This document shows positions 1-64,000 of a stretch of 64,000 bases of DNA, one piece after another. Position 1 is the first letter of the stretch; each line of letters starts with the position of its first letter. Source of the DNA: Xanthocytophaga flava (lineage in GTDB: Bacteria; Bacteroidota; Bacteroidia; Cytophagales; 172606-1); NCBI GenBank assembly GCA_030068525.1, contig JASJOS010000001.1:744001-808000 (forward strand). The letters run 5' to 3'. A program made the position numbers and the translations under genes. The notes below the pieces were generated by a model. The model made no database searches. It saw only the letters and a list, made by a program, of their open reading frames with translations, and was not told the origin of the DNA.

Positions 1-1413
1 TTCATCACCTATATTAGCCACTCCAGCAATACCTGTTAATTCGTGTTTGTCCAATGATCCATCAATCACCTTTGCCACTTCAGACCCTTTGCCCTTTGCA
101 TAGGTATCTGCATACAAAGTCTCTTTAAATAACGAGGCCAGAAATACCATATGCGTAGCAAACCCCAGGTATTCCTGTGTAATCTGAAATTCCATCATCA
201 TAGGAGTTCTGGGCATGGCACCAAACAATGGATGAAAAGGTTCACGAGGCTGAAAGTCAACCGCACCATTCTTTACCTGTACTAATACGTTTTTCCGGAA
301 AGTACCATCCAATGGTTTAAATTCTGTATAAGCCTGCTTGGCTCTATCATCAGGAACTTTGTTATCATATACAAAAGCTCTCCACATCACAATTCCGCCT
401 TTTGGACCAACAGCATCAGCCAGCATATTGGCACCATCCGCATGTGTACGTCCATAATTCTGTGGTCCGGGCTGGCCTTCTGAATTCGCTTTTACCAGAA
501 AACCTCCAAAGTCAGGAACGTAGGTATAGATTTCTTCTGTCTTCTGTTTCCACCATGCAATTACCTGTGGATCTAATGGATCAGCTGTTTTCAAACCACC
601 CATTTCAACCGGTGCACTGAAACGGGCTGTCAGATAAACCCGAATGCCATATGGCCGAAAGATGTTCGCTAAAGCAGCTACTTTTTCCAGGTACTGGGGT
701 GTAAGAATTAAAGCATTGGCGTTTACATTCGTCAATACCGTTCCATTGATTCCAACAGATGCATTGGCTCTGGCATAATCCTTATAGCGCGGAGATGTAT
801 AATCAGGCAGTTTATGCCAGTCCCATAAAGAAGCTCCTGCATAGCCTCTCTCAACTGTCCGGTTCAGATTATCCCAGTGATTCAGAATCCGGTGATTGAT
901 TTTTGGAGTATTGACACTATTCACTGAACTTATGTCTTGCTGGGTTTGTATCAGTCGCAGAAAATGAAAAACACCATACAAGACTCCGACATCTGTGTTG
1001 GCAGCAATGACTATATTCTGTGTTGTGCCTACCTGTGTACGTTGGATGATAAATCCTTCATTACCTATTGTTGACAACTGATTTTTCAGGTTTAGAGAAG
1101 CAATCAGTTTTGAAGTAGAGGGGGTACCAACAATTAATGTTCCCACCTTTGTTGCCTGATTCACAAATGAAACATCTGTTCCCAGTAATCCTTTTAATCC
1201 AAGAGTCAGTTCTTCTCTGGCAGCCTGTATGGTTTCAGACTGCCCATCCAGTACAATCTGACTTATAGCATTTCGATAAGCGGCTATTTTTGCAGGATCA
1301 GCCAGCTTGTCATAACGTAGCCATAATCGATAACCATCTTCTGCATACCCCGAAGAAGAAAAGGATATAAGAGCAAATAGTAGTAATAGTGTATTTATAG
1401 AGAATAATTTCAT
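1..1413 (-). CDS. Alpha-glucuronidase, GH67 (partial, C-terminus beyond window)
   Basis: Glycoside hydrolase that removes (4-O-methyl)-glucuronic acid from the end of xylo-oligosaccharides. Translating the minus strand from the ATG at 1413 gives 471 residues with no stop before the window edge. It begins with a Sec signal peptide (MKLFSINTLLLLFALISF...YAEDG). Family hallmarks follow in order: the HWDNLNRTVERGYAG segment, the VKANSEGQPGP segment whose Glu fits the family's general acid, and the VMWRAFVYD segment. The usual family length is about 700 residues, so roughly a third lies outside. It follows uxuA by 50 bp on the same strand and is probably the last gene of the lacI-SDR-uxuA-GH67 operon. 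The signal peptide suggests a periplasmic enzyme acting after SusC import. Confidence 0.94.
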   Translation of the reverse strand, partial: MKLFSINTLLLLFALISFSSSGYAEDGYRLWLRYDKLADPAKIAAYRNAISQIVLDGQSETIQAAREELTLGLKGLLGTDVSFVNQATKVGTLIVGTPSTSKLIASLNLKNQLSTIGNEGFIIQRTQVGTTQNIVIAANTDVGVLYGVFHFLRLIQTQQDISSVNSVNTPKINHRILNHWDNLNRTVERGYAGASLWDWHKLPDYTSPRYKDYARANASVGINGTVLTNVNANALILTPQYLEKVAALANIFRPYGIRVYLTARFSAPVEMGGLKTADPLDPQVIAWWKQKTEEIYTYVPDFGGFLVKANSEGQPGPQNYGRTHADGANMLADAVGPKGGIVMWRAFVYDNKVPDDRAKQAYTEFKPLDGTFRKNVLVQVKNGAVDFQPREPFHPLFGAMPRTPMMMEFQITQEYLGFATHMVFLASLFKETLYADTYAKGKGSEVAKVIDGSLDKHELTGIAGVANIGDE

Positions 1414-1463
1414 ATCTGGCAATGTTGAAAAAGCAGTTTCAGAAATAATAAAACGACGCAGGC

Positions 1464-2630
1464 TTACCAACCCTCAGCACGACAAATGCCTAGTTCCAGA
1501 CCACGTAATTCGGCTAGTCCACGCATACGGCCAATACAAGAATATCCCGGATTGGTTACTTTGGCCATATCATCCATCATCTGGTGACCATGATCCGGAC
1601 GGAAAGGAATAGGTTCAGCCACTTGTTGCTGAATAGTCAAGATCTCTTTCATTACAGCATACATATCTACATCTCCACCTAAATGATCATCTTCATAAAA
1701 ATTCCCATATTCATCTTTGGTTACATTGCGTAAATGAACAAAGTGAATTCTCGTCCCAACTTTTTTGGCCATTTCTGGCAGGTTATTCTGAGGGTTCGCA
1801 CCCAGTGATCCTGTACAGAAACAGATTCCATTGCTTTTGTCAGGAACAGCAGACAGAATGTATTCCAGATCGTCGGCTCTACTTACAATACGAGGTAATC
1901 CCAGAATATCAAAAGGAGGATCGTCAGGGTGAATGGCCAGCTTAATACCTACCTCTTCTGCTACAGGAGCTACTTCCTGTAAAAAGTACTTCAGATTTTC
2001 CCGCAACGCTGCATGATCTATATCCTTATACCAATCCAGCTTAGCCCGCATCTGATCCAGGGTTTGTTTCTTTTCACCCGGAATTCCAAACATCACAATA
2101 CCAGCCAGTTGCTCAAGCTGAGTAGAAGTATATTGTTTAAAACGTTTTTCAGCCTCCTGTACAACAGCTTCAGGATACGAATCAGAAGCATTTTTACGCT
2201 TTAATAAATGAATATCAAAGACAGCCAGGTCAAACCAGTTGAAATACAAGGCCTTTGATTTGTCCGGCATTGTATAGTCCAGATCTGTACGCGTCCAGTC
2301 ATTGACAGGCATAAAATTGTAGGTCACAATTTTTAACCCACATTCACCCAGATTCCGCAGACTCTGTTTATAAAGATCAATATATTGCTGATAGTTACCT
2401 GTCCGGGTTTTAATGGATTCGTGTATGGTTACACTTTCTACCACATCCCAGCTCAATCCCCCTGCCTGTATTTCTTCCTGACGTTTTTTGATTTCATCCA
2501 CTGTCCACACTTCTCCATGCGGAATATGGTGCAATGCAGTTACTATTCCCTGTGCTCCGGTCTGGCATACATCCTGTAAACTCACAGGATCATTCGGCCC
2601 AAACCAGCGCCATGTTTGTCTCATTCGCAT
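1464..2630 (-). CDS. uxuA: Mannonate dehydratase UxuA
   Basis: Cytoplasmic enzyme that dehydrates D-mannonate to 2-keto-3-deoxy-D-gluconate, the last dedicated step in glucuronate breakdown. The 388 residues match the family's usual length of about 390. The N-terminus carries the conserved TWRWFGPNDPVSL and TALHHIPHGEVW segments. Further on, HPDDPPFDILGLPRI, the ICFCTGSLG cysteine segment and FRPDHGHQM supply the expected metal ligands. Two in-frame ATGs (2630 and 2624) precede TWRW; either could serve. There is no signal peptide. It lies between the SDR oxidoreductase (57 bp upstream) and the GH67 gene, so it processes the glucuronate released by the GH67 and GH115 enzymes. Glucuronate isomerase (UxaC) and KDG kinase are not in this window. 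Confidence 0.97.
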   Translation of the reverse strand: MRMRQTWRWFGPNDPVSLQDVCQTGAQGIVTALHHIPHGEVWTVDEIKKRQEEIQAGGLSWDVVESVTIHESIKTRTGNYQQYIDLYKQSLRNLGECGLKIVTYNFMPVNDWTRTDLDYTMPDKSKALYFNWFDLAVFDIHLLKRKNASDSYPEAVVQEAEKRFKQYTSTQLEQLAGIVMFGIPGEKKQTLDQMRAKLDWYKDIDHAALRENLKYFLQEVAPVAEEVGIKLAIHPDDPPFDILGLPRIVSRADDLEYILSAVPDKSNGICFCTGSLGANPQNNLPEMAKKVGTRIHFVHLRNVTKDEYGNFYEDDHLGGDVDMYAVMKEILTIQQQVAEPIPFRPDHGHQMMDDMAKVTNPGYSCIGRMRGLAELRGLELGICRAEGW

Positions 2631-2687
2631 ATTTTAACAGTTATATACTAGTGTGAATAGATTGGAAAAGATAGTGAGGTATACGTA

Positions 2688-3497
2688 TTACACCCCTGAG
2701 AATACATGGAAGCCACCATCCACACAAATGACCTCACCCGTTACAAATCCGGTTCCATCTCCAAGCAACCATAATAATGTTCCGACTAGCTCGTCTGGCT
2801 CTCCAAATCGTTTATAAGGTGTGCTCCGAATTACAGCATCTCCCCGACTAGTATACGAACCATCTTCGTTAGTCAGTAACCGACGATTCTGGTGTGTAAT
2901 AAAGAAACCTGGTGCAATTGCATTCATACGAATCTTGTCACCGTACCGGTTGGCCAACTCAACAGCCATCCAGCGGGTAAAATTGTCGATAGCCGCTTTA
3001 GCCATAGAATAACCCAATACACGGGTAATAGCTGTTTGTGCAGCCATTGAGGAGATATTTACAATGCTGCCTTTTTCATTTCCGGCAGCAATGGCTTTTC
3101 CAAAAATGGTAGTAGGTAAGATGGTACCGAACAGGTTCAGATCAAATGCCTTTCGTAGGGCGGGTATATCTATTGTAAAAATATCCGCATCTGGTCCGAT
3201 GACGGCTTCGGGAATATTACCGCCGGCGGCATTCACTAACCCATTGATCTTACCATAGGTAGTTAAAATCTGATCACAGGCTTTCTGCAGATCGCTCTCA
3301 TTAAGCACGTCTGCCTGAATAAATAAAGCCTCACCTCCTGCTTCCTTTACCTGACGTACTCGTTCATCCCCCTCAGCCTGATTTCGGCCTAGTATAACTG
3401 CTGTTCCACCTGCTTCACAGACTCCCTTTACAAAGGAACCTCCCAAAATCCCTGTCCCTCCTGTAATAACAATCACTTTTTGATTCATCGAAAACAT
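2688..3497 (-). CDS. SDR-family D-mannonate oxidoreductase (UxuB-type role)
   Basis: Short-chain dehydrogenase of 269 residues, likely reducing D-fructuronate to D-mannonate with NAD(P)H. The Rossmann motif TGGTGILG lies at residues 12-19. The catalytic set is complete: NISSM serine followed by YSMAK tyrosine/lysine. The C-terminus closes with GEVICVDGG, the usual SDR end. The start MFSMNQKVIVITGG resembles the FSLxxKVIVVTGG start of this subgroup, so the first ATG is kept. SDR proteins commonly replace the unrelated long-chain UxuB in Bacteroidota. That substrate assignment rests on its position directly before uxuA and after the lacI gene, and not on sequence alone; a gluconate-type dehydrogenase is the alternative. 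Confidence 0.88.
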   Translation of the reverse strand: MFSMNQKVIVITGGTGILGGSFVKGVCEAGGTAVILGRNQAEGDERVRQVKEAGGEALFIQADVLNESDLQKACDQILTTYGKINGLVNAAGGNIPEAVIGPDADIFTIDIPALRKAFDLNLFGTILPTTIFGKAIAAGNEKGSIVNISSMAAQTAITRVLGYSMAKAAIDNFTRWMAVELANRYGDKIRMNAIAPGFFITHQNRRLLTNEDGSYTSRGDAVIRSTPYKRFGEPDELVGTLLWLLGDGTGFVTGEVICVDGGFHVFSGV

Positions 3498-3541
3498 ACA
3501 ATCTGATATTTTATAGTATATGAATGAGATAGAAGCATTAC

Positions 3542-4570
3542 TTACTTTGATGAAAGCCGTAGAGAAGATTCCCGAACAATAAGTTCGGATCGTAAAATGA
3601 TAGTATTGGTAGCATGACTGGCAGAGACACCATTCAAATGACTAATCAGGCTTTTGACAGCTATTTCTCCCATTTCATATCCCGGATAGTGTATAGTAGT
3701 CAGGTTAGGCTCTACAACCTGTGACAATGGATCATTATTAAACCCTGCTACAGCTACATCTTGAGGAACAGAATAACCTGCCCGCTTTAAAGCACTCATA
3801 CAACTGACAGCGCAAAAATCATTAGCCACAAAAAGTCCATCAGGTGGCAGAGGCATTTCCTGTATTTGTTGCACAACCCATTGACCAGTATCCATACCTA
3901 AATCAGTCACTTTTACTAAAGAATCATCATAGGCTATTCCAGCCTCTGACAGTGCCTGCTGATAACCTTTGAGGCGGTCGGCGTATACATTTCGTTTCAG
4001 ACTTCCTGTAACGTGCATAATCCGCTGACTACCTTGACTAATCAGATGATTGGTTACCTCATAACCTGCCCTTACATTGTCTATAATGATACTGGTAGAC
4101 TGATTATGGGACATAACCCTGTCAAAAAACAACAAGGGTATATTTCGCTTTAAAAAAGGTTCAAAATGCTCCAGATCTTCGGTATCAAATGCCAGCGATA
4201 CCAATAATCCATCAACCCGACTATCAAACATAGTTCTGGCATTGGTTATCTCTTTCTTAAAGGATTCCATTGACTGGCTAATAATCAGATTGTAGGATGC
4301 TTCATTGGCTTCTTTTTCCATTCCTGCCAAGACTGTTGACATAAAATAGCTGTTTAACCGGGGCACAATCACACCCAGTGTATTTGTACGCTTTTTCCGA
4401 AGAGAACTCGCAAATGGGTTAATTCGATATCCCATTTCTCTGGCGGTACTAGCTATGAGGCTTTTGGTAGTATTGTTAATAGCCGGATGGTCATTTAGGG
4501 CTCTACTCACCGTGGCGGGTGAAATATTTAACTGTTTGGCAATATCATATATCGTTATTTCTTTTTCCAT
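3542..4570 (-). CDS. LacI-family transcriptional regulator of the xylan locus
   Basis: DNA-binding regulator of 342 residues. The N-terminal helix-turn-helix and hinge are textbook LacI (ITIYDIAKQLNISPATVSRALNDHP, residues 5-30 region), followed by a periplasmic-binding-protein-like effector domain (TLGVIVPRLNSYFMS onward, with PDGLFVANDFCA and a TTIHYPGYEMG segment near the end). It is the first gene of the minus-strand operon with the SDR, uxuA and GH67 genes and is divergent from susC. Two 14-bp palindromes in the divergent gap (4661-4674 and 4825-4838) look like its operators. The inducer is likely a glucuronate-pathway sugar acid or a xylan-derived sugar; this is inferred from the neighbourhood only. 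Confidence 0.95.
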   Translation of the reverse strand: MEKEITIYDIAKQLNISPATVSRALNDHPAINNTTKSLIASTAREMGYRINPFASSLRKKRTNTLGVIVPRLNSYFMSTVLAGMEKEANEASYNLIISQSMESFKKEITNARTMFDSRVDGLLVSLAFDTEDLEHFEPFLKRNIPLLFFDRVMSHNQSTSIIIDNVRAGYEVTNHLISQGSQRIMHVTGSLKRNVYADRLKGYQQALSEAGIAYDDSLVKVTDLGMDTGQWVVQQIQEMPLPPDGLFVANDFCAVSCMSALKRAGYSVPQDVAVAGFNNDPLSQVVEPNLTTIHYPGYEMGEIAVKSLISHLNGVSASHATNTIILRSELIVRESSLRLSSK

Positions 4571-4660
4571 AAATCACTCTTTTTGATTGCATTAGGAAGC
4601 TAATATACTATTGCTATACTAAAAATACTGTGAGCGAATATATAGAATGGGATATTCAAA

Positions 4661-4674
4661 TGCAACCGATTGCA
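4661..4674. promoter_or_regulatory. Probable LacI operator O1
   Basis: TGCAACCGATTGCA is an almost perfect palindrome, with one mismatch from the second site, placed 91 bp upstream of the lacI start. The central CG and flanking A/T-rich arms fit the general form of LacI-family operators. A lone half-site GATTGCA also occurs at 4585-4591. Confidence 0.6.
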
Positions 4675-4824
4675 AAAGAACAATAAAAATCAATTATTAT
4701 ACGTCTTTGTGACAATTTATTTTTTCCCAATAAAATACCATTACAAATAAATTTTCTATAATAAATGAATATATCTCACTATGAAATATACAAATAAGTA
4801 ATATTTAAGTGAAAAAAGTTTTTA

Positions 4825-4838
4825 TGCAATCGATTGCA
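4825..4838. promoter_or_regulatory. Probable LacI operator O2
   Basis: TGCAATCGATTGCA is a perfect 14-bp palindrome lying 68 bp before the susC ATG at 4906. It is 164 bp from the first site centre to centre. Its position near the expected susC promoter suggests repression by occlusion or by looping between the two sites. Confidence 0.65.
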
Positions 4839-4905
4839 GTTATCGAAATTATTCAGAAATTTAAATTCGATTTTATGTAGTGGCACCAATCTATCCTCTT
4901 TATTT

Positions 4906-7900
4906 ATGAAACAATCAATTTTACCCGAAATCCGTATCTCACCTGTATGCTTCGGATGGAAGTATATGCTCATTGCAGCAATTATGCTTCTTATAGATGT
5001 AACACAGGCTAATGCACAAGCAAAATCTATAACCGGAAAAGTCACTGATGACAAAGGTGGCGAACTACCAGGGGTTAGTGTACTCATCAAGGGTACAAAC
5101 AATGGTACTGTTACCAATTCAGAAGGCCGTTACACACTTTCTGTATCGAATCCTGATGCAGTACTGGTCTTTAGTTTTATCGGATATATCTCCGAAGAAA
5201 CCTCATTAAATGGCAGATCAACTATTGATGTCCAGTTGCTGCCAGATATTACTTCTCTTACAGAGGTAGTTGTAGTAGGGTATGGTACCCAGAAAAAATC
5301 AGATGTGACAGGCGCCATTGTCTCTGTAAATGAAAAGACATTACGCGAAGTACCTGCAGCTAACCTGAGCCAGGCATTGCAGGGAAGAGCTGCTGGTTTG
5401 CAAATCCAGCCAACCGGAACCCGGCCAGGTAGTGTTGGACAGATCCGTGTACGGGGGGAACGCTCTCTTGGTGGCTCAAACGATCCTTTGCTAGTTGTGG
5501 ATGGTATTCCGTATGACGGTAGTATCAATGACCTGAATCCTTCTGATATTAAGTCGCTGGAAATCCTGAAAGACGCCTCAGCAACTGCCATTTACGGTTC
5601 TCGGGGTGCGAACGGAGTTATCATCATCACTACCCAACGTGGACAAGCTGGAAAACCTGTAGTATCCTATAATGGGTATCAGGGTGTAACCACTGTTGCT
5701 CGTAAGTACCGTCTGTTCAATGCAGAAGAGTTTCAGAAAATGCGGGATGTATCTGGGTATGGTGTAGCAGCTGGTGCTCCATATTTGCCTGTTGAGTTAG
5801 AGTCCATCAGTATGGGTCGCTCTACAGACTGGCAGGATTTATTGTACAAGAATGGAAAGGTAATGAATCATGAACTGTCTGTAGGTGGTGGTACTGAAAA
5901 TACACAATATTCTTTTGGTGGAGGCTATTATAAAGAAACAGCAGTATTACCAGGCCAGGCTTTTCAACGTTATTCTCTTCGGATGACGATTGATCAAAAA
6001 ATAGGAAAACGAGTAAAAATTGGATTTAATACCATGAACACTTTTGGTATTACAGACGGTGAAAGTGTAGGTGCTATGTATTCTATCCTTTCTACCAGTC
6101 CATTGGTTCCTGCATATGATGCAAATGGAGCAATCATCAATCAGCCATCATATCCAAGAGAAGATCAGTATAGTCCATTGTTGCTTAACAACAAAGATAG
6201 TTGGGCAGAGAGACGCAAAAGAATCCGTACGTTTAACAGCTTATATGGAGAAGTAGAGATCCTGGAAGGGTTGAAATACCGTCTCAATATAGGTTTGGAT
6301 TACAGACAGGATCAGTATGGTTCTTATGCTGGTAAATTTACTCCAATGAATAATGGAACCACTTCGACAGCAACGGTAGATAATGGATCAGCCTATAATT
6401 ATACTATAGAAAACCTGTTGACGTATGATAAAACCATTGCAGAAAAACACCGCTTCGGAGTAACCGGACTCTATAGTATCCAGCAATCAGAATCAAACAA
6501 TACACGTATCAGTGCTACGGATCTTGTTGCTGACTATATTCAGTACTATAACCTGGGGTTGTCTAATTCAACAGCTATTGTTTCTTCAGACAACCAGGGA
6601 TATTCCAAAAGGGTAATTTTATCCTACATGGGTCGTATCAATTACAGTTATGATGATCGCTACTTACTAACAGTTACCGGACGTCTGGATGGCTCCTCTG
6701 TGTTGGCAGCAGGTAACAAATGGCATGCTTATCCGGCAGTGAGTGCAGGGTGGAATATCACCAACGAGTCTTTCATGAAAGATATTCGTTTTCTCTCTAC
6801 GTTAAAACTGAGAGCAGGTTTGGGACAAACATCCAATCAGGCAATTAATCCATTCCAAACGTTGGGAAGTTTGTCTCAGAATAAATACAATTTTGGTAGT
6901 ACAAATGCCTATGGATATTACACTTCTACATTACCTAACCCTGACTTAGGCTGGGAATATACCAAAACAGTTAATATTGGTTTGGATTATGGTTTCCTGA
7001 ATGGCCGTATCACGGGATCATTTGAAGTATACCGCCAAAGAACGGAAGACATTCTGTTGAATACCAGCTTACCTCCTACCAGTGGCGTACCAGGGGCTTA
7101 TCTGAAAAACGTAGGTAAGACAGAAAATAAAGGGATAGAGTTCAGTGTATCTACTCAAAATATCATCAAAGAAAACGGATTTAACTGGTCTACCGATCTG
7201 AACATATTCTTTAACAGAAACAAAATTCTGGCATTAAACTCTGGTGTAACCAAAGACTTGGGTAATCTGTGGTTTGTAGGTCAGCCTATCAATGTAATCT
7301 TCGATTATGAGAAAATAGGAATCTGGCAAACCAATGAAGCAGAGGCAGCAACGAAGTTCAGCCAAAAACCAGGTCAGATCAAAGTAAAAGATCAGAACAA
7401 TGATGGCAAGATCACACCGGAAGATGACAAAGTTATCCTGGGCAACTTCCAGCCTAAATTCCAGGGTGGATTTACCAACCGTTTCAGCTACAAAGGATTT
7501 GATCTTTCCGTAGTTACATTTGCCAGCATTGGAGGTAAATTAATCAGTGCTATCCATCAGCCTCAGAGTTATCTGAACATGCTTCAGGGACGCCGCAATG
7601 GTATTAAAGTAGATTACTGGACAGAAGAGAACCCTACCAATGCCTATCCAAAACCAGATGCTGCTATTGGAGATAACCCATTGTATGGTTCTACACTTGG
7701 CTATTTTGATGCAACTTTTGTAAAAATCCGTAGCATAAATTTAGGATACAACCTGCCACAAAACTGGCTAAAGAAAATATCAGCTAGCTCTATACGCATT
7801 TATGCGACTGTTAATAACGTAGCTACCCTGTTCTCTCCTTATATCAAGGCAGGTGGTGTTGATCCGGAAGCAACGGGAACAGGAGCTCAAGGAGTTGTAG

Positions 7901-7992
7901 CCAATTCCAATATCCCAAGCCGTCAGTTGACTGTAGGAGCGAATACGCCTCCATCCCGTTGGTTCATGATTGGCTTAAATATCAAATACTAA
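4906..7992 (+). CDS. SusC/RagA-family TonB-linked outer membrane protein
   Basis: TonB-dependent outer-membrane importer of 1028 residues, expected to take up xylo-oligosaccharides with the SusD partner. I place the start at the ATG at 4906: an upstream TTG at 4834 would begin inside the palindromic operator, while 4906 gives a clean signal peptide ending at ANAQ. The mature protein begins with a carboxypeptidase-regulatory-like domain (SITGKVTDDKGGELPGVSV...). Next come the TEVVVVGYGTQKKSDVTGAI TonB-box/plug junction, a plug with PLLVVDGIPYDG and ATAIYGSRGANGVI, and a long beta-barrel ending in a terminal aromatic-containing strand (WFMIGLNIKY). No N-terminal STN domain is present, so transenvelope signalling is unlikely. 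susD follows after 22 bp. Confidence 0.97.
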   Translation: MKQSILPEIRISPVCFGWKYMLIAAIMLLIDVTQANAQAKSITGKVTDDKGGELPGVSVLIKGTNNGTVTNSEGRYTLSVSNPDAVLVFSFIGYISEETSLNGRSTIDVQLLPDITSLTEVVVVGYGTQKKSDVTGAIVSVNEKTLREVPAANLSQALQGRAAGLQIQPTGTRPGSVGQIRVRGERSLGGSNDPLLVVDGIPYDGSINDLNPSDIKSLEILKDASATAIYGSRGANGVIIITTQRGQAGKPVVSYNGYQGVTTVARKYRLFNAEEFQKMRDVSGYGVAAGAPYLPVELESISMGRSTDWQDLLYKNGKVMNHELSVGGGTENTQYSFGGGYYKETAVLPGQAFQRYSLRMTIDQKIGKRVKIGFNTMNTFGITDGESVGAMYSILSTSPLVPAYDANGAIINQPSYPREDQYSPLLLNNKDSWAERRKRIRTFNSLYGEVEILEGLKYRLNIGLDYRQDQYGSYAGKFTPMNNGTTSTATVDNGSAYNYTIENLLTYDKTIAEKHRFGVTGLYSIQQSESNNTRISATDLVADYIQYYNLGLSNSTAIVSSDNQGYSKRVILSYMGRINYSYDDRYLLTVTGRLDGSSVLAAGNKWHAYPAVSAGWNITNESFMKDIRFLSTLKLRAGLGQTSNQAINPFQTLGSLSQNKYNFGSTNAYGYYTSTLPNPDLGWEYTKTVNIGLDYGFLNGRITGSFEVYRQRTEDILLNTSLPPTSGVPGAYLKNVGKTENKGIEFSVSTQNIIKENGFNWSTDLNIFFNRNKILALNSGVTKDLGNLWFVGQPINVIFDYEKIGIWQTNEAEAATKFSQKPGQIKVKDQNNDGKITPEDDKVILGNFQPKFQGGFTNRFSYKGFDLSVVTFASIGGKLISAIHQPQSYLNMLQGRRNGIKVDYWTEENPTNAYPKPDAAIGDNPLYGSTLGYFDATFVKIRSINLGYNLPQNWLKKISASSIRIYATVNNVATLFSPYIKAGGVDPEATGTGAQGVVANSNIPSRQLTVGANTPPSRWFMIGLNIKY

Positions 7993-8014
7993 AAAGATAA
8001 GATTTATATATTCT

Positions 8015-9721
8015 ATGAAATCATTTCTAAAATTATCGGCATTCTATATTGCAACAGTCCTGATTCTTTCTGGATGCAATGGAAAACTTGACGAAGAACC
8101 TAAATCTATTCTGGTGCCCTCCTATTTCAAGACAGCCCAAGGAATAGATGCAGGAGTAACAGCAGCGTATTCAGGTCTCCGGTATCAATATGGTCCGGAA
8201 GGGTCTATGATCATTACGGTATCGGGTACAGATGAGTTTTCAGTGGGCGATGGAGCCAATACAGATGGGGTAAGTATCAACGCATACAATGCGGGTTTAA
8301 GTGCAGACAATGGTCAGTTTCTGACTCCCTGGAACAATAACTTTACCTATATCAATACCTGTAATGGTGTGATTGACTTCGGTCCGGAGGCGAATCTGGA
8401 TGCAGCCACCAGAACCAGACTGATTGCAGAAGCTCAATATCTGCGTGCACACTACTATTTTCTGCTGGTACAAACGTATGGTGCGGTTCCATTAGATCTG
8501 GGCTCCGGAGTACTGAAGTTCAATACAAATCCAACCAGTCAGTCTGAACGGAGTCCTGTTGGTGATGTATATGCAGCTATTATCACTGATCTGACGGCTG
8601 CGGCTACAAATTTGCCGGATAAACCCTTTCAAACAGGTAGAGCATCCAAAGCTGCGGCCAAACATCTGCTGGCAAAAGTATACCTGACAAGAGCAGGATC
8701 TGTAGCCAAACAATCTGATGATTATCAGAGAGCATTTGAAACAGCTAAAGAACTTATAGACAATAAATCTGTATATGGTCTTAATCTGCTACAGGATTTT
8801 GGAGATGTAAACAAACAAGGTCAGGAACACAGCTCTGAATCAATCTTTACAGTAGAACACACCAGCGATCTAGTGTTCAATGAGAGTGATGTCAATGCTC
8901 CTGCCAGTGGTCTGAAAGAAAATCGCAGTTTGTATCTTTTCACACCATACTACGAAATACAAACTGTTGGTGGTAAGTCACCTGTAATCAGAGATATGAA
9001 TTACCAACGTCCCTGGAGACGATTCGCCCCTACCAGTTGGTTGCTAAATACTGCCTTTGCTGATAAAACCAATGATTCCCGTTATGATAACACGTTCCGC
9101 ACTGTATGGTTTGCCAATACTTCTGATGCCTCCAGATTACCAGCAGGCATGAGTATGGGAGATACAGCGTTTTACATGCCGGGACGGGCGGTAACAGATG
9201 CAGAACGTGCAGCAAAAAAATACCGTATTTATGCGCCTAGCGACTATACAAAGGGCATGTATCCTCACATGAAAAAATTTGACGATACCAAACGTGCAGC
9301 AGTTAACTACTCTTCCACACGTGCATTTATGGTTCATAAATTTTCTGAAACATACCTGATCGCGGCTGAAGCTGCACTTATGATGGGAAATAAAGAGGAT
9401 GCTGTTACATACCTTAACGTGTTGAGACAACGTGCAGCGTACAGACCTGGTAAAGATAACAGTGCAGCCATCACAGCTATGACCATCACAGATCCAAACG
9501 TTGTCACACTAGACTTTATCCTGGATGAAAGAAGCCGTGAACTGTGTGGTGAACAGCACAGATGGTTTGATCTGGTCAGAACTGGTAAACTGATTGAAAG
9601 GGTAAAACTTTACAATCCGGAAGGTGCTGCCAATATTCAGGAACGTCATACATTACGACCTATTCCTCAAAGTCAAATTAACCTGACTGTAAATGAGTTT
9701 CCTCAAAATCCCGGATACTAG
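8015..9721 (+). CDS. SusD/RagB-family glycan-binding lipoprotein
   Basis: Surface lipoprotein of 568 residues that caps the SusC barrel and binds glycan. The signal peptide ends in the lipobox LILSGC, with acidic residues soon after the cysteine (CNGKLDEEP), as often seen in surface-exported Bacteroidota lipoproteins. SusD hallmarks are visible: the helical TPR-like N-terminal half with AEAQYLRAHYYFLLVQTYGAVPL, GRASKAAAKHLLAKVYL, and the C-terminal ILDERSRELCGEQHRWFDLVRTGKL with the RPIPQSQINL end. It follows susC by 22 bp and is followed by a terminator-like hairpin. Its ligand is inferred to be glucuronoxylan fragments from the neighbouring GH10, GH67 and GH115 genes. Confidence 0.97.
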   Translation: MKSFLKLSAFYIATVLILSGCNGKLDEEPKSILVPSYFKTAQGIDAGVTAAYSGLRYQYGPEGSMIITVSGTDEFSVGDGANTDGVSINAYNAGLSADNGQFLTPWNNNFTYINTCNGVIDFGPEANLDAATRTRLIAEAQYLRAHYYFLLVQTYGAVPLDLGSGVLKFNTNPTSQSERSPVGDVYAAIITDLTAAATNLPDKPFQTGRASKAAAKHLLAKVYLTRAGSVAKQSDDYQRAFETAKELIDNKSVYGLNLLQDFGDVNKQGQEHSSESIFTVEHTSDLVFNESDVNAPASGLKENRSLYLFTPYYEIQTVGGKSPVIRDMNYQRPWRRFAPTSWLLNTAFADKTNDSRYDNTFRTVWFANTSDASRLPAGMSMGDTAFYMPGRAVTDAERAAKKYRIYAPSDYTKGMYPHMKKFDDTKRAAVNYSSTRAFMVHKFSETYLIAAEAALMMGNKEDAVTYLNVLRQRAAYRPGKDNSAAITAMTITDPNVVTLDFILDERSRELCGEQHRWFDLVRTGKLIERVKLYNPEGAANIQERHTLRPIPQSQINLTVNEFPQNPGY

Positions 9722-9731
9722 CCATAATAAC

Positions 9732-9762
9732 AAAAACTGAGGTCCACAAAACCTCAGTTTTT
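9732..9762 (+). terminator. Intrinsic terminator after susD
   Basis: A perfect 12-bp stem (AAAAACTGAGGT/ACCTCAGTTTTT) with a 7-nt loop lies 10 bp after the susD stop. It would attenuate or end the susCD transcript before the hydrolase genes. Confidence 0.75.
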
Positions 9763-9799
9763 GTATATTAACAGATTATCAATCTATTATCTGCGTTTT

Positions 9800-10204
9800 A
9801 TGCGTTGTATCTATACCACTCTCCTATTTTTTTCTATCTGCCTTTATGCTATTGGGCAGAAAAAGTCCCTTCAGGAAATTCCGCACTTACAACAACAGGG
9901 AAACACCACCCAACTAATCGTATCTGGCAAACCCTACCTGACACTTGGTGCAGAATTAGGCAACTCCAGTGCTTCAAACCTTGACTATATGCAGTCAATA
10001 GGGCATAAGCTAACAGCCATGCATGTCAATACAATAGTAATCCCAATCTATGGGGAGCTGCGGAAACCACAAGAAGACAAATTCGACTTTACTCTGGTAT
10101 TTTCTCCTTTTTCCATAGAATCCACAGATAAACCTAATGGAGCCCAAAGCCATCAGGGCCAGCCTCTTCGTTTTCAGTTAGTGGATATGGTATACAACAC
10201 TTGA
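9800..10204 (+). pseudogene. Remnant of a GH35/DUF5597-type beta-galactosidase, internally deleted
   Basis: An open frame of only 134 residues from the ATG at 9800, with a signal peptide (MRCIYTTLLFFSICLYAIGQ). The segment GKPYLTLGAELGNSSASN...LTAMHVNTIVIPIYGELRKPQEDKFDFTLV matches the N-terminus of secreted GH35 beta-galactosidases of about 550 residues as I know that family, but the usual YWEL tryptophan is Gly here. The frame then passes directly into NGAQSHQGQPLRF, which resembles the family's C-terminal end. The TIM barrel and catalytic glutamates are absent. The simplest reading is a large in-frame internal deletion plus point decay. A short novel secreted protein is a less likely alternative. 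It lies between susD and the GH10 gene. Confidence 0.55.
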
Positions 10205-10238
10205 AATTATATTGTTATCACTAAAACCCTCAACCTAT

Positions 10239-11339
10239 ATGTATCTCTACAGAACCTATAATATCCTGATAATCTCTGTATTATTAGTATGTTCTTTACA
10301 GAACCTTTACTCTCAATCCAGTACTCCAAAAACTTCCTCCAAGGGTTTAAAGGATTACTATAAGAATTATTTCCCAATAGGGGTTGCCGTATCTCCACGT
10401 GCCCTGCAAGGTCCGGAAGCTGGATTAATCCTTCAGCAATTCAATAGTATTACTCCCGAGAATGCCATGAAGATGGGTCCCATTCATCCGGAAGAAAACC
10501 GTTATTTCTGGGATGATGCAGATGCTATCGTCAACTTTGCTCAGACCAATAAGCTACGCATACGTGGTCATAATTTATGTTGGCATGAACAAACACCCAA
10601 ATGGATTTTTACAGATGCTCAGGGAAAAAATGTAACCAAAGAAGTTCTGCTCAAACGGCTCAAGGACCATATTAATGCTGTAGTTTCCCGCTACAAAGGA
10701 AAAATTTATGCATGGGATGTGGTAAACGAGGCTATTGATGATGACAGTACAAAGTTTTTGCGCAACAGTCTATGGTACCAGATATGTGGTGAAGATTTCA
10801 TTGTAAAAGCATTTGAATACGCCCATCAGGCTGATCCTAATGCCTTGCTATTCTACAATGACTATAATACCGAAAGACCAGAAAAAACCGAACGGGTATA
10901 TCAGTTACTAAAGAAGCTGAAAGAAGCTAAGGTACCTGTGCATGGGGTTGGTCTGCAGGCACACTGGTCTATTTACGAACCTACAGAGAAAGAACTTCGC
11001 AATGCAATTGAAAAATTTTCTTCACTGGGATTACAGATCCATTTTACAGAAGTAGATATGTCTGTCTATCGCTGGGAAAAACATCGTCGCGAACGAAAAG
11101 AAGGAGAATCAGATGCATTCACACCTGAATTAGAGCAGAAGCAACTGGAACAATACAAGAAGGTATTCTCCATCTTCCGAGAATATAAAAAAGCTATTAC
11201 AAGTGTCACATTCTGGAATATTTCAGACAAGAGTACCTGGCTGGACAATTATCCAGTCAGAGGTCGCAAAAATTATCCATTACTCTTTGATCAGAATCTG
11301 CAACCCAAGAAAGTGTATTGGGAAGTAATCAAATTCTGA
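10239..11339 (+). CDS. Endo-1,4-beta-xylanase, GH10
   Basis: Retaining endo-xylanase of 366 residues that cuts the xylan backbone. The ATG at 10239 gives a signal peptide (YRTYNILIISVLLVCSLQNLYSQ); an earlier in-frame TTG at 10212 would only add residues before it. A single GH10 TIM barrel follows: SITPENAMKMGPIHP, RGHNLCWHEQTPKW, WDVVNEAIDDD with the acid/base Glu at residue 164, and HFTEVDMSVY with the nucleophile Glu at residue 271. No carbohydrate-binding module is visible. Lacking a lipobox, it is likely periplasmic or secreted. It is in line with the GH115 gene, 58 bp downstream, so backbone cutting and glucuronate removal are co-transcribed. Confidence 0.97.
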   Translation: MYLYRTYNILIISVLLVCSLQNLYSQSSTPKTSSKGLKDYYKNYFPIGVAVSPRALQGPEAGLILQQFNSITPENAMKMGPIHPEENRYFWDDADAIVNFAQTNKLRIRGHNLCWHEQTPKWIFTDAQGKNVTKEVLLKRLKDHINAVVSRYKGKIYAWDVVNEAIDDDSTKFLRNSLWYQICGEDFIVKAFEYAHQADPNALLFYNDYNTERPEKTERVYQLLKKLKEAKVPVHGVGLQAHWSIYEPTEKELRNAIEKFSSLGLQIHFTEVDMSVYRWEKHRRERKEGESDAFTPELEQKQLEQYKKVFSIFREYKKAITSVTFWNISDKSTWLDNYPVRGRKNYPLLFDQNLQPKKVYWEVIKF

Positions 11340-11397
11340 TTCTCTGGCTATATACGCTTTGTTACCTGATTTACTATTACTTATTTATTGCTATCCA

Positions 11398-14262
11398 ATG
11401 AAAGTCCTTTTGTTATCTACCAGATTCTGGCTGGCATTAACAAGTTTGTTTATAGGAAGTGCATCTGTTGCCTATTCTCAGAATCCCTATGTGACTAATC
11501 AAGCAGGAAAAGACCATTTCCTGCTTTCTGCATCAGGAAAATCCACTTCTCTGCTGGTGAGTTCTCAAGACTATCCGGGTGTAATACGGGCAGCAAAAAA
11601 CCTACAGGCTGATATAAAACTCGTCACACAAACCGAGCCTGATTTCATTACAGATAAAATTACAAATCAAAAAACTATAGTCATTGCAGGTACACTAGGC
11701 AAAAGTCCATTGATTGATCAGTTGGTACAATCCCATAAACTGGATGTAGCTGCACTCACAGGAAAGTGGGAAATGTTTAAGACCCAGATTATCGACAATC
11801 CATTTCCCAATGTAACACAGGCTCTGGTTATTGTAGGTAGTGATAAAAGGGGCACCATCTACGGCATTTATGATTTGTCTGCACAGATTGGTGTTTCTCC
11901 CTGGTACTGGTGGGCAGATGTGCCTGTTGCTCAAAAAAAAGAATTGTACATACTACCCGGAGTGCACTCAGCAGGAGAGCCCAAAGTAAAATACAGAGGC
12001 ATTTTTATCAATGACGAAGCACCTGCACTTTCAGGCTGGGTAAAAGAAAAATTTGGAGACTTCAATCATGCCTTTTATGAAAAAGTGTTTGAGCTTATCC
12101 TGCGTCAGAAAGGGAATTACCTCTGGCCTGCGATGTGGGGGCATGCCTTTTACGATGATGATCCTCTCAATCCTAAGCTGGCAGATGAGTATGGAGTTGT
12201 GATAGGAACTTCTCACCACGAACCATTGATGCGGGCACACGATGAATGGAGAAGATATGGATCAGGCAAATGGAACTACCAAACCAATGAAGCCAAACTA
12301 AAAAATTTCTGGAAGAGTAGTATCCAACGCATGGGAACCAATGAAAGCATTGTATCCATAGGAATGCGCGGTGATGGAGACGAACCTATGACAGAAGGAA
12401 CCGCTATTGCATTACTGGAAAAAATTGTAGCCGATCAGCGACAAATTATACAAGATGTAACGGGTAAACAACCTGCTGCAACGCCTCAGCTTTGGGCCTT
12501 ATACAAAGAAGTACAGGATTACTATGACAAAGGAATGCGAGTACCTGATGATGTAACCTTGCTGCTTTGCGATGATAACTGGGGCAACATTCGTAAGTTA
12601 CCCAAACTAACAGACAAACCACGATCAGGCGGCTATGGCATTTATTACCACTTTGATTATGTTGGGGGACCACGAAATTACAAATGGCTCAATACTAATC
12701 CTATCGCACGCGTATGGGAACAAATGCATCTGGCCTATCAATACAAAGCGACCCAGATATGGATTGTCAATGTGGGAGATATCAAACCAATGGAGTTTCC
12801 GATTTCATTCTTCCTGGATTATGCATGGAATCCGGATCAGTTGCCCGCAGAGCAGTTGGAACAGTATACACAAAGATGGGCAGAGAAGCAGTTCGGTTCT
12901 AAGTACGCACGGGAAATCGCTTCTATACTGGACAGATATACAAGATACAATGGTCGACGCAAACCGGAACTTCTCTCTCCTGCCACCTACAGTCTGACAC
13001 ATTACCATGAAGCAGAAAATGTAGTAAAGGCCTATAATTCCCTTGCGGCTGAGGCTGAGAAAATTTACAATTCTCTTCCTACCCCATACAAAGATGCCTA
13101 TTATCAGTTGGTACTGCACCCTGTCAAAGCATGTGCAAATCTGAATGATTTGTATGTAACGGTTGCTAAAAACCATCTGTATGCATCTCAGGGTAGAGCT
13201 ATAACCAATAAGTTAGCAGATCAGGCCAAAGAGTTGTTTACCAAAGATGCCGAAATCTCGGTCTACTATAACAAAACACTGGCCGGAGGGAAATGGAGCC
13301 ACATGATGGACCAAACACATATTGGCTATACCTACTGGCAGCAGCCACCCAGAGATTCCATGCCCGCAGTGAAAACTATAGAAGTACCTGTTACATCTGA
13401 AATGGGTATAGCCATAGATGGATCAGATACATGGTGGCCTCAGGCTAAGGAAGAAGCTGTTTTACCAGCTTATACCCAAAATAGTTCTTTAGTACCTTAT
13501 ATAGATGTGTTTAACAGAGGTCAGTCAGCCTTTATGTATAGCGTAAGCTCGCCTGTGTCCTGGTTATCCTTTTCATCTGCTAAAGGAACAATAACGGATC
13601 AACAACGAATAAACCTACAAGTCAATTGGTCCAAAGTACCAGCAGGGCTACAACGAATTCCTATCACCGTCACAGGTCCTGCTAATAGCAAAGTTGTCGT
13701 GCAAGCTGTAATTGATAATACTCCTAAGGTTGGCAAAGGTTTTTCAGATAGTAATGGGTATATTTCTATAGAGGCAGAACATTACAGCAAAGCAGTAGGC
13801 ACTGATATTACCTGGAAAAAAATTCCAACTCTTGGACGTACCTTATCAGGAGTCACTCCATTTCCGGTTACAGCTTCCAGTCAGTCGCCAGGAACAAATA
13901 GCCCTCATTTAGAATATACTATACACACAAAGTCAGCAGGAGACATAAAAATACACGCCTATTTGTCCCCTACCTTAAATTTTACTGCTGGTCAGGGACT
14001 TCGCTATGCCATCTCAATAGATGATGAAACACCACAAATACTAAACATACATATGGGTGAAACCAATCATAAATGGGAACAATGGGTAGCTAACAATATT
14101 AACATTCAGGTTTCTAGCCATCAACTCACGAAACCTGGCGAACATGTGATCAAATTCTGGATGGTAGACCCAGGCATAGTATTGCAAAAGCTGGTTATCG
14201 ATACAGGAGGGTTACAATCCAGTTACCTAGGCCCTCCAGAAAGCTCTCAACCTCTCAAATAA
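11398..14262 (+). CDS. Xylan alpha-1,2-glucuronidase, GH115
   Basis: Large secreted glycoside hydrolase of 954 residues that removes (methyl)glucuronate from internal as well as terminal xylose units, complementing the GH67 enzyme that needs terminal positions. The ATG at 11398 gives a signal peptide ending VAYSQ. GH115 landmarks include GIYDLSAQIGVSPWYWWADVPV, KYRGIFINDEAPALSGW, LRQKGNYLWPAMWGHAFYDDDP, GTSHHEPLMRAHDEW and LLLCDDNWGNIRKLP. The C-terminal third, with YISIEAEHYSKA and the WMVDPGIVLQKLVIDTGG end, is the expected beta-sandwich GH115 C-terminal domain. It closes the plus-strand xylan operon and is followed by a strong hairpin at 14273-14311. Confidence 0.96.
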   Translation: MKVLLLSTRFWLALTSLFIGSASVAYSQNPYVTNQAGKDHFLLSASGKSTSLLVSSQDYPGVIRAAKNLQADIKLVTQTEPDFITDKITNQKTIVIAGTLGKSPLIDQLVQSHKLDVAALTGKWEMFKTQIIDNPFPNVTQALVIVGSDKRGTIYGIYDLSAQIGVSPWYWWADVPVAQKKELYILPGVHSAGEPKVKYRGIFINDEAPALSGWVKEKFGDFNHAFYEKVFELILRQKGNYLWPAMWGHAFYDDDPLNPKLADEYGVVIGTSHHEPLMRAHDEWRRYGSGKWNYQTNEAKLKNFWKSSIQRMGTNESIVSIGMRGDGDEPMTEGTAIALLEKIVADQRQIIQDVTGKQPAATPQLWALYKEVQDYYDKGMRVPDDVTLLLCDDNWGNIRKLPKLTDKPRSGGYGIYYHFDYVGGPRNYKWLNTNPIARVWEQMHLAYQYKATQIWIVNVGDIKPMEFPISFFLDYAWNPDQLPAEQLEQYTQRWAEKQFGSKYAREIASILDRYTRYNGRRKPELLSPATYSLTHYHEAENVVKAYNSLAAEAEKIYNSLPTPYKDAYYQLVLHPVKACANLNDLYVTVAKNHLYASQGRAITNKLADQAKELFTKDAEISVYYNKTLAGGKWSHMMDQTHIGYTYWQQPPRDSMPAVKTIEVPVTSEMGIAIDGSDTWWPQAKEEAVLPAYTQNSSLVPYIDVFNRGQSAFMYSVSSPVSWLSFSSAKGTITDQQRINLQVNWSKVPAGLQRIPITVTGPANSKVVVQAVIDNTPKVGKGFSDSNGYISIEAEHYSKAVGTDITWKKIPTLGRTLSGVTPFPVTASSQSPGTNSPHLEYTIHTKSAGDIKIHAYLSPTLNFTAGQGLRYAISIDDETPQILNIHMGETNHKWEQWVANNINIQVSSHQLTKPGEHVIKFWMVDPGIVLQKLVIDTGGLQSSYLGPPESSQPLK

Positions 14263-14272
14263 AAACCCTATT

Positions 14273-14311
14273 AAAAAAAGCCCTCCTGTTTATATAAACA
14301 AAAGGGCTTTT
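14273..14311. terminator. Bidirectional terminator between GH115 and the AsmA-like gene
   Basis: AAAAGCCCT/AGGGCTTTT stem with an inner palindrome TGTTTATATAAACA. A-rich and T-rich flanks on both sides suit termination of both convergent genes. Confidence 0.75.
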
Positions 14312-14316
14312 CATTA

Positions 14317-16158
14317 TCAATTTTTCGTCAGATCTTTATTGGCAGAATCTTTAGGTTCAGGGGCCACTTTTTTAGAAGAATCTTTATCTATAGAGTCCTT
14401 GTCTACCGAATCTTTCTTCTCTTTCACAGTTGGACGAGGCCCTTTTTTCTGCAATGCTTTTGCCTTCTTCCGAATCTCTTTTACTTTATTTATATTCACT
14501 GTTGTAATGGATGAGAATAAACCTGATTTGAGAGATTGCCATAGGTAAGTCACAAAACTGTCATCTCTTTCCCGCTGATAAAAAATAGTTCCTACTCTGG
14601 CTGGCTTCTCTTCTTTCGCAGTATTGTCTGCCTTGATAGCAATATTTCCCAGTAATGTCAGCAACTGATGTGTTTTGTGCTTTTCAGGGTCAATTACTTC
14701 TATTTTCAGATCTCTGTACAATGCCTTCACAGAACCTCTTGCGATACCACGACGAATATGAGAGGAAAAGGTGACCTCATTCACCAATCCATCTGTCAAC
14801 CGGATGTTTTCATTTGGAAAACTAATCAGATTAAAGGCAGTAGCACTCATTCGGTCCAGATGTCCACGATAAGCACAATTAAATTGTTTGGAGAGCAGAT
14901 TCATACTAACATTCAGTGTCAGTAATCCCCCTTGCATCAGCATCGTTGTTGCATGAATTTTTACTGGATTCCGGTCTGTCATCCGTTTGGGATCATTGCT
15001 CAGATTGGTAATCCGGATATTCGATTTTTCGAACATTACCTTTCCGGGTTTGGGAGCATTTAGTACTTGTTCAGTGTAGGTGATAGAAGCTCCGGAAATA
15101 AACGTTGAATCAATTTGTACCTGAAAATTAATATTACGTATAGCTTCATTAGGCATTAAAGGATGATGATTTGGTTTAGGAGGCATACGTTTATCCCGGT
15201 ATATGTTCACTACCGGATTATTTACCCGAATACTTTGTGCAATTAGCTTTTTATCCAGGGCCTGTCTTAACTCTACACCTTTGCATTCTATCTTAGGCAC
15301 AGTAATAATAAATCGGTCATTCTGCACTTTCTTCCTTCGAACAAACTCTTTGTCAGATACGGTAGGCTGTAACTTCATATTTTCAATAGCCAATGAGTGA
15401 TCGTCTTTCAAGTCTACCTTCCCTACTTTCAACGCATACAGATTATCAGCACCTATAAACTGGTAATTTTCCAATGAAGCTTCTATTTTATCGAGAAACG
15501 GAAAAGATCGCTTTTGCTTTGTGACTGAGTCAAGACGTATATTGTGTAGTGCAATGCGAATGTGTTCAGCTGATTGTGTTGACTTTCCTTTAGAAGCTAC
15601 TACCGTATGTTTCAGTTTGCCATCCTTTACAATAATCTCGTCAATCTGAATCTCATTTTTCAGTCCATTTAGTAAATCTTCCAATGATTTTTTCTGATCT
15701 GTAGAATCTACCTGTTTTATATCGTCTGGTTTGGTTTGTGTGATTGTGATATCTGGTGAATTAATGTAGATACCTTTGAGCTCAATCTTCTTTTCAGCCA
15801 GATAGGTTCGCCATTTTATATCATGTAATTGTACCGATTTAGCCTCTATTCCCAGATTTGTATTCCGTTTCGAACTGTCACCTTTAGTGTAAGATGCTAA
15901 CTTACCAGGTTGTAGACTCACATTATGAAATACAAGATTACTTGTGATAAAGTTAATACTTATCCAGTTAATCTTTAGTTGGTACTTGCCTTTGGTTGCT
16001 TCAGAGACTTTTGCTTCCAGCTTTTTACGGATAGTGGGTCCTAATCCCACATTAAGCCATATAAAAATTCCTACAATCACAACGGCAATAATGCCGCCTA
16101 CCCATTTCAGAACTTTTCCGGTTCGGCTGGATGAAAATCTTACCAAAGACGTTTTCAT
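14317..16158 (-). CDS. AsmA-like inner-membrane-anchored protein, function unknown
   Basis: Protein of 613 residues. One N-terminal transmembrane helix (about residues 18-36, WVGGIIAVVIVGIFIWLNV) is followed by a long periplasmic region. The pattern directly after the helix (GPTIRKKLEAKVSEATKGKYQLKINWISINFITSNLVFHNVSL) resembles AsmA/DUF748-type proteins, which are built from repeated beta-groove units and are linked to envelope biogenesis or lipid transfer. The last 50 residues are a Lys/Asp/Ser-rich tail with repeated KDS units. There is no enzyme motif. The assignment is by architecture only. It is monocistronic, convergent with the xylan operon, and has the repeat element of 16370-16965 upstream. 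Confidence 0.6.
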   Translation of the reverse strand: MKTSLVRFSSSRTGKVLKWVGGIIAVVIVGIFIWLNVGLGPTIRKKLEAKVSEATKGKYQLKINWISINFITSNLVFHNVSLQPGKLASYTKGDSSKRNTNLGIEAKSVQLHDIKWRTYLAEKKIELKGIYINSPDITITQTKPDDIKQVDSTDQKKSLEDLLNGLKNEIQIDEIIVKDGKLKHTVVASKGKSTQSAEHIRIALHNIRLDSVTKQKRSFPFLDKIEASLENYQFIGADNLYALKVGKVDLKDDHSLAIENMKLQPTVSDKEFVRRKKVQNDRFIITVPKIECKGVELRQALDKKLIAQSIRVNNPVVNIYRDKRMPPKPNHHPLMPNEAIRNINFQVQIDSTFISGASITYTEQVLNAPKPGKVMFEKSNIRITNLSNDPKRMTDRNPVKIHATTMLMQGGLLTLNVSMNLLSKQFNCAYRGHLDRMSATAFNLISFPNENIRLTDGLVNEVTFSSHIRRGIARGSVKALYRDLKIEVIDPEKHKTHQLLTLLGNIAIKADNTAKEEKPARVGTIFYQRERDDSFVTYLWQSLKSGLFSSITTVNINKVKEIRKKAKALQKKGPRPTVKEKKDSVDKDSIDKDSSKKVAPEPKDSANKDLTKN

Positions 16159-16369
16159 AAGGTGTGTCTATAACAGATGAATAGTGTATAAGTTATCTCG
16201 CCAAGCATTACTTTATAATAAGGAGGGATGGACAGTAGATTAACTATAAAAAACTATTCCATGTGTATATTTATAGAGACAAAGATCTATCTAACCTTTT
16301 TGAATAAGATAAACCTACAAAAGTTTAGATATGAGTTTGTTTTACAAGATTATCATCTATGCGTTTGAG

Positions 16370-16965
16370 AAGAGTATAGCTCTTGGTTATTTTTGAGAAA
16401 TTATTCTTCCTGAGTTTGATTATTGTCCCTTTCTTCACTCTACTTGGAGCCCCTTTATTTTTTGCTTGCCCCAAAAATGAAGCAAAAAAGGGCACCTTCA
16501 CCACCAACCACGATTGAAGTTTACTTTACTCTCTTTGTGCCATGTGCTGACGAAGTTTTTAGGGAACAGCCTATATTATCTTTTGGATGCTACAAAGAGA
16601 GATTTAATTCATTTCAACGCGAACCGTTGTATCTGTGTGTTGGCAATCTTTCTGTCGCGAGGAAAGCCCATGGCTTTGCAGGTGGGAGGTTCGGCAGAAA
16701 GTGCCCTTTTTGCACACACGCAAATCTGGCTCACCAAACTCTCGTTTGGTGCCCTGTTTTTTGGGCAAGCAAAAAAGTAACAAGGCGATAAGAAGAGATA
16801 TGTTCTGGACTATAAACTAACTTTGGATACTAACAAACAAAAAATGAAGAAGCCACAGGAAGAACAATGTAAGGGATAATAAACAAACCAAGGAAGAATA
16901 ATTTCTCAAAAACGAAACCAAAGCCTATAGTCTTTCCCAAGAACATTGGCTCTGGTTTCGTACTA
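16370..16965 (-). repeat. Interspersed structured repeat, copy A (inverted core, two arms)
   Basis: One of four related intergenic elements. Reading the minus strand from 16960, it has a terminator-like hairpin (CGAAACC.AGCC arms, 16913-16960), a TTTTTGAGAAA arm, then the core: hairpin H1 (16757-16776), hairpin H2 (ACCAAAC/GTTTGGT, 16733-16750) and a long stem CTTTCTGCCG/CGACAGAAAG (16692-16701 with 16648-16657, one mismatch). A second, forward-oriented arm (hairpin 16370-16384, then TTATTTTTGAGAAATTATTC and on to about 16498) lies at the other end, so the core is flanked by opposing arms. It occupies nearly all of the 819-bp gap between the AsmA-like and M28 genes. No open frame here is credible as a gene. 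Confidence 0.8.
16913..16960 (-). terminator. Terminator of the M28 peptidase gene (part of repeat copy A)
   Basis: Stem CGAAACCAAAGCC/GGCTCTGGTTTCG (one mismatch) lies 18 bp beyond the M28 stop and on the minus strand is followed by TTTTTGAG. Confidence 0.65.
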
Positions 16966-16977
16966 TTTCATTCCAGC

Positions 16978-18273
16978 TTACGGATATTGTTGGATAAAAT
17001 CTGTAAGCAACCCAAACGTTTCCGGAAACTTAGCCAAAGGCAATGTTTCTGCCCGATCATAAATATCATGGTAAAACTTGGGATTACCCAGTGTATAGAA
17101 AAAACAGGCCTTTACACCCTTGCGTGCAAAGAAAAAATGATCAGAGTTGGGAGCATTATCCCGCTTCTGTAATTTGGTAAAGTAATGCTTCTCTTCATTG
17201 ATCTTATTGAACAAGCCGAACTCTTGTTCCAGACGCAATCCGTTTACCATCATAATCCCCTCATCTCCAGCTCCCATCAGATCCAGGTTAATCAGAAAAT
17301 GAATCTGATTCAGGGGAAATAAGGGATGGTCTGTATAATACTTAGAACCTAACAGACCCGCTTCTTCTGCTGCAAAGGCAATAAAAGCAATTGAGTATTC
17401 AGGCTGATTCTCAGGCTTTGCATAATACTGAGCCAGTTCCAGCAAAAGTGTTACACCTGATGCATTATCGTTGGCTCCCGGAAAGTAGACATCTTTGCCC
17501 AACTGCCCTAAGTGATCATAGTGGGCCGTTATAACAACAAACTCTTCCGGATGGGTTTTCCCTTCCACAAAACCAACCACATTCTGCGTCTGATAATTCT
17601 TAATAAGCTTCGCGTCTACTCTAAACTTGATTTTCTGAGCAGCAGTATCCCAGTCTTTACGAACTATCTCAAAAGTAGGATGACTCAGAGCGGCAGTTGA
17701 TACAGTAGCAGTCAGCTTTTCTTTCTGCAGTTCAATCAAAGCTTTAGCTGTATGCAGCTTTTCCAATAGATCCGGATTATCTGTAAACTTCCCATAATCA
17801 GCAGAAAGGTAAACGATAGCCTTACGTGACAGATTTTGTTTGAGAAAGGCAGATTGAACTATAGTATCCGTAAATAAACGAGGAGGTAATTGCATGATCC
17901 GGGCACTTCCCTTTCCTTTTTGGGAAATAGGATTTACCAGAAAGTCTTTTCCGGGTGCAAGATCTGTCTTATTGATCTTCAATGACACCTTTCCCGGATA
18001 GGTATTCACATCCAATGTAAAGGGCTGAAAGTAAGAGTTTCCAAATGGCTTTAACCCCATAGCTGAAAACCGGCTTTTCAGAAAATCAGCAGCAATACGA
18101 TCCCCTTGATTCACATATCCTCGTCCGTGAAATTCAGGAGAGGTAAGCGTTTTCAGAGTAGCCCGGGCGCGGGTCATATCCTGCCCTGCTGTTGTGAGGG
18201 CAATAAACAGAAACAGCCCTGTTATCGAGGGCCGTTTCTGAAGCAATAGGTTCTTTAGAGCAAAAAGCTGCAT
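16978..18273 (-). CDS. Secreted M28-family zinc aminopeptidase
   Basis: Protein of 431 residues with an N-terminal signal-like segment (SITGLFLFIALTTAGQ). The M28 di-zinc site is complete in order: His251 in VITAHYDHLG, Asp269 in FPGANDNASG, the catalytic/zinc Glu pair in FAAEEAGLLGS (303-304), Asp331 in NLDLMGAG, and a C-terminal His in NSDHFFFARKG. It probably releases amino acids from peptides in the periplasm or outside the cell. The region before the catalytic domain (residues 95-240) is long enough for a PA-like insert, but I cannot confirm the fold. gcvH lies 34 bp upstream on the same strand, so the two may be co-transcribed. Confidence 0.93.
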   Translation of the reverse strand: MQLFALKNLLLQKRPSITGLFLFIALTTAGQDMTRARATLKTLTSPEFHGRGYVNQGDRIAADFLKSRFSAMGLKPFGNSYFQPFTLDVNTYPGKVSLKINKTDLAPGKDFLVNPISQKGKGSARIMQLPPRLFTDTIVQSAFLKQNLSRKAIVYLSADYGKFTDNPDLLEKLHTAKALIELQKEKLTATVSTAALSHPTFEIVRKDWDTAAQKIKFRVDAKLIKNYQTQNVVGFVEGKTHPEEFVVITAHYDHLGQLGKDVYFPGANDNASGVTLLLELAQYYAKPENQPEYSIAFIAFAAEEAGLLGSKYYTDHPLFPLNQIHFLINLDLMGAGDEGIMMVNGLRLEQEFGLFNKINEEKHYFTKLQKRDNAPNSDHFFFARKGVKACFFYTLGNPKFYHDIYDRAETLPLAKFPETFGLLTDFIQQYP

Positions 18274-18307
18274 GGTTCATTGAAATAAACAACCAAAGAA
18301 ACAGATA

Positions 18308-18685
18308 TTAACCTACCAATGCACTGTATGCATCTGCAGACAGAAGTCCATCCAGTTGGGATGCCTCAGAAATAGAGATCTTTACCATCCATCCTTTTCC
18401 ATAAGGATCAGAATTTACCAACTCAGGCGCAGTGTTCAGATCTGCGTTAAACTCCAGTACAGTACCAGACACCGGAAGATATAGATCAGATACCGTTTTT
18501 ACAGCCTCTACAGTACCAAATATCTCATCTTTAGCGACTTCCTGTCCTACAGTATTAATATCTACATAGACAATATCGCCAAGCTCACGCTGTGCAAACT
18601 CTGTAATTCCTACATAAGCAACATCGCCTTCAATGCGTATCCATTCGTGTTCTTTGGTGTACTTCAATTCACTTGGAAAGTTCAT
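18308..18685 (-). CDS. gcvH: Glycine cleavage system H protein
   Basis: Lipoyl carrier of 125 residues that shuttles the aminomethyl group of glycine between the P, T and L proteins. The full family pattern is visible: [34 protein letters not shown], then [19 protein letters not shown] with the lipoylated Lys63, and [13 protein letters not shown] near the C-terminus. Length and start agree with the family. gcvT and gcvP are not nearby, which is common in Bacteroidota. Confidence 0.97.
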
Positions 18686-18996
18686 AAATAAGGTTCAAGG
18701 TTAAAAGTTAAAATAGAAATGTGAGGAAATCGTATCGGATTTCAAACAGACGGTTCGATAAAAATTTATAGTTATGTCCGAAAGTCCAATATCTTCTACA
18801 TAAATTTACACAACAAGATAAAACCTTATACGTTGTGACATAAGCCGGATTACCTTTCGGGTAGTTTTTCTGTATTAATGATATCTGCTTTTGTGGCGGT
18901 AAAGATAAACAGAAAAACAAAACAACAGAACGTTTAAGTAAGTTTGGTTGTTAATGACAACTTCTAGCCAAGGTAAAATTTAACTTAAAGATCAAA
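18686..18996. other. Divergent intergenic region gcvH / ABC gene
   Basis: About 310 bp between divergent starts. A TAAGTTTG at 18939-18946 matches the Bacteroidota -7 consensus TAnnTTTG 51 bp before the ABC start, but no convincing -33 TTG accompanies it. Nothing else is recognised. Confidence 0.35.
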
Positions 18997-21213
18997 ATGG
19001 ACAAAAGAAAAATCACAAAACTATTACAAAAGATCGCAGAGCTGTCGGGGCAAAAAGTCACGCCCATGCAACTCAGCGGAAACGATCATCAGCTTGATAG
19101 AGAATATACAATAAAAGACATTCATAAATTTATTGATGAACTAACCTATAAAGGACAAAAGGCAGGCCTTACATTCTTACAAAATCATTTACGCCCTGAA
19201 GAAGTAGCCTCTTTTCTGGAAAATATAACCTTTCCTGTTATCTTTTTCCAACAGATTAGTCCTGACAAAATAGAACCATTGCTTATCTACAGAGACAAAA
19301 ATGATGATCTGGTTGGAGAATATCCCGATTCGGAAACTGTATTTAAAGAATCTCAGATACGTGATCTAAGCCGACAATTCCTGACTCAACAACAGGCAAC
19401 AGATCCCCGACAAAATGGACACGTAATCTTTGTAACTTCATTTCCGGTTCACTATCTCGCCGATCAGCCAACAGGAGATGAAAATAAAGAAACCCTTGCG
19501 CCTCCTACTCCACTCAAAAGGTTACTCAACTTATTAGGCTCCGAACGAAAAGATATCTCCTATATATATGTCTATGCTATTGTAGTAGGTTTAATCAGTC
19601 TGGTGCTTCCTTTAGGGATTCAGGCAATGATCCGACTTATATCCGGTGGGATGATCTTTAGTTCAGTAGTCGTAATTATTACTGTTGTTATCATTGGATT
19701 ATTGGCATCTGGTGGCTTACAGATCATGCAAATCTCCCTGGTTGAGATCTTGCAGCAACGTATTTTTGCCAAAGCTGCATTCGAATTTACGTACCGTGTT
19801 CCCAAAATCCGGTTGGATGCTTTATCCAAATACTATCCTCCGGAATTAATGAACCGTTTCTTTGATGTGATCAATGTGCAGAAATCACTACCCAAGCTAT
19901 TGGTGGATCTTACAGGGGCTGTACTTCAGATTTTGTTTGGATTAATTTTGTTGTCTTTCTACCATCCTTTCTTTCTTGCATTTAGTGTATTACTGGTAGG
20001 CATCATTGCCCTAATCTTTAAAATAACAGGTCCAAAGGGTTTGAAGACCAGCTTGACTGAATCGAAGTATAAATATAAGATTGTCTACTGGCTTGAAGAG
20101 ATTGCCCGTACTGTCAACAGTTTTCGTCTGGCAGGCGATACTAATCTGCATATGCAAAAGATGGACGACTATGTAAGTAACTATCTTTATTACCGGAAAA
20201 GTCATTTCAGTGTGTTACGTACCCAACTGATTTATATTGTTATTTTTAAGGTATTAATCATTGGGGGTTTACTTATTCTGGGCACCCTGCTGGTGGTAGA
20301 CCGCCAGATTACGCTGGGTCAGTTTGTAGCCTCTGAGATCGTAATAGTACTGGTAGTGGCTGCGGTAGAAAAGATTATTGTCAATATGGACACTGTCTAT
20401 GATTTGCTTACAGCTGTAGAGAAAATAGGTACAGTAACCGATATGCCACTGGAAAATGAAAGAGGAGCACCCCTTGAATTAAATACAAACAGCCAGGGCA
20501 TGGAAGTAGCCATCAAAGACCTCTGGTATCGGTATGCAATGGGAGACAAGGCATTGGAAGGCGTTAGTTTCACGATCAAAGCTGGTGAAAAAGTAGCTAT
20601 TGCAGGGATGCATGCAGCAGGCAAACACACATTAGCTAAGTTACTGGCAGGTGTTATGACTGATTACACAGGTAGCATTACCTACAATCAGATTTCCTTG
20701 CGGGATATTCATCCGAGTTCCCTGCGACCTATAGTATCCAATTACCTGTTTGAAGATGCAGTTTTTTCTGGTTCTATTCTTGAGAATGTGGCAATGAATC
20801 GTCCAGGCATCAGCTATGAGGATGTCCGCTGGGCACTGACTAATGTCGGTCTGCAACATTATATGAACAAACTACCGGAAGGTCTCTATACACATATTGG
20901 TGCAGATGGACAACATCCTTCAGAAGGGGTTACACATAAAATACTCTTTGCCAGAGCTATTGTTTCCAAACCCAAACTACTGGTAGTAAAGGACACTTTA
21001 CCTGAAATGTGCCGTACAGACCGTACTCAACTGATTCAGTTTATGACCAGTCGCGAAATGCCATGGACGCTGGTTGTAGTAAGTAATGATGCTATGCTGC
21101 TGTCACAATGTGATAAGGTTCTTGTTTTTGATGACGGACATCTGGTTACCCAGGGTTCGTATCAGCAAGTGAAGGATCATCCTGTATTGCGGGAAGCCAT
21201 TTTGCAGGATTAA
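18997..21213 (+). CDS. ABC transporter-like protein of a type I secretion operon, with degenerate ATPase motifs
   Basis: Protein of 738 residues in exporter layout: about 170 residues of N-terminal domain without an obvious C39 catalytic Cys, a six-helix membrane domain (about 190-440) and a nucleotide-binding domain (about 505-738). The start fits an ATG after an A-rich leader. In the NBD every catalytic motif is altered. Walker A reads GMHAAGKH (537-544, His in place of Ser/Thr), the Q-loop position is Phe585, the signature LSGGQ is PSEGV (641-645), Walker B is LLVVKD (Lys665 at the Asp position, Asp666 at the Glu position), and the H-loop His is Asn697. HlyD- and TolC-like genes follow. 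It may be a pseudo-ATPase partnering another ABC subunit, or an atypical family; transport by ATP hydrolysis alone looks unlikely. Confidence 0.85.
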   Translation: MDKRKITKLLQKIAELSGQKVTPMQLSGNDHQLDREYTIKDIHKFIDELTYKGQKAGLTFLQNHLRPEEVASFLENITFPVIFFQQISPDKIEPLLIYRDKNDDLVGEYPDSETVFKESQIRDLSRQFLTQQQATDPRQNGHVIFVTSFPVHYLADQPTGDENKETLAPPTPLKRLLNLLGSERKDISYIYVYAIVVGLISLVLPLGIQAMIRLISGGMIFSSVVVIITVVIIGLLASGGLQIMQISLVEILQQRIFAKAAFEFTYRVPKIRLDALSKYYPPELMNRFFDVINVQKSLPKLLVDLTGAVLQILFGLILLSFYHPFFLAFSVLLVGIIALIFKITGPKGLKTSLTESKYKYKIVYWLEEIARTVNSFRLAGDTNLHMQKMDDYVSNYLYYRKSHFSVLRTQLIYIVIFKVLIIGGLLILGTLLVVDRQITLGQFVASEIVIVLVVAAVEKIIVNMDTVYDLLTAVEKIGTVTDMPLENERGAPLELNTNSQGMEVAIKDLWYRYAMGDKALEGVSFTIKAGEKVAIAGMHAAGKHTLAKLLAGVMTDYTGSITYNQISLRDIHPSSLRPIVSNYLFEDAVFSGSILENVAMNRPGISYEDVRWALTNVGLQHYMNKLPEGLYTHIGADGQHPSEGVTHKILFARAIVSKPKLLVVKDTLPEMCRTDRTQLIQFMTSREMPWTLVVVSNDAMLLSQCDKVLVFDDGHLVTQGSYQQVKDHPVLREAILQD

Positions 21214-21241
21214 GTCCAGTTTTGTTCTCACACAATCTGTT

Positions 21242-21305
21242 TTGCATCATTTTTGATAGGTGATGCAAGACACTTTCCAGGACGAGGTAAAAACATTGAC
21301 CTCGT
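21242..21305 (+). other. Two stem-loops in the ABC-hlyD gap
   Basis: TTGCATCA/TGATGCAA (21242-21249 with 21261-21268) and ACGAGGT/ACCTCGT (21282-21288 with 21299-21305). No T-run follows either, so they look more like processing or attenuation structures than terminators. The 234-bp gap contrasts with the overlapping hlyD-tolC junction. Confidence 0.4.
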
Positions 21306-21447
21306 AAATGAAGTTAAACAGATAATGAACAAAAATCTGATCTTTTCTACGAGATCCAGGTGAGAGGACTATAACCGCTCACCAACTCTTGTTTAGAAGG
21401 ATTAAACCTTAGTTTATTTTACACATTCAAGTATAAACCGCCTCCGT

Positions 21448-22830
21448 ATGTTACATATATCGAATAACAATATAGATTCTCATGAAATCGAAAAGAAGGT
21501 CTATGCCCTGCAGACCTTAGGGACACCCCGATCTGGCAGGGTAATAGCCTATTGGTTAATAGGAATATTCGTTTTCTTCTTCTTATGCCTTTTCCTGCCC
21601 TGGCAGCAGAATGTTCAGGGATATGGGTATGTCACAGCGTTTGCCCCAAAAGATCGTCCACAAACAATTCCCTCTGTTATTGCCGGACGAATTGAAAAAT
21701 GGTATGTACAGGAAGGCCAGAAAGTAAGTGCAGGAGATACTATCCTGGTTATTTCAGAGGTAAAAGATGAATACTTTGATCCACAACTACCTGAGCGTCT
21801 ACAGGAACAGATTAAAGCCAAAAATGAAGGGATTGCAGCTACTCAGACTAAAATTAATGCACTGGAAGATAATATTGCAGCCTTACAAAACGGTTTGAAA
21901 TTTAAACTACAACAAGCGGCCAACAAATTGCAACAAGCTCGCTTTAAATTGCAGATGGACAGTGCCGATTATGAAGCAGAGAAAATAAATATGCAAATTG
22001 CTCGCCGCCAATTTCAGGCAGGTGAAAATATGTACAATGGCCAGTTAATTTCTCTGGTAGACTTTGAAAAGCGAAAAGCCAAGCTGCAGGAAACACAGGC
22101 CAAGCTGATTGCCTACCAAAATAAAGTAGATGTAGCCCGTAATGAGATTATCAATGCTCAGATTGAATTGAGCTCTATCCGAGCAGATTATGCAAAAGAG
22201 ATCTCCAAAGCGCAATCTGATAAAAGTTCAGCAGTTTCCTATCTGGCAGACGCACAAGGTGAACTATCCAAACAGCAAAACAAATATTCCAGTGTACAGG
22301 TACGGATCAAAAACCGGGCAGTCATTGCGCCACAGGATGGATATGTTGTAAAAGCACTGAAAGCGGGGGTTGGTGAAACGTTAAAAGAAGGAGATCCGGT
22401 GGCTACGATTCAGCCAGCACAACCCGCTAAAGCAGTAGAACTCTATGTAAAAGCAATGGATGTGCCTCTGCTTGAGAAAGGTCGTATGGTGCGTTTGGAG
22501 TTTGATGGATGGCCTGCATTACAGTTTTCCGGATGGCCGAGTGTATCTGTAGGTACATTTCCTGGACGTGTGGCAGTCATTGACTATGTTAATAGTAAGG
22601 ATGGTAAATACAGGATTCTGGTTACGCCTGATAATGAGGAAGAAGAATGGCCAGAGCAATTACGTCTTGGGTCGGGGGTAAGTGGCTTTGTAATGTTGAA
22701 TGATGTACCTGTATGGTATGAAATCTGGCGGCAGCTAAATGGCTTCCCACCAAGTTTGCAGAGTCCAACAGCGGGAGCAGAAGATTCAGTTGATAAAAAG
22801 AAGGAGGGAGAGAAAGATGCGAAGAAATAG
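21448..22830 (+). CDS. HlyD-family membrane fusion (periplasmic adaptor) protein
   Basis: Protein of 460 residues that should bridge the inner-membrane ABC protein and the outer-membrane TolC-like channel. It has a short cytoplasmic N-terminus, one transmembrane helix (about residues 31-50), and the first lipoyl half-motif (VIAGRIEKWYVQEGQKVSAGDTILVI, about 77-102). A long Ala/Lys/Gln-rich coiled-coil hairpin (about 115-280) follows, then the second lipoyl half (RAVIAPQDGYVVKALKAGVGETL). The beta-barrel/membrane-proximal part comes last, with a Lys/Glu-rich tail. The last 14 bases overlap the start of the TolC-like gene, which implies translational coupling. Confidence 0.93.
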   Translation: MLHISNNNIDSHEIEKKVYALQTLGTPRSGRVIAYWLIGIFVFFFLCLFLPWQQNVQGYGYVTAFAPKDRPQTIPSVIAGRIEKWYVQEGQKVSAGDTILVISEVKDEYFDPQLPERLQEQIKAKNEGIAATQTKINALEDNIAALQNGLKFKLQQAANKLQQARFKLQMDSADYEAEKINMQIARRQFQAGENMYNGQLISLVDFEKRKAKLQETQAKLIAYQNKVDVARNEIINAQIELSSIRADYAKEISKAQSDKSSAVSYLADAQGELSKQQNKYSSVQVRIKNRAVIAPQDGYVVKALKAGVGETLKEGDPVATIQPAQPAKAVELYVKAMDVPLLEKGRMVRLEFDGWPALQFSGWPSVSVGTFPGRVAVIDYVNSKDGKYRILVTPDNEEEEWPEQLRLGSGVSGFVMLNDVPVWYEIWRQLNGFPPSLQSPTAGAEDSVDKKKEGEKDAKK

Positions 22831-24373
22831 CCAGACACATAAGGTCTTTGGCTGGCAATCGCGCTTTGCAGTCAAAGCACGCATTTTATCTATCACAAGA
22901 ATGCTTATTTTCTGTTTGTATGTTCTGTTTCAGGGATTGCCTTTTACTGCTTCAGCTCAGTTGGCATCAGACAAAAAGCCAACAACAACGGTTGAGTCTA
23001 AAACCATGAGCAGTCAGGATTTTCTTCAACGAATTTTAAAGTATCATCCTGTAGCCCGGCAAGCAGCCTTATTAAGTGAGCAAGCGCGGAATGAGATTCG
23101 GTATGCAAGAGGTTCTTTCGACCCTAAACTGGAAGCCAATTATGAGAATAAAGAATTGAAAGGATCTACCTACTATCATCGATGGGATAGCCAGTTGAAG
23201 ATTCCTTTCTGGGTTGGAGAGATAAAAGGTGGATTTCAGCGTGGTGTAGGCAACTATATCAACAACGAGAATTATACAAGTACCAGTGGATTAATCTTTG
23301 CCGGAGTCTCTATTCCGCTACCCATCAGCCAGGATTTCCTGATAGACCAACGCCGTAGTACACTCCGTCAGGCCCAGGTATTTCGTAATATTGCCGAAGC
23401 AGATCGCGTAAAGGAAATCAACAAACTGGTTTTCAATGCGACTAAAGAATACTGGGAATGGTATCTGGCTCACAACGAATACACAATGTTGCGTGAAAAT
23501 TACGAACTAGCCAATATACGTTATAAAGCAGTAAAAGGTCGTGTTGTAGAAGGTGATCTGGCAGGCATTGACTCAGTAGAAGCACAAACCATATTGCAAG
23601 ACCGTCTGATCCGTCTGGCACAGGTAGAAGTAGATTTATTGAATGCTCGTATCCGGTTGTCAAACTATCTGTGGGGCGAAAATGATACTCCATTAGAGAT
23701 GCCCTCAGATATTGCACCTGAACAATTCGATGTAACCCATAGAGTAGAAATGGAAGCTACTCTGATACGTCTTCGGGATATGGCACAAGCAAACCATCCG
23801 GAATTGCAAAAATTGACTTTTAAAAATGAACAGCTTACTATCGAAAGACGCTTTTTACGAGACCGTTTTAAACCAAACTTACGGGTTAATTACAATTTAT
23901 TGAGTAGCCCTACGTATAATACAGACGGCCGTATTTTACCTTCGACAGTGGATATGGCTTATTTGCAAAACAACTATAAGTGGGGATTTGAGTTTAGTTA
24001 TCCTTTGTTTTTACGAAAAGAACGAGGCAAGCTGGCTCTGAATGAAGTAAAGATTGAACAAAACAATCTGGAACGTCAGCAAACGTCCCGTGAAATTGCA
24101 AACAATATTCAAACTACCTATAATGATCTGCGGAACCTGGATTCGCTGATTCGGCTCCAACAGGTTAACATTGCCAACTATCGACGGTTACGGGATGCAG
24201 AGGTACAAAAGTTTGAAAATGGAGAAAGCTCTCTGTTTCTCATTAACTCACGGGAAACCAAGTATATCGATGAGCAGATCAAATTGTTTTCTCTGAAAAC
24301 CAAATATGCAAAGGAACGAGCAGAACTGCTTTGGTCAGCAGGCTTGTCCGACTGGAATCAGTTAGCTGAATAA
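22817..24373 (+). CDS. TolC-family outer membrane channel
   Basis: Outer-membrane efflux/secretion channel of 518 residues. I choose the ATG at 22817, inside the hlyD end, because it is preceded by an AAGGAGGGAG ribosome-binding site and leads to a signal peptide (ILSITRMLIFCLYVLFQGLPFTASAQ). TolC features include SSQDFLQRILKYHPVARQAALLSEQARNEIRYARGSFDPKLEA, long amphipathic helices with repeated heptads, and the second-repeat SYPLFLRKERGKLALNEVKIEQNNLERQ and ETKYIDEQIKLFSLKTKYAKERAELLWSAG segments. It completes the ABC-HlyD-TolC set. No obvious secreted substrate is encoded next to it; the repeat copy B follows at 24427. Confidence 0.93.
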   Translation: MRRNSQTHKVFGWQSRFAVKARILSITRMLIFCLYVLFQGLPFTASAQLASDKKPTTTVESKTMSSQDFLQRILKYHPVARQAALLSEQARNEIRYARGSFDPKLEANYENKELKGSTYYHRWDSQLKIPFWVGEIKGGFQRGVGNYINNENYTSTSGLIFAGVSIPLPISQDFLIDQRRSTLRQAQVFRNIAEADRVKEINKLVFNATKEYWEWYLAHNEYTMLRENYELANIRYKAVKGRVVEGDLAGIDSVEAQTILQDRLIRLAQVEVDLLNARIRLSNYLWGENDTPLEMPSDIAPEQFDVTHRVEMEATLIRLRDMAQANHPELQKLTFKNEQLTIERRFLRDRFKPNLRVNYNLLSSPTYNTDGRILPSTVDMAYLQNNYKWGFEFSYPLFLRKERGKLALNEVKIEQNNLERQQTSREIANNIQTTYNDLRNLDSLIRLQQVNIANYRRLRDAEVQKFENGESSLFLINSRETKYIDEQIKLFSLKTKYAKERAELLWSAGLSDWNQLAE

Positions 24374-24428
24374 GATTGTATACAGGTCTAAGGATTACAT
24401 GATTGATCCCAAATTTTGGATATGAGTA

Positions 24429-24471
24429 AAACCCAAGCCTATGCTTTTAAAAATAGTGTAGGCTTGGGTTT
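24429..24471 (+). terminator. Terminator of the tolC-like gene (5' hairpin of repeat copy B)
   Basis: A 13-bp stem AAACCCAAGCCTA/TAGGCTTGGGTTT followed by ATTTTTGAG, 55 bp after the stop. Confidence 0.7.
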
Positions 24472-24719
24472 ATTTTTGAGAAAGCTCTCTTCCTGCGTTT
24501 GTTTATTATCCCTTTTGTTCTTCTTCCACAGGCTCCTTCCTTTTTACTAGCCCAAAAATAGGGCACCAAACGAGAGTTTGGTGAGCCAGATTTGTGTGTG
24601 AGCAAAAAGGCACTTTTCTTCAAACCTTCTGTCCGCAAGGCCAAAGGACAACCCTTATCTTGTCCCATATCTTTTTTAATTTTGCAGGTTTTAGGAAAAA
24701 TTCTCTTTTACCCTTGTCC

Positions 24720-24845
24720 CCTCCCTGTCCTCCTGAAAGGAACTCGTGGCAAGACCGGCGGCCTGTCCGACTGGAAAATATTCTTTCTCTCCAAAAACGA
24801 ACACAACTCTATTTGTCAAGAGATCCTTTCAGGAGGACAGGGAGG
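24720..24845. repeat. Perfect 22-bp inverted repeat inside copy B
   Basis: CCTCCCTGTCCTCCTGAAAGGA at 24720-24741 (left arm, 22 nt; first 20 CCTCCCTGTCCTCCTGAAAG) is repeated as its exact reverse complement at 24824-24845, spaced by 82 bp. It lies in the segment that interrupts repeat copy B, and resembles the ends of a small non-autonomous element, though no flanking target duplication is evident by eye. Confidence 0.7.
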
Positions 24846-25273
24846 ATGTTTTTTCTTTATTTACAAACCTCATTTCCACAAAATATAGAACAGGATAAGA
24901 CCAACCTCGCGAAGAAAAGATTGCCTACACACTTACACTGCCTTTCACAATTGAAGTTATCGCAACCCTCTTTGTAACTTATTTATTTCACTTCAAAGTC
25001 AAATCCTTTTACTCAAAATTTGGAGCGACTTATATAGTTGGTTATTCTACTCTAATTATCCTATTCCCCATCTTCTCTCTTGTGCAACCATGTAGTACAA
25101 AGCTAATAACCACACCTTTACAAATCAACGCATTAAACACAAACTAAACAACTGACGATCAATACAATAAAGCAATAAAAATTCATTAAAAAACAAAGTA
25201 AAACATAGCACTATTTTTCGTATCTTTAAAGTACCTAATTCAATCAGCAAACGTTTAAACACTTAGTATCTAT

Positions 25274-26044
25274 ATGCCTCGTTACCATACAAATACAACA
25301 GCTATTCGCAAGTATAAATCTGAATATTATGGATTAATGGTCTACGAAGCCCGCCTGAATCATGAACTATTCCGGATGGAACAACGCATCAAAGCTATCA
25401 AAGAAGATGAGAAGCAATCACTTGCCGATCAGATTCTTCTGACTAAACTGTTGGCACATGCCACTCAACAAAAAGCCCAGCTGGAAGCTCAGCCTGCCTC
25501 TAAAGAACGGAATAAACAACTCAAAAAAGCAGAAAAAGAATTTACAGAGGTCAATGCCAAACACAAACGCAATGAATACCACCTCGCTGTGCTGGAAAAG
25601 AAAAAAGATAAGGACAATGCAGCTAAATATGTTCTCAAAGAACTGAAGCGCGATGAAGTACGCATTCGTATCAAAACAGCTTATGATATTTGGAAAAAAC
25701 TTGAGCAGGAAGAACAATACGAGTTTATGGATTTTGAACTGTTCAAGGCTTTACACTTTGTAAAACAATCAAAGCAAGCTGCTACCCAGACTACAACTAA
25801 CACCCAATCAGAGCTGGCTTCCGAAAAACCCCTTTCAGTGGCGGGTGTCAAACCATTTATACAGGAGAAGTCGACCCGCGTTATAGTAAATGCTTATTCT
25901 AATCGTTTCCAAAACTACCTTACAGTGACTAACCCCGAAGACCAGAATAGTATCCATTGCACTACCCAAAAACAGTTTACATACTCTATACAAGAAGAGA
26001 TTAAAACAAAGGGTTCAATCCGATCTATTTATGGATTTCAATAG
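25274..26044 (+). CDS. Hypothetical coiled-coil protein
   Basis: I do not recognise this 256-residue protein. The first 140 residues are very rich in Lys, Glu, Gln and Ala with heptad-like spacing (MEQRIKAIKEDEKQSLADQILL, KKAEKEFTEVNAKHKRNEYHLAVLEKKKDK), which predicts a long coiled coil. The C-terminal 100 residues are less charged and may form a small folded unit. It has no signal peptide or membrane segment, so it should be cytoplasmic. It is transcribed alone and is convergent with the CCC-motif gene only 7 bp away. The sequence before the start has a TATCTTTA box at about 25220, close to the Bacteroidota -7 element. Confidence 0.7.
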   Translation: MPRYHTNTTAIRKYKSEYYGLMVYEARLNHELFRMEQRIKAIKEDEKQSLADQILLTKLLAHATQQKAQLEAQPASKERNKQLKKAEKEFTEVNAKHKRNEYHLAVLEKKKDKDNAAKYVLKELKRDEVRIRIKTAYDIWKKLEQEEQYEFMDFELFKALHFVKQSKQAATQTTTNTQSELASEKPLSVAGVKPFIQEKSTRVIVNAYSNRFQNYLTVTNPEDQNSIHCTTQKQFTYSIQEEIKTKGSIRSIYGFQ

Positions 26045-26051
26045 TTCTATT

Positions 26052-26384
26052 TCACTGGAAAAATCTTAGTTCATTACCTATTACCCCTGTTGCTACTGCA
26101 ATAAATAAAGCGATAGTCAATAAACTAACCAAAGCCGAAAGTGCGATTCCGACAATCGCACAAATACGTCCTGCCTTAAGGTTTTTATAAGAGCTGAAAG
26201 AATAGTTATCCGGATCGTTGTAGTAACGAACCAAATCCTGCTTTGCCAACATAAGAGCAACAATCCCACTAATCAATCCCCAAATACCATAGTACCAGAA
26301 GACAAAAATAGAAATAACACCTAATACTTGTACAACCAGAGTATTGGGCAGTTGTCGTTGCTCAAATCCGGACTCTTGCTGCAT
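26052..26384 (-). CDS. Small two-helix membrane protein, paralog of the CCC-motif protein
   Basis: From the ATG at 26384 it encodes 110 residues that closely parallel the next gene: MQQ start, PNTLVVQVLGVISIF first helix, a middle ALMLAKQDLVRYYNDPDNYSFSSYKNLKAGR loop, and a second long helix. An upstream in-frame TTG (26435) would add residues overlapping the neighbour's terminator, so I reject it. The Cys triplet of the family is replaced by FWYYG. Function is unknown; small proteins of this type are common in Bacteroidota near DUF2752 genes. Confidence 0.78.
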   Translation of the reverse strand: MQQESGFEQRQLPNTLVVQVLGVISIFVFWYYGIWGLISGIVALMLAKQDLVRYYNDPDNYSFSSYKNLKAGRICAIVGIALSALVSLLTIALFIAVATGVIGNELRFFQ

Positions 26385-26441
26385 ATATTGAATAGTGTTT
26401 ATTTTGAATGAAACAGATACTTTTGTTCTATTCAAACAACA

Positions 26442-26464
26442 AAAGCCTGGATCATCCAGGCTTT
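26442..26464 (-). terminator. Terminator between the CCC-motif paralogs
   Basis: AAAGCCTGG/CCAGGCTTT hairpin with a 5-nt loop; on the minus strand it is followed by a T-rich stretch, 20 bp past the stop of the upstream gene. Confidence 0.6.
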
Positions 26465-26484
26465 GTCAAAACAGATTCAGAAAC

Positions 26485-26862
26485 TTAGCTTCCAAATATA
26501 TCTCTCATCCGCTCTTGCATCAGCGTAGGGTCAGATAATGCGTCAAAACCAAACGCAAGAATCATAAAGAGAGTTAACAGGAGGTAGATACTGCCTAATA
26601 CAATTCCTATAATAGCAATAACTCTTCCGGTGTTGATGTTACTGTAAGAAGAAGGAGTATATATGTTAGGATTCATTTCATATAACGCCTTATCCTTGTT
26701 GGCTAAAACAAGTGCGGTAATACCTAATCCCAATCCGACAATACCATAACAGCAACAGGTAGGAATAGATAGGATACTTAAAATTAATACAATAGTGGCA
26801 TTTGGTAAGGGTTGTTGAAAGCCCATACCGCCTTGATTAAATGTAGTAGGATCTTGTTGCAT
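26485..26862 (-). CDS. CCC-motif membrane protein
   Basis: Small membrane protein of 125 residues with two hydrophobic segments (about 22-55 and 88-115). The TCCCYGIVGLGLGITALVLANKDK stretch carries the three consecutive cysteines that name the family. Between the helices lies YTPSSYSNINTGRVIAIIGI, shared with the neighbouring paralog. Function is unknown. It sits 3 bp after the DUF2752 gene on the same strand and is surely co-transcribed with it. Confidence 0.85.
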   Translation of the reverse strand: MQQDPTTFNQGGMGFQQPLPNATIVLILSILSIPTCCCYGIVGLGLGITALVLANKDKALYEMNPNIYTPSSYSNINTGRVIAIIGIVLGSIYLLLTLFMILAFGFDALSDPTLMQERMRDIFGS

Positions 26863-26865
26863 AAG

Positions 26866-27222
26866 TTAAAATAATTGATGATTTTTTATTTTTAAGATGT
26901 AACTGCTAATAATAATCAGAAAAACAATACCAGACAAAATCTTTACGATCCAGCTTCCATACCGGAAATTAATCCGACTGTTTACCAAAACAAATCCGAT
27001 CAACAAAAGCATAGGTAATGTAGCCGGATACATATGCCATGATTCGTTGAAATCACCACGTAACAACGCAACAATAGAACGTTGTAATCCACAACCCGGA
27101 CAATCAATCAGAAACACTTTCTTAAAAGGGCATGTCAGCAAATGATGACTTATCCAATCAATAATGTCCTGATAAGAAGTCAGCAGGATTATGGCTCCTA
27201 AACTACCCAGATATCTGAACAT
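26866..27222 (-). CDS. DUF2752 domain-containing membrane protein
   Basis: Protein of 118 residues with about three membrane segments. The signature FLIDCPGCGLQRSIVALLRGDF is the DUF2752 CPxCGxxRS motif. The family's function is not established; its frequent pairing with CCC-motif proteins, seen here with a 3-bp gap, suggests a shared membrane process. It heads a short operon on the minus strand. Confidence 0.9.
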   Translation of the reverse strand: MFRYLGSLGAIILLTSYQDIIDWISHHLLTCPFKKVFLIDCPGCGLQRSIVALLRGDFNESWHMYPATLPMLLLIGFVLVNSRINFRYGSWIVKILSGIVFLIIISSYILKIKNHQLF

Positions 27223-27263
27223 ACTTCTAAAAGAACAGGTATGCTATATAACTTACATAAAGT

Positions 27264-27296
27264 AAAGGCATTTCTTACAATGTAAAAAATGCCTTT
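27264..27296 (-). terminator. Terminator after proS
   Basis: AAAGGCATTT/AAATGCCTTT stem with inner TTACA/TGTAA pairing, 14 bp past the proS stop on the minus strand. Confidence 0.65.
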
Positions 27297-27309
27297 GTAA
27301 TTGGTTCTA

Positions 27310-28785
27310 TTAATAAGCCCGTGCAAACAAAACGCGTCTGGAAGAAGGCTTTCCTGTTACAATACACTTACCTTCCTCTGCTGGTGCATCCAATGGAATA
27401 CAACGGATGGTAGCTTTGGTCTCTTCCTTGATGCGTTCTTCTGTTTCAGAAGTGCCATCCCAGTGAGCCAGAACAAATCCTGGTTTCTCATCCAGCATTT
27501 GCTTAAACTCATCATACGTTTCAACCTTTGTAGTATTGGCAGCCCGAAATGTTTGGGCCTTCTGATAAATATTCTGTTGAATATCTGCCAGCAAACCTTC
27601 AATCTGGCTGGCAAGATTGTCCATTGAATAAACTTTCTTCTCCTTAGTATCCCGACGAGCTACTTCAGCGGTACCATTTTCCAGATCACGAGGGCCGATA
27701 GCAACCCGTACAGGTACACCTTTCAGTTCATACTCAGCAAATTTCCATCCAGGTGAATTTCCATCACGGTTATCAAACTTCACACTGATCCCCTTGGATT
27801 TTAACTCTTTTACTAGAGGCTGAATCTTTTCAGTAATGGTAGCTAGTTGCTCAGTCCCTTTAAATATTGGGACAATCACTACCTGGATAGGAGCCAGTTT
27901 GGGAGGTAATACCAGACCTTCATCATCTGAGTGTGCCATAATCAAAGCACCCATCAAACGTGTACTCACACCCCAGGAAGTTCCCCATACATAATCCAGT
28001 TTTCCTTCTTTGCTCGTATACTGCACATCAAATGCTTTGGCAAAGTTCTGTCCCAGAAAGTGAGAGGTACCTGCCTGCAAGGCTTTTCCATCCTGCATCA
28101 GTGCCTCAATACAATACGTATCTTCAGCCCCTGCAAAACGTTCATTAGCGGTTTTTACACCACGTACTACAGGTAAGGCCATCCAATCTTCGGCAAATGT
28201 GGCATATACTTCCAGCATCTGTTTGGTCTCAGCAACAGCCTCATCCGCAGTAGCATGTGCCGTATGCCCCTCCTGCCACAGAAATTCAGTTGTACGCAAA
28301 AACAGGCGTGTACGCATTTCCCAACGAACCACGTTAGCCCACTGATTTACCAGAACAGGCAGGTCACGATAGCTTTGTATCCAGTTTTTGTAGGTACTCC
28401 AGATCACCGTTTCCGATGTGGGACGTACAATTAGTTCTTCTGTCAGCTTGGCTTCCGGATCTACAATAACTCCACTTCCATCGGGTGCATTTTTTAAACG
28501 ATAGTGTGTAACCACCGCACATTCTTTTGCGAATCCTTCTACGTGGCTAGCTTCCTTGCTCAGGAACGATTTGGGTATAAATAACGGAAAGTACGCATTG
28601 GTATGCCCTGTTTCTTTAAACATATCGTCCAATGCCCTTTGCATTTTTTCCCAGATAGTATATCCATAGGGCTTAATCACCATACATCCGCGCACAGGTG
28701 AGTTTTCGGCAAGGTCAGCCTTCTGAACCAGTTCATTGTACCAGGCTGAATAGTCTTCGCTTCGTTTTGGCAATCCTTTACTCAT
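27310..28785 (-). CDS. proS: Prolyl-tRNA synthetase
   Basis: Class II aminoacyl-tRNA synthetase of 491 residues that charges tRNA-Pro. The length and the absence of the editing INS domain show the eukaryote/archaea-like ProS form typical of Bacteroidota. The opening is [21 protein letters not shown]. Motif 2 lies around [25 protein letters not shown], motif 3 around [21 protein letters not shown], then the anticodon-binding domain ([11 protein letters not shown]...) and the C-terminal zinc-like domain ending [14 protein letters not shown]. It is monocistronic and divergent from the low-complexity lipoprotein gene. Confidence 0.97.
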
Positions 28786-29196
28786 GAATTCAACAAAAAA
28801 GTTAATGAATAATATAGGTTAGGTTATTTGTATTGTAAAGCATTCACATCGCTAATCCATTGGTAATCATACTATACTAAATTGATTTCTCTGACTACCT
28901 ATATCTTGTTTCTGTATAGTCTTTCGTTATAATCGTATTTTTTATAAAAAATGTTAAAAATTGTTAATTATGGCACGATTTTTAATACTTATATAAGGCA
29001 GAATGAGAATACGAAAGTGCGTATTTAATTACATTTTAATTTACTTTTATCCCGAAAAACTTATAAATTTCAAAACATAAACTTTTTTTACCGGATACTG
29101 TGTTTTATAAAATAGATAAGCAAACGGCAAAGATAGGTTTTTGTGAGAAATGCTTGAGATCTAAATGAATTAGTTTTACATCCAACAGATAATTTT
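28786..29196. other. AT-rich divergent intergenic region
   Basis: 411 bp between the proS start and the lipoprotein start, notably A/T-rich (for example around 28931-29100). No RNA gene, operator or clear TAnnTTTG box was identified. Confidence 0.5.
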
Positions 29197-30696
29197 ATGA
29201 AGACGTACCCATTTAAATCAGTAGTTTTTGCGGCTATGATAGGCTTGGGGGGGGTCATGTCGTGTACACAATCACAATATGCACAGAAAGGCGATAGTGA
29301 TGATCTGTATTATTCTTCCAAGGATAAACCTGTTACCCGATACGCCTCTTCAACTGAAGTTGCCCCCAATACATCCGGAAATTCAAAAAATCAAAAAAAT
29401 CTTAATCCGGATTATTTGACGCAATATAGCCAGCAGTCACAACAATATAGTGGCAATAACCAAAGACAAGTTCAGGATACAACAGGAGATACCTATTATG
29501 ATCCTAATTATCAGGATAGTGATCTGATCACAGCAGATAATGCTACATTAGGTCGTCGTCGTACTACCAGTTATGGATATAACAGTGTATATCCAAACTA
29601 CAACAACTACTACGCTAACAACTATTATGGCAATTCCTGGTATGATCCTTACTATGGCTCAAATTGGGGATACTCTAATTGGGGCTACCCTTATTATGGT
29701 TCAAGCTGGGGATATCCTTACTATGGTGGAGGTTGGGGATATAGCCCCTGGGCATCATCCTGGTGGGGACCTGGTATAAGTGTAAGTATCGGCTGGGGCA
29801 GACCATACTGGGGCTGGGGCGGTGGTTACTATGCCCGTGGTTGGGGGTATGATCCTTACTGGTATGGGTATAACTCTTATTGGGGTAGCCCTTATGGATA
29901 TTATGGTTACTATGGTGGATATTACAATAACTATTATAACTACTATGGTGGTTCACGTACCAATGTAGTATGGGGCCGTTCAAATGGCACTGGTTATACA
30001 GGAAGTCGCTCAGAAAATACTGTTTATAGAAATTATGGTTCCAGAGGAAGCAGAAGTAACACTGTTGTAAATGAGAACTTTGTAAATGGATCAGGAGGTA
30101 GAGGAGGTAGAATGGCGTCAACAGATAACGCGGTAAATAATTCAGGTTCTTCTCGTCCTGCAAGAAATAGCATGATTGCCAATCCAAGAGGTAGCTCTAA
30201 TGATGGCTTCTCTTCTTCAGGCCGCTCTTCCTCTTCCATGTCTGATACTCGTGCAGTAAGACCTCGTGGTACGGATTATAGCAACAATAGTGGTAACGAT
30301 TTCAATTATCGTCGCAGTGACTATAGCAGTGTAGGAGGCAGAAGCAGCAGTTATTCTAATAATGGTTATTCAAACTCTGGTAGTCAGCCTGTAACCCCAT
30401 ATAACTCACGTCCAAGCCGCAGTTCTAGCTCTAACAGTGGTAGCTGGAATACTCCTAGCAATAATTCCAATTCTGGAAGTAGCTGGGGTGGAGGTCGTAG
30501 CAATAGCAGCAACAATAGTGGTAGTTGGAGTACTCCTAGCAATAATAATTCTGGAGGCAGTTGGGGTGGTCGTAGCAGTGGTGGTAATAGTGGAGGAGGT
30601 AGCTGGGGTGGCGGCGGAGGTGGCCGTAGCAGTGGTGGTTCCTCAGGTGGAGGTGGTAATAGCAATGGTTCTCCAACACGTGTTCCTCGTAGATAA
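29197..30696 (+). CDS. Low-complexity Tyr/Gly/Ser/Asn-rich lipoprotein
   Basis: Protein of 499 residues with a signal peptide and lipobox (GGVMSC, Cys at about residue 23). After a polar linker, residues about 125-255 are a Tyr/Trp/Gly/Asn field with near-repeats of YYGSSWGYP, SNWGY and GGWGY. Residues about 260-499 are Ser/Gly/Asn/Arg-rich with repeats of SSNSGSW and GGSWGGR, and the end is basic (RVPRR). No catalytic domain is present. Such composition suggests an extracellular, adhesive or phase-separating surface material; this is inference. Codon usage matches neighbours, and the antisense Pro/Leu-rich frames are shadows of the repeats. A hairpin follows at 30708. Confidence 0.85.
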   Translation: MKTYPFKSVVFAAMIGLGGVMSCTQSQYAQKGDSDDLYYSSKDKPVTRYASSTEVAPNTSGNSKNQKNLNPDYLTQYSQQSQQYSGNNQRQVQDTTGDTYYDPNYQDSDLITADNATLGRRRTTSYGYNSVYPNYNNYYANNYYGNSWYDPYYGSNWGYSNWGYPYYGSSWGYPYYGGGWGYSPWASSWWGPGISVSIGWGRPYWGWGGGYYARGWGYDPYWYGYNSYWGSPYGYYGYYGGYYNNYYNYYGGSRTNVVWGRSNGTGYTGSRSENTVYRNYGSRGSRSNTVVNENFVNGSGGRGGRMASTDNAVNNSGSSRPARNSMIANPRGSSNDGFSSSGRSSSSMSDTRAVRPRGTDYSNNSGNDFNYRRSDYSSVGGRSSSYSNNGYSNSGSQPVTPYNSRPSRSSSSNSGSWNTPSNNSNSGSSWGGGRSNSSNNSGSWSTPSNNNSGGSWGGRSSGGNSGGGSWGGGGGGRSSGGSSGGGGNSNGSPTRVPRR

Positions 30697-30707
30697 TTTT
30701 TTAATTT

Positions 30708-30738
30708 AGAATTCCCCCTTATATTCCGGGGGAATTCT
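30708..30738 (+). terminator. Hairpin after the low-complexity lipoprotein gene
   Basis: Perfect GAATTCCCCC/GGGGGAATTC stem, 12 bp after the stop; no strong T-run follows, so it may be a weak terminator or mRNA stabiliser. Confidence 0.5.
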
Positions 30739-30785
30739 CCTCTCTGAGAGTTCCTCTCATTTATTAAGCAACCTTTTTAGATTTT

Positions 30786-32411
30786 TTGACTATGAAAATC
30801 CGACATTTAATAGTGGGATTAGCTTGTTATTGCCTAACAGACAGTGTACTGGCCCAATCTATATCCCCGTATGTTTCAGATGCACTCCAATTTTCACAAT
30901 CACAACCCTTCGGAACAACACGTTTTCAATCTATGGGTGGTGTCAATACAGCTTTAGGTGCAGATATTAGTTCTATTTCTGGAAATCCTGCAGGTCTGGG
31001 TTTCTATCGTAAGTCAGATTTCAGTATTACCCCATCTTTGAATTTTACAAATAACAAAAGTACATTCATTGGACGTCAACTAAGTGATGGTACTACCTTT
31101 TTTAATGTCCCTAACTTTGGTATTGTATTTTCTGGAGCAAAAAAAGATACAGACAATAGCTTGTGGAGAGGAGGTTCTTTTGGTATAAGTTATAATAGAA
31201 ACGCTAACTTCAGAAATGTTGTTACATTTCAGGGAAACCCTAATAGTGCTAACTCCATAGCTGTTTACTTCAGAGGCCTTGCAGATGCGCTTGATCTTCC
31301 ATCTTCTCGACTTGATGTTGCAGACGATCAGATCGGATTTAATGTAGGTTATAATCAGGCCATGGCTCAATTGGCTTATAAAGGATATTTAATTGAGGGA
31401 TATGATAGTGACAATGATGGGAATCAAGATGTAGGTAACTATTATATTACAAATTTAAGCCGAAACGCTACTGTAGACCCTCAAACCAATGAACTGATAG
31501 AAGATCCATTTGAAGTTTCGCAAAGTGAAACATGGACCACAACAGGCGGACGTAGTCAATGGAGTTTTGCATGGGGAGGAAACTGGGCCGACAAACTCTA
31601 TATGGGTGTTTCTTTAGGAATATCATCTATTCGTTATGAATCCACTAAAGGATATACGGAAGTTGTGAATGAATCTACCCTAAACTTTCTGGACCAGTTT
31701 ACAGTTACTGATAATTTGAAAGTAAATGGTACTGGCTTTAATGCAACACTTGGTTTGAATTATCGTCCTGTTGACTGGGTACGGATTGGTTGGTCTTTCT
31801 CTACACCAACTTTATATCGTCTGAATGAAGTAAGTTTTACTTCTCTATCCACACGTGTAAAAGATCCTAGTACTGTTGGAGGCAATAACCCTATTGGTTT
31901 TAGAACAGTTGACAATGAATTTGACTATAACCTAACAACCCCTCTCCGAACTTCAGTAGGTATAGCTTTCTTTTTCGAAAAATATGGTTTTATCTCAGGT
32001 GATGTGGAATATATGCCTTATAAGGGAGCAAGAATAGGAGGCAGTGATTGGTCTACAGATAATTCAGGTTTAAGTGAACGTGTCACAATCAATAACCAGA
32101 TAAAACAAACCTATACAAATACATTTAATTACAGAGTAGGTGGAGAGTTCAGGTATCAGATATTTCGCATTCGTGCAGGATTTGCTTATCAAACTGATCC
32201 TTATCAACAACGTATAGATGATTTGAATCGTAGCTTATTATCTTATAGTGGTGGTGTTGGTATTAAACTTTCTAATTTTTATTCAGATCTTGGAGTTATG
32301 TATTCTCAATCCAAAGGAGGATATACACCCTATCAACTTCCAGGTGCACCTTCTGCAACTACACAATATAATACTACATCTGTTATGCTTACAATAGGCT
32401 CCAGTTTCTAA
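30786..32411 (+). CDS. Outer-membrane beta-barrel protein, OmpP1/FadL-like
   Basis: Protein of 541 residues with a signal peptide (IVGLACYCLTDSVLAQ). The N-terminal SQSQPFGTTRFQSMGGVNTALGADISSISGNPAGLGFYRKSDFSITPSL is a typical opening of FadL-related barrels in Bacteroidota, where the SxNPAGL segment is conserved. Alternating hydrophobic strands continue to the C-terminal VMLTIGSSF, which ends with Phe as barrel proteins do. FadL proteins carry hydrophobic compounds; whether this one does is unknown. ATG codons at 30786 and 30792 are equivalent choices. A perfect palindromic terminator follows. Confidence 0.75.
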   Translation: MTMKIRHLIVGLACYCLTDSVLAQSISPYVSDALQFSQSQPFGTTRFQSMGGVNTALGADISSISGNPAGLGFYRKSDFSITPSLNFTNNKSTFIGRQLSDGTTFFNVPNFGIVFSGAKKDTDNSLWRGGSFGISYNRNANFRNVVTFQGNPNSANSIAVYFRGLADALDLPSSRLDVADDQIGFNVGYNQAMAQLAYKGYLIEGYDSDNDGNQDVGNYYITNLSRNATVDPQTNELIEDPFEVSQSETWTTTGGRSQWSFAWGGNWADKLYMGVSLGISSIRYESTKGYTEVVNESTLNFLDQFTVTDNLKVNGTGFNATLGLNYRPVDWVRIGWSFSTPTLYRLNEVSFTSLSTRVKDPSTVGGNNPIGFRTVDNEFDYNLTTPLRTSVGIAFFFEKYGFISGDVEYMPYKGARIGGSDWSTDNSGLSERVTINNQIKQTYTNTFNYRVGGEFRYQIFRIRAGFAYQTDPYQQRIDDLNRSLLSYSGGVGIKLSNFYSDLGVMYSQSKGGYTPYQLPGAPSATTQYNTTSVMLTIGSSF

Positions 32412-32426
32412 AACAAGCAATTCAGT

Positions 32427-32468
32427 AAAAACAAAAATCTCTCTGATATCAGAGAGATTTTTGTTTTT
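32427..32468. terminator. Perfect 21-bp palindromic bidirectional terminator
   Basis: The 42 bases form an exact palindrome, an A-rich left arm (AAAAACAAAAATCTCTCTGAT) and its reverse complement, between two convergent genes (FadL-like and aroK). Confidence 0.85.
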
Positions 32469-32478
32469 AAAGCAGGTA

Positions 32479-33006
32479 CTAAAACAGATCCGGCAATTTC
32501 TCTTTTAATTGTGAAGCAACAAAGGAAGGCTTTGTCTCATGTGGGAGAAACCGGAACTGTGACTTTTCATAATGTGGTACGCGATTTACCTGCATTGTAT
32601 CAATACTATTGCGAAGTTCATCTACTGTTTTATTTGCAAACAAAGGCCGCTTTTGCGTAGCGTCTTCGCTACTCGTCAGACGTTTTACTAGTTCGTCAGT
32701 GGATACATCTAGAAAAATGGTAATACCATGTTCATTCATCCATGCCATATTATCAAAAAAGCAAGGCGTCCCTCCTCCCGTAGCAATCACAGATTTTTGT
32801 AATTGAAGTGTCCTCTTTAAGCATTCGCTTTCTGCTTGTCTGAAATATGATTCACCTTTCTGCGCAAATATTTCAGTAACAGGCATCTTCTCTTGCTCAG
32901 CTAATACAATATCCAAATCTGTAAACGAGAAACCCAACGTTTTTGCCAATCGTTTACCCAACGTTGTTTTCCCGGAACCGGGCATACCAATTAAATAAAT
33001 GTTCAT
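32479..33006 (-). CDS. aroK: Shikimate kinase
   Basis: Enzyme of 175 residues that phosphorylates shikimate at the 3-position in aromatic amino acid synthesis. The P-loop GMPGSGKT is at residues 7-14. The shikimate-binding DLD, the ESYFRQAESECL segment, the VIATGGGTPCF Gly-rich substrate loop and the lid region KRPLFANKTVDEL are all present. Length and start agree with AroK/AroL. It is monocistronic here. Confidence 0.96.
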   Translation of the reverse strand: MNIYLIGMPGSGKTTLGKRLAKTLGFSFTDLDIVLAEQEKMPVTEIFAQKGESYFRQAESECLKRTLQLQKSVIATGGGTPCFFDNMAWMNEHGITIFLDVSTDELVKRLTSSEDATQKRPLFANKTVDELRNSIDTMQVNRVPHYEKSQFRFLPHETKPSFVASQLKEKLPDLF

Positions 33007-33179
33007 ACAAATGAAAAAAATAATAAATTTGCAAGCTTTGCTTAATAAATCCGGGAAGCTACCTGACTGTTTGCTTCAGGTAAAATAGCTTATAACATTT
33101 TACAAATATTGTTGTTATTCTACAGTAAAAACAATTCAGCTGTAAGCATTTTGTAAAAGTACTATCTATTTGATATAAA

Positions 33180-33869
33180 GTGGAAATTCGAGTTACACAT
33201 GACGGGTCCCATACTCTCTACAGTCCGCTGTTGAATGAAAACTATCATTCTATTCACGGAGCTATGGATGAATCTATACACGTATTTATAGAAGCAGGAC
33301 TGAAGCCCGTTTTACAAGATAAGAAGGGAATATATCTACTGGAAGTTGGCTTTGGCACAGGACTCAATGCATGGCTGAGTATCTGCAATATACAACGTTA
33401 TTTCCCTGACCATCTGGTGAGTTATGTTGCCATAGAGCCTTATCCTGTTCCTGCTGAGATTATCAGTCAGTTAAACTATACACATGTTTCCAGCAGTTTT
33501 GCCTCAATGGATTCCTTGTACTCTCAGTTGCATGAAGTGCCTTGGGAAAAAGAATCCAAAATACTAAAAGATCAGTTTCATTTACGAAAGTTTCCGGTTA
33601 CACTTACAGATTTTAAACCTTACTGGCTGTTTGATCTTATTTACTATGATGCCTTTGCCCCCAGCAAACAACCTGAAATGTGGGAAAAAGCACTTTTTCA
33701 AAAAATATATGATGTAACAGTTCCTGGCGGCATGTTAGTTACTTACTGCGCAAAGGGGCAATTCAAACGCGATCTGAAAGAAGTTGGTTGGGAAGTGGAG
33801 TCATTGCCGGGACCTATGGGAAAAAGGGAAATGACACGTGCCATAAAACCTATTACAGCACCGCTATAA
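33180..33869 (+). CDS. mnmD: tRNA (5-methylaminomethyl-2-thiouridine)(34)-methyltransferase MnmD
   Basis: SAM-dependent methyltransferase of 229 residues completing the mnm5s2U modification at the tRNA wobble position; it corresponds to the MnmC methylase half without the FAD oxidoreductase half. The SAM-binding motif LLEVGFGTGLNAWLS and the DLIYYDAFAPSKQPEMW and PGGMLVTYCAKGQFKRDLKEVGWEVESLPGPMGKREM segments are diagnostic. The start codon is GTG at 33180. A terminator hairpin follows at 33894. Confidence 0.93.
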   Translation: MEIRVTHDGSHTLYSPLLNENYHSIHGAMDESIHVFIEAGLKPVLQDKKGIYLLEVGFGTGLNAWLSICNIQRYFPDHLVSYVAIEPYPVPAEIISQLNYTHVSSSFASMDSLYSQLHEVPWEKESKILKDQFHLRKFPVTLTDFKPYWLFDLIYYDAFAPSKQPEMWEKALFQKIYDVTVPGGMLVTYCAKGQFKRDLKEVGWEVESLPGPMGKREMTRAIKPITAPL

Positions 33870-33893
33870 AAACTTTTGTAACTTATTGTCCGT

Positions 33894-33914
33894 AAACCCC
33901 TCCCAATGGGGTTT
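33894..33914 (+). terminator. Terminator after mnmD
   Basis: AAACCCC/GGGGTTT stem with 7-nt loop followed by TATTTTATCC, 25 bp after the stop. Confidence 0.7.
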
Positions 33915-33994
33915 TATTTTATCCAACAAATCATTTCCACAATACTATTTTTTGAATACTATTTCTGCAAGGGTCTTCGTTTGCTTTATATCCT

Positions 33995-34873
33995 ATGAGA
34001 AACTTTTCCATTCTTTTTTTGCTTTCGGTTACTGGAACTCTGCTGATCTCAGCATGCAATACGGACAAAAAATCCAATCGTCAGTCTACGTCAGAAACTG
34101 TACTTGCCAAAACAGGTAACGACATTCTTTACCTGTCTGAGTTATCAGACATCCTTCCTGCCGGACTTTCACAGCCAGATAGTACTGCATTTGTAAAGCG
34201 CTATGCAGAAAGTTGGGTAAGGAAGCACCTCTTGCTAACTCAAGCTACTCGCGAAACAGAAGGAGATGCTGATGAGATTGATAAGAAAGTGGCTGATTAC
34301 AGAGAATATCTGATCCTTCAGGCTTTTGAGAAACAATATGTTGACCGTCATATAGACACCACTGTAAGTACTGCCGAAATACAGGACTATTATAAAAACA
34401 ATCCAGAAAATTTTACCTTGCAGCAAAGTATTGTCAAAGCCTGGCTGGTAGTGGCTCCAAAAACTACCCCTGGCCTGGATCGTGCCAGAAACTGGATACG
34501 TTCCAATAAACCCAATGACCGCAAAGAACTACAGTCATTTGCCTATCGCTTTGCTAATTTCTATCATCTGGAAGATACCAGATGGACTATTTTTAATGAT
34601 CTGATTCGTAATACGCCTTTTGCAGATGACAAGAACAATGTGGCTTTGTTAAAAAATAATCAATTTGCAGAAACTTCCGATCAACAAAATGTATATTTGT
34701 TGGCTATTAAAGAAGTAAGGCTTTCATCTCAACCTGCACCTCTTGCTTTTATCACTCCCCAAATCCACGAAATACTCATTAACCGCAGAAAGGTAAAGAT
34801 GTTACATGAACTGGAAAACAAGATTTATGAGGAAGCAAAGAAGAAGAAGGAGTTCGAAATAAAAGTCCAATAG
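33995..34873 (+). CDS. SurA/PpiC-like lipoprotein (putative periplasmic foldase)
   Basis: Lipoprotein of 292 residues (signal peptide and lipobox LLISAC, Cys about residue 21). The layout resembles SurA N-terminal chaperone domains: ILYLSELSDILPAGL near the start, a helical EIDKKVADYREYLILQAFEKQYVDRHI region, then VSTAEIQDYYKNNPENF, which precedes parvulin domains in PpiC proteins. The following region (residues 145-250) is diverged and lacks clear parvulin signature residues, so isomerase activity is doubtful. It precedes the larger PpiC/SurA gene by 85 bp; the pair plausibly handles outer-membrane protein folding. Confidence 0.75.
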   Translation: MRNFSILFLLSVTGTLLISACNTDKKSNRQSTSETVLAKTGNDILYLSELSDILPAGLSQPDSTAFVKRYAESWVRKHLLLTQATRETEGDADEIDKKVADYREYLILQAFEKQYVDRHIDTTVSTAEIQDYYKNNPENFTLQQSIVKAWLVVAPKTTPGLDRARNWIRSNKPNDRKELQSFAYRFANFYHLEDTRWTIFNDLIRNTPFADDKNNVALLKNNQFAETSDQQNVYLLAIKEVRLSSQPAPLAFITPQIHEILINRRKVKMLHELENKIYEEAKKKKEFEIKVQ

Positions 34874-34958
34874 GTGTTAAAGATTGTTAAATCATATAAG
34901 AAAAGTAGAAATTCCTTTTCTTTTGTAGAATAGTCTATTTTCCGAAGATCCTATTTAT

Positions 34959-36320
34959 ATGTATATGTTTTCAAAAATGAAGTATTTATATTGTCTTGGT
35001 TGCTTGCTGGCAATTTTGTTTGCAGGCATCTGTAGTACAACTGCCAATGCTCAGGGTAAATCTGTTGACCGCATTGCAGCCAAGGTTGATAACTACATTG
35101 TATTACAATCAGAAATCGAAGGATATAAGGCAGAAGCCTCTGCTGCAGGAAAGAATCTGGAAGAATGTCAGATCCTTCAGCAGTTGTTACTGCAAAAGCT
35201 ACTGGCAGCCAAAGCTGAAATTGACTCTGTGGAAGTAGAAGATAAAGATGTAGAGTCAACATTAGACCGAAGAATGGAATATATGATTCGGAACCAGTTT
35301 GGTTCGGCAGAAAAACTGATTGAAGCCTATGGAAAAACACCTGAAGCATTGAAGGCTGAGTTAAGGCCTCAGATCAAGGAGCAGATGATGGTTCAGAAAA
35401 TGCAGGAGAAAATCACAGAGAAAATCAAAGTAACTCCTAGTGAAGTAAAGCGTTTTTATAATAACATGCCTCATGATAGCATTCCCTATTTTTCTACCGA
35501 AGTAGAAGTAGCTCAGATTGTTAAACTGGCAGCCGTAAGCAAGGAAGAGAAAAATACAATTAAAACACGCCTGAATCAGATCCGTAAAAAAATTGTAGAT
35601 GGCGGTGAAGATTTTGCATCTCTGGCCCGTACAAACTCGGTAGATGGTTCAGCAGCTGATGGAGGGGATCTGGGTTGGGCTAAACGAGGTATGATGGTAC
35701 CTGAATTTGAAGGTGCGGCAATGAAGCTCAAAAAAGGAGAAGTATCCCAGGTAGTAGAAACAGAATTCGGGTTTCACCTGATTCAGTTGATTGACAGAAA
35801 AGGAGAAGAATATCGTGCACGCCATATTCTGGTACGTCCCAACTATTCAGATGCAGATATGAATGTGCCTGCACAATATCTGGATAGTCTTCGCACACTG
35901 ATATTAGCTGACAGTATCAAGTTTGAATATGCAGCAAAACAATATTCAGATGACAAAGGAACAAAAGGGAACGGCGGCGTAATCTCTGATCCGAACAGTC
36001 GTAGTTCTAAAATCTTCATGGAAGCTCTGGATCCAGGTTTGTATTTTGCCATAGATACAATGCAGGTAGGTAACATTAGCAAGCCACTTCAGTATCGTAC
36101 AGATGATGGAAAAAATGCCCTGCGTATCATTTATTTCCGGAAAAAGATAGCCCCACACACAGCCACAATTGAAGATGACTGGGATAAGATAGCTGCTGCA
36201 GCACTGAATGAGAAGAAATCCAAAGCATTGAATGAGTGGTTTAAAAAATCAAAGGACGAGGTATTTATCAATGTTCATGAAGATTTGAAAGACTGTGATG
36301 TGCTAAAAGGAAAACAGTAA
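34959..36320 (+). CDS. SurA-like parvulin peptidylprolyl isomerase
   Basis: Periplasmic chaperone/isomerase of 453 residues. The signal peptide ends TTANAQ. A SurA_N-type helical domain (DRIAAKVDNYIVLQSEIEGYKAEASAAGK) comes first. Two parvulin domains follow: FSTEVEVAQIVKLA...GGEDFASLARTNSVDGSAADGGDLGWAKRGMMVPEFEGAAMKLKKGEVSQVVETEFGFHLIQLIDRKGE is complete, and a second, looser one runs from YRARHILVRPNYSD. Expected role is folding of outer-membrane beta-barrels. Several ATGs lie near the start (34959, 34965, 34977). A strong terminator follows. Confidence 0.9.
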   Translation: MYMFSKMKYLYCLGCLLAILFAGICSTTANAQGKSVDRIAAKVDNYIVLQSEIEGYKAEASAAGKNLEECQILQQLLLQKLLAAKAEIDSVEVEDKDVESTLDRRMEYMIRNQFGSAEKLIEAYGKTPEALKAELRPQIKEQMMVQKMQEKITEKIKVTPSEVKRFYNNMPHDSIPYFSTEVEVAQIVKLAAVSKEEKNTIKTRLNQIRKKIVDGGEDFASLARTNSVDGSAADGGDLGWAKRGMMVPEFEGAAMKLKKGEVSQVVETEFGFHLIQLIDRKGEEYRARHILVRPNYSDADMNVPAQYLDSLRTLILADSIKFEYAAKQYSDDKGTKGNGGVISDPNSRSSKIFMEALDPGLYFAIDTMQVGNISKPLQYRTDDGKNALRIIYFRKKIAPHTATIEDDWDKIAAAALNEKKSKALNEWFKKSKDEVFINVHEDLKDCDVLKGKQ

Positions 36321-36349
36321 AGAAGAATATCTATTTTACACCATGGTGT

Positions 36350-36398
36350 AAAACAAAAAACTACAAAAGTTAAGAACACTTTTGTAGTTTTTTGTTTT
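36350..36398 (+). terminator. Strong terminator after the SurA-like gene
   Basis: A perfect 21-bp stem (left arm 36350-36370, right arm 36378-36398) with a 7-nt loop and a T-rich 3' side. Confidence 0.8.
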
Positions 36399-36532
36399 TA
36401 AGAAAAATATCTATTTTAGACCGAAACAATTTTTACTACTTTGTGAACTTAATATACTATTCACATAGGTAATCATATTTCTGACATTCTTGTAAAACAT
36501 AATAGATTCTATAATCAAACTTTTTAACTATC

Positions 36533-37495
36533 GTGCAATATACTTCTGATGTAGATGCGGCGCGTGCTTTGCAAGAAGCCTACAGCCGGTTAAAAACCGA
36601 AATTTCCAAAGTAGTTATTGGCCAGGATGAAGTAGTGAGATTATTGCTCACAGCCATTTTTTGTCAGGGACACTGTCTGCTGGTAGGAGTGCCGGGGCTG
36701 GCCAAAACGTTATTGATTCAAACTTTATCTTCTGCTCTGGACCTTAATTTTAATCGTATTCAATTTACTCCTGACCTAATGCCTTCTGATATCCTGGGTT
36801 CGGAAACACTGGATCAGGAACGGCACTTCAAATTTATTCAGGGACCTATCTTTGCTAATATCATTCTGGCAGATGAAATTAACCGGACTCCTCCTAAAAC
36901 GCAATCAGCCTTACTGGAAGCCATGCAGGAATATGCGGTAACCATAGCAGGAAAGAAATATCCGCTGGAAAAACCTTTCTTTGTACTGGCAACCCAGAAC
37001 CCGATTGAACAGGAAGGTACCTATCCCCTACCTGAAGCACAGTTGGACCGCTTTATGTTCAATGTAAAGCTGGATTATCCTAAATACCAGTCAGAAGTTG
37101 AGATTGTAAAAAATACTACTTCATCCAGCTCACAAACAATCTCTCATGTAATTAGTGGAGAGGAGATTAAATATTTCCAGACATTGGTACGTAAAGTACC
37201 TGTAACAGACAATGTAGTGGAATATGCCGTAAAGCTGGTTCACAAAACTCGTCCTCAAACAGAACTGGCATCTAATGAAGCCAATCAGTACCTGGAATGG
37301 GGCGCAGGTCCGCGAGCTTCACAGTTTTTGGTGCTGGGAGCCAAATGTAATGCACTATTTATGGGCAAATATTCACCGGATATCGAAGACGTTCAGGCAG
37401 TTGCTATTCCGATTCTTCGTCACCGTGTGGTACGTAACTTCAAAGCTGAAGCTGAAAACGTAACGGTAGATGATATCATCCGAAAACTACTGTAA
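36533..37495 (+). CDS. MoxR-family AAA+ ATPase
   Basis: AAA+ chaperone-like ATPase of 320 residues, starting at GTG 36533. Walker A is VGVPGLAKT (about 53-61), Walker B is IILADEINR, followed by the MoxR-specific TPPKTQSALLEAMQE and VLATQNPIEQEGTYPLPEAQLDRF (sensor 1 and arginine finger region). The C-terminal lid has GPRASQFLVLGAKCNA. MoxR proteins usually work with DUF58 and VWA proteins, but neither follows here. The gene lies alone, after the SurA pair. A terminator with a seven-T run follows. Confidence 0.95.
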   Translation: MQYTSDVDAARALQEAYSRLKTEISKVVIGQDEVVRLLLTAIFCQGHCLLVGVPGLAKTLLIQTLSSALDLNFNRIQFTPDLMPSDILGSETLDQERHFKFIQGPIFANIILADEINRTPPKTQSALLEAMQEYAVTIAGKKYPLEKPFFVLATQNPIEQEGTYPLPEAQLDRFMFNVKLDYPKYQSEVEIVKNTTSSSSQTISHVISGEEIKYFQTLVRKVPVTDNVVEYAVKLVHKTRPQTELASNEANQYLEWGAGPRASQFLVLGAKCNALFMGKYSPDIEDVQAVAIPILRHRVVRNFKAEAENVTVDDIIRKLL

Positions 37496-37523
37496 GTTTT
37501 TAGTAGATACAACTTATATTCTG

Positions 37524-37555
37524 CACCAGGTAAATAAATTGCCTGGTGTTTTTTT
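37524..37555 (+). terminator. Terminator after the MoxR gene
   Basis: CACCAGG/CCTGGTG stem with 11-nt loop followed directly by seven or more T residues. Confidence 0.85.
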
Positions 37556-37735
37556 ATCTGTCTTAAGTTTAGACAGTCAATTAACCGCGTAAAAAACACC
37601 ACAAGACCAGTAATACTTTCCCCAGCGTATATAGACTAAATAGCTACTTTCAGCTAATCTAATGCATTTTTGACAACAGGCATATTATTGTCTCAGGATA
37701 CTATAAAACCAACAGAGAGTAAGCTCTTTAGAAAT

Positions 37736-37966
37736 ATGATACATCCTGAAAATCAAAAAAAACAAGAACCTGCAGAAGCAGAAAGAGATGATCAGTTGAA
37801 ACATAGTAGTCAGCAGATCACGAATCAGAATCAGAAACCGGAGTCAGATCCTACTAGAAAAGAAGATGACCTGGAAAGTGGAGATAATGTGGCTCAACGC
37901 GAAACCGATGCCATGGACGAGACCACAGCCCAAGGGAAACGGTCTATTAGCGATGATGGTTTCTAA
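37736..37966 (+). CDS. Small highly charged hypothetical protein
   Basis: From the ATG at 37736 it encodes 76 residues, almost without hydrophobic residues (Glu, Asp, Lys, Gln, Asn, Ser, Thr), and likely disordered. A TTG at 37670 would extend it by 22 residues. A perfect terminator starts immediately after its stop, which supports real expression. I do not recognise a family. It could be a small stress or regulatory protein, but nothing in the sequence shows this. Confidence 0.5.
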   Translation: MIHPENQKKQEPAEAERDDQLKHSSQQITNQNQKPESDPTRKEDDLESGDNVAQRETDAMDETTAQGKRSISDDGF

Positions 37967-38001
37967 CAAAAAAGACAGGCTCTCACCTGTCTTTTTTGTT
38001 A
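37964..38001. terminator. Bidirectional terminator between the small protein and trmD
   Basis: Perfect 16-bp stem TAACAAAAAAGACAGG/CCTGTCTTTTTTGTTA with a 6-nt loop, between convergent genes. Confidence 0.88.
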
Positions 38002-38013
38002 GCAGCTTTTCTT

Positions 38014-38691
38014 CTATTCATTCAGTAAATCAGGACGCCGGGCTCGGGTTCGTTGCAGCGCTTGTTCATAACGCCAGTCATTGATTTTGGCTTCATGCCC
38101 GGAAAGCAGTACCTCCGGAACAGTCCAGCCTTCAAAGTCTGCCGGACGCGTATAGATAGGAGGTGCCAGCATATCATCCTGAAAAGAATCTGTCAGTGCA
38201 GATGTTTCATCTGAAAGCACACCCGGAAGCAACCGGATCACAGAATCGGAGATCACCGCTGCTGCCAACTCTCCTCCTGACAAAACATAATCTCCAATAC
38301 TAATTTCCTGTGTTACAAAATGTTCCCGTACACGTTCGTCCACACCCTTGTAGTGTCCACACAAAATCAATAAGTTCTCTTTCAGTGACAACCGATTGGC
38401 GATTCTCTGATTCAAACGCTCTCCATCAGGAGTCACATAGATGATCTCGTCATAGGTTCGATCTTTTTGTAACGAACGGATACAGTTTGCGATAGGCTCA
38501 ATCATTAACACCATCCCGGCACCCCCACCAAAAGCATAATCATCTACCTGTTTGTGTTTATAGGTAGTGTAATCCCGCAGATCGTGCACGTTTACAGAAA
38601 CCAGTTCTTTATCCTGTGCCCTTTTCAGAATAGAAGCAGCAAAAAAGCTGTCGAGTAACTGAGGCAAACAGGTAATAATATCAATACGCAT
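38014..38691 (-). CDS. trmD: tRNA (guanine-N1)-methyltransferase TrmD
   Basis: SPOUT-class methyltransferase of 225 residues that makes m1G37 in tRNAs, preventing frameshifting. The trefoil-knot motifs are complete: [29 protein letters not shown] and [15 protein letters not shown], followed by [23 protein letters not shown]. rimM lies 45 bp upstream in the same direction, the usual rimM-trmD pairing, although rpsP and rplS are not adjacent. Confidence 0.98.
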
Positions 38692-38736
38692 ATATTCTTA
38701 CTTAATAAGACCAGAAGTTAGTATCACTCATTCTAT

Positions 38737-39294
38737 TTATTCCTCTTCATCATCCCCCTTTTCGTCACCTTCGTTCAAAAAGACTTCCAGTAATCCTTCT
38801 GGCAGAGAAACATATACAATCTTCTGTTCATGATCTGCCTTTTTCACAATCTCATCATTTACAGGAATCAGAACCTCTTTTCCCTGATACTTCATCGCCA
38901 GCAAATCATGTCCTGGCATATCATAGATGGCATCTACTTGGCCTAGATCGCCTTTGGCTTCATCTACAATAGTATATCCCATTACCTGATGATAATAAAA
39001 CTGATCGTCTTCCAAATCCGGCAGATTATCCAATGGCAGGAACAATTTATTACCAATCAGAGCTTTTGCGGCATCTATTGTATTCACATCTTCCAGTTTT
39101 ACAATAGCTCTGTTTCCCTGCAGGTTATAGGACTCCATAAAATACGGCACCAGTTGTCCTTTTATCTGGATAAAAAATGAATCCATCTCTTCATACTCAT
39201 CCGGATCATCTACATCCAGCATTATTACCAGTTCGCCTTTTAATCCATGGGTTTTGGCAACATATCCCAATTCAAAGCAATCACGTATTTGCAT
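38737..39294 (-). CDS. rimM: Ribosome maturation factor RimM
   Basis: 16S rRNA processing factor of 185 residues that helps mature the 30S head. The N-terminal RimM domain (FELGYVAKTHGLKGELVIMLDVDDPDEY) and C-terminal PRC barrel (DQFYYHQVMGYTIVDEAKGDLGQVDAIYDMPGHDLLAM...VLIPVNDEIVKKADHEQKIVYVSLPEGLLEVF) are clear. Its first 14 bases overlap the end of the upstream membrane-protein gene, suggesting coupled translation. Confidence 0.97.
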   Translation of the reverse strand: MQIRDCFELGYVAKTHGLKGELVIMLDVDDPDEYEEMDSFFIQIKGQLVPYFMESYNLQGNRAIVKLEDVNTIDAAKALIGNKLFLPLDNLPDLEDDQFYYHQVMGYTIVDEAKGDLGQVDAIYDMPGHDLLAMKYQGKEVLIPVNDEIVKKADHEQKIVYVSLPEGLLEVFLNEGDEKGDDEEE

Positions 39295-40648
39295 GCGTAC
39301 TTCTTTTATTTTGACGTTTTATTTTTTCAATTTTACTAAACACAACATATACCAGCAGAGGTAAAAATCCTACTTTATAACGGGTCAAAGCCCCAAAGTT
39401 GGGTGAAGCAAAAGCCAGTATTACAGCCAGTATTAGGCTATACCACCAGATACTTTGTACGATTAACTGGTAGAGAACTGATTCTGGTTCTTTCTTTTCT
39501 TTTTTCCATGTCCAGAAAAAGGTCAGAAAGTATCCTATACATCCAAGCAACAATACACTATTTTCCAGACTTACACTCAAAACCAGACTAGTATGCGCCT
39601 GCCACGGCATAGGAGCAAACAAACCAGACCACAAAGCTAACGGAAAATGCTGCAAAAAACTTGTAATAACAGGTTGCAAGCCTGAAAAAATAATAAAAGT
39701 GCCCGAACTGGAAGCTTGGACTGTGGCATTATGGTTTTGCACAATAGATTCCAGCAGGGATTGTCCAGTCAGAAAGGTATATCCTAAAGGCACCAGATTA
39801 AAGATACCCGTAAAACACAGAAAATAGACTGCTTTCATGATTCTAAAACCAGTTGTACGCAAAACAGAGCAAATACATAATGTACTGCCTAACGCCACCA
39901 AAGCCACCACTAATACACCCGCATAGTAAAACTTCATTTGCCACAACACATAGAATGAAATTCCAAACCAGAATACATCCTGTATTCTCAGCTTTTTTAG
40001 TAAATCTTCCCATTTTGGAATTCTAGTATCAGTTGTGTGCAGCATCTGTAAGACAATTCCAATGATACAACAGAGACAGGCCACAGCAATAGATTCTTTT
40101 AATACTCCACTACTCCAGAATACAACTGTTGGAAAAAAGAGGAAGGCAATACAGGCACTTAGCCGGGTATCCGGGAAATACCGAACCAATTGGTTAGCCA
40201 GCTTCCATAATCCGTAAAAACTTAGTAGAGAACAATACACACCTGTAATACAGTAATTATGAAAGGTGAATAAGTTAATCAGACTCAAAACCTTTGCCAT
40301 AAAGAAAGCTCTTGGCTGGTCTGCCAGATCCAGTATTACATAATGTTGTGCATGTGCCGTATTATTCAGCAATAATACACGTAGATAGTCAACAGGACTG
40401 CGGAATGCAAGTTTATTTAGCAGAACTGATTCATCAAACAACAACCAGGTATCACCTTTATAGGGATAGTAATAGAGATAAAGAATCCCTACTACACATC
40501 CTGCCAGTAACTTTATTCCTACAGCAGGCCAGAACCATTTTTTCAAAGGTACATCAACTAGCTGTTTAGACCACTGAATGAGCAGATAAGCTACCAATGG
40601 CAGATGGATCAGGAAAGGAATAAGAGGTTTAATTATAGTAAATAACAA
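39281..40648 (-). CDS. Polytopic membrane protein, GT-C-like (hypothetical)
   Basis: Protein of 455 residues with about ten or eleven hydrophobic helices. The arrangement of a first extracytoplasmic loop with KGDTWLLFDES and LDLADQPRAFFMAKVLSLINLFTFHNYC, and the segment FLFFPTVVFWSSGVLKESIAVACLC, resembles membrane glycosyltransferase-like proteins (GT-C or EpsG-like) common in Bacteroidota. No family can be named with confidence. It overlaps the rimM start by 14 bp, so the two are probably one transcript. A basic C-terminal tail (IEKIKRQNKRS) is cytoplasmic by charge. Confidence 0.7.
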   Translation of the reverse strand: MLFTIIKPLIPFLIHLPLVAYLLIQWSKQLVDVPLKKWFWPAVGIKLLAGCVVGILYLYYYPYKGDTWLLFDESVLLNKLAFRSPVDYLRVLLLNNTAHAQHYVILDLADQPRAFFMAKVLSLINLFTFHNYCITGVYCSLLSFYGLWKLANQLVRYFPDTRLSACIAFLFFPTVVFWSSGVLKESIAVACLCCIIGIVLQMLHTTDTRIPKWEDLLKKLRIQDVFWFGISFYVLWQMKFYYAGVLVVALVALGSTLCICSVLRTTGFRIMKAVYFLCFTGIFNLVPLGYTFLTGQSLLESIVQNHNATVQASSSGTFIIFSGLQPVITSFLQHFPLALWSGLFAPMPWQAHTSLVLSVSLENSVLLLGCIGYFLTFFWTWKKEKKEPESVLYQLIVQSIWWYSLILAVILAFASPNFGALTRYKVGFLPLLVYVVFSKIEKIKRQNKRSTHANT

Positions 40649-40787
40649 GGGAATGAATTAATGTACGGGGTTTATTGTTTCCTTACAAGGAGTTAAAATT
40701 AGTATCCTCTTCACGGAAGGACAAATTCTTTGTAAAAGATTCTGCGTATAGACACAGAAAAGAATTTACTTCCTGCAAATCTTGGTG

Positions 40788-40795
40788 TAATTTTG
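40788..40795 (+). promoter_or_regulatory. Probable -7 element for rlmN
   Basis: TAATTTTG fits TAnnTTTG and lies just 5 bp before the rlmN ATG at 40801, implying a very short or absent leader and supporting that start over the upstream in-frame one. Confidence 0.4.
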
Positions 40796-40800
40796 CAAGT

Positions 40801-41880
40801 ATGGAAATAGAAACAGCAAAGCCTGTGGTACAGGTTGTGAAAAAAGATATTCGGAAACTGGCCTTGTCAGACATTAAAACCTTTCTGACTTCTCAGGGAG
40901 AGCAGGGATTTCGTGCCAAACAAATTCATGAATGGCTATGGAAGAAGTCTGCTACCCGTTTTGATCAGATGACTAACTTGTCTGTACCCTTGCGCAATTT
41001 GCTTGATGAGCATTTTGTAATCAATTCTATTTCTGTTGATAAAAAACAGGTTAGTAGTGATCAGACTATCAAATCAGCATTTCGCCTGTATGATAGTCAT
41101 CTGGTTGAAGGGGTACTGATTCCAGCAGATGATCGTATGACAGCCTGTGTATCCAGCCAGGTAGGTTGTTCACTGACCTGCAAGTTTTGCGCTACTGGCT
41201 ATATGGATCGCAAACGAAATCTGGATGCAGCAGAAATTTATGATCAGGTAGTAGCCATACGCAATCAGGCAGAAGAACATTACCAGACACCTCTGACCAA
41301 TATTGTGTATATGGGTATGGGTGAACCGCTGCTCAATTATGCCAATGTGATTGAATCTATTGAAAGAATCACATCTCCGGATGGATTAAACATGTCACCC
41401 AAGCGCATCACTGTTTCCACAGCAGGTATTGCGAAAATGATTAAAAAACTGGGCGATGACGAAGTAAAATTCCGTCTGGCATTGTCACTACATGCAGCAA
41501 ATGATGTCAAGCGCGACCAGATTATGCCTATCAATGAAAGCAATACGTTGGAGGCACTGAAAGAAGCCTTAATGTACTTCTATAAAAAAACGGGCACCCG
41601 GGTGACTTATGAATACATTGTATTCCATAACTTCAATGACTCAATTCAGGATGCCAGAGAATTGTATGAGTTTACCAAACATACCCCTTGCAAGGTAAAT
41701 ATCATTGAATATAACCCTATTGCAGAAGCCAACTATGTGAATGCCGAAGGTGATAAGATTGCTCAGTTTGGTAAGTTCTTAGAAGATAAGGGTGTGGTGG
41801 TCAATATTCGTCGGAGTCGTGGCAAAGACATTGATGCTGCCTGTGGTCAATTGGCAGGGAAGGATAAGCAGGTAGCTTAG
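40801..41880 (+). CDS. rlmN: 23S rRNA (adenine2503-C2)/tRNA (adenine37-C2)-methyltransferase RlmN
   Basis: Radical SAM enzyme of 359 residues that methylates C2 of A2503 in 23S rRNA. I choose the ATG at 40801, since the frame upstream to 40675 is non-homologous and contains the likely promoter box. The iron-sulfur cluster motif CSLTCKFC gives Cys123, Cys127 and Cys130. MGMGEPLLNYANV, RITVSTAGIAKMIKKLGDD and the C-terminal IDAACGQL, with the second catalytic cysteine, are all present. It is followed by repeat copy C. Confidence 0.97.
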   Translation: MEIETAKPVVQVVKKDIRKLALSDIKTFLTSQGEQGFRAKQIHEWLWKKSATRFDQMTNLSVPLRNLLDEHFVINSISVDKKQVSSDQTIKSAFRLYDSHLVEGVLIPADDRMTACVSSQVGCSLTCKFCATGYMDRKRNLDAAEIYDQVVAIRNQAEEHYQTPLTNIVYMGMGEPLLNYANVIESIERITSPDGLNMSPKRITVSTAGIAKMIKKLGDDEVKFRLALSLHAANDVKRDQIMPINESNTLEALKEALMYFYKKTGTRVTYEYIVFHNFNDSIQDARELYEFTKHTPCKVNIIEYNPIAEANYVNAEGDKIAQFGKFLEDKGVVVNIRRSRGKDIDAACGQLAGKDKQVA

Positions 41881-41994
41881 TCGGTAGTCAGGATTGCAAT
41901 GTGTTTGTTGATTACTTTCGATTAGAATCTTTTCTTTCTACTTATATATAGTTTCTGACTACTTCTTCCAGTATAAGTTCATAGCCCAGAACAT

Positions 41995-42225
41995 TGTTAT
42001 TCCTACCGCATGTTACTTTCTTTGCTTGCCCAAAGAAAGGGGCACCAAATGAGAATTTGGTGAGCCAGATTTGTGTGTTTGTAAAGAAAAGGCACTTTCT
42101 GCCGAACCTCCTGCCCACAAAGCCATGGGCTTTCCTCGCGGCAGAAAGAAGGCCAACACACAGATACAGCCTTTCGCGATTAAAGGAAGAATTACTCTCT
42201 TTGTAACATTTTCTCTTTTTGCTTA
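41995..42225 (+). repeat. Interspersed structured repeat, copy C (core only)
   Basis: The shortest copy, without the terminator-like arm, between the convergent rlmN and YeiH-like genes. H1 is CTTTCTTTG-CTTGCC-CAAAGAAAG (42016-42039). H2 is ACCAAAT-GAGA-ATTTGGT (42044-42061), which differs from the other copies by a paired C-G to T-A change. The long stem CTTTCTGCCG/CGGCAGAAAG (42095-42104 with 42139-42148) encloses a small hairpin AAAGCC/GGCTTT (42119-42133). The end is ACTCTCTTTGTAACA near 42207. Confidence 0.82.
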
Positions 42226-42246
42226 ACACAACATGAGTAAACCTCG

Positions 42247-43185
42247 TTATCCTCCATTTAGGATAACCCAAAGAGATATAACTGAGATTACCAGCCATAG
42301 AATTATACCTAGCGTCAGTGGCTTCCAACCAATCTGTTTCATATCCTGTAAGGATATTCCTGCTCCAATCAGAAATAAGGCGGCAGTTAAACCAGCTTTG
42401 GCAGTTGAGGTTATAGTATGACTATATGGATGTATTTGAGACAAATAACTATTTAGTAACATCATTGCTATAAATCCTCCAATAAACCAGGGTATTGTAA
42501 TCTTCTTTTCTTTATTGTGAAATACCAAGCTACTAATCAAAGCAACAGGTATAATCCACAAGGCTCTGGCTAGTTTGACTGTTGTGGCTACTTGTAGGGC
42601 TTCTGTTCCAAAGTTACTGGCTGCACCTACCACTGAACTGGTATCATGAATGGCAATAGCTGCCCATAAACCAAACTGGTGTTGTGACATATGTAAGGTA
42701 TGACCAACTATCGGGAATAACACCAATGCTACTGCATTAAGCAGAAAGACAGTACCCAAAGCAACTGAAACTTCTCTCTCGGATGCATTGACCACAGGTG
42801 CAATAGCCGCAATCGCACTCCCACCACAGATAGCAGTACCTGAAGCAACCAGATGGGATGTCTTACGGGTCAGATGCAAAGCTGTTCCAAGTACTAATCC
42901 CAGCACAAGTGTCAGGATTATAGAGAAAAGGGTTAGTCCCAGGCCTTCATGGGCATTTTCAATAACAGAAGACACATTTACTCCTAAGCCCAGTCCCACA
43001 ACTGAGAGTTTAAGCAAGCTCTGTGACCAGGAATGAGTATAACGAGCAAAAGGATTTCCAAAGAAATGAGTTAACAGAAACCCTGTACACAAAGCAACCG
43101 GAGGGGTGACTACAGGTAATAGACAACATCCAAAAAGAACAAAAAACAGAAACTTGCGATAAGGATCAGAAAGATGACTAATCAT
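42247..43185 (-). CDS. YeiH-family putative sulfate exporter (UPF0324)
   Basis: Inner-membrane protein of 312 residues with about nine or ten helices. The family pattern is clear: LLKLSVVGLGLGVNVSSV, SHLVASGTAICGGSAIAAIAPVV (the central conserved motif), ALVLFPIVGHTLHMSQHQFGLWAAIAIHDTSSVVGAA, and the closing LTLGIILWLVISVISL. The family is annotated as a putative sulfate exporter, but the substrate is not firmly shown. It is monocistronic. Confidence 0.92.
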   Translation of the reverse strand: MISHLSDPYRKFLFFVLFGCCLLPVVTPPVALCTGFLLTHFFGNPFARYTHSWSQSLLKLSVVGLGLGVNVSSVIENAHEGLGLTLFSIILTLVLGLVLGTALHLTRKTSHLVASGTAICGGSAIAAIAPVVNASEREVSVALGTVFLLNAVALVLFPIVGHTLHMSQHQFGLWAAIAIHDTSSVVGAASNFGTEALQVATTVKLARALWIIPVALISSLVFHNKEKKITIPWFIGGFIAMMLLNSYLSQIHPYSHTITSTAKAGLTAALFLIGAGISLQDMKQIGWKPLTLGIILWLVISVISLWVILNGG

Positions 43186-43440
43186 ATTGTAATAGACTTG
43201 ATTTGTTGTACAAACCTAGTTTATTACCTGACGTCCGGCCAATCACAATGTCTTATCCACTATTACTTTTGGTTATAGCAAAATGTTATATCATCAATAT
43301 TTCTTGTCAGCAAGGTATACTCTTTTAGAGCTGTAGAATAAATTATGTTGACGCGATAAACAAATTGATAGGGAAACCTCGTTATAATACATATATTTAT
43401 AGGCTCAGAATCCGTACAGAGAAAAAAGTATTGACTTCGA

Positions 43441-43944
43441 ATGAAAACAAACAAATTTTTGCGCATTTGCATCATTGTATTGCTGGTAGTGATTAATGTT
43501 GGCTGTGATCAGGTTTCCAAATCCATTGTGAGAAAGAACATTGATGCATATGAACATATTGAACTGATCGATGATAATCTGATTCTTACTAAAGTTGAAA
43601 ATACAGGAGCATTTCTAAGTGCAGGTGGTACATTGCCCGAACCTATCCGCAATGTATTGTTATCACTAGTACCAGCATTAGTTCTGGCTGGAGCTTTAAG
43701 CTACGCATTCTTTAATCAATCTCTCAAAACCAGCGTCTTAATCGGACTTTGCTTTATCATTGGTGGCGGCATCGGCAATGTATTTGACCGTATCAAGTAC
43801 GGTTCTGTCACTGACTTTCTACATATTCAGCTGGGTTGGTTTGAAACAGGTATCTTCAACATGGCAGATGTATCCATTATGATTGGGTTTTGTTTGTTGT
43901 TATTGCAATACTTCCGTAAATCAGAGATCCCACAGGAAAATTAA
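43441..43944 (+). CDS. lspA: Lipoprotein signal peptidase (signal peptidase II)
   Basis: Inner-membrane aspartyl protease of 167 residues that cleaves prolipoprotein signal peptides after diacylglyceryl transfer. Four membrane helices and the conserved boxes are visible: NVGCDQVSK, ENTGAFLS, GGGIGNVFDRIKYGSVTDFLHI and FNMADVSI; the two catalytic aspartates lie in NVFDR and FNMAD. Its TAA stop directly abuts the stop codon of the convergent HEAT-repeat gene, with no base between. Confidence 0.96.
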   Translation: MKTNKFLRICIIVLLVVINVGCDQVSKSIVRKNIDAYEHIELIDDNLILTKVENTGAFLSAGGTLPEPIRNVLLSLVPALVLAGALSYAFFNQSLKTSVLIGLCFIIGGGIGNVFDRIKYGSVTDFLHIQLGWFETGIFNMADVSIMIGFCLLLLQYFRKSEIPQEN

Positions 43945-45993
43945 TCAAAGCGCTTTTTCTATTTCCATTATCATTCTGCGCAAATGTTTTTTATCCCTAC
44001 TGCGAAATATGGGCTGAGATGATTTCGTAAAATCATTTCGTTGAATAGCTTTAAGGAAAGCCAGATCTGTTTGATTGGGAACAGAAACCAAATACATTGG
44101 ATATTGATACAACAGTATAGTATAATCAATTTCTAGAGGAGTACATGTATCATTGGAATTATCACATCTGTAAGCAAACCGAGTAATTCCAGAACTGGTT
44201 TCAATACGATAATCGGGTATCTGCAAATAGTTACCTAGCAATCTCTGCACAGAGTTATTTATACTATCAATTTCAACTTTCGTATTGTTTCTTTTAGCAT
44301 CATATTTCATGTCTGCTCTTAAAACATACTCATATTGTGGCTTCGTTGTTCTTTTTTCAACCAACTCGATTGTATTCAAAATACGAACTACAGCCTTAAT
44401 ATCAGCCACCTCATACTGTTGTTCTTTCAGAAATATGCTCGCACTATCTTCAAGTCTCGTTTCCAACTGACGTTTAATTGTAAATAATCTCGGATTCTTA
44501 GTGTAGGTTGAATCCAACCCATAATATGCATAGATCACCTTTCGAAATGTATTTGTGGCATTTACAGACTTGATACGTCGTAATGCTATGAGGTATTCTA
44601 TAATAGTAAAATTATACACACCCATTGTATCCCATTTCATAGCCAATTTCTCTAGCCTTGAGATCATAAACCCTTCCAATTCTTTGGACTTATTCTTCGC
44701 CAGAAAACGTGCTGCATAAAAGAGGATATTGACATTCGTTTCATGTTTCTCAATAAAAGCAAATAACTCAGAATAAACATCAAGTTTACATCTTTCAATA
44801 GTATAACAGACTTCGCTTATATCCTGTATCTTGCCTTTTCTTAAATGTTCTATCATATATTTATCCAGATCTGGCTCTCTAAACTGATAAAGGGCGTTCA
44901 CAGCAGCCAAGAATATCTCTTCATCTTCATTATTCAGGCATGCTCTTATCCTAGGGATAGCAGGTAAGTAATGAAGATCTGCCAGAAGTACTATGATCTC
45001 TTTATTCATTTCTGATACACGGTAACCATAACTTGTTGAATCTTTTTGTTTGGATATCCGGTAACTATTATCCAGTATCCTAGTCAAAAATGGTTCTATT
45101 ATAGTAGAGTTTTCGTTCTGTAGAATTTCATTAACAGCAGTTGCCTGAATAATGATTTGTGAATCTTCTATCATTTGTTTCAATAAAGGCAAAGCAGAGT
45201 CTTTCTTAATTTCTCTTAAATGCAAACTCAACGCATAACGGCTATCTGGTTGTGTATTTTTCAAAACCTTAGTAAAAACAGGATACCCTGAGCGACTTCC
45301 ACAAATATCCAATTTCATTAAAGATTGATAGGGCTTAGCAGAGGTATCTGAAATAGAAAGATCCAATTGGGTCAAGACTTTTTTCACATAATCATAATTC
45401 ACCTTATTACTCTCCTGATAATAAACTGCTTCCTGAATAAATTCGCTAAAACCTGTATAGGATTCAGAATAATTGTATTGAAAGAAATCATCTACATGAC
45501 AATACACACTATCATTCTTAACAGTCATTTTACCTATTTGATTAGGCCATACGGCATAAGCGGCTTTTGTTTTTATTGCATCTACAAAATATTTCATATA
45601 GCTATCTTCCATTTTGCTTATATAAAATTCATCGAAGCTAATCTCTTCATCAGATCTGTGTACCTGATTTAAAAACAAAATGTATTTCTCTCCCTTTTTT
45701 TGTACTCCTGATCGCTTTGGAAATACATACCAATCAGGATATACTGTAATCCAAATAGTATCCGCGATATCTTTCCCTTTGAATACTTGTATGAGTTTTA
45801 TCTGGGTACACCATGTACTGTCTTGCAGAACTTCTCCCAATACAATAAGATCAGATTCTGCTATCATATCCTTCCACAAAAAAAAATGATCATCCCACTG
45901 CCATACAGGTTTAAGAGTGTCCGTTTTGGATTGCGAGTTTGTGAAGTTTGATATCAGAAAAGCTAAAATGATAAGGATTCTCACTTTTTTCAT
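43945..45993 (-). CDS. Secreted HEAT-repeat protein, function unknown
   Basis: Protein of 682 residues with a signal peptide (KVRILIILAFLISNFTNSQ). Residues about 35-130 have beta-rich character like an NTR/TIMP-like module (ESDLIVLGEVLQDSTWCTQIKLIQVFKGKDIADTIWITV). Residues about 210-480 show repeated helical pairs of HEAT type, for example LPAIPRIRACLNNEDEEIFLAAVNALYQFREPDLDKYMIEHLRKGK and SKELEGFMISRLEKLAM. The C-terminal domain is unrecognised. Role unknown; HEAT units suggest protein-protein contact in the periplasm or outside the cell. No terminator separates it from lspA. Confidence 0.75.
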   Translation of the reverse strand: MKKVRILIILAFLISNFTNSQSKTDTLKPVWQWDDHFFLWKDMIAESDLIVLGEVLQDSTWCTQIKLIQVFKGKDIADTIWITVYPDWYVFPKRSGVQKKGEKYILFLNQVHRSDEEISFDEFYISKMEDSYMKYFVDAIKTKAAYAVWPNQIGKMTVKNDSVYCHVDDFFQYNYSESYTGFSEFIQEAVYYQESNKVNYDYVKKVLTQLDLSISDTSAKPYQSLMKLDICGSRSGYPVFTKVLKNTQPDSRYALSLHLREIKKDSALPLLKQMIEDSQIIIQATAVNEILQNENSTIIEPFLTRILDNSYRISKQKDSTSYGYRVSEMNKEIIVLLADLHYLPAIPRIRACLNNEDEEIFLAAVNALYQFREPDLDKYMIEHLRKGKIQDISEVCYTIERCKLDVYSELFAFIEKHETNVNILFYAARFLAKNKSKELEGFMISRLEKLAMKWDTMGVYNFTIIEYLIALRRIKSVNATNTFRKVIYAYYGLDSTYTKNPRLFTIKRQLETRLEDSASIFLKEQQYEVADIKAVVRILNTIELVEKRTTKPQYEYVLRADMKYDAKRNNTKVEIDSINNSVQRLLGNYLQIPDYRIETSSGITRFAYRCDNSNDTCTPLEIDYTILLYQYPMYLVSVPNQTDLAFLKAIQRNDFTKSSQPIFRSRDKKHLRRMIMEIEKAL

Positions 45994-46129
45994 AGTATAG
46001 ACTTAAGGACGGCATACTTGAATATACTGCGAAATCGTGCCTCTAATACTGTACCAATCTTGCGAATAATCCATTATATGTTGGTATCATTTTCTTCTTT
46101 CTCTCAAGGGCATATTTTTTTTACATACA

Positions 46130-47239
46130 ATGGTAGCACAATTTATCTTCACTACTCAAATGCCAGCTACCAAAGAATATCCTTTCTATCTGAAAACGAC
46201 TGTTATCCTTTTCGGAATCATCCTTTTTTCCTATATCCTGTTTACGATTCGGGATATACTCATTCCACTGGCATTTGCTGTGGTGATATCCATTCTGCTC
46301 AATCCAGTATATATCCGGTTTCGCCGATGGAAAACACCACCTGTTGTAGCGATTACCCTGACTTTACTCCTTGCCATACTAGTGTTGGGAGGTATTCTTT
46401 TCTTTCTGGGTACACAGTTGTCACTTTTCAGTGATACCTTCCCTATGCTGAAACAGAAACTAATGCAGATCATCACGGAATCTCAGCACTGGCTACAGGA
46501 ACGGTTTAATATATCTGCAAAAAAACAGGCCGAATACCTGAACAAAGGTGTAGAGGGTGGAACTGCTATGGTTGGGCAAACATTGGGAACGGCGATTGGT
46601 ATGCTGGGGATATTTTTTCTGATTCCTGTGTATGTGTTTTTGTTTCTCTACTACAAGTCTCTGATCCTTAATTTTATTTATGAGGTATTTGCCGAAGAGA
46701 ACTCCAACCATGTCGGAGAAATTCTGAATCAGACTAAAACAGCTATTCAAAGTTATATGGTTGGCCTGATGCTGGAGATGGTCATTGTGGCGGTCATGAA
46801 TTCCGTTGCCCTACTCCTATTAGGCGTCGACTATGCTATCTTATTAGGTGTAATAGGCGCTATTCTCAATCTAATCCCTTACATTGGTGGTATTATTGCC
46901 ATTGCATTACCAGTGCTGATGGCTACTGTGACTAAAGATGGGTATACCACCCAACTGGGTATATTGGCGGCTTATGCATTGATTCAATTTATTGATAATA
47001 ACATTCTGGTTCCACGTATTGTATCCTCCAAAGTAGAAATCAATGCATTGGTTTCAATCATTGTGGTTCTGTTAGGTGGAGCTGTATGGGGTGTATCCGG
47101 TATGTTCCTTTCTATTCCTCTGGTAGCGATTCTAAAAATCATTTTTGACCGGATTCCTGATCTCAAACCCTGGGGTAAACTACTAGGGGACGACATTCCG
47201 AATAACCACAAAGGACAACTCTGGAAGCGAAAACGCTAG
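46130..47239 (+). CDS. AI-2E family transporter (PerM/TqsA-like)
   Basis: Membrane protein of 369 residues with about seven or eight helices. The family pattern is present: TIRDILIPLAFAVVISILLNPVY near the N-terminus, GMLGIFFLIPVYVFLFLYYKSLIL in the middle, and the conserved C-terminal half LLLGVDYAILLGVIGAILNLIPYIGGIIA...LIQFIDNNILVPRIV...GMFLSIPLVAILKIIFD. Despite the name, few members transport autoinducer 2; others are sodium/proton antiporters, so the substrate is open. ATG codons at 46130 and 46157 are both possible. It is upstream of yiaK by 108 bp. Confidence 0.93.
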   Translation: MVAQFIFTTQMPATKEYPFYLKTTVILFGIILFSYILFTIRDILIPLAFAVVISILLNPVYIRFRRWKTPPVVAITLTLLLAILVLGGILFFLGTQLSLFSDTFPMLKQKLMQIITESQHWLQERFNISAKKQAEYLNKGVEGGTAMVGQTLGTAIGMLGIFFLIPVYVFLFLYYKSLILNFIYEVFAEENSNHVGEILNQTKTAIQSYMVGLMLEMVIVAVMNSVALLLLGVDYAILLGVIGAILNLIPYIGGIIAIALPVLMATVTKDGYTTQLGILAAYALIQFIDNNILVPRIVSSKVEINALVSIIVVLLGGAVWGVSGMFLSIPLVAILKIIFDRIPDLKPWGKLLGDDIPNNHKGQLWKRKR

Positions 47240-47347
47240 ACAGTCCATATAATTGTCATGTATAAGTTTACAGTAAACTTGAGTTTTTAAAAGATCATCG
47301 CTTATTTGTATTGCTGATTACAGACTTATCACTTCAACCCACAATTC

Positions 47348-48331
47348 ATGCGCATTCCCTTTACCCAACTGGAAAAGGAGTTCAAAAGAGTATTACTCAA
47401 ACTAGACTTTCCAGAAGAACGAGCAGCTTTCTGTGCACATATTTTTGCGTCCAATAGCCGGGATGGTGTGTATTCTCACGGACTCAATCGATTCCCCACA
47501 TTTGTGGAATTCGTAAAAGAAGGTCTGGTAAACCCAAATGCAGAACCTGAAAGGATTCAACAATTTGGCGCAACGGAAACCTGGAATGGTCATCGGGCAC
47601 CAGGTATGTACAATGCCTCAATGGCAATGAATCGGGCTATTGCACTTGCCAAAGAATATGGTATTGGCTGTGTAGCCTTACAGAATACCAGTCACTGGAT
47701 GCGTGGGGGTACGTATGGCTGGCAGGCAGCTGATGCCGGATGTATTGGGGTTTGCTTTACCAATGCGTTAGCTAGCATGGCAGCCTGGGGTGGCGTTGAA
47801 CCTACATTAGGTAATAATCCACTGGTTATTGCTGTACCACGTGCAGAAGGTCATGTTGTACTGGATATGGCGATGTCACAGTTTTCGTATGGCAAGATGC
47901 AGGAATATCAACTGGAAAACAAACAACTTCCGTTTCCGGGTGGCTATGATGATGAGGGTAAACTAAGTTATGATCCAGCTGTCATACGCAAAAACAAACG
48001 GGGTTTGCCTATTGGGTTCTGGAAAGGAAGTGGACTGGCGATGATACTGGACATTTTGCTGGTAGCATTGAGTGGTGGACGATCTACCGCAAAAATTACA
48101 GCAGATGGAAAAGAATTTGGTGTCTCTCAATGTTTTATTGCCATTCATCGTCCGGATTTACATAAAAGCCTCATCGAAGAAGTCTTGAAATATGTTAAAA
48201 GCAGTACACCCGCAGACCCAACAAAACCTATTGTTTATCCGGGCGAGAACACACTGAAAACAAGAATACAAAGTGAAAGGGAGGGGGTACTGGTTAATGA
48301 AGAAATGTGGGAGAAACTACAGAACATGTAA
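47348..48331 (+). CDS. yiaK: 2,3-diketo-L-gulonate reductase / 3-dehydro-L-gulonate 2-dehydrogenase, YiaK-like
   Basis: NAD(P)-dependent oxidoreductase of the malate/L-sulfolactate dehydrogenase family, 327 residues. It matches the E. coli YiaK pattern along its length: SRDGVYSHGLNRFPTFV, GIGCVALQNTSHWMRGGTYGWQAADAG, LGNNPLVIAVP, DMAMSQFSYGKMQ, LPFPGGYDDEGKLSYDP, KRGLPIGFWKGSGLAMILD and GVSQCFIAIH. The reaction belongs to breakdown of ascorbate/gulonate-type sugar acids, though no other gene of that pathway is nearby. Its stop directly abuts the stop of the convergent TPR gene. Confidence 0.9.
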   Translation: MRIPFTQLEKEFKRVLLKLDFPEERAAFCAHIFASNSRDGVYSHGLNRFPTFVEFVKEGLVNPNAEPERIQQFGATETWNGHRAPGMYNASMAMNRAIALAKEYGIGCVALQNTSHWMRGGTYGWQAADAGCIGVCFTNALASMAAWGGVEPTLGNNPLVIAVPRAEGHVVLDMAMSQFSYGKMQEYQLENKQLPFPGGYDDEGKLSYDPAVIRKNKRGLPIGFWKGSGLAMILDILLVALSGGRSTAKITADGKEFGVSQCFIAIHRPDLHKSLIEEVLKYVKSSTPADPTKPIVYPGENTLKTRIQSEREGVLVNEEMWEKLQNM

Positions 48332-49765
48332 TTACTCTTTTACATCAGATAAATCATGGCGGTCAAATCCGCCTTTTTCTTCTAAAAGTCTGGATATTTC
48401 ACGAGTTAGCTTATCCAAATCTTCAGTAGATGTTACCAGATGGTCAATCAATTGATTAAAACCGGTTGAATCATCTTCGAAAGGCATAATATTCAGCAAG
48501 CCCTGAAGACGACTCACATACAACCGCAATTTATGGGAATTAATAAACGCATATTCCCGAAGTTGTTCATTCTGTTTTTGCAAATCCTGCGTTCTGCGAA
48601 TGACCAGTTCTTCCAGATTCTGATTTACAGAAGAAAGAGTATCGTTCAACAGTTTAAGCTCTTTCTTCTGCTCTTCAATCTCCTCATTTCTCTTGCCTAG
48701 CAATTGGATCAATCGCTGATGCCGTTGTTTCTGATAATAAAACAAAATAGCTAACGAAGCAAGCAATATGCTGACTAACCCAAAAATAGTAAGTTGCAGA
48801 TGACGTTCTTTGGTTAAATGTGCAATATGCTCTTCTTTCTGTGCTACCTCATATCGGGTTGAGATATCGGCAATAGTTTGTGTCTGGTTATCTGAAAATA
48901 AAGTATCAGTGGCCTCTACCTGCAAACTACGATAATAAAAAGCCTGTTTAAAGTCATCAATTGCAGCATATAATTCAGAAAGAGTCAGAGATGCCTCCTT
49001 GATTCGAATCCATTGTTTGTATTGTTGGGCAATCTGCAAACTTCGTAAAGAAAGGGCTATCGCTTTGTGGTATTCTTTCTTTCTCTGATAACAAATGGCT
49101 ATATTGTTAAGTGTAGTAGGCAACAATTCCATTTTATTCAGCCTTTCTTTCTCTGCCAGTGCCTTTTCCAAATAGATCAGTGCAGTGTCTGACTCATTGA
49201 TCAACACATAGGAATAACCTATGTTGTTAAGCAACCGTATTATCTCCTCTGTATCATGCAGTGATTCACTTACTTCCAAAGCTTGCTGATAGGCATGTAA
49301 AGCCTGAGGGTATTCCTTTTTGTTAAAGTAAATACCTCCCATACTATGAAGTGCATAGGCATACTCTTTAAAATAACTAAGTTTCTGAGCCAGATTGGCT
49401 GCTTTCTGATAACAGGCAATACTCTTATCAAACATACGTTGTTTTTCCAGTATACGGCCAATATTCATATTGCTCACCATACTACCTTTGGGGTATTGAT
49501 TCACTTCAGACATAAGCAATGCCTGTTGGCTATATTCCATGGCTTTTGCATCATCAAAACTCAGATAGACTTTGCCTATATTGTTTAATACTTTGATATA
49601 GGTTGTATCACCAACCCGGCTAGCTTCCAGTATATTTTTGAGACTGTCTATTTTCTTTTGAGGAGTACTTGCAGCATGGCGAGTCTGTGCCACAAGAGGC
49701 AGAATACCAAAGAACCATACTATGTATAGAAAGAGTTTCTTCATTTTCCTGATATCAGGATTCAT
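48332..49765 (-). CDS. TPR protein with C-terminal isolated histidine-kinase DHp domain
   Basis: Protein of 477 residues with a signal-like N-terminal helix (KLFLYIVWFFGILPLVAQ) and about six or seven tetratricopeptide repeats (residues about 35-300). One membrane helix (LTIFGLVSILLASLAILFYY, about 325-345), a coiled coil (QLLGKRNEEIEEQKKELKLLNDTLSS) and a C-terminal two-helix segment with REYAFINSHKLRLYVSRLQGLL follow. The SHKLR histidine and second helix (TSTEDLDKLTREISRLLEEK) match the dimerisation/phospho-acceptor region of Bacteroidota TPR histidine kinases. The protein ends there, so the ATP-binding catalytic domain is missing. It may accept phosphate from another kinase, act as a dominant partner, or be a truncated kinase. 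Confidence 0.85.
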   Translation of the reverse strand: MNPDIRKMKKLFLYIVWFFGILPLVAQTRHAASTPQKKIDSLKNILEASRVGDTTYIKVLNNIGKVYLSFDDAKAMEYSQQALLMSEVNQYPKGSMVSNMNIGRILEKQRMFDKSIACYQKAANLAQKLSYFKEYAYALHSMGGIYFNKKEYPQALHAYQQALEVSESLHDTEEIIRLLNNIGYSYVLINESDTALIYLEKALAEKERLNKMELLPTTLNNIAICYQRKKEYHKAIALSLRSLQIAQQYKQWIRIKEASLTLSELYAAIDDFKQAFYYRSLQVEATDTLFSDNQTQTIADISTRYEVAQKEEHIAHLTKERHLQLTIFGLVSILLASLAILFYYQKQRHQRLIQLLGKRNEEIEEQKKELKLLNDTLSSVNQNLEELVIRRTQDLQKQNEQLREYAFINSHKLRLYVSRLQGLLNIMPFEDDSTGFNQLIDHLVTSTEDLDKLTREISRLLEEKGGFDRHDLSDVKE

Positions 49766-50076
49766 TCTGAGGATATCAGAGGAATTTTGCTACTATTACC
49801 TATTTTTCTTAACCATAGTTGCCTGAATACAAAAAACTAAATGGTAAAAAGGCACTAATTTTCCATATTAACAAGAAACGTCCATTTTTTTCAAACACGT
49901 CCATATAGATACATTTTACTATCTCAAATCAGAAACTCGTTTTCAGTTAATTAGCTTACTCTATTAAATAACTAGACTTTATTTTGTAGTAAGAAAGAAT
50001 CCTGTTCCAAAACGTTGGGCATCCGTATATTTTTCTCTATTTTGCTTCCTTCCCTACCACAATCAAACCTTATCCA
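49766..50076. other. Divergent intergenic region
   Basis: 311 bp between the starts of the TPR protein and the peptidase. I see no RNA gene, operator or clear promoter box. Confidence 0.5.
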
Positions 50077-52335
50077 ATGTATATGAAGAAGATTTATCTG
50101 TTTTGCCTGCTTTTGGGTCCAGTGCTGTCATTTGCACAAAGCAAAAGCATTTATGGTTACACACCACAATCTGCCTCAGCAGAATTAAAATGGGAAGAAC
50201 AGTTTGACAGTTATCTCAAAGCTTCTAATCTGGATAGCTGGATGAAAAGACTGGCAGGCCGTCCACATCATCTGGGGTCTGCTTACGGAAAAGCAAACGC
50301 AGAATTTATGCGTGACCTATTTAAAAGCTGGGGATTTGATGCTGAGATCGAAACTTATCAGGTCTTATTTCCAACACCTAAGATTCGGGTACTGGAAATG
50401 ACGTCTCCGCAAAAATTCAAGGCCAAACTATCTGAACCTGCCTTGAAAGAGGATGCCACTTCCGGACAAACCAGTGAGCAGCTACCTGTATATAACTGCT
50501 GGTCACCTGATGGTGAAGTAACGGCCGAACTGGTATTTGTGAACTATGGTGTGCCAGATGACTATGAACAACTTGAACGACTGGGAATAGATGTAAAAGG
50601 AAAAATTGTTATTGCCAAATATGGAGGCTCCTGGCGTGGTATCAAACCTAAAGTTGCTCAGGAGCATGGAGCTATCGGATGTATCATTTATTCTGACCCA
50701 AAAGAAGATGGTTATTTTCAGGGTGATGTATATCCTAAAGGACCATTCCGTAGTGCAGCAGGAGCACAACGGGGTTCTGTAGAAGATATGCCTATCTATC
50801 CGGGAGATCCTCTGACACCTGGCTATGGCGCTACTCCGGATGCCAAACGACTTGATCGCAGCGAAGCGGCCAATCTGCTTAAGATCCCTGTTCTCCCTAT
50901 TTCCTATGGAGATGCCCAACCATTGCTGGCAGCTTTAACAGGTCCTGTAGCCCCTGAAAAATGGAGAGGCGCATTGCCTATTACCTATCATATAGGTCCA
51001 GGTCCTGCCAAAGTACATCTAAAACTTTCGTTCGACTGGAAACTTGTTCCTTGTTACAATGTGATTGCGAAATTGAAAGGCAGCGAATTTCCTGATCAAT
51101 GGGTGATCAGAGGCAATCACCATGATGCGTGGGTAAATGGAGCAGATGACCCAATCAGTGGCATGGTAGCCGTACTTGAAGAAGCCCGAGCAGTTGGTGA
51201 ACTGGTAAAGGCTGGCTGGAAGCCCAAAAGAACACTGGTATACTGCGCCTGGGATGGTGAAGAACCTTCACTGATTGGTTCTACTGAATGGGCAGAACAC
51301 CATGCAGCAGAGCTTCAGCAAAAAGCGGTAGCCTACATCAACTCAGATGGCAATGGCAGAGGTTTTCTGTTTGCTGGTGGATCACATTCACTGGAAACGC
51401 TTGTCAGTGAAATTGCCCGTGATGTTACAGATCCTCAAACAGGAATCAGTATTCTGGAACGCAGCAAATCACTTCAACTTACTCACGCTGCCACCACAAA
51501 AAACAAAAAAGAGCTGTTAGCCAAAAAGAACTTAACCATAGGTGCACTAGGGTCTGGTTCAGACTACACTCCTTTTATTCAACATTTGGGTATTCCGTCA
51601 CTTAACCTGGGTTTTGGAGGGGAAAGCGAAAGTGGTGACTACCATTCTATCTATGATTCGTATGACATGTACAAACGATTTAAAGATCCCAAATTTGCCT
51701 ATGGTATTGCCCTTGTTAAAACGGGTGGCAGGGCTACACTACGACTTGCCAATGCAGATATTCTTCCTTTTGATTTTAAATCCTTCCATAAAACACTAAA
51801 TACCTATCTGGGAGAGGTGACTACATTGCTGGAAACGTTACGGGAATCAACAGATGTTGAGAATCAACTGATATCAGAGAAACGTTATGTATATGCTGCA
51901 GATCCTACAGAGAAATACATTCCTCCCACAGCTAAGTCGGTAGTACCGTATCTGAATTTTGCCAGTCTTCAGAATGCAGTGGCTGGATTGGAAAAAGCAG
52001 CTAGCCAGTATAGCGATGTACAAGTAGCCAGTATCAAAGCAGGTACCAACTGGACTCCGCTAAACCCTTCGTTGTATCGCGCAGAACAGAAATTATTATC
52101 AGACAAAGGCTTACCTCGCCGTCCCTGGTATAAACATACAATTTATGCTCCTGGTTTCTATACCGGATATGGTGTAAAGACACTTCCAGGTGTACGGGAA
52201 GCGATTGAACAACGCAACTGGGAAGAAGCACAGGAACAGATTGAAATTGCAGCTAAATCCATTCAGGCTTATACAGAGGCTATCAATGCGGTATCCTCTC
52301 AGGTAAATCCTGCTGGTGTGAGTGGTGGCAAGTAA
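50077..52335 (+). CDS. M28-family peptidase, glutamate carboxypeptidase II-like
   Basis: Secreted zinc peptidase of 752 residues with signal peptide (KKIYLFCLLLGPVLSFAQ). Layout follows glutamate carboxypeptidase II/transferrin-receptor-like proteins: an N-terminal segment, a PA insert (VFVNYGVPDDYEQLERLGIDVKGKIVIAKYGGSWRGIKPKVAQEHGAIGCIIYSDPK), the M28 core and a C-terminal dimerisation domain. Zinc ligands fit the family: GNHHDAWVNGADDPISG, CAWDGEEPSLIGSTEW, YINSDGNGRG and DYHSIYDSYDMY. It probably trims peptides outside the cytoplasm. The terminator hairpin of repeat copy D follows. Confidence 0.94.
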   Translation: MYMKKIYLFCLLLGPVLSFAQSKSIYGYTPQSASAELKWEEQFDSYLKASNLDSWMKRLAGRPHHLGSAYGKANAEFMRDLFKSWGFDAEIETYQVLFPTPKIRVLEMTSPQKFKAKLSEPALKEDATSGQTSEQLPVYNCWSPDGEVTAELVFVNYGVPDDYEQLERLGIDVKGKIVIAKYGGSWRGIKPKVAQEHGAIGCIIYSDPKEDGYFQGDVYPKGPFRSAAGAQRGSVEDMPIYPGDPLTPGYGATPDAKRLDRSEAANLLKIPVLPISYGDAQPLLAALTGPVAPEKWRGALPITYHIGPGPAKVHLKLSFDWKLVPCYNVIAKLKGSEFPDQWVIRGNHHDAWVNGADDPISGMVAVLEEARAVGELVKAGWKPKRTLVYCAWDGEEPSLIGSTEWAEHHAAELQQKAVAYINSDGNGRGFLFAGGSHSLETLVSEIARDVTDPQTGISILERSKSLQLTHAATTKNKKELLAKKNLTIGALGSGSDYTPFIQHLGIPSLNLGFGGESESGDYHSIYDSYDMYKRFKDPKFAYGIALVKTGGRATLRLANADILPFDFKSFHKTLNTYLGEVTTLLETLRESTDVENQLISEKRYVYAADPTEKYIPPTAKSVVPYLNFASLQNAVAGLEKAASQYSDVQVASIKAGTNWTPLNPSLYRAEQKLLSDKGLPRRPWYKHTIYAPGFYTGYGVKTLPGVREAIEQRNWEEAQEQIEIAAKSIQAYTEAINAVSSQVNPAGVSGGK

Positions 52336-52370
52336 TAGACATACATGAGTCATCCCGAAATTGGATGAAA

Positions 52371-52685
52371 GGAAAACCCAAGCCTATATTTTTGAAAATA
52401 GGCTTGGGTTTATTTTTCAGAAAGCTCTCTTTCTGAGTTTTATTATTGTTCCTTACTTCACTCTACTTGTAGCTCCTTCATTTTTCGCTTGCCCAAAAAA
52501 CAGGGCACCAAACGAGAGTTTGGTGAGCCAGATTTGCGTGTGAGCAAAAAGGGCACTTTCTGCCGAACCTCCAACCCACAAAACCGGGGCTTTCCTCGCG
52601 GCAGAAAGATTGCCTGCGCACAGACACAACCGTTCGCGTTTAAAGGTATATTGGCTCTCTTTGTAGCTTTTTCCTTAAACTTTAG
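52371..52685 (+). repeat. Interspersed structured repeat, copy D (complete forward copy)
   Basis: The most complete forward copy, between the convergent peptidase and DUF2723 genes. It has the 5' hairpin (52374-52411), TTATTTTTCAGAAAGCTCTC arm, TGCTTGCCC-like H1 region (weak here), H2 ACCAAACGAGAGTTTGGT (52507-52524), the long stem CTTTCTGCCG/CGGCAGAAAG (52556-52565 with 52599-52608), and the GGCTCTCTTTGTAGC end near 52665. Confidence 0.82.
52374..52411 (+). terminator. Terminator after the GCPII-like gene (5' hairpin of copy D)
   Basis: Perfect 14-bp stem AAACCCAAGCCTAT/ATAGGCTTGGGTTT followed by ATTTTTCAG; nearly the same sequence as the hairpin in copy B. Confidence 0.75.
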
Positions 52686-52736
52686 AATGATTCATATTAA
52701 AGCACTATTCAATTAGTACTATAAATATCTCTTTAT

Positions 52737-55697
52737 TTAGTTCTGCCAAACATTTAACTCTTTTTCCAGCAAAGCTTCATAACGTGTGGCATCGGGGTGG
52801 TTGGCTTCTTTGAAAGCTGCAGCTACCTGATTAAGGATATACAGGTTAGTCCGGATCGCCTGCTGATCTTTGCTCTTTTCTTCCCAGTAGTAAGCCAGAT
52901 TCTGTTCTGCGTTATGTGTCAGGCGTTTGGCCAGTTGTTCTGCTTTTTGCTTCTCTCCTACCTGAAGTAAAGGAGCCACATACAACGAACAGATCTGGTC
53001 ATCATGAAAAATCTCATTAGGCATTATTCCCAATGAACGCATCAATACCTCACGCGCTTTTTTAGGTTGGTTTTCAGCCATTAGTTGTTGTGCCAATGTC
53101 AGGAAAGCTAATCGACTTGCTACCAGTCTTTCTCCGCGACATGTTTCATCATGGTATACATTTGGATCATTTTGTCCACGCCACTGAGACTTATTCATCA
53201 GGTTATTATAGGCAATATCTGAATTCAGGAAGCCGTCTTCTGCCTGAGGTACTTCTACTGGTAACAATCGGCATACTACCCCTTCCAGTTGAGTATGTTT
53301 CATCAGGTTGTACTGGTTAGGCAGTTGTGTAGTAGTAAAGTACACCGGACGCTTCCAGTCATTTTGTGCCAAGATATCCAGAAATACCAAATCATCTTTA
53401 TAGATATGTTTTTTAGGCAGTTCTATTAGCATCTGATCAGATAGCAGACTGGTCAAAGCAGTTGGGATCTGACCAGATTTTACAATAGCTTCTTTATCCA
53501 GTGGCAAGTATAGCTTAGGAGTAGGAAGTGTATTAATCGTCTCTCCACTATCCAATGTCACTTTCAGTGCTGGATTATCTTCCCGGATAAGCCGTATATA
53601 TTCTTTCAGATTAATGCCATCTTTCACAGTAGGATTTTCATAAAACAAAATCTGATTGTTTACATACGAAACATAGTTCTTCTTTTCCAGAGAAATAGGC
53701 ATAGCAGGTGTACGCCCCAGGCTTTGTTTGAGATAGTCAATGTACCAGTCAGTTCCCATAAACTGAGAAATCACTACCCGTACATCCGGACGAATACCTT
53801 CTACTTCCTGTGCATATAATAATGGGTAGGTATCATTGTCACCAGTTGTGAAAAGAATGGCATTGGGAGCACAGGACTCCAACATATTCTTAGCCGAATC
53901 AAGAGCCATGTAACGGCCTGTACGATCATGATCATCCCAGTTCTCTTTTACCATCAGAACAGGTACAGCCAGACATAAACTTCCAATCAATACAGGTCTC
54001 AAAACTTCCTGCTTTACAATAGACTTTATCCATTCAGACAAGGCCATTACCCCCAGTCCGATCCAGATGGCAAATGCATAAAATGATCCTACATAGATGT
54101 AATCCCGTTCACGTGGCTCTACAGGAGGTGGATTCAGGTAAATAATCAGGGCAATGCCTGTCATAAAAAACAGCAGCCCTGTAAATGCACCAACCTGACG
54201 GTTACGTTGAATGACAAAGAATAGTCCGATTAATCCCAAAAACAGAGGCAGGCCATAAAAACGGTTATGCGCTTTATTTTCGGATAAAACCGGAGGCAAA
54301 GTGTCTTTGGAATGGAATGTAGTATGCCAGCCAGCTCCTACCTCATCGCTATCACGGCCTACGAAATTCCAGAGAAAATACCGGACATAGAAATAACCAA
54401 TCTGCTGCTTGAAGAAATACGAAAACTGATGTGCCAGTGCCGGATTCTCACCTTCACGCAATCCTGTTATATTCCGGTATAACTGAGGATGGCGACGGCT
54501 TTCATCATCACTATATAACCGAGGGAAAAGTGTCATCTTGCGAGGATCGTATTTGGGTACCAGACGCTGACTATACGATTCATATTTGTGCTCACCCTTT
54601 ATATAAATAGGACTTCCTTTTTCTATTTCTACCACACCCGCTGTAAAGTTAGGTCCATACAGCAAAGGACGGGCAGCCCCATACTGTTCCATATTCATGT
54701 AATACATAAACCCTGAAAGATCTTTTGGGTTATTCAGATTAAACGTAGGATTAAAATTGGCTCTTACTACCAGCATTACATACGAAGAATAGCCAATCAG
54801 AATAAAAGTAAAGCCTAGCAAAACAGTATTCAGCACTACTTTCTGCTTCCTTACAGAATACCAGATACCATATAGTAAAGCACTGACACACAAAACAGTA
54901 AATACAATGGCTCCGCTATTAAACGGAAGCCCTAAAGTATTTACAAAGAAAATGTCCATTTTCCCTGCTATTCCAGGCAATTCCGTACGCATTACATTCA
55001 TCACAAACAATAAGGCTATACCCGAAACAATCAGAGTGAGTATCGCGCCTTTCCATGTGGGTGTAAATTTCCGGAAATAGAAAATCAATGCCAGTGCAGG
55101 TAAGGTAACTAAATTGAGCAAATGTGTACCAATAGATAAACCAATCACATACGCAATCAGCAACAACCATCGATTGGCGGCAGCGGAATCATCAATCAGT
55201 TCCCACTTCAGCATAGCCCATACAACAAAAGCTGTAAACAGAGAAGATAAAGCATATACTTCTGACTCTACTGCCGAAAACCAGAATGAATCAGAAAAAG
55301 TATACACCAATGAACCAACCACTCCAGCCATCATCAAACCTATAGTTTGCCCAATACTATATTCTGTCACAGGGGTTGTGATAAGTTTTCGTCCCAGTAA
55401 AGTAATAGTCCAGAATAAAAATAAGATCGTAAAGGCACTGCTTAAGGCAGATAACACATTCATCCAGTAAGCGACCTGTGAAGAATCAGAAGCCAGTGCA
55501 TCTGTAAAAAGATGGGCTACCAGCAGAAAGAAAGGTGCTCCGGGTGGGTGTCCGATCAACAGTTTATGGGCAGCAGCGATAAACTCTCCACAATCCCAGA
55601 AAGAAACTGTTGGTTCGACTGTACGAACATAGGTTACCGCAGCTATTGCAAAAACAGCCCAGCCAGTCAGGTTGTTAATTTTTCGGAAAGAGTACAT
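52737..55697 (-). CDS. DUF2723 / GT117 membrane protein (PMT-like O-glycosyltransferase)
   Basis: Protein of 986 residues. The N-terminal two thirds hold about twelve helices with the DUF2723 signature EPTVSFWDCGEFIAAAHKLLIGHPPGAPFFLL; the acidic residues in the first loop (Asp/Glu in WDCGEF) correspond to the catalytic DE-type motif of protein O-mannosyltransferases, and the family has been placed in GT117. An extracytoplasmic domain follows (ILFTTGDNDTYPLLYAQEVEGIRPDVRVV...), then a C-terminal TPR-like region (AEQLAKRLTHNAEQNLAYYWEEKSK). Probable role is transfer of sugars to exported proteins or envelope glycans; no direct evidence. Monocistronic. Confidence 0.92.
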   Translation of the reverse strand: MYSFRKINNLTGWAVFAIAAVTYVRTVEPTVSFWDCGEFIAAAHKLLIGHPPGAPFFLLVAHLFTDALASDSSQVAYWMNVLSALSSAFTILFLFWTITLLGRKLITTPVTEYSIGQTIGLMMAGVVGSLVYTFSDSFWFSAVESEVYALSSLFTAFVVWAMLKWELIDDSAAANRWLLLIAYVIGLSIGTHLLNLVTLPALALIFYFRKFTPTWKGAILTLIVSGIALLFVMNVMRTELPGIAGKMDIFFVNTLGLPFNSGAIVFTVLCVSALLYGIWYSVRKQKVVLNTVLLGFTFILIGYSSYVMLVVRANFNPTFNLNNPKDLSGFMYYMNMEQYGAARPLLYGPNFTAGVVEIEKGSPIYIKGEHKYESYSQRLVPKYDPRKMTLFPRLYSDDESRRHPQLYRNITGLREGENPALAHQFSYFFKQQIGYFYVRYFLWNFVGRDSDEVGAGWHTTFHSKDTLPPVLSENKAHNRFYGLPLFLGLIGLFFVIQRNRQVGAFTGLLFFMTGIALIIYLNPPPVEPRERDYIYVGSFYAFAIWIGLGVMALSEWIKSIVKQEVLRPVLIGSLCLAVPVLMVKENWDDHDRTGRYMALDSAKNMLESCAPNAILFTTGDNDTYPLLYAQEVEGIRPDVRVVISQFMGTDWYIDYLKQSLGRTPAMPISLEKKNYVSYVNNQILFYENPTVKDGINLKEYIRLIREDNPALKVTLDSGETINTLPTPKLYLPLDKEAIVKSGQIPTALTSLLSDQMLIELPKKHIYKDDLVFLDILAQNDWKRPVYFTTTQLPNQYNLMKHTQLEGVVCRLLPVEVPQAEDGFLNSDIAYNNLMNKSQWRGQNDPNVYHDETCRGERLVASRLAFLTLAQQLMAENQPKKAREVLMRSLGIMPNEIFHDDQICSLYVAPLLQVGEKQKAEQLAKRLTHNAEQNLAYYWEEKSKDQQAIRTNLYILNQVAAAFKEANHPDATRYEALLEKELNVWQN

Positions 55698-56016
55698 AAG
55701 TAGATGTGTAGATTGGCATGAAAGGTTAAAAGTGAAGAAAGGCTTATATCAGTTTGTAAGTATAGATTTTTAAACGAACGGATTCTACTTTTCGTAATCA
55801 GTTCAACTTACCTTTTTTACCGCTTATCATAATTTGGCGGAGGTTTACCGCTTGGCTACAGAAAAACAACCCATTCTATCCGGATTATCTGTAAATACTG
55901 TATCTTTCTGCTGACAAGCAGGCTTTTGAAGCCTTACCATATAAATAAGTGATGCAACATTTTAGTATGTACATTTCAGATTGGATTATTCTATCACTTC
56001 CCTACCCTTTATATTC
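55698..56016. other. Divergent intergenic region
   Basis: 319 bp between the DUF2723 and DUF3500 starts. Nothing recognisable; the in-frame TTG at 55981 is not needed for the downstream gene. Confidence 0.5.
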
Positions 56017-57051
56017 ATGTATTACTTCAGATATACACTATTGTCAATCCTTATTTTGACAGGGTGTAGTGTTTCCATTGCACAAACAGCCTCATCCAAA
56101 GAGATTGTTACCTTAGCACAGGCGTTTCTGCAATCTTTACAATCAGCACAGGCAGAGAAAGCCACCTTTACTTTCCAGGATGAGGAACGATATAACTGGA
56201 ACTTTGTCCCTACCAAACGCAATGGGCTTCCCATGAAAGAGCTATCTGCCAAACAAAAAGAAGCAGCTCTTTCACTTCTCAAAGCCACACTTAGTGCACA
56301 GGGCTATCAAAAAGCGATTGCTATTATGCAGTTAGAAATTATTCTGAAAGAACTGGAAAACCGGGGTCCTCAGGATGACTACCGTGATCCTGGCAAATAT
56401 TATATCTCCATTTTTGGAACTCCTGATCTACAAAAAACCTGGGGATGGAGGTTGGAAGGACATCATCTGGTACTGAACTTTCTATCAGCCAATGGAAAAC
56501 TGATTTCCTCTACTCCAACTTTTATGGGTTCTAATCCTGGCATTGTACCCAGTGGTCCTGAAAAAGGTAAACAAATTCTGAAGGAAGAAGTGCAACTGGC
56601 CTTTAACTTATTACACTCACTATCTGAATCTCAGAAGAAGGAAGCCATCTTTTCAGAAACAGCTTTACCAGAAATTGTTACAGGCAATAGTCGCAAAGCT
56701 ATACTCAATGAAACCAAAGGAATTTTATTCAAAGAACTGACAAAGCCTCAGCAACAACAGTTCATGCAACTGGTTGGGGTCTATGTTCGTAAATACCACA
56801 TAGGCTTTGCAGATGAACTAATGCAAAAAATTGAAGCTGCCGGATTAGACAATCTTCGTTTCGCATGGGCAGGTAGTCAACAATGGGGAGCCGGACATTA
56901 TTATCGTATTCAAGGCCCTACTCTTCTTATTGAGTATGACAACACACAAAATAATGGAAATCATATCCATACCTCAGTCCGTGATCTTACGAACGATTTT
57001 GGAGAAGACTTTTTGAAGGAGCATTACCAGAAAGAGCATACTCCAAAATAA
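56017..57051 (+). CDS. DUF3500 domain-containing lipoprotein
   Basis: Protein of 344 residues; the ATG at 56017 gives a lipoprotein signal (LLSILILTGC). The family pattern is recognisable: the early RYNWNFVPTKRNGLPMKELSAKQKEAALSLLKATLSAQGYQKA, PGKYYISIFGTPDLQKTWGWRLEGHHLVLNF, GSNPGIVPSGPEKGKQIL and the HGWAGSxxxGxxHYYRIQGP-like FAWAGSQQWGAGHYYRIQGPTLLIEYDNTQNNGNHIHTSVRDLTNDFG end. DUF3500 has no established function. The next membrane-protein gene begins 72 bp later and has its own likely promoter box. Confidence 0.92.
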   Translation: MYYFRYTLLSILILTGCSVSIAQTASSKEIVTLAQAFLQSLQSAQAEKATFTFQDEERYNWNFVPTKRNGLPMKELSAKQKEAALSLLKATLSAQGYQKAIAIMQLEIILKELENRGPQDDYRDPGKYYISIFGTPDLQKTWGWRLEGHHLVLNFLSANGKLISSTPTFMGSNPGIVPSGPEKGKQILKEEVQLAFNLLHSLSESQKKEAIFSETALPEIVTGNSRKAILNETKGILFKELTKPQQQQFMQLVGVYVRKYHIGFADELMQKIEAAGLDNLRFAWAGSQQWGAGHYYRIQGPTLLIEYDNTQNNGNHIHTSVRDLTNDFGEDFLKEHYQKEHTPK

Positions 57052-57091
57052 GGCAATTTACAGCCTTCTCTGATACAATAGCATTTCTGAC

Positions 57092-57099
57092 TATATTTG
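57092..57099 (+). promoter_or_regulatory. Possible -7 element for the 57124 gene
   Basis: TATATTTG matches TAnnTTTG exactly and lies 25 bp before the GTG start at 57124. No clear -33 TTG. It also overlaps the alternative TTG start at 57097, arguing against that start. Confidence 0.4.
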
Positions 57100-57123
57100 G
57101 CCGTTCACCTATTTTCTATTGAA

Positions 57124-58362
57124 GTGATAGTACAGAAAGGTTTTATTTATCCGGTTATTCTATTTATCACATCTGCTACATTTGTATTCTATTATTTCCA
57201 TCAGCCAATAGCTTCCTATACTAAAGCACCTTTGATGGATGGTAATCAGTATCTAAAGATCTATGATTATCTGGCAGGGAAGTCGCAACATTATGAGGTT
57301 GCCTTCCCTTTTCACTCAAGAATAGCAATTCCCTGGCTGGCATCTCTATTACCTGTAGCTATACCAGTCACAGCTTTTCAGATTGTTAATCTGATTTTTT
57401 CTCTGTTATCTGTCTGTATACTAATCTATTATTGGCAAAAAATTACGATCCGCCCTTATCTGATGGGATGGGGCATTTTTTGGCTGTTGTTTCACTGGAC
57501 GGGCTTAATTCGTCTGAATGCGTATGACCCTATTACAGTGGATGTACCTCTCTACTTTTTCCAGACTCTATTCCTGTTATTACTTTATAATCGTAACTGG
57601 ATGCATCTCTGGTGGCTGGCTCCGCTGGCTACTATCCAGAAAGAGTCGTTTCCTGCCTTGCTTATTGTTTTGGGTATGTATGGACTATTGTACAATAGGT
57701 CTACTCATTCCAAAACTTTCCCCATACCTATTATAGCAGGAAGCCTTGTTATCAGCCTTATCCTTAAATACGTTATAGGACAAGTATTTCCTCCCAGTAC
57801 ACAAGGAAACTCAGTCATTACAATACTGTACTTTATTAAACAAAGCCTGATTGATCCATTCAGAATTATTCGGTGGCTTACAGGTGTTTGGATAGCCTTT
57901 GGTAGCATTCTATGGTTAGCGTTATGGCAATGGGGAAAAGATGGCAACTGGTATTCTATACAGCAAGCTATACAACAAAGAAAGTATTCCCTTCCCTTGT
58001 TCAGAGATATCCATACCGATCTGCTATTCCTGTTTTCGGTCACTTACCTGGGACTTAGCTTACTAGCTGGAGGAGATTTTACTCGTATTGTTTTTCTGGG
58101 CTTTCCATTTATAATGACCTATCTGTTCATTCTACTTAAGAATACAAACCTAAAAATTTTAGTTGTTATCCTGCTACTTTCATTACCACTCATGCACCTA
58201 CACTTGATTATTCCGGATCAGGGTTTAGACTGGGAGCAGTTTGCAGAATGGTATCCAGAGTTTGCACCATCATCTACTGTCTGGTTTATGTTTGGGTATG
58301 ACATGCTGATTGCGTTGAGTAGCTGGATTCTACGAAAATTTCAGGTATTTCAACAGAAATAA
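57124..58362 (+). CDS. Polytopic membrane protein, hypothetical
   Basis: From GTG 57124 it encodes 412 residues with about ten hydrophobic helices (for example GFIYPVILFITSATFVFYYF, MGWGIFWLLFHWTGLI, LLFLFSVTYLGLSLL). The first loop contains APLMDGNQYLKIYDYLAGK, similar in position to the acidic loop of GT-C glycosyltransferases, but no family can be named. There is no obvious partner; the FAH hydrolase lies 71 bp downstream. Confidence 0.65.
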   Translation: MIVQKGFIYPVILFITSATFVFYYFHQPIASYTKAPLMDGNQYLKIYDYLAGKSQHYEVAFPFHSRIAIPWLASLLPVAIPVTAFQIVNLIFSLLSVCILIYYWQKITIRPYLMGWGIFWLLFHWTGLIRLNAYDPITVDVPLYFFQTLFLLLLYNRNWMHLWWLAPLATIQKESFPALLIVLGMYGLLYNRSTHSKTFPIPIIAGSLVISLILKYVIGQVFPPSTQGNSVITILYFIKQSLIDPFRIIRWLTGVWIAFGSILWLALWQWGKDGNWYSIQQAIQQRKYSLPLFRDIHTDLLFLFSVTYLGLSLLAGGDFTRIVFLGFPFIMTYLFILLKNTNLKILVVILLLSLPLMHLHLIIPDQGLDWEQFAEWYPEFAPSSTVWFMFGYDMLIALSSWILRKFQVFQQK

Positions 58363-58433
58363 TATGTAACATTGCACTTTCAAGTCATATTGCTATAGCA
58401 AGCACTATTGTTTCAATTGTTAAATTCCTATTT

Positions 58434-59288
58434 ATGAAACTTATTCGTTTCGGAGAGATTGGTCAGGAAAAACCTGGCTTACTGCTACCAGACGGCACCT
58501 CTATTGATGCATCTGGATTCGGTGAAGATTATACCGAACATTTTTTTGCCACTGATGGATTAACCAGACTAAAAGCCTGGGCATCATCCAATGCAGCAAC
58601 AGCCCCAAAGATCCCGGCAGGTGTACGCCTGGGTTCAGCTATAGCCCGTCCAAGCAAAATTGTATGTGTAGGCTTAAACTACATTGACCATGCAAAAGAG
58701 ACAGGAGCAAAAATTCCGGAAGAACCTATTCTGTTTTATAAATCTACCACAGCTCTGTGTGGCCCCAATGATGATCTGATAATTCCTAAAAACAGCGTAA
58801 AGACAGACTGGGAAGTAGAATTGGGAGTTGTGATTGGAAAAAAGGCCAGCTATGTAGAGGAAGCCAATGCACTTGATTATGTAGCAGGATATGTACTTCA
58901 CAATGATTATAGTGAAAGAGAATTTCAGATCGAACGGGGTGGTCAGTGGATGAAAGGAAAAGGATGTGATACATTTGCTCCCCTAGGGCCATTCCTGGCT
59001 ACAAAAGAGGAAATCTCAGATGTTCATAACTTACGTCTATGGCTTACAGTCAACGGAAAAACATTTCAGGATGGCAATACTTCCAACCTTATTTTCAAAA
59101 TTCCGTTTTTAGTAAGCTATATCAGCCAGTTTATGACTCTTCTTCCGGGAGATGTCATCTCTACGGGTACCCCTGCCGGAGTTGGATTGGGCTTTAACCC
59201 TCCTATTTATCTGAAACCTGGGGATGTAGTTGAACTAGGTATTGATGGATTGGGATCATCCAAACAAACCGCGAAAGCTTTTGTCTGA
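58434..59288 (+). CDS. Fumarylacetoacetate hydrolase family protein
   Basis: Cytoplasmic metal-dependent hydrolase/isomerase of 284 residues. The FAH fold motifs are visible: KIVCVGLNYIDHAKETGAKIPEEPILFYKSTTALCGPNDDLIIP, WEVELGVVIGKKA with the metal-binding glutamates, GYVLHNDYSEREFQ, KGCDTFAPLGPFL and VISTGTPAGVGLGFNPPIYLKPGDVVELGIDGLG. Members include ureidoglycolate lyase, 2-hydroxyhepta-diene-dioate isomerase and L-2,4-diketo-3-deoxyrhamnonate hydrolase; which reaction this one does cannot be told from the neighbours. Confidence 0.92.
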   Translation: MKLIRFGEIGQEKPGLLLPDGTSIDASGFGEDYTEHFFATDGLTRLKAWASSNAATAPKIPAGVRLGSAIARPSKIVCVGLNYIDHAKETGAKIPEEPILFYKSTTALCGPNDDLIIPKNSVKTDWEVELGVVIGKKASYVEEANALDYVAGYVLHNDYSEREFQIERGGQWMKGKGCDTFAPLGPFLATKEEISDVHNLRLWLTVNGKTFQDGNTSNLIFKIPFLVSYISQFMTLLPGDVISTGTPAGVGLGFNPPIYLKPGDVVELGIDGLGSSKQTAKAFV

Positions 59289-59690
59289 TAGATTGTCTAC
59301 TTTATTTTTAAAAAGCTCAACGAATGTATTTTAGAGAGAAACCTCAAGTAGGTTATGGGCTTCAACATAAGCCTTTATAGTCTTTCGATCCCCATGTTAG
59401 TGTTATCACCAACATGCATGATGGGAAACAACTCGTTGGTGAGAACACCAACGACGGGAAGAATCACACCAAAGACAGGAAGAGCCTTTATAAAATAATT
59501 TTAGACAACCTTGTATACAGACTTTTATTAATACAGAACGAATATAGTTTTACAGGCGTGAAATAATTTTGTATTATTTTTCGCCTGTTTTCCGTTAAAT
59601 CCATTCCATAGAGATAAGAAGATTATAATTCCTAGTCAAAAACAATATCTTTGTAATCGTAAAATATCCGTATTATCAGATATACCTTTC
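59289..59690. other. Intergenic region with two related stem-loops
   Basis: Holds two hairpins with similar sequence: CATGTTAGTG/CACCAACATG (59393-59416, one mismatch, loop TTAT) and CGTTGGTG/CACCAACG (59434-59453, perfect, loop AGAA), then a third half-unit CACACCAAAG. The rest is featureless except the promoter box at 59646. Confidence 0.55.
59646..59653 (+). promoter_or_regulatory. Probable -7 element for the first PASTA gene
   Basis: TATCTTTG is an exact and typical Bacteroidota -7 box, 37 bp before the ATG at 59691. Confidence 0.5.
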
Positions 59691-60473
59691 ATGGCAGACA
59701 CAAAATTTATTATCAAAACCAACAACAAACGCGATCTTTGGATACAGATAGGAATAGTAGTGTTGTTGTCACTGATCATTTTACTGATTTTCTTTTTTAT
59801 ATATCTCCCCTGGACTACCAATCACGGTGAAAGCATTACAGTTCCTGATTTGAGAGGAATGAAACTGGAAGAACTGGAAGAATTTCTGGATGATAAAGAT
59901 TTACGGTACGAAGTACAAGATTCTACTTTTGATCTGAATATGCCTCCTTTGTCAGTAAAAGAGCAATATCCGAAAGCCAATTCCAAAGTAAAGGCAGGGC
60001 GTAAAATCTATCTGACAGTTGTTGCCAAAAATCCCCGGATGGTAACAATGCCCAATCTGAAAGATATGTCACTTAAAAGTGCAGAGATGACATTAAAAAA
60101 TTATAAGCTGATTATGGGTTCTATTACACTAAAACCCTATCTGGGTTCTGTAGTACTGGAACAAGCTATAGCTGCTGGCCAGAAAGTACCTGAAGGGACT
60201 CACATTAACTTAGTAGCAGGAGATGGGGCCAATAATAAAGAATTTACAACACCTGATTTGATTGGAAAAACAGAAGAGGAAGCAAAATTTGAGATTGCCG
60301 CTTCTGGTTTAATATTAGGAAGTACTCTTCCTGCTCCAGGTACACCAGGCACAATTACCAAACAAATGCCAGCACCTGGTACACCTATCCGTACAGGCGA
60401 TATTATAGATATCTGGATTACGTCAGATGCACCACCAGCAACTCCGGATCAACAACAGGAACCTAATTTGTAA
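59691..60473 (+). CDS. PASTA-domain membrane protein 1
   Basis: Protein of 260 residues with a short cytoplasmic N-terminus, one transmembrane helix (about residues 17-40) and three PASTA domains in the periplasm (ITVPDLRGMKLEELEEFLDDKDL, VTMPNLKDMSLKSAEMTLKNYKL, FTTPDLIGKTEEEAKFEIAASGL). PASTA domains bind muropeptides or beta-lactams in Gram-positive kinases; here there is no kinase domain. In Bacteroidota such proteins commonly stand near ddl and rluD, and probably act in cell-wall sensing or synthesis. The next gene is a paralog after 17 bp. Confidence 0.92.
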   Translation: MADTKFIIKTNNKRDLWIQIGIVVLLSLIILLIFFFIYLPWTTNHGESITVPDLRGMKLEELEEFLDDKDLRYEVQDSTFDLNMPPLSVKEQYPKANSKVKAGRKIYLTVVAKNPRMVTMPNLKDMSLKSAEMTLKNYKLIMGSITLKPYLGSVVLEQAIAAGQKVPEGTHINLVAGDGANNKEFTTPDLIGKTEEEAKFEIAASGLILGSTLPAPGTPGTITKQMPAPGTPIRTGDIIDIWITSDAPPATPDQQQEPNL

Positions 60474-60490
60474 CACATACTTCATTACCA

Positions 60491-61393
60491 TTGAGCTTAC
60501 TTCAAGACATTATTTCCAGGTTTTTCAAAGCCAAACCAACGGGGACAAGACCTACTGCATCAGCCATAAAACCAGCTCGTTCTGTATCAGCCAAAGAGCT
60601 GGCAATACATTTGGGTATCATGGCAGTATTGGTAATTGTATTTGTATTGGGATTTTTCTTTCTGTATCTGCCTTCCAGTACCAATCATAATGATATAGTA
60701 GAAGTTCCTAAAATTACGGGAATGAAGCTGGACCAGATTGTGGATATTCTGGAAGAACATGATCTTCGCTATGAAGTACAGGATTCAGATTATGTATCCA
60801 AGCTTCCTCCACTTACGGTCATAACTCAATATCCGGCAGCAGGTTCTCAGGTAAAAGAAGATCGCAAGATATTTATAACTGTTGTAGCCCAGAACCCTCC
60901 AACGGTAGAGATGCCAGATCTGAAGGATTTTTCATTACGTAGTGCGCAGGAAACACTGGAGAACTTTGAATTAAGTTTAGGTAAAGTTATCTATCAGCCA
61001 GATTCGCTTCATCCTAATTCGGTACTGGGTCAGCAGATCAACGGAAAGGCTGTCGAACCAGGAACACGCATAGCGAAACACACGCAGGTTGATATCGTAC
61101 TGGGTAGCCTTGGTGATAATAAACCGTTTGCTGTACCTAACCTTATTGGACGTACTATGGGTGAGGCAGAATCTATCCTTATGGGACTTGGACTGGTAAA
61201 AGGAACGATTACACCTGATACACTTGGGGCCAATGCAACGATTAACAAACAGGTACCAGGCTATGTGAGAGGAAGTACTATCCGTAAAGGTGAACGTATT
61301 AATTTATGGCTTAGCCCACCTAAGCCACGCCCTGTAAAAGTAGCCCCTGCACCTGTAGACTCGATACCAACACCTGTAGATTCTGTACAATAA
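60491..61393 (+). CDS. PASTA-domain membrane protein 2
   Basis: Protein of 300 residues, paralog of the preceding gene: a longer N-terminus (about 38 residues), transmembrane helix (LGIMAVLVIVFVLGFFFLYL), and three PASTA domains (VEVPKITGMKLDQIVDILEEHDL, VEMPDLKDFSLRSAQETLENFEL, FAVPNLIGRTMGEAESILMGLGL), with a Pro-rich C-terminal tail. The only start that keeps the N-terminus is the TTG at 60491; no ATG precedes the helix. Conserved segments such as LRYEVQDS and QYP are shared with its neighbour, so the pair arose by tandem duplication and is co-transcribed. Confidence 0.9.
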   Translation: MSLLQDIISRFFKAKPTGTRPTASAIKPARSVSAKELAIHLGIMAVLVIVFVLGFFFLYLPSSTNHNDIVEVPKITGMKLDQIVDILEEHDLRYEVQDSDYVSKLPPLTVITQYPAAGSQVKEDRKIFITVVAQNPPTVEMPDLKDFSLRSAQETLENFELSLGKVIYQPDSLHPNSVLGQQINGKAVEPGTRIAKHTQVDIVLGSLGDNKPFAVPNLIGRTMGEAESILMGLGLVKGTITPDTLGANATINKQVPGYVRGSTIRKGERINLWLSPPKPRPVKVAPAPVDSIPTPVDSVQ

Positions 61394-61803
61394 GTAAAGC
61401 CTATATTTATTTCACAAGGAGTCATTTTCTTAGCAAAATTAAATTTTGCTAAGAAAATGACTCCTTTTTTGGCTTATATAGTTTTGTTACATAGCTTTGT
61501 AATATCTCCAATAAAACCACATCTATAATACTCAATTATCTCCCAAAACGACTTCTACTACTAGTATATTAAGTTAACTATAAAAGCTTAGCAAGCTACA
61601 TACTTAATCTTAAGTATCAGTGAATTAAGTCAGCAGTCCAGGAAACATAGATATGATCTAGTCACTCATAACTCTTACGATGACTACTTGGTTAAACACT
61701 CATTAACAAAATCATCTGGTTAATAATAAAGCTTCTCATAGAAAATTACAGTTTTTTTCACCTCAACCAATCACTAATTAAATAAAGCTACCTAGCATCA
61801 CAC
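61394..61803. other. Intergenic region after the PASTA pair
   Basis: 410 bp. Apart from the strong terminator at 61416-61466 I see nothing; the rest is AT-rich. Confidence 0.5.
61416..61466 (+). terminator. Very long stem terminator after the PASTA genes
   Basis: A 25-bp perfect stem (left arm 61416-61440, right arm 61442-61466) followed by TTTT. The loop is nearly absent, so the tip must open. Confidence 0.8.
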
Positions 61804-63024
61804 ATGAAGAAAAGCAGATATTTATTATTACTACTATCCTATCTCTTTATCAATCCTACCTTTGCTCAGATAAAAATCGTACTCAAAGAAGATTTTCTTT
61901 TCAAAAGCAACAACGGTACTACCGAAGCTTCCAGACAAGAAAGAATAAAAGGAAAAAAGCAAGCCTTACTATTCAGAGATAGCTTAGGTATTAAGAAGAA
62001 TGATAGTGACTTAACTAATAATACTTGCACTGAAGAATTTCAACAAGGAGTTATTCTAGAGGATGGCCGCAAGTTTACTTTAGATAAAAACGAAGAATTG
62101 ATCGCATATGATAATGACTTTGTTTTTGCGGCAAGAACACTCTGGCATAATTATACAAAGGAAATACTTAAGTACCAGATTAGCTCAAATAGCCTAACTC
62201 TGCTTCAATCACTTGTACTTTCCAATCATGAATGCAGTATTCAGTATGGATCTAAACGACTTCTTGTAGAAGATACAGGAGAAGGTGGAGGAGCCTCAAA
62301 ATTTGATATTTATACAGACGATTTTAAACTTATAGCTACTTACTCCCCATTTAATGGCTATTACGATTTTTCAGTATGTTCCATCAATGAGAAATACATT
62401 TTACTGGGTACAAATCCACTTTTTACTAAGGAGCATCCAGAAGCTAAAATAACCTTATTAGAAAGAGAAACTGGAAAAGTTTTAAAAGAGATCCTGCTAG
62501 AGACACAACATCGTATAGATAAGGTACAGCCTTTAGAGGATATTATATTAGTAAGTACGCATTCTTCTGATGTGAAAAACTTTTCGTTAACAGCCTTTAC
62601 TACATCTGGAAATCACCTGTGGGAGCAAAAAATCTCTCAAACACCAACCAATTTTATTCTGCAAACAAAGATAGTATATATGCTTACATCTTCTCAGATC
62701 CTCTCTTTTGATCTGAAATCTGGTAAACTAAAAATACGAAGAGATCTGACCGAAATCTTTCAAACAAACCTTAGTTCTACAAATGAATTAACTGTAGTGG
62801 AAGGCAAGTCGTTAATGAAAGATAAATATGTAGGATTGTTAGTTGCCAGTCCAGAGCAAGAGAAGTTTAATAATACGACTCTGATAATACTTAATAGTAA
62901 GCTCCAAACTGAAGGAACACTAAAAATTGGAAACAATTCTTATGTACCTGTAATTATTAATATAACTAAAGGATTCTCTCTATTACAAGAAAACAAACGT
63001 TCAAACTATGAGATTTCTGAATAA
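61804..63024 (+). CDS. Secreted hypothetical protein (beta-propeller-like)
   Basis: Protein of 406 residues with signal peptide (SRYLLLLLSYLFINPTFAQ). The body alternates short strands in a pattern reminiscent of PQQ/WD-type beta-propellers: NSLTLLQSLVLSN, KFDIYTDDFKLIATYS, ITLLERETGKVLKEILLE, LTAFTTSGNHLWEQKISQTP, ILSFDLKSGKLKIRRDL. The TSGNHLWEQKI unit resembles a PQQ-propeller blade. No catalytic residues are evident. Function is unknown. It is monocistronic and flanked by long AT-rich gaps. Confidence 0.65.
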   Translation: MKKSRYLLLLLSYLFINPTFAQIKIVLKEDFLFKSNNGTTEASRQERIKGKKQALLFRDSLGIKKNDSDLTNNTCTEEFQQGVILEDGRKFTLDKNEELIAYDNDFVFAARTLWHNYTKEILKYQISSNSLTLLQSLVLSNHECSIQYGSKRLLVEDTGEGGGASKFDIYTDDFKLIATYSPFNGYYDFSVCSINEKYILLGTNPLFTKEHPEAKITLLERETGKVLKEILLETQHRIDKVQPLEDIILVSTHSSDVKNFSLTAFTTSGNHLWEQKISQTPTNFILQTKIVYMLTSSQILSFDLKSGKLKIRRDLTEIFQTNLSSTNELTVVEGKSLMKDKYVGLLVASPEQEKFNNTTLIILNSKLQTEGTLKIGNNSYVPVIINITKGFSLLQENKRSNYEISE

Positions 63025-63328
63025 AGAAGCCACTATGTAAAACATGTTCGACACAAAGTAGAAGTAACTCTCAAATACATAATATTTAGTTATTATAGGT
63101 TATAGTGTAATATGATGCAATTAATTATTAATAATAAACTACATTGTATAGTCACTTTTCTATATTATCTCCTTATATCAGATATAGCAAGTTTGACTTT
63201 GTAAAATTTGTTCTCCTATTTTGGTTCAAGTTTTTTGTCTATTTACAGAAAGCACTTTCAAACTCTCAACTAAGCTGTTCAATACTAAACTTCAGATTTA
63301 TAGCGTTATCTGCATAAATAGTCCTTAC
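63025..63328. other. AT-rich intergenic region
   Basis: 304 bp between the secreted protein and the next start. Nothing recognised. Confidence 0.45.
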
Positions 63329-64000
63329 ATGAAACATTATTTTTACTCTTTTTTTTGGGTTGTGGTTGCGTTTCTCTCTGTCATTACCTGCCAGGCTCAG
63401 CTTCGTGTAGCCCCATTGACACAAACCCCGCCCAATCCTGTTACCAAGAAAGCTCAGGCTCGTACCCAAGCCTTAAGCCTTCCTTTCTTTGAAGATTTTT
63501 CGACCTACTTTGGTCAGCCAGACCCTGCTAAGTGGGAGAATCATGGCGTTGTTATCAACAATACGTATGCGGATGATCAACCATCCAAAGGTATAGCTAC
63601 ACTTGATGGATTACAGTTCAATGGCTTACCATATACTACTCCTACTTCTGCCAACCAGTCACTTACAGATACCACAGATATTCTTACCTCCCAACCTATT
63701 GACTTGAGTAAAAACATAGTATTAGCTGACACTGTCAAACTCAGTTTCTGGTGGTCAGGTCAAAGTTTGGGAGAATCTCCAGATCCAGGTGACTCACTGG
63801 TACTTCAGTTTAAAGATAATACAGGTGCTTGGATCAGTCAATGGGCGGATAAATTCGCTGCTAAACAAGGGTTTAGGGATACTTTACTGAACATTACCAA
63901 TACTCGTTTCCTTCATAGCGATTTTCAGTTTCGCTTTATAGCCTATGGTCGTCCTACAGGTATGTATGATGTCTGGAACCTGGATTATATTATTCTGGAT
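63329..64000 (+). CDS. Large secreted protein, N-terminal part (3' end beyond window)
   Basis: From the ATG at 63329 the frame is open to the window end (224 residues). It starts with a signal peptide (YFYSFFWVVVAFLSVITCQA). The following LPFFEDFSTYFGQPDPAKWENHGVVINNTYADDQPSKGIATLDGLQFNGLPY and LTSQPIDLS...KLSFWWSGQSLGESPDPGDSLVLQFKD segments are typical of large extracellular Cytophagales proteins with a jelly-roll-like first domain. Such proteins usually carry a C-terminal type IX secretion sorting domain, which cannot be seen here. Confidence 0.75.
   Translation, partial: MKHYFYSFFWVVVAFLSVITCQAQLRVAPLTQTPPNPVTKKAQARTQALSLPFFEDFSTYFGQPDPAKWENHGVVINNTYADDQPSKGIATLDGLQFNGLPYTTPTSANQSLTDTTDILTSQPIDLSKNIVLADTVKLSFWWSGQSLGESPDPGDSLVLQFKDNTGAWISQWADKFAAKQGFRDTLLNITNTRFLHSDFQFRFIAYGRPTGMYDVWNLDYIILD

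Follow-up and report, generated by a model that had tools for sequence, protein, structure and literature searches.

A repeat family between genes of Xanthocytophaga flava is very probably a MITE of an IS group that may replace intrinsic terminators

The window, the whole stretch of DNA analysed here, comprises 64,000 nucleotides of contig JASJOS010000001.1 (C11 in the following; window position 1 is contig position 744,001) of Xanthocytophaga flava. It contains four copies, A to D, of an intergenic repeat. A preliminary description made from the letters alone had placed them strictly between genes, each with the 3' end of at least one gene beside it, and with no transposase or stable reading frame attached. 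A repeat finder recovered the four copies at these places, with shared segments 63-94% alike; all of them lie between genes, each beside at least one 3' end, and no transposase or long ORF of their own was found. The extents given before were too short, as the element is longer and copies D and B run out to terminal inverted repeats (TIRs). The features are as follows.

52343..52699, + strand: copy D, TIR to TIR, the most complete copy in the window; its 3' TIR is degenerate and was placed by eye
52343..52364 (C11:796343-796364), + strand: 5' TIR of copy D, ACATGAGTCATCCCGAAATTGG, 2 mismatches to the consensus
52374..52418, + strand: terminator-like hairpin of copy D, a 14-bp stem (52374-52387/52398-52411) and then a T-rich tail
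52491..52524, + strand: H1 (GCCC/GGGC) and H2 (ACCAAAC-GAGA-GTTTGGT) of copy D
52556..52608, + strand: long stem of copy D, CTTTCTGCCG/CGGCAGAAAG, from the fold, with compensatory changes in helix 4
24397..25035, + strand: copy B, TIR to TIR, 639 bp, with 3 TIR mismatches at the 5' end and 6 at the 3' end, split by a nested repeat
24429..24477, + strand: terminator-like hairpin of copy B, with a T-rich tail after it
24654..24896, no strand assigned: sequence of another repeat family inside copy B, the gap between two profile matches, with inverted arms 24720-24752/24813-24845
16588..16960, - strand: minus-strand part of copy A, from profile matches
16355..16542, + strand: partial plus-strand copy of copy A, tail-to-tail with the minus-strand part
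41952..42207, + strand: copy C, without a recognisable 5' TIR and without a terminator-like hairpin

The gap that holds copy D is flanked by convergent genes ending at 52335 (+) and 52737 (-), and the same place in a sister species (G002, median protein identity 97.6%) holds a copy 95% identical to it. The gap in G002 orthologous to that of copy B is without the copy. Copy A had been described as mainly inverted, which is right for its minus-strand part; a partial plus-strand copy precedes this part, and copy A is a tail-to-tail compound. At the start of copies A, B and D lies a hairpin with a T-rich tail behind it, folding at -21 to -27 kcal/mol (z -6.4 to -6.9); this is the form of an intrinsic terminator (a stable GC-containing hairpin plus a U-rich tract). 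In copy D it folds at -21.4 kcal/mol (z -6.4) and its helix 1 covaries; in copy B it folds at -26.5 kcal/mol (z -6.9) and starts 56 nt past the stop codon at 24373; in copy A it lies at 16960-16913, beside the stop codon (16978) of a minus-strand gene, and folds at -25.8 kcal/mol (z -6.5). Folding of the 70 nt upstream of copy C gave z -0.95, so no terminator-like hairpin lies there. Copies A and C have no recognisable TIRs, and both TIRs are found in two of the four copies, B and D.

The preliminary description had set the search for further copies as its own test, and many were found. BLAST against the own genome gave 69 matches for copy D (40 of 108 candidates scored) and 49 for copy C (40 of 113). 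C11, searched as a whole (814 kb), holds 11 clusters, which extrapolates to about 128 per genome, and all fetched stretches of the own genome together hold 76 distinct clusters that are flanked by genes on either side, or 81 if neighbour genes are not required. An iterated profile built from 43 fetched loci and the window gave a consensus of about 300 bp that keeps the motifs in the order described before. The idea of a core shared by all copies needs correction in two points: H2 is optional, and copy B is interrupted by the other repeat. H2 with GTGAGCCAGATTTG is a module of about 40 bp, present in 42 of the 97 copies from the two species that passed a length and score filter; the other 55 were classed as lacking it, some of them with a diverged H2. 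The upstream hairpin AAACCCAAGCC...GGCTTGGGTTT-ATTTTT also belongs to the element. Searches of other genomes found core-like sequence and H1 in a few of them. The H1 pattern matched 6 of 118 genomes (many times in the own genome and G002, four times in G005, once each in G003, G004 and G055), and the H2 motif had no match in the public genomes, a set that possibly leaves out near kin. G001 and G005 hold core-like sequence without the TIRs described below. Together with the spread of H1, this points to an interior core that predates, or is more widespread than, its association with the TIRs.

Comparison of orthologous gaps with G002 showed that the element reaches further than the core on both sides. 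When the flanks were lined up, complete copies had a 22-bp TIR, reading ACATGAGTCATCCCGAATTTTG at the 5' end and the complement of this at the 3' end. Allowing 3 mismatches at most, the TIR has 82 matches in the own genome, and the reversed control has 0. It is present in 5 of 59 genomes including the own (G002 96, G034 8, G005 1, G010 1); the same-genus genome G001, which is 72% complete, has no match. Forty TIR pairs were obtained from the own genome and G002, and 38 of them span 328-639 bp (32 of these 328-426 bp); the remaining two, of 1761 and 2938 bp, contain no transposase. G034 has three short TIR pairs. A search of named public genomes for the exact 21-base TIR found at least 119 stretches that contain it; the 80 matches listed are mostly from Saprospiraceae and Lewinella kin, Spirosoma, Arcicella and Flectobacillus, and a few of those listed are labelled as Chloroflexota kin (SAR202, Thermoflexus, Anaerolineales). 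Pairing of the TIRs on named contigs yielded 8 long elements (1431-1465 bp) and 41 short elements (43-378 bp), G034 contributing three of the latter. Four elements of 43-72 bp are barely more than two TIRs. A further TIR pair, found in L302, is 1860 bp long; it has no single large ORF and lies outside the length limit of the element count.

The eight long elements are intact ISs of other Bacteroidota. Each has one large ORF (364-458 aa), and the TIR is exact at both ends in seven of them and has 1 mismatch at one end in the eighth. The single TIR match of G005 is the end of a decayed IS of 1583 bp (L194:3430-5012) that has a TIR on either side, with a one-base gap in the left one; its transposase frames are decayed, and a piece matches the IS4-type model NF033590 (1.1e-8). 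Related intact ISs occur in G039 (three, the left end of one being displaced or truncated) and G091 (one); they have a 455-aa transposase and the ends AAACATGAGTCATCCC. G002 has a decayed transposase that ends in a TIR with 4 mismatches at the right end, and no left TIR was found for it. In the own genome, a fragment of about 130 bp of this decayed IS lies at C13 beside a TIR, with further matches of 37 and 33 bp; neither transposase query matched there, and no complete transposase gene was found. It is thus very likely that the repeat is a MITE of the IS group with the TIR AACATGAGTCATCCCGAATTTTG.

Four transposases tested match PF01609 (DDE_Tnp_1) above the cut-off. They also match the NCBIfam models of IS4, IS701, IS1634 and IS1380, all below the cut-offs; for the curated IS4 family the best score is 58.5 bits against a cut-off of 152, and the cut-offs of the IS4 models range over 115-250. 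No IS1182 model is among their matches at E<=0.01, and the library searched includes an IS1182 model. IS1182 is the family in which IS1272 of staphylococci is placed. One transposase compared with the PDB matches the Tn5 transposase (E 4e-4), and the sequence has the Y-2-R-3-E-6-K spacing that is a signature of the IS4 family. Judged from these matches, the parent IS group has a predicted Tn5/IS4-like DDE transposase. The elements share the DDE_Tnp_1 domain and the Tn5 match with the IS4 family (IS10, IS50/Tn5), and differ in that the parent transposase reaches no NCBIfam family cut-off. ISs of the IS4 type leave target duplications, and such duplications were not seen for the elements here. 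The preliminary description had spoken of a REP/MITE-like element. The MITE half of this agrees with TIRs, many copies, intergenic position and a TIR shared with an IS. A REP/BIME-type repeat moved by a RAYT (Y1) transposase would likewise consist of many-copy extragenic palindromes, but the size and the long TIRs differ, and PF01797 (Y1) has no match in the own genome and matches 5 of 14 control genomes. We therefore rejected REP/RAYT as a candidate and regard it as extremely unlikely.

The position of the copies relative to genes is biased. The 76 clusters in the own genome lie in 35 convergent, 34 co-directional and 7 divergent gaps, against 75, 346 and 93 among 514 background gaps on C11, which include the element-holding gaps (Fisher, convergent 2.6e-9, divergent 0.07). 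These counts rest on gene calls that are simple longest ORFs, leave out ORFs below 110 aa, ORFs below 160 aa that overlap the element by more than 30%, and clusters without a neighbour gene, and draw on loci that, outside C11, were picked for holding matches; the 11 clusters on C11 alone are 6 convergent, 5 co-directional and 0 divergent. Where a neighbour gene points at the 5' edge of the element, this edge lies at a median of 56 nt from the stop codon (n=59). In other genera, 38 elements are in 26 convergent, 12 co-directional and 0 divergent gaps, with 11 more at contig edges (background 19/76/32, n=127), and none is inside a called ORF; 9 of the 49 are flanked on both sides by convergent stop codons no more than 35 nt away. 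In 11 clusters with opposite orientations the order is always plus then minus, and the hairpin ends therefore face outward.

Enrichment between convergent genes is common among ISs and MITEs generally, and the accessible part of PMC3049150 reports it for pneumococcal BOX, RUP and ISs. Thus, the bias alone is no proof of targeting. It would also arise from an ordinary MITE without target choice, which inserts widely while selection spares gene ends, where terminators are usual. On C11, a strict terminator lies within 100 nt downstream of 107 of the 547 genes anyway (upstream, 23 of 547), in keeping with this explanation. The nine elements of other genera that have stop codons so close by on either side speak against it, as do the target sites described below, and we consider it rather unlikely as a whole.

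The hairpins inside the element covary. Across 36 predicted pairs in 26 aligned long copies, 96.7% of the cells are paired. Two-sided changes occur in 16 of the 36 pairs, and all slid controls are lower; four of five measures of covariation are above all 500 shuffles, and the fifth is reached by 1 of 500. The covariation check proposed in the preliminary description thus came out strongly. Part of the stem covariation is expected of palindromic DNA. Wobble cells read on the plus strand are 66 G.T and 15 A.C, counts that lean to the pairs an RNA model allows and come from related copies. By helix, G.T:A.C is 35:5 in the 5' hairpin (23 of the 35 G.T cells in two pairs), 2:1 in H2, 18:1 in a 5-bp helix (16 of the 18 in one pair), 6:7 in the long stem and 5:1 in the small inner hairpin. 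This bias is compatible with an RNA function of the 5' hairpin, and not clearly with one of the long stem.

The repeat may instead be a family of structured 3'-UTRs or small RNAs kept for RNA function, with the TIRs as a side feature, and the preliminary description had offered structured RNAs made by read-through as one reading. The two-sided changes and the excess of G.T cells favour it. However, the excess comes from the terminator-like hairpin and one pair of the 5-bp helix, the long stem being without bias; whole elements are absent from one of the sister species at several sites, as given below; the H2 module is present in one sister species and missing from the other at the same site; the H2 loops are inverted in L196 and L197, which is a DNA-level event; and Rfam has no family that reaches its threshold in the whole window or in copy D searched separately. 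The covarying stems and the wobble bias of the 5' hairpin stand, but the RNA reading is not needed for them, and we regard it as improbable.

The MITE carries what looks like a terminator for its neighbours. On the minus strand, H2 is followed by a T-rich tract and was flagged as terminator-like in copies B and D; it may be a putative terminator for the other direction of transcription too. Strict scans required a stem of at least 8 for elements and of at least 7 for the gene baseline above and the empty sites below. Of 50 full copies of the window family, 18 gave a strict terminator-like hairpin, two of them on both strands; among shuffles it was 6 of 150. These scans miss the carried hairpin in the other 32, also in B and D, probably through its long loop. 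MITEs of other genera that are at least 130 bp long share the TIR and are otherwise unrelated, and 16 of 37 contain strict terminator-like hairpins, 13 of the 16 on both strands. Flanking segments gave 7 of 111 and shuffles 2 of 111.

Two intact IS copies in G039 can be compared with sites in G091. In the empty site L344, whose gene is 93% identical to that of L210, the gene is followed by a terminator with the stem GCCATCATTAG..CTGATGATGGC and a T tract. In the filled site L210, the right end of the IS is followed directly by the sequence past L344's T tract, and the stem is gone; the junction is exact on the right only, and the left flank is diverged. Three further relatives (L345-L347) have a hairpin of different sequence after the same gene. 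The second empty site, L340 (88% identity to L212), has the terminator AAAAAAGAGCTTGATAG..CTATCAAGCTCTTTTTTT, of which the filled site L212 has lost the 5' arm and partly kept the 3' arm. Two of its three further relatives, L342 and L343, have terminators of different sequence at the same place, and the stretch of the third, L341, ended before it. Both IS sites thus lean to replacement of the hairpin, one of them with a clean right junction. The right end of the IS in L210, which sits at the former end of the T tract, and the lost 5' arm of L212 speak against an ordinary MITE.

Sites of the MITE itself were testable between the sister species for 18 of 81 clusters of the own genome and 19 of 32 clusters of G002. 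The whole MITE is missing from the other species at 3 of these 18 and 4 of these 19, respectively. The seven empty alleles comprise four with a strict terminator, among them the empty site of copy B in G002 (AATACCCTGTCACC..GGCGACAGGGTATTTTT), one with a relaxed terminator seen by eye, and two with none. In the five filled alleles tested the scan, which misses the carried hairpin, detected no strict terminator. Most boundaries are blurred and the pattern is messy, which suits an ordinary MITE; with boundaries blurred in this way, replacement by the MITE itself is inferred and not seen directly. The sites lean in the same direction as the IS sites. Alleles of the two species also switch forms, and there are whole-gap differences whose sharp edges lie near stop codons, as would be expected if the repeats were intergenic cassettes spread by recombination between copies and not by transposition. 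This would leave unexplained why elements with a transposase in other genera have identical TIRs, and we think it very unlikely as the origin of the family. Recombination may well have reshaped copies afterwards.

Target duplication is usual for MITEs, not universal. None was convincing here for k = 2-12 at several offsets in 35 pairs (best z 2.7 of 275 settings), and a freer direct-repeat score compared with shuffles gave z 2.7 in the own genome (28 pairs), 1.3 in named genomes (47) and -0.4 in G002 (21). This argues against an ordinary MITE. Insertion within a palindrome with both arms kept was tried as a general rule and rejected, being clear only in L266, L238, L172, L052 and L298; both inverted arms are weakly kept in L235, L065 and L208. 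The inverted-arm score was reached by 0 of 500 shuffles in the own genome, 7 of 500 in named genomes and 32 of 500 in G002, where it is weak. Arms are kept at some occupied sites, which indicates that insertion into palindromes without replacement also happens. On the whole, we lean slightly towards terminator replacement.

All this is most simply read as a MITE of a terminator-replacing IS. The TIRs, the copy number, the TIR common to transposase-bearing elements, the position bias, two IS sites with terminators in the empty alleles, and the covarying hairpins are observed; from them we infer mobilisation in trans, the chemistry of replacement and termination by the carried hairpin. A transposase of the IS would have acted in trans in the past and moved non-autonomous copies. 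These would have entered intrinsic-terminator hairpins downstream of genes, with loss of the hairpin and no target duplication. The MITE would bring a terminator-like hairpin beside its 5' TIR, and the gene's own terminator would be exchanged for the carried one. Such an exchange would make insertion nearly harmless, and copies could accumulate at gene ends; tail-to-tail compounds would present such a hairpin to both neighbouring genes. This whole account, in which the MITE supplies a substitute terminator, is probable in our judgement. More tentatively, the IS group and its MITEs, wide in Bacteroidota, could be a terminator-swapping system in which the transposase recognises a folded terminator hairpin, removes it and leaves a new terminator. 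The transposase may likewise recognise its own paired TIRs.

Among published mechanisms, the nearest is the stem-loop-replacing transposition of IS1272, in which, according to the main text of PMC5678879, new insertions replace inverted-repeat structures; two of three insertions were downstream of genes and one was at the 3' end region of a gene. IS1272 leaves no target duplication in doing so; the two IS sites compared here lean to replacement of a hairpin too, and no convincing duplication was seen. The transposases here match no IS1182 model at E<=0.01, unlike what would be expected of IS1272 relatives, and the main text of PMC5678879 is without the words 'terminator' and 'MITE'. A different transposase group, a carried putative terminator, MITEs and the orphan state are thus additions beyond IS1272. 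SPRITE, RUP and BOX of Streptococcus pneumoniae are also short interspersed repeats enriched between convergent genes, and SPRITE resembles a terminator and may be co-opted as one; in the accessible part of PMC3049150, it has inverted ends AAAA/TTTT only and no comparable empty site, whereas the window family has 22-bp TIRs, empty sites and an IS group. The BrickBuilt MITE of Porphyromonas gingivalis is an intergenic MITE of Bacteroidota too, but, as the available part of PMC4596501 has it, with a minisatellite interior and, in three of the four copies that have both TIRs, target duplications that vary in length; BrickBuilt_5 left the neighbouring terminator intact. The letters of the TIR and the core were not found in the literature searched, in which few subscription papers are covered, and searches of it, including the accessible part of PMC10969869 on MITEs, turned up no account of this IS group, the MITE or an IS with intrinsic terminators as its target.

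At one and the same gene, close relatives can have different terminators, as in L210/L344 and L212/L340, and the cause is seldom known. If the account is true, a terminator-exchanging element would be a direct source of such differences, with a built-in reason for being tolerated. The stem-loop-replacing transposition of IS1272 would reach another transposase group, and the elements of 43-72 bp would themselves be mobile terminators. The intact IS of about 1.45 kb in named strains of Lewinella, Flectobacillus, Spirosoma and Aureispira offers a simple test bed.

The H2 hairpin (CCAAAC-GAGA-GTTTGG) in the interior of the MITE varies both in its loop and in its presence. In two fetched loci the stem is intact and the loop is flipped (TCTC in place of GAGA), and this inversion is a flip at the DNA level. 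At shared genomic sites, the H2 module is apparently present in one species and absent in the other. These loci, together with other repeats, are listed below.

Features in the window and in fetched loci (L)
L196:14067-14365 and L197:5127-5420, H2 with inverted loop
L042/L203, L050/L201 and C11:508676 (own-genome contig)/ortholog in sister species G002, sites apparently differing in the H2 module
Window 24720-24845, also L039, L043, L071, L178 and others, second interspersed repeat
L052, L060, L063, L064 and L065, palindrome CCGTCGTTGGTGTTATCACCAACGACGG
Window 61416-61466, perfect 25-bp inverted repeat, arms 1 nt apart
G001 (same genus) L081, L084, L087 and G005 (further genome) L078, L082, L085, L088, TIR-less repeats with H2-like GNRA hairpins

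The second repeat, of the CCTGTCCTCCTGAAAGGA...GGTCTTGTCACGAGATCCTTTCAGGAGGACAG type, has long inverted arms, and one copy interrupts MITE copy B. The palindrome is a third repeat that the MITE often neighbours; in L052 it lies on each side of the element. The 25-bp inverted repeat lies shortly past a + strand stop codon (61393) and contains GAGTCAT, which resembles the MITE TIR. This repeat may represent either a minimal TIR-only element or simply a terminator. Separately, low-complexity GGT/AGC-rich tandem repeats (window 30433-30654) lie near the end of ORF 29197-30696.

The H2-like hairpins of G001 and G005 occur in intergenic repeats without MITE TIRs, and in G005 the GCTTGCCC..GGGC core is also found in such repeats. 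Judging from these occurrences, the MITE interior seems to be older or wider than its association with the TIRs.
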